Of a stretch of 44,721 nucleotides of DNA, positions 1-44,721 are shown in pieces. The DNA is from Prevotella sp. (lineage in GTDB: Bacteria; Bacteroidota; Bacteroidia; Bacteroidales; Bacteroidaceae). The stretch is taken from contig JAFVHN010000090.1 of NCBI GenBank assembly GCA_017474515.1, positions 1-44,721 on the forward strand. Reading direction: 5' to 3'. The notes beneath the pieces were generated by a model. That model had not been told where the DNA came from, did not search any database, and saw only the letters and a list, made by a program, of their open reading frames with translations. The position numbers were made by a program, and so were the translations under genes. The stretch's first letter is position 1; every line of letters starts with the position of its first letter.

Positions 1-102
1 ACCGGAGCAGATGCTTTCTTCGCCATTCACTCCATCGCGGACACGGCATGGAAGAACAAACAACCACAACTCGACGCCATCGCAACCATTCTATCATTGT
101 AG
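1..102 (+). CDS. C-terminal tail of an unknown gene (partial)
   Basis: Frame 1 is open from the first base of the window to a TAG at 100-102 and encodes 33 residues ending in ATILSL. Codons favour G/C at the third position as in the neighbouring genes, and the peptide reads as an ordinary amphipathic C-terminus. The start lies outside the window and I do not recognise the family. The following 100 bases (103-199) hold no gene that I can support. Confidence 0.45.
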   Translation, partial: TGADAFFAIHSIADTAWKNKQPQLDAIATILSL

Positions 103-204
103 AGTGGAGCATATACGCATGGCTATTGCTGAATAGTTACCCATTAGAAAGCCGGGCCATGGATGATGGTAGGTATTATGAACGATTTATGTTTTTTCTT
201 TATC

Positions 205-475
205 TTGCGACGGGTAACGGAGCAGGTAAAAATAGTAAAAAATATTGACAAAATGTACAATTTTCTACAATATTTGTAATTCGCTGAATATCAGGGGGTT
301 GAAAATCTCCGTTGGTTTGACCGCAAATTTCGGGTAGAAAAATGGCAGTTTGAGGGGAGAGAATTTGCAAATCTCTCCCCTCAATTTGCGGTCAAACCTT
401 TTGGAGCAACCCAAAAACCATGAAAAATTTTGACAAAATGGAGCTTTTGCGCAGAGCCAAATGACGAAGACTAAT
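205..475 (-). repeat. Dispersed palindromic element, copy A
   Basis: One of six copies of the same intergenic element. The 83-bp core is 315-397, with arms GTTTGACCGCAAATTT and its complement. A second internal palindrome (GAGGGGAGAG...CTCTCCCCTC) sits inside the core. Flanks are TTGACAAAA at about 246, TATCA 21 bases before the core, and GAAAAATTTTGACAAAA 24 bases after it. The asymmetric mark TTGAG is at core offset 36-40, so the core is in the reverse sense. The copy lies between the 3' end of the partial gene and the 3' end of the alcohol dehydrogenase. Outer limits are approximate. Confidence 0.85.
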
Positions 476-538
476 AAGCCTTTTCGATGCCTCAAAAAGC
501 GAGGTCTTCAATATAAGAAAAGATATAGGAGTTCGGGG

Positions 539-585
539 TAAAGAAAACCGTTCTCAACAAGAAATCCATCTTGCTGAGAACGGTT
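539..585 (-). terminator. Terminator of the alcohol dehydrogenase gene
   Basis: The stem AACCGTTCTCA (546-556) pairs with TGAGAACGGTT (575-585), with further pairing inside the loop. On the minus strand it is followed by TTTTCTTT. It lies 18 bases beyond the stop of the minus-strand gene. Confidence 0.7.
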
Positions 586-602
586 GATGACTATTGCCAG
601 AA

Positions 603-1787
603 TCAATGGTTGGCCATGCGGTAGATTTCGGCCATCTGGTCGGGCCCGAGCACTTCAAGGGCGCCCACGGTGATGGTCTTTCCGCGGCTGCATTTATCTA
701 CGAGCACGCCGATTTCATCCTCGCTGATGGTGCGGCCCAATAGCTCGCCGATGGTGGTGGGCATGCCGATGGCGCGGTAGAACGTCTCCATGGCCTCGAT
801 GCCCTTTTCGGCGGTGCGCAGGGGATTGGTGAAGTCGTTCTCCACGCCCATCACGTTGACGGCGAAACGTTGGAACCTCTCCACATGGTTTTTCAGCACG
901 AAGCGTGCCCACGAGGGCCAGATGGCTGCCAGTCCGGCGCCGTGGGTCACGCCATAGACGGCGCTCAGCTCATGCTCCAGGCGGTGGGTGGCGAAGTCCT
1001 TGCCCAGCCCGCACTCCATGAGATTGTTGTGAGAGAGGCTGCCGGCCCACATGATTTGTGCGCGGTGACGGTAATCCTCGGGATTGCGGAGCACCTCGAA
1101 GGCACTGTCTTTCACCGTGCGCATCAACGCCTCGGCCAGGGCGTCGGTGAGCGTCATGTCCTGCTGGGGGGTGAAATAACGCTCCATGGTGTGCATCATG
1201 ATGTCGGTGGCACCGGCGGCTGTCTGGTATTCGGGCAGGGTGAAGGTGCGCTCGGGGTTCATCACGGCAAAGCGGCAACGACACAGGTCACTGTTGATGC
1301 CGCGCTTGTTCTTGTCTTCATCGCGGGTGATGACGCAGCTGTCGCTCATCTCACTTCCGGCGGCGGGGATGGTGAGCACGCAACCCACGGGAATGGAGTC
1401 TTGCGGCACGGCCTTTCCGGCCCAGAAGTCCCATACGTCGCCGTCGTAGCAAAGTCCGTAGGCGATGGCTTTCGACGAGTCGATGACGCTGCCGCCTCCA
1501 ACGGCAAGAATGAAGTCCACACCCTCGCGACGGCACAGGGCGATGCCCTCTTTCACTTTAGAGAGCAGCGGATTGGGCACCACGCCGCCCAGCTCGACAA
1601 AGGGGATGCCGGCCTCGGTGAGCAGGCGGAACATCTTGTCGAGCAGGCCGGAACGACGGGCACTGCCGCCGCCATAGTGTACAAGCACTTTTGTGCCGCC
1701 CCAGCGCTTGATGAGGGCGGGCACTTTTTCTTCACTTTGTCGTCCGAACACTACCTGAGTGGGACTATAGAAATTAAAATCGTTCAT
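603..1787 (-). CDS. Iron-containing alcohol dehydrogenase (YqhD/BdhA type)
   Basis: A 394-residue group III, metal-dependent, NAD(P)H-linked alcohol dehydrogenase, which would interconvert aldehydes and alcohols in the cytoplasm. The nucleotide-binding GGGSVIDSSK is at 97-106. The metal ligands line up with those of E. coli YqhD: D195, H199, H268 and H282, shifted by one residue. Length matches YqhD/butanol dehydrogenases. The start MNDFNFYSPTQVVFG is the usual N-terminus of the family. Its own terminator lies downstream. The 92-base gap to the upstream FAD/Fe-S oxidoreductase on the same strand shows no terminator, so co-transcription is possible. The physiological substrate cannot be told from sequence. 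Confidence 0.9.
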   Translation of the reverse strand: MNDFNFYSPTQVVFGRQSEEKVPALIKRWGGTKVLVHYGGGSARRSGLLDKMFRLLTEAGIPFVELGGVVPNPLLSKVKEGIALCRREGVDFILAVGGGSVIDSSKAIAYGLCYDGDVWDFWAGKAVPQDSIPVGCVLTIPAAGSEMSDSCVITRDEDKNKRGINSDLCRCRFAVMNPERTFTLPEYQTAAGATDIMMHTMERYFTPQQDMTLTDALAEALMRTVKDSAFEVLRNPEDYRHRAQIMWAGSLSHNNLMECGLGKDFATHRLEHELSAVYGVTHGAGLAAIWPSWARFVLKNHVERFQRFAVNVMGVENDFTNPLRTAEKGIEAMETFYRAIGMPTTIGELLGRTISEDEIGVLVDKCSRGKTITVGALEVLGPDQMAEIYRMANH

Positions 1788-1879
1788 GTCCTATTATTCA
1801 AATTAGTTTCAAAAAAACAATGTCAATGATGATTGCTCACTTATATGAATTTATTTGGAAAAAACATGTAAAGGGACGG

Positions 1880-4800
1880 TCAACGCGCCTTGGGCGTGGT
1901 ACATTCGTTCACCAGGTACACGATGCTCATGTATGGAATGCCGGTGTTTGTCTGGAGGCCGATCTCGCAAGTGCGGCTATTGGAGTAGCCCACTTCAATA
2001 TGGTTCTGCTCGATTTGCGGGCGCAACTTGCGGAGCGCGTACTCGTTGACCTCGGGGAAGGTGAAGCCTCGGTCGCCGGCAAACCCGCAGCACCCCACTC
2101 CCTCGGGCAGGAAGACATTGTTGCTACACATTCGGGCAAGGGCCATGAGCTGGTCCGACACGCCCATCTCGCGTGTGGAGCAAGTCAGGTGAATGGCTAT
2201 GCGGCGGTCGATGGGATGGAAGTCGAGGCGGTCCTTCAGATAAGTCATAATGAACTCGGCAGGCTCGTAGAGCTTCATCTTCGTGATGACCTTCTTCATG
2301 CGGTGCAGGCAGGGGCTCTGGTCGCAGAGCACGGGGTATCGCCCTTCGCCGCTGGCCTTCCACAAGGCCTCTTCCAACTCGGCACTCTTGCGGTCGGCAA
2401 TGTCGAGCATGCCCTTGCTTTCCCAAATCTGTCCGCAACACATCTTGTCCATTCCCTCGGGGAAGATGACCTCATAGCCGGCCTTGTTGAGCAGGTGACA
2501 CATGTCATCGACGAGCGATTTCTTGACCGGTGCACCCTTTGCCAGTCCCATGGTCTGGTTGATACAACTGGGGAAATACACCACCTTGAGGTCCTCCTGA
2601 GCGGCGGTTCCTATGTGAGCGCCGGGCTTGGGCTGGCTGAATTTCTTCGGCATGGCGGTTGTCCACAGGGGCAACCCCATCTTGTTCATGCCGCGACACA
2701 CGCTTGTCATGACCGATGAGCCGAGCACGCTGTGCCCGAGGTTGGCTACGCCGAGCACCATTCTCAATCCGCTCTTGATGCCGGCCATGTGGTTGGCGGC
2801 AAATTCGCCGGCCTTGTAGCCCGTGGGACTGTCGAGCATGTCCATCTGCCTGATGAGGTGCGTAAGCTCGCCGGTGTTGATTTTCATGGGACAAGAGGTT
2901 GAGCAGAGACCGTCGGTGGCGCAGGTCTGGTCGCCGTAGTATTTGTATTGCTTCTTCAACGTGGCCACGCGTTCGGGGTTCTTTCCGCTGGCCTCCAGGT
3001 CGCGTATCTCGCGTTGTATGGCAATGCGCATCCTCGACGAGAGGGTGAGTCCGCACGACACGCAGTTGACCTCGCAAAATCCGCACTCTATGCACTTGTT
3101 GGCGCGCTTGACGGCCTCGATGGTCTCGCGGGCGGTCGAGGTGTGCCCGTCGCGGAAATAGTGTCCGCCGTCGGGCACTTTGTCGAAGGCGTAGTCGAGC
3201 ACGGGCAGCGGTTTGAGGCACTTGATGAAGCACTCAGGGTCGTCGTTGAAGATAACGCCCTGGTTGAGCAGGTTGTCGGGGTCGAAAATCTGCTTCAGCT
3301 CCTTCATGGCCTCGTAGGCCTTCTCGCGCCATTCATATTTCACGAAGGGAGCCATGTTGCGTCCGGTGCCGTGCTCAGCCTTCAGCGAGCCGTCGTATTC
3401 TTCCACCACAAGGCGTGCCACGGCCCTCATCATCTCCTCGTAGCGGCGAACCTCGCTCTCGCTCTTGAAGCTCTGGTTGAGGATGAAATGGTAGTTGCCC
3501 TCGAAGGCATGGCCGTAGATGCAGGCGTCGGAATATCCGTGGTCGGCAATGAGTTTCTGCAACTTCACCGTGGCCTCGGGCAGGTCCTCAATGTGGAATG
3601 CCACGTCCTCGATGAGGCACGACGTTCCCACGGGCCGCGTGCCGCCCACGCTGGGGAAGATGCCCGAGCGTATGGCCCAGTATTTTCCATAAACGGCGGG
3701 GTCTTCGGTAAACTCGGCGGGGATGTATAGGCGGAACTGCTTCAGGCAATCCTGAATGGTGGCAATCTTCTGGAGCAACTGCTCGTGGGTGATGCCCTTG
3801 GTTTCGGTCAGAATGGCGGTCAGGTTGTGGTAGTCGCCGGGCTTCACGCCGGCAATCTTGCCCGCGTCAACGTCTTTCTTATATTGCAGGAAGACGGGGT
3901 CGTCAACCGAATTGAGCGACATGTAGTCGAGCATCTCGGCACTCTTCACCACCAGGTTTTCGGCGCTCATCTTCAGGTCCTCGTCGCCCGACTTTAGTTT
4001 CTTCATGGCCACCACGGCCTCGCAACTTTCCTTCATGGTGAGGAAATAGACCATGGCCGATGCCTTGTAGCGATAGTCGCGCAGCGTCTTCATGGTCACC
4101 TCAGAGAGGAATGCCAGGGTGCCCTCAGAGCCCACCATGCAATGGGCCATGATGTCGAAGGGGTCGTCGTAGGCGATGAGCGGCCGCAGGTTGAGGCCGG
4201 TGACGTTCTTGATGCTGTACTTGGTGCGTATGCGGTCGGCCAGTTCCTTGTCGGCCCTGACGCGGTCGCGCAACTCCTCAATGCGGCGGATGAAGTCGGG
4301 ATGCGACTGGCGGAAGCGTGCACGGCTCTCCTCGTCGCCGGTGTCAACGATGGTGCCGTCGGCCAGCACCAGCCGCGCACTCACCATCATGCGGTCGCTA
4401 TTGGCATGCACGCCGCAATTCATGCCCGAGGCATTGTTGATGACAATGCCGCCCACCATGGCACTGCCCACCGATGCGGGGTCGGGCGGGAACACGCGGC
4501 CGTAGGGCTTCAGCACCTCGTTCACGCGGGCGCCGACGATGCCGGGCTGCAGGCGGATGGTTTCCCGGCCGGGGCCAAGCTCGTAGTTCTCCCAATGCTT
4601 GCCGGCAACAATGAGCACGGAGTCGCTGATGCTCTGCCCCGAGAGCGACGTGCCGGCGGCGCGGAAGGTGTAGGGAATCTTGAAGCGGGCACAGGTCTTC
4701 ACAATCTCAGACACCTGGGCCTCGTTGTCGCTTCTAATCACAATTTTCGGAATCAGCCGGTAAAAGCTGGCGTCGGTACCCCAGCCCAGGGTTCTGAGCT

Positions 4801-4906
4801 CGTCGGTATAAATCTGGCGGGGGGGCACAAGTTTTTCCACTTCAGCCAGAAAAGCGGCATAATTGGCCGGAAGATGGTCGGCACTGCGGTTAACGGAATT
4901 TGACAT
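1880..4906 (-). CDS. FAD-linked oxidase with Fe-S and CCG domains (D-2-hydroxyacid dehydrogenase, YdiJ type)
   Basis: A 1,008-residue protein, close to the length of E. coli YdiJ. The N-terminal half is a PCMH-type FAD-binding domain (FRAAGTSLSGQS, then GGIVINNASGMNCG) followed by the FAD-oxidase C-terminal domain (YGHAFEGNYHF, KAEHGTGRN). A ferredoxin-like segment follows, with CIECGFCEVNC and CATDGLCSTSCP. The C-terminus has two CCG (heterodisulfide-reductase-like) units: PSCINQ...CCGQ and LTCSTRE...CCGF. Members oxidise D-lactate, glycolate or D-2-hydroxyglutarate and pass electrons to the respiratory chain. I infer a D-2-hydroxyacid substrate but cannot choose one. A good -7 motif lies 37 bases upstream. 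Confidence 0.9.
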   Translation of the reverse strand: MSNSVNRSADHLPANYAAFLAEVEKLVPPRQIYTDELRTLGWGTDASFYRLIPKIVIRSDNEAQVSEIVKTCARFKIPYTFRAAGTSLSGQSISDSVLIVAGKHWENYELGPGRETIRLQPGIVGARVNEVLKPYGRVFPPDPASVGSAMVGGIVINNASGMNCGVHANSDRMMVSARLVLADGTIVDTGDEESRARFRQSHPDFIRRIEELRDRVRADKELADRIRTKYSIKNVTGLNLRPLIAYDDPFDIMAHCMVGSEGTLAFLSEVTMKTLRDYRYKASAMVYFLTMKESCEAVVAMKKLKSGDEDLKMSAENLVVKSAEMLDYMSLNSVDDPVFLQYKKDVDAGKIAGVKPGDYHNLTAILTETKGITHEQLLQKIATIQDCLKQFRLYIPAEFTEDPAVYGKYWAIRSGIFPSVGGTRPVGTSCLIEDVAFHIEDLPEATVKLQKLIADHGYSDACIYGHAFEGNYHFILNQSFKSESEVRRYEEMMRAVARLVVEEYDGSLKAEHGTGRNMAPFVKYEWREKAYEAMKELKQIFDPDNLLNQGVIFNDDPECFIKCLKPLPVLDYAFDKVPDGGHYFRDGHTSTARETIEAVKRANKCIECGFCEVNCVSCGLTLSSRMRIAIQREIRDLEASGKNPERVATLKKQYKYYGDQTCATDGLCSTSCPMKINTGELTHLIRQMDMLDSPTGYKAGEFAANHMAGIKSGLRMVLGVANLGHSVLGSSVMTSVCRGMNKMGLPLWTTAMPKKFSQPKPGAHIGTAAQEDLKVVYFPSCINQTMGLAKGAPVKKSLVDDMCHLLNKAGYEVIFPEGMDKMCCGQIWESKGMLDIADRKSAELEEALWKASGEGRYPVLCDQSPCLHRMKKVITKMKLYEPAEFIMTYLKDRLDFHPIDRRIAIHLTCSTREMGVSDQLMALARMCSNNVFLPEGVGCCGFAGDRGFTFPEVNEYALRKLRPQIEQNHIEVGYSNSRTCEIGLQTNTGIPYMSIVYLVNECTTPKAR

Positions 4907-4942
4907 GATTGAAAAAAGATTTTGCTATTATATAAGTTTTCG

Positions 4943-4950
4943 CAAAGATA
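4943..4950 (-). promoter_or_regulatory. -7 promoter element of the FAD/Fe-S oxidoreductase gene
   Basis: The minus strand reads TATCTTTG, a perfect match to the Bacteroidota -7 consensus TAnnTTTG, 37 bases before the ATG. No convincing -33 TTTG is visible. Confidence 0.6.
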
Positions 4951-5139
4951 GCACTTTTTTTTCATTCCCGACGAATATTTTGCGTTTTTTTCGTTTTTGG
5001 GAGAAAATAATTGTATTTATTTGTATTTATGGGCTTTTACAAAACGACATCGGGATGCACGGCGATGGATTTCGCCATGCTGCATCCCGGTAATCATGGA
5101 AGCCTGCCAACCCTTCACTTTTTCACGCTATTGGGGTGG

Positions 5140-5372
5140 ATAGTCAGGGGGTGTGGAAATTATGAAAAATCTTGACAAAAGTTCCGATTTTTCGAAACTT
5201 TTGTAACACATTGATTATCAACGGCTTTAAAATCACGGGGAGTTTGACCGCAAATTTCGAGGAGTTTGACCGCAAATTTCTCCTCTCAAACTTCACAATC
5301 TCTCCCCGAAAAATGCGGTCAAACTTTTTTCAAGAAGGAAATTCTTTGAAAAATCTTGACAAAACCGAATGA
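5140..5372 (-). repeat. Dispersed palindromic element, copy B (core inverted relative to flanks)
   Basis: The 83-bp core is 5242-5324. Left flank is GAAAAATCTTGACAAAA (5164-5180) and TTGATTATCA; right flank is GAAAAATCTTGACAAAA at about 5348-5364. The mark CTCAA is at core offset 44-48, so with these flanks the core is flipped relative to copies A, D, E and F. A second arm copy, GTTTGACCGCAAATTTC, begins near 5263 inside the core. The copy lies between the tRNA terminator and the 5' end of the FAD/Fe-S oxidoreductase gene. Confidence 0.85.
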
Positions 5373-5403
5373 AAATATTTTACAAAAAGCGTTCTCCTGA
5401 AAC

Positions 5404-5445
5404 CCAAAAAGGCACCCATCCTGCGGAGAGGAATGGGTGCCTTTT
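5404..5445 (-). terminator. Terminator of the SRP RNA - tRNA unit
   Basis: A perfect 9-bp stem GGCACCCAT (5411-5419) / ATGGGTGCC (5433-5441) is followed on the minus strand by TTTTTGGG. It starts 9 bases after the 3' end of the tRNA. Confidence 0.85.
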
Positions 5446-5449
5446 GGAG

Positions 5450-5523
5450 AGCCTCTTGTCGGATTCGAACCAACGACCCCGAGATTACAAATCACGTGCT
5501 CTGGCCAACTGAGCTAAAGAGGC
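5450..5523 (-). tRNA. tRNA-Thr, anticodon UGU
   Basis: The 74-nt cloverleaf reads on the minus strand: acceptor GCCTCTT/AAGAGGC, D stem GCTC/GAGC, anticodon loop TTTGTAA (anticodon TGT), T stem GTTGG/CCGAC with loop TTCGAAT. The anticodon stem CGTGA/TCTCG contains one T-T mismatch in the middle. CCA is not encoded: the discriminator T is followed by CTCC. The 5' end lies only 4 nt after the SRP RNA, so both probably come from one transcript and RNase P would make the tRNA 5' end. Confidence 0.95.
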
Positions 5524-5527
5524 GGGT

Positions 5528-5622
5528 GGGCAAGCTATCTATATCGCGTCGCTCAACCCACTACCTTTGCTACGTTCCCGTCCTGGAGGATTCGCGGGGA
5601 GCTGACCGTATAGGACTTACCC
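5528..5622 (-). ncRNA. ffs: Signal recognition particle RNA (small bacterial type)
   Basis: The minus strand shows the SRP helix-8 core: GACGGGAACGTAGCAAAGG, with a GGAA tetraloop closed by ACG/CGT and the AGCA side. Distal helices GCTC/GAGC and CCC/GGG pair around it. The ends close as GGGTAAG (5622-5616) with CTTGCCC (5534-5528), followed by CTATA/TATAG, which sets the limits at 95 nt. It binds Ffh and guides ribosomes making membrane proteins to FtsY. It has its own -7 motif upstream and runs into tRNA-Thr after 4 nt. Confidence 0.93.
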
Positions 5623-5638
5623 ATGTTTTTTGCGGGTG

Positions 5639-5646
5639 CAAAGGTA
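5639..5646 (-). promoter_or_regulatory. -7 promoter element of the SRP RNA - tRNA-Thr unit
   Basis: The minus strand reads TACCTTTG, a match to TAnnTTTG, 16 nt before the mature SRP RNA 5' end. No strong -33 element. A short 5' leader would have to be removed. Confidence 0.65.
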
Positions 5647-5753
5647 CACATTTTTCGCAAAACGAGAAAATTTTTGCCCAAAAATCGCTTTCCCCGCGGC
5701 CGTTTTATCAGTATTTAACACTCGGGGAGGTGTGGAAAAAGGGGGAAAGGGGG

Positions 5754-5801
5754 AAAAAGAAAGGGTGAAAAAGACTCCCTTCGGCGTCCATTCACCCTTT
5801 C
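5754..5801 (-). terminator. Terminator of the vWA lipoprotein gene
   Basis: The 11-bp stem GAAAGGGTGAA (5759-5769) / TTCACCCTTTC (5791-5801) is followed on the minus strand by TTTTTCCC. It lies about 45 bases past the stop codon. Confidence 0.7.
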
Positions 5802-5844
5802 GCTCATTCATCCTTGATATTTATTTCAATCTCTCAACTTTATT

Positions 5845-7098
5845 CTATTCTGTGTATGAACTGATAAGGCGGATGAGCAGGTTATTGAGCTGCTCCACCT
5901 CATATTCGCCCACGGACGCCGCCATGTGCGGGTTGCCCACCCCGCTATGGTCGGTCAGGAAGACGTAGGTGCCGCCGGTGGCATTGGCAAAGAAGCGAAG
6001 CATGAACTCGGTGTTCTTGTCAACGCCGCTGGCTGCCACGGGAATAAGCTTGATGCCCAGCTTGGCGCAGGTGGCCACCGACTGCTGGAGGGAGCGGATG
6101 ATCTGCGTCTCGTGGTGAGCCGGGGCATCGAGCACCATGAAGGCCAGGCGGGTGCGGGCATTGTTGTCCCACGACAAGTCCTGCAATGTTTTCTCAAGGG
6201 CTGTATGCACGGCCTCGGGATAGTCGCCGCCGCCATCGGCACTTTGGTTTTTCACAAAACTGGCAGTCTTGTTGACATTGTCGGTAAAGTTCTGATGGCG
6301 AGTAACATATTCGTCTCCCTCGTCGCGATAGAACAATGCCGCGGTGCGCATCTTCATGCCCGGACGAACCGACTTCACCTTGTTGATGATGTCCACAAGG
6401 TCTTGCTTGAGGAAGTCAATTTCGTCCATCATGGAGCCGGTGGCATCCACGATGAAGGCGATGTCGGCCTGCTGGGAAACCGACGGGGCTTTCTTACATA
6501 CATACGTATTGAGGGGTTCCGACTGAAGGAGCGAGTCGAGGGGGCACAACTTGGGGTTTCCGTCCATCACCTCGCCATTCACGCTGATGCGCAGGTTGGC
6601 GGGGTTGACTTCTGTTTTTTGGAACAGGCCCACCCAACATTCGGCAAGGCCGTGGTTATCGGTAACGGTTTCCCAAACCACGCTGGGTTCACCCTCTCCG
6701 TTATGAAGCAGCTTGACTTTCACGCCGGGCAGGGCCTTGCCACTGGCATCGGTCACCTTCACGGGAATGCGGTTGTTGGTGTAGAATTGCCAATAGTCGC
6801 TCTTGTCGGAAAAATTGTTTCCCAGCATCAACTTCGACCAGAAAGACCAGTGGGTGAGGTCGCACCACTCGCCCGCGGTGACGATGCCGGCCTGCGTGTT
6901 TTCGTCGGGCATGCCCTCTCCGCCATTTCCGACGGCCACGCCATCCTTCTCTCCGGAAGTGCCTACGGCAAATCCAAAATAATCTGTTTCGAAGGAAACG
7001 GGCTCATCGTCGCCTTCTGATTTTGAACAAGAAACAACGAACATAATTGCCAGCAAACCGATGCCGGCCAGGGGAGCAAAGAACTTGATTTTTTTCAT
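5845..7098 (-). CDS. Lipoprotein with a von Willebrand factor A domain
   Basis: A 417-residue exported lipoprotein. I chose the ATG at 7098 because it gives a typical signal, MKKIKFFAPLAGIGLLAIMF, followed by the lipobox VVSC with Cys24 as the lipidated residue; the frame is open 30 codons further upstream but that would bury the signal. Residues ~110-155 (IPVKVTDASGKALPGVKVKLLHN) look like a carboxypeptidase-regulatory/Ig-like fold. A vWA domain follows, with an intact MIDAS start DATGS at 218-222. vWA domains bind partners through a metal ion. A cell-surface adhesive or scaffold role is inference. It is followed by a terminator and appears monocistronic. Confidence 0.85.
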   Translation of the reverse strand: MKKIKFFAPLAGIGLLAIMFVVSCSKSEGDDEPVSFETDYFGFAVGTSGEKDGVAVGNGGEGMPDENTQAGIVTAGEWCDLTHWSFWSKLMLGNNFSDKSDYWQFYTNNRIPVKVTDASGKALPGVKVKLLHNGEGEPSVVWETVTDNHGLAECWVGLFQKTEVNPANLRISVNGEVMDGNPKLCPLDSLLQSEPLNTYVCKKAPSVSQQADIAFIVDATGSMMDEIDFLKQDLVDIINKVKSVRPGMKMRTAALFYRDEGDEYVTRHQNFTDNVNKTASFVKNQSADGGGDYPEAVHTALEKTLQDLSWDNNARTRLAFMVLDAPAHHETQIIRSLQQSVATCAKLGIKLIPVAASGVDKNTEFMLRFFANATGGTYVFLTDHSGVGNPHMAASVGEYEVEQLNNLLIRLISSYTE

Positions 7099-7210
7099 GA
7101 TTCTAAAAATTTTGTTGTTTACCTTCAAAACGCCCGCCATCGGGAATACTTGCACCTGAAGCCGCGCTTTAACCTTCGTTAACAACAAAAAGAGGGGCTA
7201 AAAACCTAAT

Positions 7211-7273
7211 TTTTCTAGAAACTCTAGAGAATCTAGAATCTCTAGAAAATCTAGAAAGTCTAAAGAGTCTGGA
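7211..7273. repeat. 9-bp TCTAGA minisatellite, intergenic locus
   Basis: Seven consecutive 9-bp units of the form NNNTCTAGA (ttttctaga, aactctaga, gaatctaga, atctctaga, aaatctaga, then two decayed units). It lies between the vWA gene and the GlsB terminator. The same 9-bp unit on the same strand fills part of the NRPS coding region at 19717-19797. Confidence 0.85.
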
Positions 7274-7274
7274 A

Positions 7275-7316
7275 AAAAAAAGAAAAGGCTTTGTCCGGGT
7301 TGGCCCGGACAAAGCC
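7275..7316 (-). terminator. Terminator of the GlsB-like gene
   Basis: A perfect 13-bp stem GGCTTTGTCCGGG (7287-7299) / CCCGGACAAAGCC (7304-7316) is followed on the minus strand by TTTTCTTTTTTTTTCC. Confidence 0.9.
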
Positions 7317-7345
7317 ATCTAGTTTTACGAAGTTCGGAGCGAGCC

Positions 7346-7591
7346 TTACTTCTTGTTGAAAAGTGATGCCAACCAGAGCACAATCACGGCACCCACCACG
7401 GCAGTGGCAATGGTGCCAATCGTGGTGTCGCCCCATGAAATGCCTAACCATCCGAGCACATGGCCGCCGACAACACCGCCGAGAAGGCCGAGAAGGCAGT
7501 TCCACAGAAGGCCGAAACCCGAACCGCGCATAATCTTTCCGGCCAGGAAACCGGAAATGATTCCGATGATGATTGAATAAACAAACGACAT
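7346..7591 (-). CDS. GlsB/YeaQ/YmgE family stress-response membrane protein
   Basis: An 81-residue, very hydrophobic glycine-rich protein with three membrane segments: IIIGIISGFLAGKIM, LLWNCLLGLLGGVVGGHVLG and IGTIATAVVGAVIVLWLASLF. The order and the GxxGGVVGG stretch are those of the transglycosylase-associated (YeaQ/GlsB) family. Members sit in the inner membrane and are induced by stress; no enzymatic activity is established. Length fits the family exactly. A perfect terminator follows, and the upstream lysozyme-like gene on the same strand ends 53 bases away. Confidence 0.88.
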   Translation of the reverse strand: MSFVYSIIIGIISGFLAGKIMRGSGFGLLWNCLLGLLGGVVGGHVLGWLGISWGDTTIGTIATAVVGAVIVLWLASLFNKK

Positions 7592-7644
7592 AATCTTAAA
7601 ATTTTAATTACCTTATTTATATATATAAGAAAAAAAGAGCGTGG

Positions 7645-8463
7645 TTATGGAATGCAAAGTTGGCGAAGGTCGTAGAAACTTCCATTGTAAACATCGAAGT
7701 CCACCGGCCTGTTGATGCCCGGCAAGCGCCCGGCATCGGTGTGCTGCCAGAACTTCCACTGGCCCTTATATTCCACCTTGTCAACATAATAATGGGCAAT
7801 CCAGTAGGGGTAGTCGTCGAAAACGGGGGTCCCCAGGTGGGCCACCTTGAACCTATAGTAAGTGTAGATGATGGGCTTCACATGGTATTTGTCTTCCACA
7901 ATATGAAGCCATGTGAGGATTTCGCGCTGGAAATCCTCTTCCGACATGCCGGAAGGCTTGTCCTCCACATCGAGCACCGGTGGCAAGTCGCCCTTCTGCA
8001 AGTGCACCTTTTTCAGGAAGAAGGCCGCCTGGTCGCGGGCGCTCGACTTATTGCTCCAGAAGTGGTAGGCCCCTCGCATATAGCCATATTTGCGGGCATT
8101 GCTGAAATTTTCCTTGAAACGGGGGTCAACAAACGACGACCCCTCGGTGGCCTTTATCATGATGAAGCGCACCGGGCACTTCTGAATCATGGCATTTTGC
8201 AACTGCTCCCAGTCTATTTCGCGCTGGTGGTGGCTGATGTCAATGCCGTGGATTTCGTAACCTTTCGGATATTTGGGGTCGCCAAAGAGTGCCTTCCACC
8301 TGAAACTGAACGGCCCCACGAACAAGTTATAGAACAGCCAAACGTAGAACACCACCCCGAGCATTGTCAATATGCCCGCCACCTTCCTTGGATGGCGTCC
8401 AAAGAAGGAGCGCTTGCTGCCTTTGCCAGCGCTTCGAAGCTTCTTGCCTTTGGTGGTCTTCAC
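7645..8463 (-). CDS. Membrane-anchored glycoside hydrolase family 25 (lysozyme-type) protein
   Basis: A 272-residue protein. Residues 1-27 are strongly basic, a single membrane segment spans about 28-50 (GILTMLGVVFYVWLFYNLFV), and the GH25 domain runs from ~70 to the end. GH25 hallmarks are visible: GIDISHHQ with D75, IMIKATEGSSFVDP, GAYHFW, and PPVLDVED with D165 and E167. GH25 enzymes cut the MurNAc-GlcNAc bond of peptidoglycan. The N-terminal anchor suggests activity in the periplasm facing the wall. The residues needed for catalysis look intact. The gene lies downstream of the phosphofructokinase with a hairpin between them. Confidence 0.9.
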   Translation of the reverse strand: MKTTKGKKLRSAGKGSKRSFFGRHPRKVAGILTMLGVVFYVWLFYNLFVGPFSFRWKALFGDPKYPKGYEIHGIDISHHQREIDWEQLQNAMIQKCPVRFIMIKATEGSSFVDPRFKENFSNARKYGYMRGAYHFWSNKSSARDQAAFFLKKVHLQKGDLPPVLDVEDKPSGMSEEDFQREILTWLHIVEDKYHVKPIIYTYYRFKVAHLGTPVFDDYPYWIAHYYVDKVEYKGQWKFWQHTDAGRLPGINRPVDFDVYNGSFYDLRQLCIP

Positions 8464-8489
8464 GGTAAAATATTAAAAGGAAAAATGAA

Positions 8490-8522
8490 GGGGCACACCG
8501 TCAAGAGAAGGTGGTGTGCCCC
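8490..8522 (-). terminator. Hairpin downstream of the phosphofructokinase gene
   Basis: A 10-bp stem GGGGCACACC (8490-8499) / GGTGTGCCCC (8513-8522) lies 20 bases past the stop. The T-tract on the minus strand is weak (CTTCATTTTT), so termination may be partial. Confidence 0.6.
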
Positions 8523-8541
8523 TGATTATCAGCAACAAAAG

Positions 8542-10185
8542 TTATTTTGCTTGCTCAAGAGCCAGCGTCATGGTGGGCTTGTCGCACACCTCTGCCGGTC
8601 CCCAGTACTGGATGGGTCCGGGATAAACGAAAGCCGTTTCGATGGCCCACTGGTCGCGCACGGCGGCATAAGCCTTGAAGGGTGCGCCGTCGAGTTCCAC
8701 CAGAGCCTTGCGGATGACGGGTTTCATCTCGCCGTTTCTGCGCTCCATGTTCATCATCATCGTGATGGGCACGCCGCCGGCCTTCCATTCAGCAGCCGGA
8801 GCGGTGGTGTTTTTCACAATGGCCATATAGCCCGTCTTGCCGTTGGCAATGAGCTGTGCGGCACTGGAACCCAGGGCGTAGCAGTAGTCGGCGTCGAAGT
8901 TGGAAGGAGCGGCGCAGCGGCCCTCGTATCCGAAGAAGTGGTGCTGGGCGGCGAACTTGCCCACATACTTGCCTTCTTTCTTCCATTCGTCGAGCTTGGC
9001 AGCCACCATATCCGACAGCAGTTTCTCGGTCTCGATGAGCGACACCTGCACATTGCCGTGGGGGTCGCGGTCGAGTGAGAGCTGGCGGGCCACGCCTTCG
9101 GGCAGCGTTTCAAACGTAGCGGCATTCTCCTTCGAGAGGTGGGCGAGGATGTAGTTGCGCTGAGCCTCCTTGTCAAGGTCCTTATATTCATCACCATGGG
9201 CGGCCAGCAGGTCGTTGAGTTCCTGAATGAGCCGGCCCACGGCGGGAATGAACTCAATGAGTCCCTCGGGCACCACCACGGTTCCGAAGTTGTTTCCCTG
9301 AGCGGCACGGTTGGCAATGACCTGTGCCAGTTGCTCCACAATCTGGTTGAGCGTCATGTCCTTGGCCTCCACTTCCTCACTGATGAGGCAGATGTTGGGC
9401 TGGCATTGCAGGGCACATTCCAGTGCAATGTGAGATGCCGAGCGCCCCATCACCTTGATGAAATGCCAGTATTTGCGTGCCGAGTTGCAGTCGCGCTCAA
9501 TGTTTCCAACCAGTTCCGAATAGGTCTTGCAGGCCGTGTCGAAGCCGAAGGAAGTCTCTATCTGGTCGTTCTTCAGGTCGCCGTCGATGGTCTTGGGGCA
9601 TCCGATGACCTGCACGCCGCACTTCTTGGCAGCATAGTATTCGGCGAGCACACAGGCGTTGGTGTTCGAGTCGTCGCCGCCGATGATGACCACGGCCTTG
9701 ATGTCGAGCTGGCGGATGATTTCCAGACCTTTCTCAAACTGGTCTTCCTTCTCGAGCTTGGTGCGGCCCGAGCCAATCATGTCGAAGCCGCCGGTGTTGC
9801 GGTACTCGTCGATAAATTCGGCAGTGATTTCCTTATAGTTGTGGTCCACCAGGCCGCCGGGGCCGAGGATGAAACCGAAGAGCCGGTTCTCGGGGTTCAG
9901 CTTCTTGATGGTGTCGAAGAGGCCGGTGATGACGTTGTGGCCGCCGGGGGCCTGTCCGCCGCTCAGGATGACGCCCACGTTCATCCTGGCTGTGTTGGCG
10001 GTGTCGCTCTCTTCAAACTCGATGAGCGGCATGCCGTAAGTGTTGGGGAACAGGGCCTTGATTTCCTCCTGATTGTCCACACTCTGGGTGGGAGCACCTT
10101 CTTTTACCTTAACATAACCCTGAAGAGCCTTGGGCAGCTTGGGTTGATAGGCAGCACGCGCCTGCTGCAATGCACTTTTTTTCAT
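8542..10185 (-). CDS. pfp: Diphosphate-fructose-6-phosphate 1-phosphotransferase
   Basis: A 547-residue cytoplasmic enzyme that phosphorylates fructose 6-phosphate with pyrophosphate, reversibly, in glycolysis. Long-type PFP: phosphate-binding [14 protein letters not shown] at 71-84, GGDDSNTNA at 169-177 and [11 protein letters not shown] at 197-207. The second Asp of GGDD, where ATP-dependent enzymes have Gly, is the mark of PPi use. I start at [18 protein letters not shown], the usual N-terminus; the frame is open 12 codons upstream but that extension lies in the AT-rich leader after the -7 motif. Bacteroidales normally rely on this enzyme. Confidence 0.95.
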
Positions 10186-10238
10186 AAAAAATCGTTTGTT
10201 ATATACTTTGACGGTTATCAATCAACTGAAAAACATTG

Positions 10239-10246
10239 CAAAATTA
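10239..10246 (-). promoter_or_regulatory. -7 promoter element of pfp
   Basis: The minus strand reads TAATTTTG, matching TAnnTTTG, 53 bases before the chosen start codon. This supports the shorter start. Confidence 0.6.
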
Positions 10247-10314
10247 CTTCTTTTTTGCGAATTTTGGAAAGAAAAACCGGCTAAATCGGACTTTTTCAAC
10301 TTTTTTTGCACTCA

Positions 10315-10349
10315 TTTGCTCCATATTCCATAAATTATTCATATATTTG
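10315..10349 (+). promoter_or_regulatory. Promoter (-33 TTTG, -7 TATATTTG) of the 90-residue gene
   Basis: TTTG at 10315-10318 and TATATTTG at 10342-10349, spacing 23 bp, 43 bases before the ATG. It fits the Bacteroidota promoter form and drives the rightward group. Confidence 0.65.
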
Positions 10350-10392
10350 CAATACCTAATGAACAAATTGTCACCACATAACGAGAAACGAC

Positions 10393-10665
10393 ATGACAAA
10401 CAAAAGAGAACTGAAGAAGATTATCAATTACGTCTGCAACGACCTGATTGCGGAATGTGTGGCCGCCTCGCTCTACCATGGCAAGCCCGATGAGGAGAAC
10501 GTGAGCGCCATCCTGTCGTCAATCCTCAAGATTCAGAACGACTACGTCAGCCGCATCTCCCATCCCGAACCGGGCATGAAGGCGAAGGATTATTTCAAGG
10601 ATCTCACCACCAATTTCAACAAGCAGGTGAGCGAGATTATCGACCAGATAGGCAACCTCGACTAA
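10393..10665 (+). CDS. Conserved small cytoplasmic protein, unknown function
   Basis: A 90-residue, mostly helical protein with no signal peptide or membrane segment (MTNKRELKKIINYVCND...). I recognise the general look of a conserved Bacteroidales protein but not a named function. Support for coding: good promoter, third-position GC like its neighbours, and a 14-base gap to the next gene, which suggests an operon with the acyltransferase. Helices run through most of its length; the end is ..SEIIDQIGNLD. Confidence 0.8.
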   Translation: MTNKRELKKIINYVCNDLIAECVAASLYHGKPDEENVSAILSSILKIQNDYVSRISHPEPGMKAKDYFKDLTTNFNKQVSEIIDQIGNLD

Positions 10666-10679
10666 CGCCTTCACACGTT

Positions 10680-11237
10680 ATGATTCAAGGCTTCTGCCGG
10701 TGGTTGCTCTACAAGCGCCTGGGATGGACGAAAGCCATCACCGAGGAGCATTCCGCGAAATACATCATCTGCCTGGCACCCCACACCAGCAACTGGGACT
10801 TCATTCTCGGACAGCTCTACATGCGTGCCGAGGGCTATTCCATTCAGTTCATGATGAAAAAGGAATGGTTCAAATGGCCCTTGGGACCACTGTTCCGGAA
10901 AATGGGGGGCATTCCCGTGTGGCGGTCGAAGAAGACCAGCCTTACCGACAACATCGCCCAGACGGCCCGCCAGGTTCCGATTTTCCACCTGTGCATCACT
11001 CCCGAGGGCACGCGGTCGGCCAATCCCGACTGGAAAAAGGGCTTCTACTTCATTGCCCTGAAGGCCGGCATTCCCATCCTGCTCTATGGCATCGACTACG
11101 AACGACGGCTCATTCAGTGCACCAAGACCATTTGGCCCACCGGCGACGTCGATAACGAGATGCGCGCCATCAAGCAGTATTTCAAGGACTTCAAGGGCAA
11201 GCATCCCGAGAAGTTCACCATCGGCGACGACCATTAG
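10680..11237 (+). CDS. Small 1-acylglycerol-3-phosphate acyltransferase family protein (PlsC-like)
   Basis: A 185-residue protein with the acyltransferase motif I as HTSNWDF (about residues 37-43) and motif III as PEGTRS (about 109-114); GGIPVWR provides motif II. PlsC-type enzymes transfer acyl groups to lysophosphatidate or related acceptors at the membrane. This is a short member without transmembrane segments beyond a hydrophobic N-terminal stretch. The HTSNWDF variant (HxxNxDx) is seen in short Bacteroidota homologues annotated as 1-acyl-sn-glycerol-3-phosphate acyltransferase. The acceptor is not known. It is probably co-transcribed with the preceding 90-residue gene. Confidence 0.85.
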   Translation: MIQGFCRWLLYKRLGWTKAITEEHSAKYIICLAPHTSNWDFILGQLYMRAEGYSIQFMMKKEWFKWPLGPLFRKMGGIPVWRSKKTSLTDNIAQTARQVPIFHLCITPEGTRSANPDWKKGFYFIALKAGIPILLYGIDYERRLIQCTKTIWPTGDVDNEMRAIKQYFKDFKGKHPEKFTIGDDH

Positions 11238-11359
11238 CCCGACCGCCACGGAAGGCACACCCCCCGAAAAACGCTGCCGATGCCGCCACCGCAGAATGCC
11301 GCGGGAAGCCTGTCGAAAAGGTGCTGAAAAGGGTATGAAAAACGCCCTTCGCAGTGCCC

Positions 11360-11592
11360 TATTTCATGCACCCGAAAACCGTAAAAAATCTTTACAAAAA
11401 TGCTGTTTTTTCATCATATTTATAACTCATTGATTATCAGTACACTGAAAAATACCAGATGTTTGACCGCATTTTTCGGGAAGAGATCTTCAAGATTTCT
11501 CCTCTCAAACTGCCAAATTTCTCCCCGAAATTTGCGGTCAAACTTTTTTCAAGCCCTTTTTTTTCTGAAAAATTTTGACAAAACCGTGCCGT
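11360..11592 (-). repeat. Dispersed palindromic element, copy C (core inverted relative to flanks)
   Basis: The 83-bp core is 11461-11543, with arms GTTTGACCGCATTTTTCGGG and CCCCGAAATTTGCGGTCAAAC. TTGATTATCA lies 21 bases before it and GAAAAATTTTGACAAAA about 24 bases after. CTCAA is at core offset 44-48, which with these flanks means a flipped core, as in copy B. The element fills the gap between the acyltransferase and the lipoprotein gene, whose start codon lies just past its right end. Confidence 0.85.
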
Positions 11593-14318
11593 TCCACCCG
11601 CTCCGACGGGCATGGTTCCACATGGTTTTGCTGACGGTGGTTTGCACCCTGCTCTCATCGTGCAAAATGGGCCAGCGCATCCTTTCCGACATCCAGCAGC
11701 TGCCATCCTCTTCCACCCAGCCCTCCCCCACCCCTTCGGGTGGCGACGACAAAAGCACCAAGCCCACGGACGCTGCGTCCACGACGAAAAAAGAAGACAA
11801 GTCGGCCTACCCGTGGGGCAACAACGACTACGACGGCAAGCCCTGGGTGACCAACGCCTCGCGCCCACTGAGCATCAGCCAGGGGCTTCAAAACCGCCAC
11901 ATCTGCATCTGGCCCAGCCACGGCCGCTACTACGACCAGGCCAAGGAGACGTGGAAATGGCAGCGGCCCTTCCTCTTCGGCACCACCGAGGACCTGTTCA
12001 CCCAAACCATTGTGGTGCCTTTCCTCATCCCCATGCTCGAAAAAGCCGGCGCCAACGTCTTCATGCCCCGCGAACGCGACTGGCAGCGCAACGAGGTGAT
12101 AGTGGACAACGACGACAGCCAAAAGCCCAACTACGTGGAAACCAACACGATGAGCCGGTGGCAGAATGCCGAAGTGGCGGGATTTTCGTGGAAACAAGAG
12201 ACATACGTTGACGGCGACAACCCCTTCGAGGCCGGCACCACCCGCATGGCCAAGAGCGTAAAAAACATGGGCAGCGAAATATCCTATCAGCCCGATTTTC
12301 CCGAGAGCGGCAACTATGCCGTCTATGTGAGCTACCCCACGGTGGAAAAGAGCGTTGACGATGCCAAATACACCGTGTGGCACCAGGGACAAAGCACCGT
12401 GTTCCGCGTCAACCAGCAGATGGGCGGCAGCACATGGGTATATCTCGGAACGTTCTATTTCGACAAAGGCTGCAACCAGTATAACCGCGTGATACTGAGC
12501 AACGAAAGCGACTGCAAAGGCTACGTCACCGCCGATGCCGTGCGCTTCGGAGGAGGCATGGGCAACGTGGTGCGCGGAGGCACCACCAGCGGCATGCCGC
12601 GCTGCCTGGAAGGCTCGCGATACTTTGCACAATGGGCTGGCGCGCCCTACAATATCTATAGCCCAAAGCAGGGCACCGACGACTACCGCGACGACATCTA
12701 TTGCCGGCCATACATGGCCAACTGGCTGGCCGGGGGCTCCTGCTACCAGCCCGACAGCACGGGGAAGAAGGTGCCGCTGGAACTTTCGCTGGCCGTGCAC
12801 AGCGATGCCGGCTTCAACCGCGACTACAAATCCATTTACGGCACACTGGCCATCTGCACCACACCCACCAACGACGGCATGTACGACGGCGGCATATCAC
12901 GACAGGCCTCGAAGACCTTCGCACGTTCGATGCTCGACAACATGAACCGCGACATCAAGGCACAGTTCGGAAAATGGACCCTCAGGGAACTGTGGGACAA
13001 GAGCTACATTGAGACAAGGGTGCCCGAAATGCCCTCGGCCATCATAGAAACGCTGTCGCACCAGAGCTTTCCCGACATGGTGATGGCCCAGGACCCCAAC
13101 TTCAGGATGACCATGGCAAGGAGCATCTACAAGTCAATCCTGCAATTCATCAACGAGAGCCACGGCAAGCACTACACGGTGGCACCGCTGCCGCCAAGCA
13201 ACATCAGGTGCGAGTTCTCATCGGGCGACGAGCTGGTGATAAGATGGGACGCCACCACCGACGAGCTGGAAAAGTCGGCCAAGCCCGCCTCCTACATCCT
13301 CTATAGGAAAACCGGCGTGGGAGCCTTCGACAACGGCACCGCCGTGAAAGGCAACAGCTACAAGATGAAACTCCAGCCGGGAGTGGTATATAGCTTCAAG
13401 GTGTCGGCCGTGAACAAGGGCGGCGAGAGCTTCCCCTCGGAAACGGTGGCGGCGCTTCATAACTCGGGGGCCACCCGCTCGGCGGTCATCGTGAACGGAT
13501 TCCACCGCCTGGCGGCACCTGCCGTCAGGGAAACATCCACCGAACAGGGCTTCGACTTCGACCTCGACCCCGGAATAGGCTACGGCCCGACGGCGGGATG
13601 GAGCGGCAGGCAGACCGTCTTCGACAAGACAAAAATAGGCATTGAAGGCCCCGGCGGGCTGGGCTACGGCTCCAGCGAATGGCAGGGACTGTTCCTCGCC
13701 GGCAACGATTTCAACTATGCCTACACCCACGCCGAGGCCATGAAAGGGCTGCTGGAGTATAACGTGTCGAGCTGCACGTCGAAAGCGGTAGAGACCGGAC
13801 AGGTCAACCTCATGAAATACCACCTCGTGGACATGATTCTGGGATTGCAGAAAGACGACAACCGCTACGTCAGCTACAAGACGTTCACTCCCGCCATGCA
13901 GTCGGCACTGGCATCGTTTGCCAACAGTGGCGGGGCACTCATGGTGAGCGGGGCTTTCCTGGGCAGCGACATGACGGAGAAGGCCGACTCTACCTTCCTT
14001 GCCGACGTGCTGAAAGTCAATTACGCCGGACAGGTTTACCGCGAGGCCGACAACAGCGTGAAGGGCATGGGCACCACGTTCGAGTACTACAACCAGCTGG
14101 GCGAGGAGCATTATGCCGCCACGGCATGCGACATTCTTCATCCCCTGCAACCGGCCTATGCCACGCTGGTCTTCTCAACCGGCCACCCGGCAGCCGTGGC
14201 CTACGGCGGTTCCGACTATCACGCTTTCACCCTGGCCTTTCCCTTTGAGTGCATCACGTCGTACAGGAAGCGCGCCGCCATGATGAAAGCCATCGTCAAC
14301 TTCCTTGGAAACAACTGA
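11586..14318 (+). CDS. Large lipoprotein: amidase-3-like fold with golvesin-type and fibronectin III domains
   Basis: About 910 residues. The start is uncertain. GTG at 11586 gives a good lipoprotein signal (MPFHPLRRAWFHMVLLTVVC, lipobox LSSC, Cys26), whereas ATG at 11622 would leave a signal without basic residues. The frame is open back to 11400, but that part is repeat copy C. After a Ser/Pro/Thr-rich linker, WPSHGRYYD (~109) begins a region resembling N-acetylmuramoyl-alanine amidase, continued by AVHSDAG and EMPSAIIETLSH. It is split by a golvesin C-terminal-like domain (QPDFPESGNYAVYVSYPT...TADAVRFGGGMG). A fibronectin III domain (PPSNIRCEF...YSFKVSAVNKGG) and a C-terminal domain follow. 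Such proteins are often labelled 'xanthan lyase'; I infer a cell-envelope hydrolase. Confidence 0.8.
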   Translation: MPFHPLRRAWFHMVLLTVVCTLLSSCKMGQRILSDIQQLPSSSTQPSPTPSGGDDKSTKPTDAASTTKKEDKSAYPWGNNDYDGKPWVTNASRPLSISQGLQNRHICIWPSHGRYYDQAKETWKWQRPFLFGTTEDLFTQTIVVPFLIPMLEKAGANVFMPRERDWQRNEVIVDNDDSQKPNYVETNTMSRWQNAEVAGFSWKQETYVDGDNPFEAGTTRMAKSVKNMGSEISYQPDFPESGNYAVYVSYPTVEKSVDDAKYTVWHQGQSTVFRVNQQMGGSTWVYLGTFYFDKGCNQYNRVILSNESDCKGYVTADAVRFGGGMGNVVRGGTTSGMPRCLEGSRYFAQWAGAPYNIYSPKQGTDDYRDDIYCRPYMANWLAGGSCYQPDSTGKKVPLELSLAVHSDAGFNRDYKSIYGTLAICTTPTNDGMYDGGISRQASKTFARSMLDNMNRDIKAQFGKWTLRELWDKSYIETRVPEMPSAIIETLSHQSFPDMVMAQDPNFRMTMARSIYKSILQFINESHGKHYTVAPLPPSNIRCEFSSGDELVIRWDATTDELEKSAKPASYILYRKTGVGAFDNGTAVKGNSYKMKLQPGVVYSFKVSAVNKGGESFPSETVAALHNSGATRSAVIVNGFHRLAAPAVRETSTEQGFDFDLDPGIGYGPTAGWSGRQTVFDKTKIGIEGPGGLGYGSSEWQGLFLAGNDFNYAYTHAEAMKGLLEYNVSSCTSKAVETGQVNLMKYHLVDMILGLQKDDNRYVSYKTFTPAMQSALASFANSGGALMVSGAFLGSDMTEKADSTFLADVLKVNYAGQVYREADNSVKGMGTTFEYYNQLGEEHYAATACDILHPLQPAYATLVFSTGHPAAVAYGGSDYHAFTLAFPFECITSYRKRAAMMKAIVNFLGNN

Positions 14319-14342
14319 TAACTATCTAATATAAAACAAGAT

Positions 14343-14630
14343 ATGGTAAAAATACAAGCCAACGCTTCAGGCACAAGAAGCATCGACATCAGCGAAGAGC
14401 ACATCGAGACCATCAGGAAATATGAACTGCTGGAAAACATTGTGGACAGCAACGGCATCATCGACGAAACTGTTTTGGAGAAACTGCGCCTGCACGTCCG
14501 CGCCATCCTGGAAACCCAGAAAGAAGTGGACAGGCAACTGCTCGACCTCTGCCTCGACGTCATCTACAACAGCAACATGAAGGCATTTGCCCTCAACAAG
14601 CTCATTGAGCTGGTGGGACGCAAGCAATGA
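14343..14630 (+). CDS. Small helical protein of unknown function
   Basis: 95 residues (MVKIQANASGTRSIDISEEH...), soluble and predicted helical, with no motif that I recognise. It begins 24 bases after the lipoprotein stop and overlaps the ygiQ start by 4 bases (ATGA), so the three genes are probably one transcript. Codon use matches neighbours. The spacing, not the sequence, is the main evidence that it is a gene. Confidence 0.75.
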   Translation: MVKIQANASGTRSIDISEEHIETIRKYELLENIVDSNGIIDETVLEKLRLHVRAILETQKEVDRQLLDLCLDVIYNSNMKAFALNKLIELVGRKQ

Positions 14631-16456
14631 ACAGCAACAACCAGCCGCTTACAGCATTCCTTCCCACCACCAAGAAAGAAGTGGAGCTGAGGGGATGGCA
14701 ACAGCTCGACGTCATCCTGTTTTCGGGCGACGCCTATGTGGACCATCCCTCGTTTGGCGTGGCCGTCATCGGACGTGTGCTCGAAGCCCACGGCTACCGC
14801 GTGGCCATAGTGCCACAGCCCGACTGGCACGGCGACTTCCGCGACTTCCGCAAATTGGGCCGCCCGCGGCTCTTCTTCGGCATCTCACCCGGCTGCATGG
14901 ACTCCATGGTGAACAAATATACGGCCAACCGCCGCCTGCGGTCGGAAGATGCCTACAGCCCCGACGGGCGCCACGATTGCCGGCCAGAATATCCGACCAT
15001 CGTCTTTAGCAACATTCTGAAAGACCTTTTCCCCGATGTGCCCGTGGTGCTCGGAGGCATCGAGGCATCGCTGCGCCGCGTCAGCCATTACGACTACTGG
15101 AAAGACGAGCTGCGCAAATGCGTCTTGTGCGACAGCCGCGCCGACATCATCAGCTACGGAATGGGCGAAAAAACCATCGTCGCCATTGCCGAAGCCGTCG
15201 ACAAAGGGGAAGGCACGGAGGCCCTGCACAACATTCCGCAGACGGTGTTCCTCTGTCAGAAAAAAGACATTCCAGGAGGCATCTCCCCCGACGACATCAT
15301 CCTGCACAGCCACCGCCAATGCCTGGCCGACAAGCGTAGGCAGGCAGAGAACATGAAACATGTGGAAGTGGAGTCGAACAAGCTCCATGCGCGGCGGCTG
15401 CTGCAAGAGGTTGACGGTCGCTATGTCGTGGTAAATCCGCCGTTTCCGCCCTTCACCACCGAAGAGCTCGATGCGTCTTTCGATTTGCCCTACACCCGCC
15501 TTCCCCATCCCAAGTACAAGGGGAAACGCATTCCCGCCTACGACATGATCAAGCATTCCGTCAACATCCACCGCGGGTGTTTCGGCGGTTGCGCCTTCTG
15601 CACCATTTCTGCCCACCAAGGAAAATTCATTACCTCGCGTTCTGAAAAAAGCATCCTGCGCGAAGTGAAGCAAATCACCCGCATGGCCGATTTCAAAGGC
15701 TACCTGAGCGACCTCGGCGGTCCGTCGGCCAACATGTACGGCATGGCGGGGCGCGACAAAGAGCTGTGCGCACGCTGCCAGCGGCCTTCGTGCATCCATC
15801 CTGCCGTCTGCCGCAACCTCAACACCGACCATGGGCCGCTGCTCCGCCTCTATCGTGCCGTGGATGCGGTGCCCGGCATCAAGAAAAGTTTCATCGGCAG
15901 CGGTGTGCGTTACGACCTTCTGCTCCACAAAAGCAACATCCCCGAAGTAGATAAAGCGGCCAGGGAATACACCCGCGAACTCATTACGAAGCACGTCAGC
16001 GGAAGGCTGAAAGTGGCTCCCGAGCACACCGAGCCACACGTTTTGCAACTTATGCGCAAACCGCCCTTCCAACTCTTCGAGCAGTTCAAGCAACTCTTCG
16101 ACAAAATTAACCGGCAGGAAGGGTTACGGCAACAAATCATTCCTTATTTCATCAGCAGCCATCCCGGATGTCGCGACGAGGACATGGCACGTCTCGCCAT
16201 CATCACGCGGCGACTGGACTTCCATCTGGAGCAGGTGCAGGACTTCACGCCCACGCCGCTCACCATCGCCACCGAAACGTGGTACACCGGCCTGCATCCT
16301 TACACCCTGCAACCCGTCTATTCTGCAAAGACGCCGCAGCAAAAGCTCAGCCAGCGACAATTCTTCTTCTGGTACAAACCCTCGGAGCGCGAAAACATCA
16401 AGCGCGCCCTGAGAAAAATGGGGCGTGCCGACCTCATTCCCCTTCTTTTCCGCTGA
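14627..16456 (+). CDS. ygiQ: YgiQ family radical SAM protein
   Basis: A 609-residue protein with the YgiQ N-terminal domain (TTKKEVELRGWQQLDVILFSGDAYVDHPSFG), the [4Fe-4S]-SAM motif C318-x3-C322-xx-C325 in HRGCFGGCAFCTIS, and the family's C-terminal region (ISSHPGC, QDFTPTP). Length agrees with the family (~600-700). Radical SAM chemistry is certain from the motif; the substrate of YgiQ is not established. The ATG overlaps the stop of the preceding 95-residue gene. Confidence 0.93.
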   Translation: MNSNNQPLTAFLPTTKKEVELRGWQQLDVILFSGDAYVDHPSFGVAVIGRVLEAHGYRVAIVPQPDWHGDFRDFRKLGRPRLFFGISPGCMDSMVNKYTANRRLRSEDAYSPDGRHDCRPEYPTIVFSNILKDLFPDVPVVLGGIEASLRRVSHYDYWKDELRKCVLCDSRADIISYGMGEKTIVAIAEAVDKGEGTEALHNIPQTVFLCQKKDIPGGISPDDIILHSHRQCLADKRRQAENMKHVEVESNKLHARRLLQEVDGRYVVVNPPFPPFTTEELDASFDLPYTRLPHPKYKGKRIPAYDMIKHSVNIHRGCFGGCAFCTISAHQGKFITSRSEKSILREVKQITRMADFKGYLSDLGGPSANMYGMAGRDKELCARCQRPSCIHPAVCRNLNTDHGPLLRLYRAVDAVPGIKKSFIGSGVRYDLLLHKSNIPEVDKAAREYTRELITKHVSGRLKVAPEHTEPHVLQLMRKPPFQLFEQFKQLFDKINRQEGLRQQIIPYFISSHPGCRDEDMARLAIITRRLDFHLEQVQDFTPTPLTIATETWYTGLHPYTLQPVYSAKTPQQKLSQRQFFFWYKPSERENIKRALRKMGRADLIPLLFR

Positions 16457-16478
16457 TTTTCCCAAACTGCCAAAAACT

Positions 16479-17330
16479 ATGATTATCGAACAGTTTCGCG
16501 AAGGTAAGAAAAGTCTGGAAACTTGCGAAGACGGCATTGTCGTCACTCCCGCCCACATTGCCGTTGTTGATGGCAGCACCAGCAAGAGCAATTATCGTTT
16601 CTCACCCCTCGGCACCAACGGCTGGCATGCCATGAACGTCATTTCGCAAGCCATCGCCTCCCTGCCGCCGGAAGCCGGATTGGAAAAAACATGCCAACGG
16701 TTGACCGCAGCCATCGAACAGGAATACACGAAAGCCGGCGTGCCGGAGTCACAACTTACCGCCCATCCCGAACAACGCCTTACGGCCAGCGCTGCCATCT
16801 ATAGCCGCCATCACCGTTGCGTATGGCTTATCGGCGACTGCCAGTGCCTTATTGTAAAGGAAATCTCGCGCAACACTTCGACCTTCAGCTACCACGACAA
16901 TCCCAAGCCGCAAGAGGAAGTCTGTGCCGAGAAAAGGGCACGCCACATAGAGGAATCACTGAAAAAGGGGATGACCGTTGAGGATTTCCAAACAAGGGAC
17001 ACCGGCCGCGAGCTCGTGGTTCCCGACATCATCGCCTCGTGCCTTTGTCAGAATAAAACATTCTCGGTCATCGACGGTTTTCCCGTCCTCCTTTCAGCCG
17101 TGAAAACCGTGCCGTGCCACGATGCCTCACAAGTCATTTTGGCCACCGACGGCTATCCACGCTTGCTGCCAACGCTCAAGGAAAGTGAGGAATACCTTGC
17201 ACGACTGCTTATTGAAGACCCGCTCTGCATCCGCCTGCATAAAGCCACGAAAGGCCTTATGAAAGGCGCAAACAGCTTCGACGACCGCGCCTACATCCGT
17301 TTTTCCACGACCGAAGCCACAAACGTCTAA
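16479..17330 (+). CDS. PP2C-like protein phosphatase
   Basis: 283 residues. The start MIIEQFREGKKS (16479) is chosen because the frame upstream overlaps the end of ygiQ. PP2C metal-site motifs are visible in order: CEDG (17-18), VVDGSTSK (D31, G32), IGDCQC, ILATDGYP and DDRAYIRF. Together they suggest a metal-dependent phosphatase of the PP2C fold. The N-terminal Arg of the classical RxxxED signature is not obvious, so the family assignment is by motif order. It starts 22 bases after ygiQ on the same strand and ends by overlapping the convergent NRPS stop by 4 bases. Confidence 0.75.
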   Translation: MIIEQFREGKKSLETCEDGIVVTPAHIAVVDGSTSKSNYRFSPLGTNGWHAMNVISQAIASLPPEAGLEKTCQRLTAAIEQEYTKAGVPESQLTAHPEQRLTASAAIYSRHHRCVWLIGDCQCLIVKEISRNTSTFSYHDNPKPQEEVCAEKRARHIEESLKKGMTVEDFQTRDTGRELVVPDIIASCLCQNKTFSVIDGFPVLLSAVKTVPCHDASQVILATDGYPRLLPTLKESEEYLARLLIEDPLCIRLHKATKGLMKGANSFDDRAYIRFSTTEATNV

Positions 17331-20300
17331 AGACCAAACAGTCTTCTGAAATAATCGTTTCCCAGTTCCGGCCACGAAAAGCCTATGGACGACAACCGCT
17401 CCTGTGTGTCAGCCGCCTGCTTTTCCAACAATTTTACTGAACGCAACCACTGCTCTTTCCGGTCTGCTACCGAGGCCAAGAAGTCGAGGCTCATGCCAAG
17501 TGCCGCCTTTTCGGAAGTGGGCGGCAAAGTCGTCATCATGTCAATCAAAGTGGACATGGCGACAGGCCGTGCGCCGGCAAAACGTTCCAACAAGTCCGAC
17601 AATGGCACGAGGGGAAGTCGGCACAACGAAAAAACAGGAGCCCCGCTCTCCTCTGCCGTTGGTGAGAAAGCCTGGCTCGCAAGGAGGCAGATGGCTCGGG
17701 CGAGGCCGTCAACAGGCGAGAAATCAACCTTCAAACCTTTTATCTCTTCGGGAAACACCTTCATGGCGGCCAACAACCGCAAGGAGGCCATGAGCGCATG
17801 ATGATGAGAAGCCTTTTGGAAAATGCCGTCGGAAGCTCGCGGAGCCACCATCCCCGTGCGCACTATCTGCGCCTTTAGGCCGTGGGCAGCGGCATCGCAT
17901 ACCACCTTTTCAGCACGCTGCTTGCTATGAATATATGGATTGACAAAACCCGTTTCAACGCTCAAGGTTGAAATGAACGTCAATCCGCAACCTCTTGAGA
18001 AACAATAATCTGCAATGTTCTTGGTGCCCTTTGTGTTCGTGTCTTCAAGAGCATTCCCCGGCGCATGGAAATTGACATTGGCCGCACAATGGATGCAGTG
18101 AGTCACGGGCAGTGCATCGAGTTGAGGCAAGACGGAACTGTCGGTAATGTCGCCCTCAACCACTGTCACGTTTCGTGGCAATGACCGGCCGAAATAGTAT
18201 TGATAAACCTTCTCAAGACGTTCGCGCCCCCCCCTGCCTTCTTTGTTTCTCACCAGGCAGACAACCTTTGTTTCAGCTGTTTCTGCCAATTCTCTCAGGA
18301 TATGGCTTCCAAGGAAACCCGTGGCACCTGTAAGAAGGAATAATGGTTCGACACAAGCCCCAAGAGCCTCCTTTTTTGGGGAAGCCGCACAAACAATCGG
18401 GATTGGCCTTTCTCCCTCTGAAGACGGGGTGGCGGTTCCAAGCAACTTTGGCGTAGGACGCTGAAACACATCGCCATAGCCGACAGAGATGCCGCATTTC
18501 CTGGCTTCGGCCACCAGCTGCATCACGGTGATTGACGTGCCCCCAAGTTCAAAGAAGTCATCGTCGGGCCCCGTACCTTCCACGTCGAGCACCCGGTCGA
18601 AAAGCCGGCAAAGGGTTGCCACGTCCCCTTCGCTCGCCGTGTCTTTCGGTGACGGGGAAGGCGTTTCGCCCTTGCGCCGACCATCCGCCAAAGAGCATAA
18701 CCGCGAATAATCTATCTTGCCCGAAATCAGGCACGGCAAGGCAGACAGGTGAACGAAAGCCTGTGGCAGGGCGTACGGTGGCAACCACTGCGCCAGACTA
18801 TGGCGGATGTGGGGAAGCGGTTCCGAAGAAGAGGTGGTGTAGAAGGCTGTGACAAGGGTGTTTCCGCTCGATTGCCGAGCCACCACGGCGACATCTTTCA
18901 CCCCTTCAATCTTCATCATAAAATGCTCTGTTTCTGAAAGTTCCAGCCGGTAGCCGTTGCGTTTCACCTGCCGGTCTTCCCTTCCCACGAAGACGAGGTT
19001 GCCCTGCCGGTCCCATTTCACGAGGTCGCCCGTTCGGAACACCCTCATGCCGGTGCACGGGTCGTTCAGGAAATGGCGAGCTGTCAGTTCCTTGGCCTGC
19101 CAGTACCCCAGCGCCGTTTGCACGCCGCCCAACCACAACTCGCCCACAGCTCCCTGTGGCAGCGGTTGTCCGTCGGGGTCCATCACCCATGCCTGAATGC
19201 CCGGCAAGGGCCGCCCTATCGGTATGCTGTCACCGAGAAGTTGTTGTCCACGCGGTATTTCATAGAACGTGGCATCCACCGTACACTCCGTTGGCCCGTA
19301 GGTATTGAAGACCCTGAGGGAGGCCGGAGGACACGAATGGAGCTTTTCACCGCCCAGGCAGATATACTCCATCGACGGCGGCAGGGGCTCGTCCAGCAGC
19401 ATCAGGCCCAGGCGCGTGGTGAAACAGCCGCCCGTCACCCGGTTGTCGCGCAGGAAAACGCGCAGCCCTTCGATGTCGGTGCGCAAGGCTTTAGGAACAA
19501 TCAGCACCGTCCCTCCCACGGTGAGCGCGGGAAAAAGGTCTTCCACCGAGGCATCAAACGAGAAAGGGGAATGGCACGCTATGCGGCTGTGCTCGGTCAG
19601 CCGCCATTCTCGGGCAATGAAATGTACGAAATTGAGCAGGGCGCCCTGCCCGATGACAACACCCTTTGGTTGGCCGGAAGAGCCGGAAGTGTAGATCATA
19701 TAGGCGGGGGGCTTTAGAGATTCTAGATTTTCCAGAGATTCTAGAGATTCTAGAGGCTCTAGATTTTCTAGAGATTCTAGATTATCTAGATTTTCCAGGA
19801 AAGCCGGGGCATTCAGGATTTCGGGTTCTCCGCGGCGAGTGGTCACCACCAGCTTGGCACGGCTGTGGCCCACAATTTCCTTCATTCGCTCAGGAGGCAG
19901 CGAGGGGTCAACGGGCACGTATGCGGCGCCGATGCGCCACAACGCCAGCGCCATGACCACAAACTCCTTTTCGGCATCCATGAGCAGACAAACGAAATGC
20001 CCGGGGCGCACGCCCTGCGAGGCGAGCACGCCGGCCATCTGCCGCGACCGGTTGTCAAGGTCGGCGTAGGTAAGGCTTCCCTTTTCATCAGAGACGGCCA
20101 CCCGCTCAGGAAACCTCTGCGCCTGTTTAAGAATCATCTGGGCAACGGTCGTCGCACGGTCATAGTCAACACTCGGCCCACGCCCCAACGCCTCCAGCCT
20201 CGGCAATTCCTCGGGGGCGACAAGGCTTATCAGCGAACTGCCGGCATGGGGCGAAGCCATCATCTGCAAGGCGCACTGCCTGACCGCCCCGGCAATCATG

Positions 20301-21493
20301 GCGGCCTCGTCGGAATGGACCACGCCACTGCTGCTGATAATTCGTATCTCGTAGGCCTCGCCAGTGGTATAAACCATGCAGTCAAGCCCTTTCCTCACCC
20401 GGCCATGAGGCAGTTGCCGCCCCTCGCCCACCACGTCGCCAAGGCGTATGTTCTCAGAGATGGCATCGCCCTGGAAAGCAAAGGTGACCACGGGGCTGAC
20501 ACCCATGTCGCGACAAAAATGAGTGGAGGGATAAGCGCTGTGGCGGATGGCCCGAAAGAGTTGATGCCCAAGGTCTTGCACCATTGCCAGCGCGTTGTCG
20601 TAACCACCGGTTTCCACCACGATGGGCACGCTTTTCACGAACATCCCCCACGCATCTTTCTCCTGCCTGTTGCCACGGCCGTGATAGAGGGTGAAAAAGG
20701 CAACCCTGCGCTGCCGCAACAACTTGGCGGCGGCCAAGGCGAAGGCGGCCATGAGCAGGTTTTGCGGCGAGGTGTGCCAACCACGGCACCAACGGTCCAC
20801 TTCCGCCTTGTGGAGCGTGGCCACCTGCGTGATTTCATCCCCGATGCCGTCGTGTTCCATCCTTCCGAAACGAATGAACTCCACGTCGCGGAACATCTTG
20901 CAAAAATAGTCTTTCCCGGCCTTGTAAGCCTCGCCGCCCATCGCCCGAGCCTCCGCCACGGCCGACTCATACATTATTATATTGTCAACGCCGGGTGCAT
21001 CTTTGCCGCCCTCCTCGGCCCACGCCGCCTGAAGGTCGCGGCACAGCATGTTGCGCGAAATGGTATAGCCGTCGGCAATGGCATGGTGAAGGTCAGAAAG
21101 GAGATAATGGTGAAGGGGTGTGGTGATGATTTCAAAACGGCACAGGGGAAAAGGGCTGTCGGGAAGGAAGGGGCGCACAAAGTCGTGGCTGACATAATGG
21201 TTGAAAGCCTCCTCGCTGAGAGAACGGCGCGGCACCGCCACCTCAAGCCGCCCGTCGCAATACTGGCGCACGCCGCCGGCGCCGTCGTTGACGAAGCGCG
21301 TGAGCAACACGCGTTGCCGCCGCACCATGGTGAGCACGGCACGCCACAGCCGCTCCACATCCGTCTGAAGGGGAAAGGCCAACACCGACGGAAGGTTGAA
21401 CGTGGTGAGCGCAGGGTCCGACACCCACGACATATAGACGCCTTCCTGCGACTGCAACAACGGAAAGAGGGTGCGCTTTTCGGTCATCATCAC
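17327..21493 (-). CDS. Single-module non-ribosomal peptide synthetase, C-A-PCP-reductase
   Basis: 1,388 residues. Condensation domain ~1-420 with active-site HHAIADG (136-142). Adenylation domain ~440-930: YTSGSSGQPKG (A3, ~601), NTYGPTE (A5), RTGDLVKW (A7), GREDRQVKRNGYRLEL (A8) and SGKIDY (A10). Carrier protein: DDDFFELGGTS with phosphopantetheine Ser987. Terminal thioester reductase ~1050-1388: TGATGFLG (1055-1062), Thr1176 in STLSV and Y1187/K1191 in YIHSK. The product should leave as an aldehyde (or alcohol) by NAD(P)H reduction. A leading C domain implies a condensation with an acyl or aminoacyl donor, giving an N-acyl amino aldehyde or, with a second substrate, a dipeptide aldehyde or pyrazinone. 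No phosphopantetheinyl transferase or transporter is in the window. A 9-bp minisatellite adds ~27 residues within the A domain (566-592). Confidence 0.95.
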   Translation of the reverse strand: MMMTEKRTLFPLLQSQEGVYMSWVSDPALTTFNLPSVLAFPLQTDVERLWRAVLTMVRRQRVLLTRFVNDGAGGVRQYCDGRLEVAVPRRSLSEEAFNHYVSHDFVRPFLPDSPFPLCRFEIITTPLHHYLLSDLHHAIADGYTISRNMLCRDLQAAWAEEGGKDAPGVDNIIMYESAVAEARAMGGEAYKAGKDYFCKMFRDVEFIRFGRMEHDGIGDEITQVATLHKAEVDRWCRGWHTSPQNLLMAAFALAAAKLLRQRRVAFFTLYHGRGNRQEKDAWGMFVKSVPIVVETGGYDNALAMVQDLGHQLFRAIRHSAYPSTHFCRDMGVSPVVTFAFQGDAISENIRLGDVVGEGRQLPHGRVRKGLDCMVYTTGEAYEIRIISSSGVVHSDEAAMIAGAVRQCALQMMASPHAGSSLISLVAPEELPRLEALGRGPSVDYDRATTVAQMILKQAQRFPERVAVSDEKGSLTYADLDNRSRQMAGVLASQGVRPGHFVCLLMDAEKEFVVMALALWRIGAAYVPVDPSLPPERMKEIVGHSRAKLVVTTRRGEPEILNAPAFLENLDNLESLENLEPLESLESLENLESLKPPAYMIYTSGSSGQPKGVVIGQGALLNFVHFIAREWRLTEHSRIACHSPFSFDASVEDLFPALTVGGTVLIVPKALRTDIEGLRVFLRDNRVTGGCFTTRLGLMLLDEPLPPSMEYICLGGEKLHSCPPASLRVFNTYGPTECTVDATFYEIPRGQQLLGDSIPIGRPLPGIQAWVMDPDGQPLPQGAVGELWLGGVQTALGYWQAKELTARHFLNDPCTGMRVFRTGDLVKWDRQGNLVFVGREDRQVKRNGYRLELSETEHFMMKIEGVKDVAVVARQSSGNTLVTAFYTTSSSEPLPHIRHSLAQWLPPYALPQAFVHLSALPCLISGKIDYSRLCSLADGRRKGETPSPSPKDTASEGDVATLCRLFDRVLDVEGTGPDDDFFELGGTSITVMQLVAEARKCGISVGYGDVFQRPTPKLLGTATPSSEGERPIPIVCAASPKKEALGACVEPLFLLTGATGFLGSHILRELAETAETKVVCLVRNKEGRGGRERLEKVYQYYFGRSLPRNVTVVEGDITDSSVLPQLDALPVTHCIHCAANVNFHAPGNALEDTNTKGTKNIADYCFSRGCGLTFISTLSVETGFVNPYIHSKQRAEKVVCDAAAHGLKAQIVRTGMVAPRASDGIFQKASHHHALMASLRLLAAMKVFPEEIKGLKVDFSPVDGLARAICLLASQAFSPTAEESGAPVFSLCRLPLVPLSDLLERFAGARPVAMSTLIDMMTTLPPTSEKAALGMSLDFLASVADRKEQWLRSVKLLEKQAADTQERLSSIGFSWPELGNDYFRRLFGL
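19717..19797. repeat. 9-bp TCTAGA minisatellite inside the NRPS adenylation domain
   Basis: Nine units of 9 bp (gagattcta, gattttcca, gaggctcta and variants), 81 bp in all, in frame. On the coding (minus) strand each unit makes three residues, L-E/D-S/N/P, giving a run of nine such triplets at residues 566-592, between A2 and the YTSGSSG loop. The unit is shared with the intergenic locus at 7211-7273. Confidence 0.9.
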
Positions 21494-21554
21494 TTTTCTG
21501 CTTTCTATGGAGTTGAAATGCGGCTACGGAGGGCAGACCTCCACTTTTCCGCCG

Positions 21555-21562
21555 TAAAGGTA
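21555..21562 (-). promoter_or_regulatory. Probable -7 element of the NRPS gene
   Basis: The minus strand reads TACCTTTA, one mismatch from TAnnTTTG, 61 bases before the NRPS start. The divergent SH3 gene has its own candidate at 21668. Confidence 0.4.
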
Positions 21563-21667
21563 AGGAAAAAAAACGACTCCGGGCACAATGACGGGCGGAA
21601 AAAACGCGCGGAGCACTTTTTTATGCCATTATTTCGCGTTCATTATTCATAAATAAAAAAATATTCG

Positions 21668-21675
21668 TAACTTTA
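21668..21675 (+). promoter_or_regulatory. Probable -7 element of the SH3/SPOR protein gene
   Basis: TAACTTTA, one mismatch from TAnnTTTG, 26 bases before the ATG. No clear -33 element. Confidence 0.4.
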
Positions 21676-21701
21676 CACCGTTTTTCAAGACACACAACAA
21701 T

Positions 21702-22358
21702 ATGAAGAAAAGACAAATCCTTTTGGCAGCCATTGCCACGCTGGCGCTATGGCTGGGCGGCGGGGCAGCAGCCGGTGCCGCCACGACAGAGAACACGTTG
21801 CCCCTGGGCATGTATGAACCCACGATGAAAGGCGGTCCCGAGAAAATGGTGTTCGCGGCCTCTTCCGAAGGATATGTGAACATCCGCCAGAAACCCACCA
21901 CCAAGTCCATCCTGCTGGGCCGGCTCACCAACGGCGGCGCGGGCGCCACCTACCTGCGCACGGTGGGCGAATGGTATGAAATCGACTGCGGAGGAACAAA
22001 GGGCTACGTCAAGAGCGAATACGCCACCGTGAGAAGCGCCGACGAGGAGGTGACCGGCGTTTACTATGTGGTCATCGGCAGCGAGACGACTTTGGAACGC
22101 GCCAAGAAAGCCCTTGAGACACTGCCCGACTTCTTTATCTGCCCCATCTACAAGGCCGTCATTGGCGGCACCCCGCGCTACCGCATCTGCGAAAGCTGTT
22201 TCAGCACGCAGGAGAAAGCCGAGGCCCGCATCAAAGACATCAAGGCCATGATAGGCCGCGACGACCTGTGGGTATGGTCCACCAACGAGCCCGCCACCTG
22301 CGTGTTCTGCCCAGTGGGGCCTTCGGGCGACCCTGTCACTCCGCTTCGCGTGGAGTAA
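21702..22358 (+). CDS. Exported protein with bacterial SH3 and SPOR-like domains
   Basis: 218 residues. A Sec signal (MKKRQILLAAIATLALWLGG, cleavage near AGAA) precedes a bacterial SH3 domain at ~50-110 (GYVNIRQKPTTKSILLGRL...EWYEIDCGGTKGYVKSEY). The region ~118-185 (GVYYVVIGSETTLERAKKALETL...PRYRICESCFSTQEKAEA) has the alternating pattern of a SPOR domain. SH3b and SPOR domains bind peptidoglycan, so a periplasmic wall-associated role is likely. The C-terminal tail has two nearby Cys in CVFC. It is monocistronic: divergent from the NRPS and closed by a strong terminator. Confidence 0.85.
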   Translation: MKKRQILLAAIATLALWLGGGAAAGAATTENTLPLGMYEPTMKGGPEKMVFAASSEGYVNIRQKPTTKSILLGRLTNGGAGATYLRTVGEWYEIDCGGTKGYVKSEYATVRSADEEVTGVYYVVIGSETTLERAKKALETLPDFFICPIYKAVIGGTPRYRICESCFSTQEKAEARIKDIKAMIGRDDLWVWSTNEPATCVFCPVGPSGDPVTPLRVE

Positions 22359-22382
22359 CCTCTTGCTTCCGAAATCACACAT

Positions 22383-22419
22383 CCCTGCCGCCATCACTCA
22401 AAGGCGGCAGGGATTTTTT
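22383..22419 (+). terminator. Terminator of the SH3/SPOR gene
   Basis: A perfect 10-bp stem CCCTGCCGCC (22383-22392) / GGCGGCAGGG (22403-22412) followed by ATTTTTTG, 25 bases past the stop. Confidence 0.92.
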
Positions 22420-22450
22420 GTTTTTTCAATGCTTGTTGGAACCGACACAG

Positions 22451-22913
22451 AGGAGCCGATGCTTAGAAGTTGACGCCTATAGGAGCCGACGCTTAGAAGT
22501 TGACGCCTATAGGAGCCGACGCTTAGAAGTTGACGCCTATAGGAGCCGACGCTTAGAAGTTGACGCCTATAGGAGCCGACGCCTCCGAGCGTCGGCTCCT
22601 AAAGCGTCGGAGTAACTAAAAAAACTCTGAACAATAGTCTCAAGGAAGTCCGACGCTTGGAAGCGTCGGCTCCTAAAGCGTCGGAGTAACTAAAAAACTC
22701 CGAACAACAGTATTAAGTTACTCCGACGCTTGGAAGCGTCGGCTCCTATGGCGTCGGAGTAACTAAAAAACTCCGAACGATGGGGAAAAAAGTTACTCCG
22801 ACGCTTGGAAGCGTCGGCTCCTAATGAGCGGCGGAGTAACTAAAAAACTCCGAACGATGGGAAAAAGTTACTCCGACGCTTGGAAGCGTCGGCTCCTATG
22901 GCGTCGGCTCAAT
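22451..22913. repeat. REP-like array: 30-bp tandem repeat plus ~75-bp palindromic units
   Basis: Between 22451 and 22590 a 30-bp unit (AGGAGCCGACGCTTAGAAGT plus TGACGCCTAT) is repeated about four and a half times. From 22580 to 22910 come four palindromic units of ~70-80 bp containing GACGCTTGGAAGCGTCGGCTCCTA and a linker AGTAACTAAAAAACTCCGAAC. The palindrome GCCGACGCTTGGAAGCGTCGGC is REP-like. The frame across the 30-bp units is open only because 30 is a multiple of three; I do not call a gene. 22914-23023 holds a small palindrome (GGACATAC...GTATGTCC) and nothing else that I recognise. Confidence 0.9.
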
Positions 22914-23023
22914 TCCGGAAATAGAATTCAAAGTCTGCCCGCACCAGCACAATCGGGTGTTTTCGGACATACAGAAAGTATGTCCCTACGGAAAACAGCG
23001 AATGGCAAATTTGCCTGAACAGA

Positions 23024-23315
23024 AGGCCGGTGATAATAGCCGCCAACTTTATTATTTTTCATTTAGCGAAGCGCCATCGTTTTGTCAAGATTTTTCATAA
23101 GAAATATCACACCCCAAGAAGTTTGACCGCAAATTTCGGGGAGAAATCTTCAAGATCTCTCCCCTCAATCTTAAAGATCTCTCCTCGAAATTTGCGGTCA
23201 AACCAAATAACATTTGTAAGCCTCTGACATTCAATAACTTGGAAAACATTCGCAAAATCAAGTGGTTTTGTCAAATATTTTTACCAATTTTATCCTATCT
23301 CGTTATCCATCTTTC
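23024..23315 (+). repeat. Dispersed palindromic element, copy D
   Basis: The 83-bp core is 23121-23203. This copy runs opposite to A, B, C and E: TTTTGTCAAGATTTTTCAT lies before the core, then TGACATTCAA and TTTTGTCAAATATTTTTACC after it. It shares about 55 bases of extra left flank (GCCGCC.ACTTTAT.ATTT.TCATTTAGCGAAGCGCC) with copy F. CTCAA is at core offset 44-48. Confidence 0.87.
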
Positions 23316-23377
23316 AGCCAAAAAAAACAGGGCGGATTTACAAGCTAAACGGTCCCGTTTTCCAGATGAATTCATTT

Positions 23378-23438
23378 CAAAAAAAGGGGCGGGGAAACCG
23401 CGTGGCGGCCAACGGATGGCGCACGCGGTTTCCCCGCC
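23378..23438 (-). terminator. Terminator of the GH3 gene
   Basis: A perfect 17-bp stem GGCGGGGAAACCGCGTG (23388-23404) / CACGCGGTTTCCCCGCC (23422-23438), followed on the minus strand by CCTTTTTTT. Confidence 0.92.
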
Positions 23439-23472
23439 TAAGATGTCGGTTGCCCAAGGAAGGAACCGGCGG

Positions 23473-26406
23473 TTAGTATTTCACGGTGAAGGGCACCTGT
23501 TGCAAATCCTCGTCGCGCGACGACGTGCCGCAGAGGATGAGGTATTTGCCCGGCATGGTGGACAGCTCGTCGATGCTGGCGTCGTAGTACTCAAAAGCCT
23601 CGGCGTCGAGCTTGATGACGGCGCGCTTGGTCTCACCCGGCTGCAACGTGAGTTTCTCGAACCCGCGCAGGCTCTTGATGGGAGCATCGGGACGGTCGAG
23701 GGCTTTCACATACACCTGAACGGTCTCCTGTCCGGCCACGCGCCCGGTATTGGTGACGGGCACCACGACAACGACCGAGCCGTCTTTCTTCATGCTCTTG
23801 CGTGTCAGCTTGGGTTTGCCGCAGCGGAAAGTGGTGTACGACAGGCCGTAGCCGAAGGCGTAGAGCGGCTGGCCTTTGAAGTAGCGGTAGGTGCGGTTCT
23901 CCATGCTGTAGTCGAGGAAGTCGGGAAGGTCGGCGTCGGAGGCATAGAAGGTGACGGGCAACTTGCCAGAGGGGTTGAAACGTCCCAGCAGCACGTCGGC
24001 CAGCGCCTTGGCTCCGCCCTGTCCGGGATACCAGGCCTGCACCAGCGCGTTGTATTGCGACTCCAGCTCGCCGAAGCCCAGCGCCGAGCCCGAGCAGTTC
24101 ACGAACACCACGGGGCGACCCGTTTCGTGCATGGCCCTCAGCAGGCTCTGTTGCACGGCGGGGAGGTTGATGTCCTTCTTGTCGCCGCCCTCGCCCTCCA
24201 GGCGTGCCGATATGCCGCCGATGACGACGATGGCGTCGGCCTGACGGGCTTCGGCAGCCAGCTGGCTGAACTCGGCCTTGTTGCGCTCGCAGATGTCGGC
24301 GTTGAACATGGCGAACTGTCCCTGTCCGTGGGCATACTCAATGACCACGTCGTAGGTCTGGCCCTTGGTGACGGGGAACGACTTGTATTGCACCTCGCGT
24401 CCGAAGAACCCGCGGCGGCGGCCTTCGGGCTTGGCCTCCTCCACCACGTTGCCGTTGATGCGGAGCTGGTAGCCGTTGTCGGTGCTCACGGTGTATTTCA
24501 TCTCGCCGGTGAACGTGGCTGTGTAGCGTCCCGACACGCGAAGCGACACGCTGTCGGTGTTCACGCCCTGGGCGAAGCCCCAGGCGCCGAAGGTCGAGAA
24601 TCGCAATTCCTTATAGTAGTCTTTTACGGCGGGCTCGCCCTTCAGTTCCCTGTTGTTGAAGAACTCCACGAGCACGCCCTTGCCGTCGTTGAAGTCGGGC
24701 AGGTGGCGCACGGTGTTGTATTCGTCGGTGAGTTCACAACCCTTGCGGTAGATGACGTTGGTGTTGGGCAAGGCGTCGCGGATGCCCTGTACGAGCGAGC
24801 GCTGGTGGGCCTCGGTGGGCGTGCCGCCGTAGTTGCCGTTGAGCAGTTCCACGTCGTCGGCATTGGGTCCCACCACGAGGAGCGTCTTGATGTCTGCCGA
24901 CAGGGGCAACGTGCCGTCGTTCTTCAGCAGCACCATCGACTCGCGGGCGGCCTGCGTGGCCAGCTCGTCGTTGGCCTCACTGCTGATGACCTCGGGACCG
25001 AGGTCGGCCCAGGGCAGCAGGTCGGCGGGGTCGAACATGCCCAGCTCAAAGCGGCCGTAGAGGGTCTTGCGCAGGTGGTCGTCGAGCACGCTCTCCTTGA
25101 CAAGTCCTTTCTCGAGGGCCTCGGTGAGCACCATGAAGACCTTTCCGCACTCCAGGTCGGTGCCGTTGAGCACGGCATCTACCGATGCCTCCAGCGGGCC
25201 CTTGTGCGTCTCGTGCTGACCGCGGTTGTAGAAATTGTTGATGGCGTCGCAGTCGGTGAGCACAATGCCGTCGTAGTTCCACTTGCGGCGCAGGATGTCA
25301 ACCAGCAGGCGGTCGCTGGTGCAGCAGGGCACGCCCTCATAGCGGTTGTAGGCACACATCACCTCACGCACGTTGCCCTTCTTCACCAAGGCCTTGAAGG
25401 CCGGCAGGTAGGTTTCCCAAAGGTCGCGCATGGAAACAGAGGCGTTGTAGCTATGGCGCAAAGGCTCGGGACCGCTGTGTACGGCGTAGTGCTTGGCGCA
25501 GGCGTGGGTTTTCAGGTATTTATGGTCGTTGCCTTGCATGCCCAGCACGGTCTGCACGCCCAAAACGGCGTTCATATAGGGGTCTTCGCCACAGGTTTCC
25601 TGGCCGCGTCCCCAACGCGGGTCGCGGATGATGTTCACATTGGGACTCCAGAAAGTCAGCTCGGGGTTGCCGGGGTAATAGGTCACGCCCATGGGGACGT
25701 TGAAGATGTTGTGGTCGGAACGGTTCCAGTTGGCACGCGCCTCGTCGCTCACTGCCGAGAACACGTTATAGACGAGCTCGCCGCTGAACGCCGCCGCCAT
25801 GCCGATGGGTTGCGGGAAAACGGTATATCCGCTCTGGCGCACGCCGTGACAGGCCTCGCTCCACCAGTTGTAGGAGGGGATGCCGAGGCGGTCAACCGAC
25901 ACCGATTTGTTCATCATCAGTCCCACTTTCTCTTCGGGGGTGAGCAAAGAAATGAGGTTCTCCACACGCTCCATGTAGGTCAGGCTGGCATCCTGGAAAG
26001 GATAAACGGTGCCGGGAGCCGAGGGCTCGTCGGTCACCACGGCCTTCAGCTGAAGGGCACCCAGGGTGGCGCCGCGGTCGTCGAGGAGTTCCACACTGCG
26101 CAGGTTCTGCCCGGTCGTGGAGGGCGTGAGGCTCACCACCACCGTGGCCTTGCCGCCGGGCAACAAAGCGGTGGAGGGAAAATCGGCATGGATGCACTCG
26201 CAGCTGGTTACGGCTTTCGACACCTTGACGCTCTCGCCCGAACGGTTGGTAAACGTGAAGGTGTGGGCCACGGCTCCGCGGTCCTTGTGAATGGTGCCGA
26301 AATCCCATTCATAAGTGTCGAAAGCCACACGGCTTACCTTGGCCTGCGCATACATGGAGGCGCAGACCGTCATGGCACAAACGGCCAAAAGAATGATTCT
26401 TTTCAT
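23473..26406 (-). CDS. GH3 beta-xylosidase-like enzyme with N-terminal DUF1573 and PA14 insert
   Basis: 977 residues from the ATG at 26406, which opens a Sec signal (MKRIILLAVCAMTVCASMYAQA); the frame extends 26 codons further, but across the -7 motif. Residues ~25-125 form a DUF1573 domain (WDFGTIHKDRGAVAHTFTFTNRSG...VTSCECIHADFPS). The GH3 catalytic domain follows, with GLMMN, RDPRWGRGQETCGEDP, KHYAVHSG and GIVLTDCDAI; D385 is the expected nucleophile. The TDCxAI loop and GTDLECG are typical of GH3 beta-xylosidases. A PA14 domain interrupts the second GH3 domain (~555-695), and a fibronectin III-like domain closes the protein. Expected role: removing xylose or similar units from hemicellulose oligosaccharides in the periplasm. 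DUF1573 at the N-terminus is unusual for GH3. Confidence 0.93.
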   Translation of the reverse strand: MKRIILLAVCAMTVCASMYAQAKVSRVAFDTYEWDFGTIHKDRGAVAHTFTFTNRSGESVKVSKAVTSCECIHADFPSTALLPGGKATVVVSLTPSTTGQNLRSVELLDDRGATLGALQLKAVVTDEPSAPGTVYPFQDASLTYMERVENLISLLTPEEKVGLMMNKSVSVDRLGIPSYNWWSEACHGVRQSGYTVFPQPIGMAAAFSGELVYNVFSAVSDEARANWNRSDHNIFNVPMGVTYYPGNPELTFWSPNVNIIRDPRWGRGQETCGEDPYMNAVLGVQTVLGMQGNDHKYLKTHACAKHYAVHSGPEPLRHSYNASVSMRDLWETYLPAFKALVKKGNVREVMCAYNRYEGVPCCTSDRLLVDILRRKWNYDGIVLTDCDAINNFYNRGQHETHKGPLEASVDAVLNGTDLECGKVFMVLTEALEKGLVKESVLDDHLRKTLYGRFELGMFDPADLLPWADLGPEVISSEANDELATQAARESMVLLKNDGTLPLSADIKTLLVVGPNADDVELLNGNYGGTPTEAHQRSLVQGIRDALPNTNVIYRKGCELTDEYNTVRHLPDFNDGKGVLVEFFNNRELKGEPAVKDYYKELRFSTFGAWGFAQGVNTDSVSLRVSGRYTATFTGEMKYTVSTDNGYQLRINGNVVEEAKPEGRRRGFFGREVQYKSFPVTKGQTYDVVIEYAHGQGQFAMFNADICERNKAEFSQLAAEARQADAIVVIGGISARLEGEGGDKKDINLPAVQQSLLRAMHETGRPVVFVNCSGSALGFGELESQYNALVQAWYPGQGGAKALADVLLGRFNPSGKLPVTFYASDADLPDFLDYSMENRTYRYFKGQPLYAFGYGLSYTTFRCGKPKLTRKSMKKDGSVVVVVPVTNTGRVAGQETVQVYVKALDRPDAPIKSLRGFEKLTLQPGETKRAVIKLDAEAFEYYDASIDELSTMPGKYLILCGTSSRDEDLQQVPFTVKY

Positions 26407-26456
26407 TGTTAGATGATTATTGATGCGTAATTTTACCTGTGAATAGTTGATGAGGG

Positions 26457-26464
26457 CAAAATTA
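26457..26464 (-). promoter_or_regulatory. -7 promoter element of the GH3 gene
   Basis: The minus strand reads TAATTTTG, matching TAnnTTTG, 50 bases before the start. It lies inside the longer open frame and so argues for the downstream ATG. Confidence 0.6.
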
Positions 26465-26561
26465 AGAAAAAAAAACGGCATCAAGGACTTTTCAACAAAG
26501 CTTTTTCATAACACGCTCGGCAGTGTTACAAAAAAGAAATAACGTGTAACAAAGTGAGTTT

Positions 26562-27338
26562 TCACTCCTTGCCACCGGCCTCCAGCCAACTGTCGATGAG
26601 CTGGCGGGCGATGCTTAATTTTTCGGGCAAATGGGGGAGGTTGTCGGCACGGAACCAGCCGCCGGTGCTGAGTTCCTCGTGCTGAAGATGAATGTTTCCG
26701 GAAACAAAATCGGCGTGGAAACCAACCATGAGGCCGCAGGGATAGGGCCAGGGCTGGCTGGCAAAATAACGGATGTTGGTGATGGTGATGCCCGTTTCTT
26801 CCATCACCTCGCGGGCCACGGCTTCCTCAAGGGTTTCGCCGGTTTCCACAAAGCCGGCCACCAGGCCGTAGAAGTCGCCGCGGAAATTGCGTGCACGGAC
26901 CATGAGCACCTCATCACCGCGGTGGACGAGGACAATGACGGCGGTGGCCAGTTGCGGCCATACTTCCTTGCCGCATTGGGTGCAACGCTTACTGATGGCA
27001 CTGGACTTCTTCATCGCTCCGCCACAAACGCCGCAATAGCGGGTGTTTTGGTCCCAATAGTTGATTTCGTAGCACTTGCCGGCATGCAGGTAATGCTCAA
27101 AAGGCAGCACATAATAAGACTTTCGCAACGGGCAGAGTTCATACGACGGCAGATCGGGAGGGCTGTCGATGCGGAAGGTTTTCATTTCGCCATCGGCAAC
27201 AGGAAGGGTGTGAACGGTATTCCACGGCTTGGCAGGCAAGGGAGGCTGCACACCACGGGGAACGTCGAAAGTGCCGTCGGCTTGCTTCAAGAGCAACAGG
27301 TCGGACTGGCAGAAAATGAACCAAAGGGGTGTTTCCAT
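26562..27338 (-). CDS. nudC: NAD(+) diphosphatase / decapping hydrolase NudC
   Basis: 258 residues. A zinc ribbon with C102, C105, C119 and C122 is followed by the Nudix box GFVETGETLEEAVAREVMEETG (162-183, glutamates intact) and the NudC-specific SQPWPYP at 194-200. NudC hydrolyses NADH to NMNH and AMP and removes the NAD cap from RNA, in the cytoplasm. Length matches E. coli NudC (257). It begins 10 bases after the TPR protein stop and is the last gene of the gyrA group. Confidence 0.95.
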   Translation of the reverse strand: METPLWFIFCQSDLLLLKQADGTFDVPRGVQPPLPAKPWNTVHTLPVADGEMKTFRIDSPPDLPSYELCPLRKSYYVLPFEHYLHAGKCYEINYWDQNTRYCGVCGGAMKKSSAISKRCTQCGKEVWPQLATAVIVLVHRGDEVLMVRARNFRGDFYGLVAGFVETGETLEEAVAREVMEETGITITNIRYFASQPWPYPCGLMVGFHADFVSGNIHLQHEELSTGGWFRADNLPHLPEKLSIARQLIDSWLEAGGKE

Positions 27339-27348
27339 GATTGCAAGG

Positions 27349-28554
27349 TCAGTTCCTGATAATGCTTACGATTTCCTCAAACTGCTTGCCCATGTTGAGG
27401 TTGAGGTAGATGTTATAGAGGGCGGCGGCCCATTTGTCCTTGTCGTCGGGACGCAGGGCGCGGTAACGCTCCATATAGGGCAAGGCGTGGCGGTGACAAT
27501 CTTCCTGATACTTGCGGCGGGCAGCCGTCTTCATGTCGGCGTGCTCGGCCTCGAATGCTTTGTTGAGCCATGCGGCACCGGCATTGTAATAGGCCTCCGA
27601 CAAGAGGGAATCTTTGGCGATAAGTCCCTCGCAGACGGCAATACACTCGTCGTACTGCCCCATGTTCAGCAGGATGTTACTCTTGGCATAGAGCATAATG
27701 GCGTTGTCGGACTGGCATTGCAATGCGGTATTGACAATGTCGAGAGAGGAATGGTAAAGGCCCCGCTGGTTGTAATAATCAACGAGGTGGGTGAAGAAAT
27801 AGTCGGACTTTCTATAACTATAAAAACCCTCGTGAAGGGTGGCCACATATTTGGCGGTGTCCTTCAGTTGATAGTATGCCTCGGCAAGGTATTGGAGGGT
27901 GTACTCCAGGTGGGCGCTGTCTTTCCTTGCCACCTCGCCATAACACAGGCTTTTGTGGGCGTCGCCCAACTTATAGGCGGAAAAGAGGGCCCAATAGGCG
28001 GCCACCGAGTCGGGCGTGTAATGAAGCGAAGTGTAGAGGGGCTTGCGGTGACAATCGTAATATTTTCCGAGAAAAGTCAGGGCGTCGGGATATTTCTGCT
28101 TGCCGATGAACCACAGGCCACCATTGAAGAGGTTGCGGCGATAGCGGTGAAGATAGTTGGCATTCCGCTCGCGATACTTCATTTTCACCCGTCCCTTTTC
28201 GTCGGGAAGCATGTCGAGGGAGTCGAGTTGCTCGCAAGCATCAAACATTCGCTTGGCGAGGTTGAAGATGGCGGAGGTGTCCACCTTCTGGCGGAGGTAC
28301 ATCTTCTCGTTGCCCTGCTCATACTGTGCGCGAAGGGCCTCGGTGAGCACCACATAAATCTTTATGTTGTGCTGGTTGGCGCTGTCGGTCAAAAGTTTGC
28401 GCATAAGTTGCTCGGCCTTGTCAAGGTTTTTACGCGACTTGATAAAGGCCTGTGCCTGCGCAATGTCTTTCTTCACGTTCTTCTGAGCCAAAGATGGCTG
28501 GAAGAGGAAAGAAAAGACAAAAACAACGAGTGATAACTTCTTGAGAAAGGGCAT
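27349..28554 (-). CDS. Exported TPR-repeat protein
   Basis: 401 residues from the internal start MPFLKKLSLVVFVFSFLFQPSLAQK, a good Sec signal with cleavage at SLA-Q. The frame is open 20 codons upstream, but those codons are the AAGTGAAAA repeat and not a protein N-terminus. The rest is helical with TPR-like pairs (LEYTLQYLAEAYYQLKDTAKYVATLHEGF, NAIMLYAKSNILLNMGQYDECIAVCEGLI, SEAYYNAGAAWLNKAF). Likely a periplasmic scaffold; partner unknown. It sits between another TPR gene and nudC in the gyrA group. Confidence 0.82.
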   Translation of the reverse strand: MPFLKKLSLVVFVFSFLFQPSLAQKNVKKDIAQAQAFIKSRKNLDKAEQLMRKLLTDSANQHNIKIYVVLTEALRAQYEQGNEKMYLRQKVDTSAIFNLAKRMFDACEQLDSLDMLPDEKGRVKMKYRERNANYLHRYRRNLFNGGLWFIGKQKYPDALTFLGKYYDCHRKPLYTSLHYTPDSVAAYWALFSAYKLGDAHKSLCYGEVARKDSAHLEYTLQYLAEAYYQLKDTAKYVATLHEGFYSYRKSDYFFTHLVDYYNQRGLYHSSLDIVNTALQCQSDNAIMLYAKSNILLNMGQYDECIAVCEGLIAKDSLLSEAYYNAGAAWLNKAFEAEHADMKTAARRKYQEDCHRHALPYMERYRALRPDDKDKWAAALYNIYLNLNMGKQFEEIVSIIRN

Positions 28555-28555
28555 T

Positions 28556-28651
28556 TGGAAGAAAAAAGTAAAAGTGAAAAGTGAAAAATCAGATGGTGTC
28601 AGCAAATTTTTCACTCTTCACTTTTACCTTAATTATTCACTTTTACCTAAA
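28556..28651. repeat. AAGTGAAAA inverted repeat between two TPR genes
   Basis: AAAGTAAAAGTGAAAAGTGAAAAA pairs with the TTTTTCACTCTTCACTTTTACC that follows about 20 bases later, with a further TTCACTTTTACC at the right end. The same unit appears at 41886-41910 and 42179-42200. It can fold as a long AT-rich hairpin in the gyrA transcript. Confidence 0.8.
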
Positions 28652-28660
28652 ATATTATGA

Positions 28661-29815
28661 TTACTGGTCCTTACCGGCTTCCACGGTCCTTGGGTCATCC
28701 TCGCCATAGAGGTTCCAATAGGCATTGTAGCGGTTGTAGCCCCAGTTGCTGATGTTCTTCTCGGGGTCCAGTTCCTTTGCCTTGTCGTAATAGGGGATGG
28801 CCGTTTTATAGAACTCGGCTTTCTTTGCCTCGTTGGTCTCATCCTGTGCCTTATAGCTATAGCAAGTGCCCAGATAGGTGTAGATGACGGCATTGTTGGG
28901 CTGGGAAGCCAGGGCCTTGTTGAGTGCTTCGATGGCCTTGTCATACTCCATTTCGGTCATGTAGTTCTGTCCCTTGAGGATGAGTGCCACGAAGTTGTTG
29001 GGGTCGGCGGCAATCACGTCGTCGATGAACTTCTGTCCCTGAGCCCTTTCGCCGATGGAGGTGTAGGCGTTGTAGAGGTTCTCAATGACCACGGCGTTGG
29101 CCTGGCCCTTGGTGTACTTGTTGAGATAGCTCTTGGCCTTCTCAATGTACTTCAGCGTGTCGGCCTTAGTCTGAAGGCTCTTCTGCATGGAGGTGAGCAA
29201 AATGTGCATGGAAGCTCCGCCATAGGTGCTGTCGTTGAGTGCATATCCGGCATACTTGATGGCCTGGTCGAAGAGGTTCTGGCGCTGGGCGGCGTTGCAT
29301 GTGAAGTAAGCAATCTGCGGAAGCACGGGGTCTTTGCTCAGGTCATCGGCAAAGATGGCGCTCGAAGCATCGCAATAAAGCGACAGATAGTCAAACACTT
29401 TCTGCGGGTTGTTCTCGTCGAGTCCTTCCTGTCCGGGTTCGGTCATCACCTGGCGAGCCTTGTCGAGCGAGGGCAGGTATTTCATGAAGCCCTTCGGGTC
29501 GAGGTTCTTGAAGTTCACGGCCTCGCGGATGAGGTTTCCGGCGGCGGTGTAAGTGGTGTTCACATCAAAATCCTTGTTCAGCTGGCGAGTCATGTATTTG
29601 TCGTGCGAAGCGTCAAATTCCTTGGATGCCAGGTCCATGAGCTTTGTGCACACTTTCACCTGGTCTTCCTGTGAAAGAGCGCTGATTCCGGCCTGCACCA
29701 TCTGCTTGGCATCGGCATAGGTTTTGGCCTTTTTGATAGTTTTTAAGATGTCTGTTTGAGCAAACGAGCAAGTGGCACCCAGTGCCAGCATTGCCATGAT
29801 CATGATTTTTTTCAT
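28661..29815 (-). CDS. Exported TPR-repeat protein
   Basis: 384 residues with a Sec signal (MKKIMIMAMLALGATCSFAQ, cleavage after FAQ or SFA). TPR units are clear in the C-terminal half: ANAVVIENLYNAYTSIGERAQGQKFIDDVIAADPNN, FVALILKGQNYMTEMEYDKAIEALNKALASQPNN, then AVIYTYLGTCYSYKAQ. Probably a periplasmic protein-interaction scaffold. It starts 62 bases after gyrA on the same strand, with no terminator between, so it is likely co-transcribed with gyrA. Confidence 0.87.
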   Translation of the reverse strand: MKKIMIMAMLALGATCSFAQTDILKTIKKAKTYADAKQMVQAGISALSQEDQVKVCTKLMDLASKEFDASHDKYMTRQLNKDFDVNTTYTAAGNLIREAVNFKNLDPKGFMKYLPSLDKARQVMTEPGQEGLDENNPQKVFDYLSLYCDASSAIFADDLSKDPVLPQIAYFTCNAAQRQNLFDQAIKYAGYALNDSTYGGASMHILLTSMQKSLQTKADTLKYIEKAKSYLNKYTKGQANAVVIENLYNAYTSIGERAQGQKFIDDVIAADPNNFVALILKGQNYMTEMEYDKAIEALNKALASQPNNAVIYTYLGTCYSYKAQDETNEAKKAEFYKTAIPYYDKAKELDPEKNISNWGYNRYNAYWNLYGEDDPRTVEAGKDQ

Positions 29816-29877
29816 ACGCTTTTATAGTTAAAAAGGTTGTTAATAAATCGACGTTATATTATTTTGAAGGTTTAATC

Positions 29878-32523
29878 CTACTGCTGCGGTTCTTCGTTTT
29901 CGCTTTCTTCGTCGGCAAAGTCCACGATGTCCACGGGAGCGGAGGCCTCATTGTTCTCTACATTCAGGTCTTTCTTGATGGCCTCGGCGTTTTGTGCCCA
30001 TTCCTCGCGGCTTTTCTGCTCTACGAGCGCCTCGAGGTCGGAGCTCATCACCTTGCACACGCTGGCAATGACGTCGTTCTTCTTTGTCAGGTTGATGAGC
30101 CTCACGCCCTGCGTGTTGCGTCCCATCACGCGACATTCGGCCACGGCGAGTCTGATGACGATTCCGCTTTTGTTGATAATCATCAGGTCGTTCTGGTCGG
30201 TGACGTTCTTGATGGCCACCAGCCGTCCCGTCTTGTCGGTGATGTTAAGGGTTTTCACGCCCTTCATGCCTCGGTTGGTGACGCGATAGTCGGCCACTTC
30301 CGAGCGTTTGCCGTAGCCGTTTTCGCTCACCACCATGATGGTTTCCTCCTCGGGCCTGTTCACCACAATCATGCCGACCACGGCATCGTCGTCGCCGTCG
30401 AGCTGCATGCCCTTCACGCCGGTTGACACGCGCCCCATGGCCCTCACCTTGTCTTCGTGGAATCTCACGGCACGTCCGTTCCTGTCGGCCATCACCAGTT
30501 CGTTCTTTCCGTTGGTGAGCCTCACGTCCACCACCTCGTCGCCTTCGAGTATGTTGATGGCCATCACGCCCTTGCTCCTGGGCCGGCTGAAGGCCTCGAG
30601 CACGGTTTTCTTGATGATGCCGTTCTTGGTGGCGAACACCACATAGTGGCTATTGACGAACTCGCGGTCCTCGAGGCCTTTTCCGCGAAGTCGCAGTATG
30701 GCGTTCACGGCGTCGTCGCTATCGATGTTGAGCATGTTCTGAATGGCCCTGCCTTTCGAGTTCTTTTCGCCCTCGGGAATTTCATAGCATTTCAGCCAGT
30801 AGCAGCGGCCCTTCTTGGTGAAGATGAGCATGGTCTGGTGCATGGTGGCGGGATAAATGAACTCGGTGAAGTCGTTGTCGCGCGTGCGGGCTCCCTTGGC
30901 TCCCACTCCGCCGCGAGCCTGCTCCTTGAACTCGGAGAGGGCGGTGCGCTTGATGTATCCCAGGTGGCTGATAGTGATGACCACGGGGTCGTTGGGATAG
31001 AAGTCCTCGGCGTTGAACTCGTGCTCGTCGGGCACTATCTGCGTCTTCCTTTCGTCGCCATATTTCTCTTTCACCTCCTGCAGGTCCTTCTTCATCACTT
31101 CCTTGCAACGCTCGGGGTTATCGAGAATTTCCTGAAGGTCGGCAATGAGCACCAGAAGGTCGTCGTACTCCTGATGGAGCTGCTCGACGCGTAGTCCGGT
31201 GAGCTGGCTGAGCCTCATGTCCACGATGGCCTTGCTCTGCGGCTCGTCGAGGTTGAAGCGTGCCTCCAGGTTGCGCTGGGCATCTGAGGGGCTTTTCGAG
31301 TTCCTGATGATGTGCACCACCTCGTCGATGTTGTCCACCGCGATGATGAGTCCTTCCAGGATGTGTGCGCGCTCCTTGGCCTTCTTCAGGTCATAGCGTG
31401 TGCGGCGGATGGTGACGTCGTGGCGGTGTTCCACGAAATACCTCACGCACTCCTTCAGCGAAAGGAGCTTTGGCGAGAGCTTCGTCTTGTCGTGCTTGCC
31501 GGGCACCAGGGCAATGTTGTTCACCGAGAAGGTGCTCTGCAAGGCGGTCATCTTGAACAACTTGTTCAAAATGACGTTGGCGTTGGCCTCTTTCTTCACG
31601 TCGATGACGATGCGCATGCCCTGGCGTCCGCTCTCGTCGTTGGCGTTTGAGATGCCTTCCAGCTTGCCTTCCTTCACCAGGTCGGCAATGTATTCTATGA
31701 GCTGGGCCTTGTTCACGCCGTATGGAATTTCGGTCACCACGATTTTGTCGTGGGTGTCGTGGCTTTCTATCTCGGCCTTGGCCCTCATGACGATGCGTCC
31801 GCGGCCTGTCTCGTAGGCGTCTTTCACGCCCTGCAGCCCGTAGATGAAGGCGCCGGTGGGGAAGTCGGGGGCAGGAATATACTCCATCAGCCCCTCGGTG
31901 TCGATGTCGGGGTTGTCGATATATGCACAACAACCGTCGATGACCTCGCCGAGGTTATGCGTGGGAATGTTGGTGGCCATGCCCACGGCAATGCCGTTTC
32001 CGCCGTTCACCAGCAGGTTGGGCACCTTCGTTGGCATTACGCTGGGCTCCTGGAGCGAGTCGTCGAAGTTGTTCACCATATCGACGGTGTCCTTGTCCAG
32101 GTCGTCCATGATTTGCTCGCCCATGCGCGAGAGTCGGCACTCGGTGTAACGCATGGCGGCTGGTGAGTCGCCGTCCACGCTTCCGAAGTTGCCCTGCCCA
32201 TCCACGAGGGTGTAGCGCATGTTCCACTCTTGGGCCATGCGCACCAGTGCGCCATATACGGAGCTGTCGCCGTGGGGGTGATACTTTCCGAGCACCTCGC
32301 CCACCACGCGTGCGCATTTCTTATAAGGTTTGTCGCTGGTGTTGCCGATGCCGGCCATACCATAGAGGATGCGGCGGTGAACGGGTTTGAAGCCGTCGCG
32401 CACGTCGGGAAGGGCACGCGCCACAATCACCGACATCGAATAGTCAATATACGAGGACTTCATTTCCTCCTCTATATTGATTTTGATGATTCTGTCTTGG
32501 TCAAAAGTCTGATTTTCGTCCAT
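29878..32523 (-). CDS. gyrA: DNA gyrase subunit A
   Basis: 881 residues. The breakage-reunion domain has the catalytic Tyr126 in [10 protein letters not shown] (E. coli Tyr122); the C-terminal half carries the beta-pinwheel repeats, with a GyrA-box-like stretch [11 protein letters not shown]. The acidic tail ends in [10 protein letters not shown]. With GyrB it introduces negative supercoils using ATP. In the quinolone region [19 protein letters not shown], Ser87 corresponds to E. coli Ser83, but Gly91 stands where E. coli has Asp87. It is the first gene of a group followed by two TPR genes and nudC, with a -7 motif 99 bases upstream. Confidence 0.98.
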
Positions 32524-32621
32524 TATTATCGTTATTGTTTCTACTTACTGTTTTTTACCGGAAAAGGCCGCAGAGGGCTTTCTTTTGCCTTCTAAGCCCT
32601 TTTGGGTACTGAATAACCGCG

Positions 32622-32629
32622 CAAAAATA
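32622..32629 (-). promoter_or_regulatory. -7 promoter element of gyrA
   Basis: The minus strand reads TATTTTTG, matching TAnnTTTG, 99 bases before the gyrA ATG. Confidence 0.55.
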
Positions 32630-32756
32630 CTGCTTTTTTTTCATTCCTCCAAACAAAGGAGCGCAAACGTGCGTTTTTTTAATTCTTTTTGAGGGTAACG
32701 GGGGCGCACTGGACAAATGAGGGTGAAATAATCTTAAAATTTCGCAAGTTGATGTA

Positions 32757-32792
32757 GTTCGGGAGTTCAGAAGTTCAGACAATAGTCGGGGC
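32757..32792. repeat. Half copy of the GGAGTTYAG hairpin repeat
   Basis: AGTTCGGGAGTTCAGAAGTTCAGACAATAGTC corresponds to one arm of the hairpins at 36123-36237 and 43334-43446. A partial second arm (ATTATTGTCATTTCTGAGG) follows. Another half copy lies near 42100-42125. Confidence 0.65.
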
Positions 32793-32857
32793 ATTATTGT
32801 CATTTCTGAGGGATTGAAAAATCGATAGGGGAAAAGATGTCCGGCTGATTGCAAAAG

Positions 32858-33118
32858 GAAGGGGAAGCTGGTGGATAGTTTTTATGAAAAATTTTGACAA
32901 AATTGGCCATTTTTGCGACCATTTCATAAAGTGTTGAATATCAGAGGATTAAAGAATACGCTTGGTTTGACCGCAAATTTCGGGGAGAGATCTTGAAGAT
33001 TGAGGGGAGAGATCTTGAAGATTTCTCCTCGAAATTTGCGGTCAAACTTCTTGGGGGGTGAAATTTCTTTTGAAAAATCTTGACAAAATGATTGCACAAC
33101 ACTTAAGGAAAAATGATA
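32858..33118 (-). repeat. Dispersed palindromic element, copy E
   Basis: The 83-bp core is 32965-33047, with arms GTTTGACCGCAAATTTCGGGG and its complement and inner doublets AGATCTTGAAGATT. GAAAAATTTTGACAAAA (32885-32901) and TTGAATATCA lie to the left; GAAAAATCTTGACAAAA lies 24 bases after the core. TTGAG is at offset 36-40. It lies between the divergent gyrA and ttcA genes. Confidence 0.87.
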
Positions 33119-33132
33119 AGGGTTACTCTGTC

Positions 33133-33325
33133 TGAGCCGACGCATTAGGAGCCGACGCATTAGGAGCCGACTCGATAGGAGCCGACGCTTTAGGAGCCGA
33201 CGCCTCCGAGCGTCGGAGTAACTAAAAAAACTAACGAAAGTAAGAAAAATAGTCCGACGCTTGGAAGCGTCGGCTCCTAAAAGCGTCGGCTCCTAAAGGC
33301 GTCGGCTCCTATCGAGTCGGTTCCT
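33133..33325. repeat. REP-like array, second locus
   Basis: Several copies of TAGGAGCCGACGC (33143-33205) are followed by CCTCCGAGCGTCGGAGTAACTAAAAAAACT, then GACGCTTGGAAGCGTCGGCTCCTAA and more GCGTCGGCTCCTA copies in the opposite sense, making a large imperfect palindrome. It uses the same unit and linker as the 22451-22913 array. Confidence 0.87.
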
Positions 33326-33442
33326 GAAAAGGCTCTTAAACAAGGCCTCAATAGCGCGCGATTTTATGTTTTAGACTGTAAATATAGTATAATTATTTCA
33401 AAAGTAGCCAGATTCAAAAGTCTTTTATTTCCCAAATATTCG

Positions 33443-33450
33443 TAATTTTG
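33443..33450 (+). promoter_or_regulatory. -7 promoter element of ttcA-copA
   Basis: TAATTTTG, matching TAnnTTTG, 19 bases before the ttcA ATG. Confidence 0.6.
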
Positions 33451-33469
33451 CACCCCAAACATCCAAGCA

Positions 33470-34198
33470 ATGAAAAACGACAAGGTGACCCGGCTTTTCA
33501 ACGAAGCGCTGAACCGTTACGCCCTCATCGGCGACGGCGACAAAATCCTGGTGGGGCTGTCGGGAGGAAAAGACTCGCTGGCCCTCCTTGAGCTGCTGGC
33601 CCACAGGCAGCGCATCTTCGTGCCGAGGTTCAGCGTAGTGGCCGTGCATGTGAAGATGAGCAACATCCCCTACCTGTGCGACGAGGACTACCTGCGGTCT
33701 TTCGCCGAAGGGCTGGGCGTGGAACTGATGGTTTGCGAAACATCTTTCGACGCCTCTACCGACACGCGCCACACGCCCTGCTTCCTGTGTTCGTGGCAAC
33801 GGCGGAAGGCCATGTTTGAAATGGCCAAGACGCTGGGATGCAACAAAATAGCGCTGGGGCACCACCGCGACGACATCATGCAGACGGCCCTGATGAACCT
33901 CACTTTCCAAGGGCAGTTCTCGTCCATGCGGCCCCTCATGGCCATGGACCGCTTCCCCATGACCATCATCCGACCGCTGTGCCTCATCAGGGAAAAGCAG
34001 CTGGAGGAGTGGGCCTTGGAGCAAGGCTACCACCGCCTCAAGCGCGAATGTCCCTACAACGATGCCACGCGGCGCAACGACATGAAGGAGGTGGTGGCCA
34101 TGCTCGAAAAACTCAACCCCGAATTTGCCTATACATTTTATAGGGCGATAGAGAAAAACGGCACCCCTCTCGAATACTCAAACAACCAAAGCCAATGA
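33470..34198 (+). CDS. ttcA: TtcA-like tRNA 2-thiocytidine synthetase (PP-loop ATPase)
   Basis: 242 residues. PP-loop SGGKDS at 31-36, C104-xx-C107 in HTPCFLCSW, and a later Cys in RECPYND, giving the three cysteines expected to hold the [4Fe-4S] cluster of TtcA. ALGHHRDDIMQT is the other family motif. The reaction is ATP-dependent thiolation of C32 in tRNA. It is shorter than E. coli TtcA (311), as is common for Bacteroidota homologues. The last 4 bases overlap the copA start (ATGA), so translation is probably coupled. TtcA-like proteins cannot be told from related TtuA/CTU proteins with full certainty by eye. Confidence 0.85.
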   Translation: MKNDKVTRLFNEALNRYALIGDGDKILVGLSGGKDSLALLELLAHRQRIFVPRFSVVAVHVKMSNIPYLCDEDYLRSFAEGLGVELMVCETSFDASTDTRHTPCFLCSWQRRKAMFEMAKTLGCNKIALGHHRDDIMQTALMNLTFQGQFSSMRPLMAMDRFPMTIIRPLCLIREKQLEEWALEQGYHRLKRECPYNDATRRNDMKEVVAMLEKLNPEFAYTFYRAIEKNGTPLEYSNNQSQ

Positions 34199-36117
34199 AA
34201 AAGACAATACCCGTATTGGGAATGATGTGCGCCGGATGCGCCGCCAACGTGGAACGCCGCATGAACCAGCTGGAGGGCGTGGAAAAGGCCGTGGTCAACC
34301 TCGCCACGCGCACCGTCATGGTGGAATACGACGAAAGCCGGATTTCACCTCAGCAGATGAAGGACGAAATCATGAAATCGGGCTACGAACTCGTGATTGA
34401 GGAAGACCGCAGCATGGCGGAAATGGAGAACCGCGCTCACCGGCAACTGCTGCTGAGAGTCGCCTTGTCGTGGCTATGCGCATTGGCGGTCATGGCCATT
34501 GCCATGAAATGGGTGAACGTGGGCAACCGCGACACGGCCAACCAGCTGATGCTCATCGTGGCACTAATCAACCTCTTCTACTGTGGACGGCAATTCTTCG
34601 TAAATGCCTGGAAACAACTGCGCCACGCCTCGGCCAACATGGACACGCTGGTGGCACTGAGCACCGGCATTTCGTTCCTGTTCTCCACGTTCAACACGTT
34701 CTGGGGCGAATCATTTTGGGGACAACGGGGCATGGCGTGGGACACCTGGTTCGATGCCTCGGTCATGATTATCACCTTCGTGCTTACGGGCCGGCTGATG
34801 GAGTCGAAAGCCAAAAACGGCACCGCCTCGGCCATCAGGACACTCATGGGACTACAGCCCAAGACGGCTCGCGTGGCGGAGGGCGGAGGGCTCAACAATG
34901 TGCCCATAGCCACCCTTCAGAAAGGCGACCTCATAGAAGTGAGGGCGGGCGAGAAAATTCCCGTCGATGGCGTCTGCACTGCCCCACCCCGCGACTCCGG
35001 CTCGCAGGAGCCGCCGCGCGTTGACGAAAGCACCATCACCGGCGAGCCGGTGCCGGCCACGAAACGGCCGGGCGACAAGGTGTTTGCCGGCACCACCCTG
35101 CGGCAGGGCACCCTGCACTTCAAGGCCACCGCCGTGGGGAAAGACACCATGCTGGCCGCCATCATTCGCACCGTGCAAGAGGCGCAGGGCTCGAAGGCTC
35201 CCGTGCAGCGCGTGGTGGACAAGATAGCGTTGGTGTTTGTGCCGACGGTGCTCATACTGGCGGCACTCACATTCGTGGTGTGGTGGGCCGTGGGCGGACA
35301 GGAACAGCTGCCACAGGCCCTGCTCTCGGCAGTCAGCGTGCTCGTCATAGCGTGCCCCTGTGCCCTCGGACTGGCCACGCCAACGGCCCTCATGGTGGGC
35401 ATCGGCAAGGCTGCCGCCCAAAACATTCTCATCAAGGATGCCACCGCCCTGGAGAACATCCGCAACATCAACGCGCTGGTGATTGACAAGACGGGCACGC
35501 TCACCATTCCCAATCCCGACATCGATTTTGGCAAAGCGGAACAACTGAAACCCGAGGAGCGCGAACGGCTAAAGCCACACGCGCGCGAGGCCATGGAGCA
35601 ACTGCATAGCATGGGCGTGGAAACCGTCATGATGAGCGGCGACAACGAGGAGGCGGCGGCTTATTGGGCACAAAAAGCCGGCATCGACGACTACCGCGCA
35701 AGGGTGATGCCGGGCGACAAAGAGCAGATGGTGAGGACGTTGCAGGAACAAGGAAAACATGTGGCCATGACCGGCGACGGCATCAACGACACGCAGGCAC
35801 TGGCCGCTGCCGACGTAAGCATTGCCATGGCCAGGGGCACCGACGTGGCCATGGACGTGGCACAGGTGACACTCATGGGCGACGACCTGCGCCGCATTCC
35901 GCAAGCCATCATGCTTTCACGGAGAACGGTGAACATGATACGGCAAAACCTCTTTTGGGCTTTTATATATAATATAATATGTGTGCCCTTGGCGGCGGGT
36001 GTGCCACGGCTCTTCGGCCTCGACTGGCAAATCACGCCGATGTGGGCAGCGGCACTCATGGCCATGAGCAGCATCAGCGTGGTGCTCAACAGCTTGAGGC
36101 TGAAATGGGGGAAATAA
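34195..36117 (+). CDS. copA: Copper-type P1B ATPase lacking the nucleotide-binding domain
   Basis: 640 residues. An HMA domain (GMMCAGCAAN, C12/C15) is followed by paired helices, the actuator domain with ITGEP (281-285), the ion-binding CPC (388-390), DKTGT with phosphorylated D431, TGDGINDTQ (526-534), and C-terminal helices with YN and MSS motifs, all as in Cu+ exporters. Only about 48 residues separate DKTGT from the SGDN motif (481-484), where CopA proteins usually have a ~120-residue ATP-binding N domain with SEHPLA. No HP motif is present. The actuator carries an extra loop, CTAPPRDSGSQEPPR. Flanks on both sides are intact and in frame, so this is not a frameshift. How it would bind ATP is unclear. 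Confidence 0.9.
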   Translation: MKKTIPVLGMMCAGCAANVERRMNQLEGVEKAVVNLATRTVMVEYDESRISPQQMKDEIMKSGYELVIEEDRSMAEMENRAHRQLLLRVALSWLCALAVMAIAMKWVNVGNRDTANQLMLIVALINLFYCGRQFFVNAWKQLRHASANMDTLVALSTGISFLFSTFNTFWGESFWGQRGMAWDTWFDASVMIITFVLTGRLMESKAKNGTASAIRTLMGLQPKTARVAEGGGLNNVPIATLQKGDLIEVRAGEKIPVDGVCTAPPRDSGSQEPPRVDESTITGEPVPATKRPGDKVFAGTTLRQGTLHFKATAVGKDTMLAAIIRTVQEAQGSKAPVQRVVDKIALVFVPTVLILAALTFVVWWAVGGQEQLPQALLSAVSVLVIACPCALGLATPTALMVGIGKAAAQNILIKDATALENIRNINALVIDKTGTLTIPNPDIDFGKAEQLKPEERERLKPHAREAMEQLHSMGVETVMMSGDNEEAAAYWAQKAGIDDYRARVMPGDKEQMVRTLQEQGKHVAMTGDGINDTQALAAADVSIAMARGTDVAMDVAQVTLMGDDLRRIPQAIMLSRRTVNMIRQNLFWAFIYNIICVPLAAGVPRLFGLDWQITPMWAAALMAMSSISVVLNSLRLKWGK

Positions 36118-36122
36118 GATTT

Positions 36123-36237
36123 GGAGTTTAGGAGTTTGGGAGTTTAGACAAAAGTTTTGTTCTGTTCCATGGTGGCAGGATTGATGTTTCAGAACTATTG
36201 TCTAAACTCCTAAACTCCTTAAACTCCTAAACTCCTT
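36123..36237. repeat. GGAGTTYAG hairpin repeat between copA and a convergent gene
   Basis: GGAGTTTAGGAGTTTGGGAGTTTAGACAAAAGTT on the left pairs with AACTATTGTCTAAACTCCTAAACTCC and a further TTAAACTCCTAAACTCC on the right, around a ~45-base loop. It lies between two convergent genes, so it could act as a two-way terminator. It has the same architecture as 43334-43446. Confidence 0.85.
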
Positions 36238-36259
36238 AAATATATTTGCGCGAAAAGCA

Positions 36260-36922
36260 TCACGGCATCGTAGGATTGTAGCGCGGAAATGCGCGGAGCG
36301 GTGCGTCGTCGCGGCGTTCCACATTCACCTGAATGCTGAACGAGGGACTGACGTTATAGCGGACGGCAGCCCCGATGCGGTCGCCGATGTCCGACATTTC
36401 ATAAAGCGGCAGGGGAACGAAACGGCGGTCGGGAGCCAGTGACTTCTGACCATAGAGATAAGCCTCCCAATGTTCGTCGAAACGATAGCCCAGCACGGCG
36501 GTGAGGCCCGCGTCGTTGAAGCGTCCATGGCTCCAGTTCACAGTGTTGAAATAGCCGCCGACAGCCAACGAGAGGCGGTTGGTAAGGGGCGAGGCATACA
36601 TCAATGCGGCACTTTGCGAAAAGCCTGAGCCGAGACGGTTGTGGCGGCCGAAAGAGGTGAACACGCTGGCGCCAAGGCTGACATTCAGCCCTTCGTGGAG
36701 CTGCCAGTTGCACATCTGACCCCACATCAAGGGATAAACGCCGAGGCGAGGCAACCGACCGTAAACATTCAGCAAAGGCAGGGCGAGCGTGTCGGCGGCA
36801 ACAACGGGCTGGGGCGACAACGCGGGCACGGCGACTTCATGAGGAAGGGATGGCAACACTTCCTGAGCACGGGCACCTACAAGCATGCCGGCAAAAACCA
36901 AAAGAGACAATATCTTCTTCAT
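36260..36922 (-). CDS. Small exported protein, probably an outer-membrane beta-barrel
   Basis: 220 residues with a Sec signal (MKKILSLLVFAGMLVGARAQ, cleavage after ARA). The mature part alternates polar and aromatic residues (LNVSLGASVFTSFG, LSLAVGGYFNTVNWS, LTAVLGYRFDEHWEAYLYGQ, IGAAVRYNVSPSFSIQVNVE), the pattern of transmembrane beta strands. I cannot assign a family. The short length would suit an 8-strand barrel. The gene faces copA with a hairpin repeat between them. A -7-like TAATTTCG sits 7 bases upstream on the minus strand, too close to trust. Confidence 0.75.
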   Translation of the reverse strand: MKKILSLLVFAGMLVGARAQEVLPSLPHEVAVPALSPQPVVAADTLALPLLNVYGRLPRLGVYPLMWGQMCNWQLHEGLNVSLGASVFTSFGRHNRLGSGFSQSAALMYASPLTNRLSLAVGGYFNTVNWSHGRFNDAGLTAVLGYRFDEHWEAYLYGQKSLAPDRRFVPLPLYEMSDIGDRIGAAVRYNVSPSFSIQVNVERRDDAPLRAFPRYNPTMP

Positions 36923-37045
36923 TTCGCCGCGAAATTACGCATTTTCGGCCATTGCAGGGCAGAGAATACTGTTAAAATGACACAAAAGAGAGCCGAATTA
37001 TTCATTTTTGTCGTTCATTTTTGTTTTTTAAGTTTTCCAAGCCAC

Positions 37046-37072
37046 GTTGTTCGCACAAGATTTCTTAACTTT
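37046..37072 (+). promoter_or_regulatory. Promoter (TTG, TAACTTTG) of the 186-residue exported protein gene
   Basis: TAACTTTG at 37065-37072 matches TAnnTTTG; TTG at 37046-37048 is a possible -33 element, 16 bp away. The start codon is 31 bases downstream. Confidence 0.6.
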
Positions 37073-37103
37073 GTCGGCTGTTAAGATATAACCCTATAGA
37101 AAA

Positions 37104-37664
37104 ATGAAAAAAATTGTAATAATCGTGTTGGCAGCCATGCTGGCTTCCAACTATGCCTGTGCGCAGAACAATGAAGAAACCGTGAGCGAAGCCGTAACCG
37201 GATTGTGGAAAAAGGCCAAGCAGGGAGTGAAGAAATCGAGCCGCCGCGTGAAAGAGGAATGGAACGGCGACGGACTGGTGGAAGTGGACGGCCACAAATA
37301 CATGAGGGTCTTCACAAAAGACCTGTTCAAGGACAAGGAAGCCGCCGCCTTCAAGGAAGCCTGCAAAGAGCTATTCAAGGAGAAATATCCCTCCACCAAC
37401 ATCATTTCTGTGGCCATTCCCCAGGAAGAATGGACAGAAAGCACCTCGCGCTCGCTGGGCAAGGTGAGCAAATACCTGAAAACCGTTTATTGCTATGTGC
37501 TGGCAAAAGACGGCGAAGACGGATACATCAACGCGCGATTCTCGTTCCAGAGAGTGAAGAAAGTGGGGAAAACCTGGTACGACGACCCCGACAACTGGCC
37601 GCTTTGGGAAAGGACCGACGTGCTCGTGCCAAGCGTTTACCGACAGCTGAAAGACATGGAATGA
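37104..37664 (+). CDS. Exported protein of unknown function
   Basis: 186 residues. A Sec signal (MKKIVIIVLAAMLASNYACAQ) with a Cys near its end: ACAQ could be read as a lipobox, but the Cys is followed by AQ at a normal SPI site, so I favour simple export. The mature part is basic then mixed (WKKAKQGVKKSSRRVKEEW, FTKDLFKDKEAAAFKEACKELFKEKYPSTN). No family recognised. It is followed after 33 bases by a TPR gene on the same strand, so the two may be one unit. Confidence 0.78.
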   Translation: MKKIVIIVLAAMLASNYACAQNNEETVSEAVTGLWKKAKQGVKKSSRRVKEEWNGDGLVEVDGHKYMRVFTKDLFKDKEAAAFKEACKELFKEKYPSTNIISVAIPQEEWTESTSRSLGKVSKYLKTVYCYVLAKDGEDGYINARFSFQRVKKVGKTWYDDPDNWPLWERTDVLVPSVYRQLKDME

Positions 37665-37697
37665 CCTGACAACAACAACCACAAGACCTTCAACGAC

Positions 37698-38546
37698 ATG
37701 GGATTTTTCAAAACGCTTTTCGGCGGAAAACCAGAAACCGAGGAGCAGCAAAAGAAAAATGACGAGGGACGGCAGTTCGACGTATTGAAATACGACGGCG
37801 TGAAAGCCATGCGCCTACATATCACCGACCACGCCACACGCTGTTTTCAGGCTGCCCTGAAGATACACGACGACCTGGAAATCCACGACTACCTATCGCA
37901 GGTTTTCATGATGGCCAACCAAATGCCGGAAGCACTCGGGGAGATTGAAATACTGAAACGGGCAGAGCCGGAAAACACCGGCATCATTATGCGTTCGGTA
38001 CAGGTGCGCTACATGATGGAGGACTACGAGGGCATGGCCGGGGAATGTAAGGCCATTTTGCAACTGAAGGAAGACGAAGCCCTGGCCTCGCTCATGCTGG
38101 CAAGGGCACAACTGGGGTTGAACAACACCGGGGAGGCTCTGCAAACGTTGACGGATGTCATCAAGCGCGAACCCGATTTCGCCGACGCCCGACTGTTGAA
38201 GGCCGGCACCCTGATAAAAGAGCACAGGCCAGAAGAGGCCGAGGAAGACACCGCATGGCTGATGGAAGCGGCTCCCGACAACGAGGACGTGTTGTTGCTA
38301 AAAGTAAGGCTGGAACACGAAAAAGGCAACCTTGAGCAGGCTTTGGAATACTGCAACAAGGTCATCGACGTCAACCCTTTCTCGGCAGATGCTTTCAACG
38401 AGCGTGCTGAACTGAGAAAAAGCATGGGCGACGAGGAAGGTGCACGCCAGGACCTGGAATATGTAAAGACCCTGACACCCGAAAACGACAATCAGGACAT
38501 CGCCCGCAAAATGCAGGAAGAATCCAGCCTCAACCCTCTGATGTGA
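37698..38546 (+). CDS. Cytoplasmic TPR-repeat protein
   Basis: 282 residues, no signal peptide. After a charged N-terminus (MGFFKTLFGGKPETEEQQKK) the protein is made of TPR pairs spanning roughly 40-270: IHDYLSQVFMMANQMPEALGEIEILKRAEPEN, ALASLMLARAQLGLNNTGEALQTLTDVIKREPD and VLLLKVRLEHEKGNLEQALEYCNKVIDVNPF. A protein-interaction scaffold; the partner is unknown. It probably shares a transcript with the preceding exported protein. Confidence 0.85.
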   Translation: MGFFKTLFGGKPETEEQQKKNDEGRQFDVLKYDGVKAMRLHITDHATRCFQAALKIHDDLEIHDYLSQVFMMANQMPEALGEIEILKRAEPENTGIIMRSVQVRYMMEDYEGMAGECKAILQLKEDEALASLMLARAQLGLNNTGEALQTLTDVIKREPDFADARLLKAGTLIKEHRPEEAEEDTAWLMEAAPDNEDVLLLKVRLEHEKGNLEQALEYCNKVIDVNPFSADAFNERAELRKSMGDEEGARQDLEYVKTLTPENDNQDIARKMQEESSLNPLM

Positions 38547-38602
38547 CTTAACAGAATAACAAAATAAATCAATAATCACTAATCTGTACAATTAAAAAAA
38601 AC

Positions 38603-40192
38603 ATGAAACAATTATTCATTGCAGCTACACTATCGCTCTCTTTTGCAGTGCAAATGGCAGCACAGGACGCCACTGTGAACATTCATGTCAACGACGGCAC
38701 TCAGAAAATCCACAAGGAAATCTACGGACAGTTTGCTGAGCACCTCGGCACCTGTATCTACGGCGGCCTCTGGGTGGGCGAAAACTCTCCCATTCCCAAC
38801 ACCAACGGCTACCGTAACGACGTGCTACAGGCATTGAAAGACCTGAAGGTGCCCGTGCTGAGATGGCCGGGCGGATGCTTCGCCGACGAGTATCACTGGA
38901 TGGACGGCATCGGTCCCAAGAACCAGCGTCCGAAGATGCAAAACAACAACTGGGGCGGAACCATTGAGGACAACTCCTTCGGCACCCACGAATTTCTCAA
39001 CCTCTGCGAATTGCTGGGATGCGAGCCCTATATCAGCGGAAACGTGGGCTCAGGAACCGTTGAGGAACTGGCAAAATGGGTGGAATACATGACCAGCGAC
39101 GGCGACACTCCCATGGCCAAGCTGCGCCGGCAAAACGGCCGCGACAAGGCGTGGAAGGTGAAGTTCCTCGGCGTAGGCAACGAGTCGTGGGGATGCGGCG
39201 GAAACATGAGGCCCGAATACTACGGCGACCTCTTCAGGCGTTACTCCGTCTATTGCCGCAACTACGACGGAAACCAGCTCTACAAGATAGCCTCGGGCGC
39301 CAGCGACTACGACTACAACTGGACAAAAGTGCTGATGAACAACGTTGGCAACCTCATGAACGGCGTGTCGCTCCACTACTACACCGTATCGGGATGGGAC
39401 GGCTCGAAAGGCTCCGCCACGAAGTTCGACGACAACCAGTACTACTGGACCCTCGGCAAATGCCTCGAGATTGAAGATGTACTCAAGAGGCACTGCGCCA
39501 TCATGGACGAGAAAGACCCGAAAAAGAACATCGGACTGCTCCTCGACGAATGGGGCACATGGTGGGACGAGGAGCCCGGCACCGTAAGGGGGCACCTCTA
39601 CCAGCAGAATGCCATGCGCGACGCCATGGTGGCCGCCCTCTCGCTCAACGTGTTCCACAAATACACCGACCGCCTGCGCATGGCCAACATCGCCCAGGTG
39701 GTGAACGTGCTGCAGTCGATGATTCTCACCGACACAAAGGGCACCGGCCACATGGTGCTCACCCCCACCTACCATGTGTTTGAAATGTACAAGCCCTTCC
39801 AGGATGCCACCTTCCTGCCCTTCGACCTGTCGTGCGAGAAGCGCAAGGTGCGCCACGACATGAACAAGGAGATGGACGAGTCCACCGCCGAAGGCTTCCG
39901 CACCCTGCCCCTGGTGAGCGCCAGTGCCGCCAAGACTGCCGACGGCACCGTCGTCATCTCGCTGGCCAACGTGAGCCTCGACAAGAAAAAGGAAGTGGAA
40001 ATCAACATCGACGACCTGAAGGCCAAGAACGTCAGCGGACGCATTCTCACGAGCAAGAACGTTGCCGACTACAACGACTTCGACAACCCCTCCCGCGTGA
40101 AGCCCGAACCCTTCAAGGACGCCAAGCTGAAGAAAGGAAAGCTCACCGTCAACCTTCCCGCAAAGAGCATCGTGGTGCTTGAGCTGAAGTAA
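38603..40192 (+). CDS. Exported alpha-L-arabinofuranosidase, glycoside hydrolase family 51
   Basis: 529 residues with a Sec signal (MKQLFIAATLSLSFAVQMAAQ). Family hallmarks: IYGQFAEHLG, VLRWPGGCFADEYHW, the acid/base E194 in GVGNESWGCGG and the nucleophile E316 in LLLDEWGTWW. The C-terminal beta-sandwich (VVISLANVSLDKKKEVEINI ... LTVNLPAKSIVVLEL) is complete. It releases L-arabinose from arabinan or arabinoxylan. Export suggests periplasmic action on imported oligosaccharides. Closed by a strong terminator; 57 bases separate it from the upstream TPR gene, with no promoter that I trust. Confidence 0.95.
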   Translation: MKQLFIAATLSLSFAVQMAAQDATVNIHVNDGTQKIHKEIYGQFAEHLGTCIYGGLWVGENSPIPNTNGYRNDVLQALKDLKVPVLRWPGGCFADEYHWMDGIGPKNQRPKMQNNNWGGTIEDNSFGTHEFLNLCELLGCEPYISGNVGSGTVEELAKWVEYMTSDGDTPMAKLRRQNGRDKAWKVKFLGVGNESWGCGGNMRPEYYGDLFRRYSVYCRNYDGNQLYKIASGASDYDYNWTKVLMNNVGNLMNGVSLHYYTVSGWDGSKGSATKFDDNQYYWTLGKCLEIEDVLKRHCAIMDEKDPKKNIGLLLDEWGTWWDEEPGTVRGHLYQQNAMRDAMVAALSLNVFHKYTDRLRMANIAQVVNVLQSMILTDTKGTGHMVLTPTYHVFEMYKPFQDATFLPFDLSCEKRKVRHDMNKEMDESTAEGFRTLPLVSASAAKTADGTVVISLANVSLDKKKEVEINIDDLKAKNVSGRILTSKNVADYNDFDNPSRVKPEPFKDAKLKKGKLTVNLPAKSIVVLELK

Positions 40193-40217
40193 GCGCCCTC
40201 ACCCTTTCAACCCACCA

Positions 40218-40267
40218 GAGCCGGAACAACCGTGATGCCCCGTCACGGCTGTTCCGGCTCTCTTTTT
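40218..40267 (+). terminator. Terminator of the GH51 gene
   Basis: The stem GAGCCGGAACAACCGTGA (40218-40235) pairs with TCACGG.TGTTCCGGCTC (40243-40260, one mismatch) and is followed by TCTTTTTC. Confidence 0.92.
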
Positions 40268-40354
40268 CACCCTCCGCCAAACCACGCCAACCCCTATGAA
40301 AACCTTTACGTTAAATTATTGCAGGTGATTGTTCCGCCATCGGCAAATTTTAGC

Positions 40355-40362
40355 TATCTTTG
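40355..40362 (+). promoter_or_regulatory. -7 promoter element of uxaB
   Basis: TATCTTTG, a perfect TAnnTTTG, 38 bases before the ATG; TTG at 40329-40331 may be the -33 element. Confidence 0.65.
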
Positions 40363-40400
40363 CAAACGAAATCAATCTATTAAAATAAATATCAAAAATC

Positions 40401-41879
40401 ATGAAGAAATTGCAAGCTTTAAACAAGCAGACCGCTCCGAAGAGCGTGATGCCCGAAAGGATTATCCAATTTGGCGAAGGAAACTTCCTCCGCGCTTTCA
40501 TCGACTGGATTGTCTGGAACATGGATGCCAAGACCAACTTCAACGGCTCCGTGGTCGTGGTTCAGCCCATTGAGCGTGGCATGGTTGATTGGCTCAACGG
40601 CCAAGACTGCCTCTACCACGTCAACCTGCAGGGCCGCTTGAACGGCGAGGCCGTGAACTCGCTGGAGCGTATCGACGTCATCAGCCGCGCCCTCAACCCC
40701 TACAGCCAGAACGCCGCCTTTATGGCCCTGGCCGAGCAACCCGAGATTCGCTTCGTCATCTCCAACACCACCGAGGCCGGCATTGCCTTCGACCCCGCCT
40801 GCAAGTTCAACGACGCCCCGGCAAGCAGCTATCCCGGCAAGCTCGTCCAGCTGCTCTACCGCCGTTTCAAGACCTTCGACGGCGACCCCAAGAAGGGCCT
40901 CATCATCATGCCTTGCGAGCTGATTTTCCTCAACGGACACCACCTCAAGGAGTGCATCTACAAATACATTGAGCTCTGGAAAGAAGACCTCGGCAACGAC
41001 TACGAGGCTTTCAAGGAGTGGTTCACCAAGTACAACTATGTGTGCGCCACCCTCGTTGACCGCATCGTGCCCGGATTCCCGCGCAAGGAGATTGCCGACA
41101 TCCAGCAGAAAATCGGCTACAAGGACGACCTCGTCGTGCAGGCTGAAATCTTCCACCTCTGGGTCATCGAGAAGCCCGAGAACATGAGCATCGACGAGCT
41201 GCGCGAAGAGTTCCCCGCCGAGAAGGCCGGCCTCCACGTTCTCATTGCCGAGAGCGAAAAGCCCTACCACGAGCGCAAGGTGACGCTGCTTAACGGCCCG
41301 CACACCGTGCTCTCGCCCGTCTCCTTCCTCAGCGGCGTGAACATCGTGCGCGACGCCTGCAACCACGAGGTGCTGGGCAAGTACATTCACAAAGTGCAGT
41401 TCGAGGAACTCATGGAAACGCTCAACCTCCCCATGGACGAGCTGCGCCAGTTTGCCGGCGACGTGCTCGAGCGCTTCAACAACCCCTACGTTGACCATCA
41501 GGTGACGAGCATCATGCTCAACTCGTTCCCGAAGTTCCAGGCCCGCGACCTCCCCGGCGTGAAGACTTTCCTGGAGCGCAAGGGCGAACTGCCCCAGGGA
41601 CTGGTGTTCGGACTGGCTGCCATCATCACCTACTACAAGGGTGGCAAGCGCGAGGACGGCACAGAAATCGTTCCCAACGACGATGTCAAGATCATGGACC
41701 TGCTGAAGGAACTCTGGGCCACCGGCGACACGCAAAAGGTCACCGACGGCGTGCTTTCGGCCGACTTCATCTGGGGCGAAGACCTTCACAACGTGAAAGG
41801 CCTGGCCGAGCTGGTGAAGAAAGACCTCGACCTCATTCAGGAGAAGGGCATGCTCGAGGCCGTGAAGACCATTCTCTAA
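40401..41879 (+). CDS. uxaB: Tagaturonate reductase (altronate oxidoreductase)
   Basis: 492 residues of the mannitol dehydrogenase superfamily. N-terminal Rossmann start RIIQFGEGNFLRAFIDW, then the UxaB-type VVQPIERGM and NTTEAGIAFD, the conserved LPCEL-like IIMPCELIFLNG, TLVDRIVPGFPR, and the catalytic-region KVTLLNGPHTVLSP, containing the invariant Lys and Asn-Gly-x-His. It reduces D-tagaturonate to D-altronate with NADH in galacturonate breakdown, which fits pectin use. Length agrees with E. coli UxaB (483). The gene has its own promoter and terminator; the other galacturonate genes are not in the window. Confidence 0.93.
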   Translation: MKKLQALNKQTAPKSVMPERIIQFGEGNFLRAFIDWIVWNMDAKTNFNGSVVVVQPIERGMVDWLNGQDCLYHVNLQGRLNGEAVNSLERIDVISRALNPYSQNAAFMALAEQPEIRFVISNTTEAGIAFDPACKFNDAPASSYPGKLVQLLYRRFKTFDGDPKKGLIIMPCELIFLNGHHLKECIYKYIELWKEDLGNDYEAFKEWFTKYNYVCATLVDRIVPGFPRKEIADIQQKIGYKDDLVVQAEIFHLWVIEKPENMSIDELREEFPAEKAGLHVLIAESEKPYHERKVTLLNGPHTVLSPVSFLSGVNIVRDACNHEVLGKYIHKVQFEELMETLNLPMDELRQFAGDVLERFNNPYVDHQVTSIMLNSFPKFQARDLPGVKTFLERKGELPQGLVFGLAAIITYYKGGKREDGTEIVPNDDVKIMDLLKELWATGDTQKVTDGVLSADFIWGEDLHNVKGLAELVKKDLDLIQEKGMLEAVKTIL

Positions 41880-41883
41880 GGGA

Positions 41884-42205
41884 AAAGGTAAAAGTGAAAA
41901 GTGAAAAATTTGCTGCCGCCATCCCGCCTCATGTAGGGACGTGATATACCACGTCCGCAAGCGCAAATGACGAGAGTAAAAGCAATAAAAAAGCTGCCGA
42001 TAGCTGAATATCGGCAGCTTTTTTTATGCTATTTTCGTATTGACGTATGGCGATAATCACCCACGGCCTATGGCCAATGCCCTGTAGTTCGCTCACTGAG
42101 AGTTCAAAAGTTCTGACGATAGTTCTATAAAACTCCATTCATTCCCCAAGGAACCATCGTTGTAGGTCCGGTAGGAAATTCTTCACTTTTCACTCTTCAC
42201 TTAAA
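41884..42205. repeat. Intergenic patch of AAGTGAAAA arms and repeat fragments
   Basis: AAAAGGTAAAAGTGAAAAGTGAAAAA at the left and TTCACTTTTCACTCTTCACTT at the right form distant inverted arms about 270 bases apart. Between them are a GTAGGGACGTG...CACGTCC palindrome (41934-41957), the terminator at 41987-42024 and a half GGAGTTYAG unit near 42100. No gene is supported here. Confidence 0.7.
41987..42024 (+). terminator. Two-way terminator between uxaB and the epimerase homologue
   Basis: A perfect 16-bp stem AAAAAAGCTGCCGATA (41987-42002) / TATCGGCAGCTTTTTT (42009-42024) with T and A tracts on both sides. It can stop uxaB (plus) and the minus-strand gene. Confidence 0.92.
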
Positions 42206-42208
42206 TAA

Positions 42209-43279
42209 TCAACCTAAAATGCGCAAAATGCGCTCTGCCGTCCTGCCGTCCCAACGGTCAGGCAGGGCGCTTTTTTTCCACCTGCCCGCCACCATGTCGG
42301 CCATGGCATCAGCCAGCTGCCCGGCATCCTCGCCAACGAGCACGTTGGTGCCCACCTTCACGGTTTCTATATGCTCGGTATAGCTGTTGAGCGTGATGCA
42401 CGGCACACTGTTGAACGTGGCTTCCTCGGCCACGTTGCCGCTGTCGGTAACGATGCCGCAGGCGTGCGCGGCCAGCCATCCGAACTCCAGGTAGGGCAAG
42501 GGAGCCACGGCATGGAAGGCCGGGCAGCTGCCCACACAGTCCTCAACAGCCCGGCGGGCACCCTCGCGCAACGGTGCCACCAGGGGCACGCCGCCGAGGT
42601 TGGCGGTCATGGCGGCCACCAGCGGCTCCAGCTTCCCGCGGTCGTCGATGAGGGCGCGGCGGTTGAGCGTGAAAAGAACATAGCGGCCCTCCTGCAGGCC
42701 CAGGCTGTCCATCAATGCCGGACGCCGCCAGCGGTTGCGGTTATAGCGCAGGTTGTCTATCAAGATGTTGCCAACCATATAGACGCGGCTTCCCTCGGCA
42801 CCCTCGCGGCTGGTGATGGTGCTGGCACCCTGGCCGGCGGTGAAGAGCAGGTCGCTCAGGCCGTCGATGACCAGGCGGTTCACCTCCTTCGGCATGCTGA
42901 TGTCGAAAGAGCGCGTGCCCGCCACGAGGTGCGCCAGGCGGATGCCGCGCTTCTTCGTGACGATGGCCGCCGCCATGGTGCTGGCCAGGTCGTCAACCAC
43001 TATCACCACGTCGGGCATCGACTGCGTGAGATAGGCATCGAAGGCTCCCATCACGCGGCCCGTAATCTCGTTCAGGCTCACGCTGTCCACGCCCAGGAAC
43101 ACCGTGGGGCGCGCTATCTGCAGGTCGTCGAAAAGCGCCGACTCCAGCGTGGGGTCGTCCTCGCAACCGGCATAGACAAGTTCAAAAACAATGTCCGGCT
43201 GCTGGGAGGCAGCACGAATCAGCGGAGCCAGCTTGATGAAATTGGGGCGGGCACCCGCCACCATACATATCTTCGTCAT
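42209..43279 (-). CDS. UDP-GlcNAc 2-epimerase homologue with substituted active site
   Basis: 356 residues, full length for the non-hydrolysing WecB family, and clearly alignable: GARPNFIKLAPL (9-20), SFDxSMPxEVNR (124-135), VGN.LIDNL (169-177), TDSG...EE (278-286) and GTNVLVG (310-316). The catalytic positions known from E. coli WecB are mostly changed: Glu117 is V119 (HLVAGTR for HVEAGLR), Glu131 is K131, and His213 is N206 (TLNRRALIDD for TLHRpsNvDD). The Asp95 equivalent (D97) and Arg135 are kept, but GDxNST has become DDLAST, and the TGQHYD loop is AGCEDD. I expect no normal GlcNAc/ManNAc epimerisation. A diverged enzyme or a non-catalytic role is possible. Confidence 0.85.
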   Translation of the reverse strand: MTKICMVAGARPNFIKLAPLIRAASQQPDIVFELVYAGCEDDPTLESALFDDLQIARPTVFLGVDSVSLNEITGRVMGAFDAYLTQSMPDVVIVVDDLASTMAAAIVTKKRGIRLAHLVAGTRSFDISMPKEVNRLVIDGLSDLLFTAGQGASTITSREGAEGSRVYMVGNILIDNLRYNRNRWRRPALMDSLGLQEGRYVLFTLNRRALIDDRGKLEPLVAAMTANLGGVPLVAPLREGARRAVEDCVGSCPAFHAVAPLPYLEFGWLAAHACGIVTDSGNVAEEATFNSVPCITLNSYTEHIETVKVGTNVLVGEDAGQLADAMADMVAGRWKKSALPDRWDGRTAERILRILG

Positions 43280-43333
43280 TTCCGTTCGGTTAATAAAATA
43301 TATTCATTCAAGTTTCACATTCGCTCAACTTCT

Positions 43334-43446
43334 TGGAGTTCAGGAGTTCAGGAGTTACAGGAGTTCAGACAACAGTTCTGAAGACTCCCTTTTCGTCAGT
43401 TTACAGAGGTTGGAAGTATTGTCTGAACTTCTGAACTCCTGAACTA
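43334..43446. repeat. GGAGTTYAG hairpin repeat upstream of the epimerase homologue
   Basis: GGAGTTCAGGAGTTCAGGAGTTACAGGAGTTCAGACAACAGTT on the left pairs with ATTGTCTGAACTTCTGAACTCCTGAACT on the right. It is the same design as 36123-36237 (repeated arm, GACAA.AGTT, loop, TATTGTC, complementary arm), with C in place of T at the variable position. Confidence 0.85.
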
Positions 43447-43654
43447 CATCAACTTGCGAAAGTTGAGTTATATTCATAATGACCTGCCGCGGGCAAGGCC
43501 CTTCAGACCGGCCGCACGGCGGTTTCTTGTTTGCCATTGCAAATATACACACTTTATTTCAAAAAAGCCCCACCCTGCCCCACTTTTTTTCACAACCGGC
43601 CCCCATGAGGCGTTTCCCAACGTTCATACGCTTTTAGAAACACACTTATTGAAG

Positions 43655-43945
43655 GCCAACGTTGAATATTGCCGCCGACTTTATCATTTATCATTTAGCG
43701 AAGCGCCCTCGTTTTGTCAAGATTTTTCATAACTTTTTGACCCTCCGAAAGAGTTTGACCGCAATTTTCGAGGGGAAATCTTCAAGATTTCTCCCCTCAA
43801 TCTTCAAGATCTCTCCCCGAAATTTGCGGTCAAAAACCAGCCGTTTTAAAACCCACTGATTATCAACGCGTTACAAAACGGCCGAATTTTACGCGATTTT
43901 GTCAAATATTTTTACCGGTTTTACCCCATCCCCTTACCCATTTTT
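43655..43945 (+). repeat. Dispersed palindromic element, copy F
   Basis: The 83-bp core is 43753-43835. TTTTGTCAAGATTTTTCAT lies before it, and CTGATTATCAA then TTTTGTCAAATATTTTTACC lie after it, the same sense as copy D. The extra left flank GCCGCCGACTTTATCATTT...AGCGAAGCGCC is shared with D. CTCAA is at core offset 44-48. Upstream, 43447-43654 holds no gene that I can support. Confidence 0.87.
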
Positions 43946-43973
43946 TCCAGGCATAATAAAATGAAAAAACAAG

Positions 43974-44012
43974 TAGGGGCCGACGTGGTAGAAGTCGCTT
44001 ATAGGAGCCGCA
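43974..44012. repeat. Degenerate REP-like fragment
   Basis: GTAGGGGCCGACGTGGTAGAAGTCGCTTATAGGAGCCG carries the GAGCCG and GCCGACG parts of the REP-like unit in decayed form. Confidence 0.5.
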
Positions 44013-44073
44013 ATAACTCATGCCTGCCATGTCGGCATCGCATTTGAAAATCTCAGTTGTTATCTATATGGAT

Positions 44074-44232
44074 TTATTTTTTAAATTGTAATATAAAAAG
44101 TACTATCATAATAATACCTATAATAATTAATTTAATCGATGCTGAATGGCCTATTGTATTATCGTTAAGGAACGAACACAACAAACCGATTACAATACAG
44201 CATAGAGCTTGAGATACTTTTTGTATGTTCAT
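44074..44232 (-). CDS. Possible 52-residue membrane protein
   Basis: An AT-rich ORF encoding MNIQKVSQALCCIVIGLLCS and then two hydrophobic segments (CCIVIGLLCSFL and LIIIGIIMIVLFIL) with a basic C-terminus QFKK. It has a TAATTTTG -7 motif 35 bases upstream and a plausible two-helix topology. Base composition is far more AT-rich than the rest of the window, which suggests recent acquisition or simply AT-rich spacer. I do not recognise the family. Small size makes chance possible. Confidence 0.45.
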   Translation of the reverse strand: MNIQKVSQALCCIVIGLLCSFLNDNTIGHSASIKLIIIGIIMIVLFILQFKK

Positions 44233-44267
44233 TTTAATATTATTTTGTGAAAGTTTTACATCTAGTG

Positions 44268-44275
44268 CAAAATTA
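44268..44275 (-). promoter_or_regulatory. -7 promoter element of the 52-residue ORF
   Basis: The minus strand reads TAATTTTG, matching TAnnTTTG, in AT-rich DNA where chance matches are common. Confidence 0.4.
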
Positions 44276-44310
44276 TTATTAAAATATTAATATTAGTAAC
44301 AATCTGTCGT

Positions 44311-44496
44311 TTATTTTGCAAAGTTTAACAAAACGCCGATCTTCCTGTGCCCGACACCGTCCAACGGACGGCCGCAGCATTTGCAGCAGGCAGGTTCGTG
44401 CTTTATGGCATTGTCCGGGCTGCTGACGGTCTGCAGCGTGTGTCCCTTATGGCCGGGCTGTCCGCCGCTCGGCTTCCCGCTTGGCTTCCGGTCGGA
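44311..44496 (-). pseudogene. Remnant of an IS66-family transposase (TnpC)
   Basis: The minus strand is open for 61 codons with no start codon at its head, and reads SDRKPSGKPSGGQPGHKGH, then H-x-PACCKCCGRPL and VGHRKI. The GGQPGHKG motif and the following CxxC zinc-finger segment are those of the N-terminal part of IS66 TnpC. Homology seems to stop after VGHRKI, where AT-rich sequence and a stop follow. No TnpA/TnpB, catalytic domain or terminal inverted repeats are visible, so this is a fragment. Confidence 0.8.
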
Positions 44497-44501
44497 CTAC
44501 C

Positions 44502-44546
44502 AAGAAAGGCCTAAGCATCTGTGAATAAGATGCTTAGGCCTTTCTT
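44502..44546 (-). terminator. Long terminator of the partial gene at the right edge
   Basis: A perfect 19-bp stem AAGAAAGGCCTAAGCATCT (44502-44520) / AGATGCTTAGGCCTTTCTT (44528-44546), 24 bases past the stop at 44570. No clear long T tract on the minus strand beyond TTCTTGG. Confidence 0.75.
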
Positions 44547-44569
44547 CATATCCTGTGACATCGGGCGAA

Positions 44570-44721
44570 TCAATCCTCTCCGCCGCCGCCACCGAAGGAG
44601 TTTTGCATATCGCCCTCACCCTGAACGTCGCCCTGTTCGTCGCGGCCCTCTTCGCGGTTTTTGCGCTTCATGTTGCCGAAGTTCCATATAGGAACCGACG
44701 CTTCCAAGCGTCGGCTCCTAA
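44570..44721 (-). CDS. C-terminal part of an unknown gene (partial)
   Basis: The frame is open from the window edge to a TGA at 44572-44570 and ends WNFGNMKRKNREEGRDEQGD, continuing to a Gly-rich end SFGGGGED. The charged, glycine-rich tail looks like a real disordered C-terminus, and a strong hairpin follows. The first ~11 codons in the window are the REP-like repeat (44690-44721), so either the gene contains the repeat in frame or coding begins at the ATG at 44671 as a 32-residue peptide. Family unknown. Confidence 0.4.
   Translation of the reverse strand, partial: RSRRLEASVPIWNFGNMKRKNREEGRDEQGDVQGEGDMQNSFGGGGGED
44687..44721. repeat. REP-like palindrome at the window edge
   Basis: TATAGGAACCGACGCTTCCAAGCGTCGGCTCCTAA: the palindrome CCGACGCTTCCAAGCGTCGG is the unit of the arrays at 22451-22913 and 33133-33325. 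It may continue past the edge. Confidence 0.8.

Follow-up and report, generated by a model that had tools for sequence, protein, structure and literature searches.

The six intergenic elements in the window, by which we mean the whole analyzed stretch of 44,721 nucleotides from Prevotella sp., are copies of a dispersed element of about 233 bp whose sites lie at fixed distances from one another, and of which the genome holds roughly 200 copies (the rough estimates, derived from motif hits per copy, are 195 and 245). In order, the element consists of an IHF-like palindrome, 21 bp, an 83-bp array, 23 bp, and then a TTGACAAAA motif. The 83-bp core is itself made of four 17-bp units with 5-bp linkers, giving a pitch of 22 bp (about two helical turns); its end motif is GTTTGACCGCANNTTTC, and its inner two units are mostly dyads. 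We favor, with somewhat better than even confidence, the explanation that this is a non-autonomous dispersed intergenic repeat whose layout has been shaped by a nucleoprotein complex.

All six cores described in the initial annotation lie where it placed them and are 83 bp long, and its observation as a whole is confirmed (Table 1). Some of its details need qualification. The 17-mers said to bound every core are exact on both sides in elements D and E only; one end is inexact in A, B, and C, and both are in F, where one core end reads TTTTGACC. Likewise, the fixed spacing of TATCA holds, but F, read in its own orientation, has AATCA at that place. The second core unit of element B repeats the end motif at 5264-5280, and element E is located upstream of gyrA.

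Table 1. Positions in the window of the six copies of the element and of their component sites
Element	Span	Strand	Core	IHF-like double site	Left motif	Right motif
A	205-438	+	315-397	272-304		421-438
B	5132-5365	+	5242-5324	5199-5231	5163-5180	5347-5364
C	11351-11584	+	11461-11543	11418-11450		11566-11583
D	23080-23313	-	23121-23203	23214-23246		23080-23097
E	32855-33088	+	32965-33047	32922-32954	32885-32902	33071-33088
F	43712-43945	-	43753-43835	43846-43878		43712-43729

The same frame recurs across the genome. With at most one mismatch, GTTTGACCGCANNTTTC gives 174 + 177 matches genome-wide, versus 0 for the reversed control, and there are 109 complete 83-bp cores (both ends present, at most one mismatch in all). 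When ends with up to three mismatches each are paired at distances of 60 to 130 bp, the distance is 83 bp in 93 distinct pairings and 61 bp in 3, the latter all within 83-bp cores; three longer pairings (139 or 156 bp) each overlap an 83-bp core as well. A profile search of the genome, a check that had been proposed for the element, shows that core lengths are not random: the 83-bp frame holds in 115 of 117 distinct copies, the exceptions being L104 and L115. These results have defined scopes. Of the 117 copies, 51 were chosen for profile model R1, which comprises 50 of them because L108 was dropped; the alignment of end-paired copies uses 83-bp cores only (93/96), and the mispair and frame analysis leaves out 2 of the 117. 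A TATCA-anchored count of 119 + 133 is not a copy number, since the three mismatches allowed bring in opposite core ends. The proposed density of one copy per 7 kb is close to that of the window (1 per 7.5 kb) but not to that of the genome, which is about 1 per 14 to 18 kb.

What lies around the core is equally regular. TATCA proves to be half of a palindrome, with central letters TTGATTATCAA, in which two matches to the IHF consensus overlap in inverted orientation and which keeps its place in most copies. Its center is at -31 in 107 of 115 copies, elsewhere in 7, and not found in 1. The right motif starts at +106 in 102/115 (+105 in 6, +94 to +96 in 4, not found in 3), and the left motif is at -77 in 78/115 (-78 in 33, -64 in 1, not found in 3). 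The IHF consensus, a published string, occurs with at most one mismatch in 82 of 114 copies, 81 of them at one place, versus 5/114 for shuffled sequence; its mirror occurs in 95/114, 90 at one place, versus 4/114 (one of the 115 copies has too short a flank for this test and for that of target duplications). Based on this consensus match, we predict binding by an IHF-type protein, and the HU/IHF family has four matches in this genome; other proteins that bind AT-rich palindromes could also fit. The spacers, which had been thought to differ almost completely in their letters, do not: departures from consensus are 0.36 and 0.39 per site (36 to 39% of letters), and TTGAAAAT in the left spacer is conserved. 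The more general idea of constrained length with freer sequence stands, given 812 departures in the left spacers of 107 copies versus a center displaced or missing in only 8 of 115.

Is this constraint exerted on RNA or on DNA? The initial annotation suggested a selected structure, either an RNA fold or protein-spaced DNA sites, and the latter is the better of the two ideas because of the 22-bp pitch, the dyads, and the IHF-like double site. That the core works as a transcribed hairpin (a terminator or a processing or stability element) would be in keeping with its strong inverted repeats, with median distances of 98 bp to gene 3' ends and 225 bp to 5' ends, and with the outer pairing, whose mispairs lean to G-T (102 versus 64 A-C). 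However, the dyads covary at 29/31 and 51/53, and the covarying pairs reach a 1-nt loop; moreover, the inner-unit mispairs are mirror images, unit 2 having 62 G-T and 23 A-C and unit 3 having 22 G-T and 74 A-C. A fold of one strand is not supported because of these two features, and we rejected it: for 93 copies, the common fold given by RNAalifold was weak on both strands, and no Rfam family matched any of the six elements at the gathering score, the window giving only an SRP RNA and tRNA. With 35 of 100 copies in divergent gaps besides, we consider a transcribed hairpin very improbable. A role for DNA sites could instead serve the host: an IHF-type protein and a dimeric nucleoid protein would bind the copies, selection would keep them to organize the chromosome or mark gene boundaries, and their spread would have been only the start. 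Constrained length and uneven conservation would suit such sites, as would placement between transcription units: none of the 117 copies is in a predicted gene, as had been claimed from the window, and of the 100 copies with both neighbors, 28 are in convergent and only 37 in tandem gaps, versus 106 of the 135 remaining neighboring gene pairs in the same stretches (by subtraction). Yet tolerated insertion would equally give placement outside operons, and the element is lineage restricted, its core (at most one mismatch) being found in 0 of 300 other genomes of the family. In seven relatives, moreover, the gap of element C is short and the element is absent; the orthologous-gap comparison that had been called for covers this one place, the neighbors of the gap upstream of gyrA being different in relatives. 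On balance, we regard host-serving sites as unlikely but not implausible.

The empty gap also bears on mobility. The copies are dispersed at different places in mostly unrelated surroundings, and mean between-copy identity reaches background at +124 and near -107. The view that these copies look unlike recently copied mobile DNA is not supported, given the one gap that is empty in seven relatives and close pairs such as L075/L120, which has 10 differences over 117 flank positions and 4 over the 83 of the core and lies in different surroundings; in this pair and in L081/L094, similarity extends past the element ends. Could the element then be a classical MITE, an internally deleted insertion sequence moved by the transposase of its IS? 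It is short and dispersed and has no known gene inside, and the close pairs in different surroundings would agree with such movement, but the termini do not: the inverted repeats are internal, and the outer 25 bp of 115 copies have a mean longest inverted match of 4.4, versus 4.1 when shuffled, and thus no terminal inverted repeats. Nor is there a clear target-site duplication, direct repeats of at least 8 bp occurring in 9 of 114 copies, against about 4 on average in permutations, without a place common to them. Clusters of 3 to 4 of 114 in an offset scan had appeared as candidate duplications, and the per-copy permutation check did not support them at any shared place. Old copies could have lost a target duplication. 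No accompanying transposase was found; this, the termini, and the similarity past the ends in some pairs also weigh against the explanation that we favor. Searches of phage and plasmid collections and IMG/VR, which may omit records near this genome, gave no match. We therefore give a classical MITE a low probability. Movement by a RAYT (Y1 transposase), with the element as a REPIN, in which a single short sequence that abounds in the genome forms inverted pairs, could account for an inverted pair of an abundant 17-mer that is extragenic and in high copy, and the genome has a single Y1_Tnp match (a count resting on an assembly with 12% of the genome missing). We reject RAYT as the mover because the repeat flanking this only match is not the element: the palindrome beside the gene is GGACATACTTTATGTATGTCC, a different repeat that also occurs at scattered places in this genome, and a search of the 3.3-kb RAYT locus with model R1 gives no copy of the element. 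Of the readings weighed here, this one seems to us the least credible.

Several published elements share features with this repeat. The claim that no named element has this layout holds insofar as the literature searched gave no match, but PINSR of Prevotella intermedia is close in its general features and, on that basis, is the closest published counterpart. According to its description, PINSR is 188 bp long and present in 177 and 184 copies in two strains, with function and source unknown. Like our element, it is intergenic, held to be noncoding, high in copy number, confined to one species group, and without terminal inverted repeats; it differs in length (188 versus about 233 bp), and the section of its description compared here mentions no IHF-like site or 22-bp array. 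Other families, likewise compared through passages of their reports, share some traits. BIME-1/RIB of E. coli (PMC2817692) combines inverted palindromes with an IHF-type site, which in our element is predicted from a consensus match at a fixed place, but there the site lies between two REPs rather than outside four units of 22-bp pitch, and the RAYT gene of the present genome adjoins another repeat. REPINs (PMC3116915) are extragenic inverted pairs of an abundant short sequence, whereas the element is 233 bp long with fixed flanking motifs and does not lie beside this genome's RAYT. The BrickBuilt MITE of Porphyromonas gingivalis (PMC4596501), from the same phylum, is intergenic and has a leader, a tail, and tandem 23-nt units, each about two helical turns long; its 19 copies have 1 to 22.8 repeats. 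The present element has about 200 copies, and 115 of the 117 examined have four linker-separated units at a pitch of 22 rather than a variable count of 23-nt direct repeats. The 155-bp form of the Correia element (PMC2229807) is short, dispersed, and almost exclusively intergenic and has an IHF site, but it is treated as a MITE with one internal site, and the passages compared describe no 22-bp array.

Elements laid out similarly, but with arrays of different letters, occur in other species of the genus. In pooled loci of six other genomes, the self-match beside the module is strongest at lag 22 (z 12.2), based on 18 of 30 loci, the remainder being out of the module's register. Taken singly, lag 22 is the top self-match in G291, G108, and G220 (z 2.8, 4.0, and 3.5) but not in G029, G260, or the first G108 loci, and it ranks second, behind lag 5, in loci from three other genera. 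A strong lag-22 flank is present in 13/22, 14/20, 25/31, and 3/3 copies (two flanks tested each), versus 3 of 240 single stretches of the window's genome as the control. Profiles around the module (22/22, 20/20, 31/32, and 3/3 copies used) are conserved and ungapped in G108 and G220; in G291 the module alone is conserved, and therefore its arrays are not in one register. One listing covers 80 of at least 119 stretches, and counts from a scan that scored 14 candidates per genome are lower bounds. Module counts are hits and not places, since a palindromic place may count twice; in G092, 20 of 57 hits are one form, TTGATAAATGRTTGATAATCA. At a P. falsenii locus (L308), a 22-bp array accompanies the module, and we tried this array as a link to PINSR. 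Its letters have sites in 27 of 299 genus genomes, with at most 15 hits in any one, and because it is of such low copy number, L308 is not evidently PINSR, a repeat of some 180 copies; the link was rejected.

The observations outlined here are consistent with a model in which the fixed-distance sites are probably a platform for DNA-bending and pairing proteins. We posit that an HU/IHF-type protein would bend the double site, that a dimeric protein would bind the array units along one helix face, and that the resulting complex may be, or may have been, the substrate for copying by a recombinase or transposase acting in trans. The different array letters of other species would fit an array that tracks its binding protein as that protein changes. 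We speculate, tentatively and at a little less than even confidence, that these elements form an unrecognized class in Prevotella, and perhaps in other Bacteroidota, in which a constant IHF-type double site accompanies a 22-bp-pitch dyad array that is replaced by lineage, co-evolving with an undiscovered recombinase or binding protein other than RAYT. PINSR has been described in one species group and without a mechanism; a shared layout, with a conserved bend site and an array of constant pitch and changing letters, would provide a definite and testable model, a means of searching the phylum for further members, and a way to isolate the protein that reads the array.

All six cores that the initial annotation placed in the window are present at their positions, each of 83 bp (see the table), and the feature is real. 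Across the genome (3.51 Mb in 118 contigs, 88% complete, with the window as contig C15), the 17-bp motif that ends the core has 351 matches with at most one mismatch, the reversed control having 0; the 83-bp core with both ends at that threshold has 109 occurrences here and none in 300 other family genomes, 21 of them of the same genus. A profile search of stretches around motif matches gave 117 copies, all distinct, of which 115 keep the 83-bp frame (the exceptions are the single copies L104 and L115), so the core length is fixed rather than random. Twenty stretches picked through a flank motif, independent of the core end, yielded 21 copies; 19 are in the frame, and many have a more diverged core. 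Based on motif matches per copy, we estimate a total of about 195 to 245, or one per 14 to 18 kb; the window, with one per 7.5 kb, is thus richer in the element than the genome overall, and the proposed rate of one per about 7 kb describes the window but not the sparser genome.

Based on an ungapped profile and a sparsely gapped alignment of 50 copies, the element reads GGATAGCG.., TAAAAAATNTTGACAAAA, TTTTGTAA-N4-TTGATTATCAA, a spacer, the core, a spacer and TGAAAAATCTTGACAAAA. Mean between-copy identity falls to background at +124 (counted from the core start) on the right and decays more gradually on the left, to background near -107; in some pairs, likeness continues past the ends for tens of bases, on both sides between L081 and L094 and on the right between L075 and L120. 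Some copies have a GCGCTTCGCTAAATGATAAATGATAAA stretch next to their right end, perhaps a subfamily extension. The core is laid out as 17+5+17+5+17+5+17, a pitch of 22 bp. Most inner units are dyads, of the type ATCTTSAAGAT or ATTTGSCAAAT, which covary about one central base, and the second unit repeats the end motif in 3 of 93 copies. The first linker is purine-rich in 102/115 copies, the third pyrimidine-rich in 110/115 and the middle one of either kind (46 purine-rich, 67 pyrimidine-rich, of 115), which implies that the core lies either way round with respect to its flanks. Nearest flank neighbours agree in core orientation in 81/113 cases versus 52% by chance, which suggests that the core flips now and then.

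The geometry is constrained: the palindrome is centred at -31 in 107/115 copies, the right motif starts at +106 in 102/115 and at +105 in 6 more, and the left motif lies at -77 in 78 and at -78 in 33 (n = 115). The spacers had been described as fixed in length and almost completely different in sequence; the fixed length stands, but with 812 departures from consensus across 107 copies on the left and 931 across 103 on the right, they are freer than the sites, yet not free. The TATCA motif forms one half of a palindrome in which the IHF consensus WATCAANNNNTTR, a string present in excerpts of published papers, occurs twice, overlapping and in opposite directions. With at most one mismatch, 82/114 copies carry the consensus (81 at one place) versus 5/114 shuffled, and 95/114 carry its mirror (90 at one place) versus 4/114; we regard this double site as a putative IHF-type site. 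The HU/IHF family has four matches in the window's genome.

Coordinates of the element cores and of other features
Feature	Sequence	Positions	Remark
83-bp cores	window	315-397; 5242-5324; 11461-11543 (element C); 23121-23203; 32965-33047; 43753-43835	
GCGCTTCGCTAAATGATAAATGATAAA stretch	window	43660-43712	one example
Tandem and inverted GGAGCCGACGCTT / AAGCGTCGGCTCC units	window	22421-22910; 33125-33323; 44681-44720	another intergenic repeat; 89 motifs in sampled stretches of the genome, overlaps counted
Nine-base CTAGA-type tandem repeats	window	7198-7278; 19706-19813	alike stretches in several relatives
Distant inverted repeat pair	window	32737-32784; 43417-43464	48 nt at 96%
Distant inverted repeat pair	window	28592-28630; 41885-41923	39 nt at 92%
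Only Y1_Tnp match (RAYT-like gene)	L154 (G000:C24, window's genome)	1354-1899	
Two adjoining HU/IHF-family matches	G000:C104 (window's genome)	32059-32623	one within a 481-residue open frame
CTGCGTTACC units in inverted arrays, next to TGATAATCA	L131 of relative G305	3590-3810	another array type

Is the selected structure proposed initially an RNA fold or a set of DNA sites? A one-strand transcript would favour G-T mispairs throughout, and the outer pairing does lean that way (G-T 102, A-C 64). The inner units are mirror images of each other, however, with G-T 62 and A-C 23 in unit 2 and G-T 22 and A-C 74 in unit 3; together with the dyads centred on one base, this argues against a fold of one strand and points to core units that would act as double-stranded sites. 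Could the element instead be the cognate repeat of a RAYT? Excerpts of PMC3116915 describe REPINs as REPs paired in inverted orientation and associated with RAYTs. The genome's RAYT-like gene is bordered by GGACATACTTTATGTATGTCC-type palindromes, which also lie at other places in the genome, where the two orientations frequently stand near each other; a REPIN-like system is thus present, but its repeat is a different one, and the element is very unlikely to be the gene's partner.

Dispersal is seen in the close pair L075/L120, which differ at 10/117 flank and 4/83 core positions and have different genomic surroundings. The gap of element C is spanned by orthologous neighbour genes in relatives: in G381, G437, G305, G388, G397, G246 and G425, the matched genes lie 113-198 bp apart versus about 590 in the window, and the gap lacks both the module, as we call the double site (best 5-6 mismatches), and the core end (best 5-6), so that in seven relatives the gap is short and the element absent. 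In G368 the gap is longer and of other sequence (best module 5 mismatches, core end 4); the G387 stretch (4 and 5) offers no clear comparison. Placement outside genes in all three kinds of gap holds beyond the window, with 0/117 copies within genes predicted by a home-made gene finder and, among 100 copies with both neighbours, 37 tandem, 35 divergent and 28 convergent. No clear target duplication was found (repeats of at least 8 bp in 9/114 copies, about 4 by permutation, with no common place), nor any terminal inverted repeat at the element ends. In excerpts of the literature, BIME-1 carries IHF between two REPs (PMC2817692), Correia elements have an IHF site (PMC2229807) and BrickBuilt consists of 23-nt repeats of variable number (PMC4596501); the nearest published repeat there is PINSR, by general features (PMC4755523). 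The best reading, toward which we lean by a little, is an element of the BIME/PINSR kind that is dispersed and non-autonomous and would serve as a nucleoprotein platform.

The scan of relatives with a sequence-only model found matches, most of them weak, in at least 39 others among the genus's 149 genomes; 14 candidates were scored per genome, and such counts are lower bounds. Of 29 loci read by eye (L156-L184), about a dozen have the double site beside 22-bp-spaced short palindromes of different letters, and the array in G092, of the same genus, resembles those of P. vespertina at loci L270 and L281, which makes Prevotella the very probable genus of the window's genome. In module-selected loci pooled from six genomes, lag 22 gives the strongest flank self-match (z 12.2, 18/30 loci used), although it is not top when G029, G260 and the first G108 loci are each taken alone; with 60 further places it is top in G291, G108 and G220, and it comes second (z 4.6) in loci from three other genera. 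A strong lag-22 flank occurs in 13/22 copies (G291), 14/20 (G108), 25/31 (G220) and 3/3 (G092), with two flanks tested per copy, versus 3/240 controls, each one stretch from the window's genome. Ungapped profiles are conserved with a TTKACAAA motif in G108 and G220; the G291 profile shows nothing beyond the module. In G029 (L219, L225, L231, L237, L243), two double sites, one copy sometimes degenerate, surround a short nested palindrome, which reads as a symmetric version of the layout. At 20 places, G092 has a recurring TTGATAAATGRTTGATAATCA motif, one mismatch from the module pattern and perhaps another repeat family.

Module matches number 200 in G029, 119 in G052 and 57 in G092, examples of enrichment in family genomes versus 0-1 in the control, where matches rather than places are counted and a palindromic place can count twice. 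In the Microscillaceae MAG Prado074, which holds 49 of 80 listed palindromic double-site loci, the five read (L246-L250) have no obvious 22-bp array. The pattern also matches in named Flavobacteriia, Cytophagales, Chitinophagales and Saprospiraceae and a single time in an Omnitrophota assembly, and in those named genomes it often stands without a visible array within 130 bp on either side; thus, the module alone may be an older, more general site.
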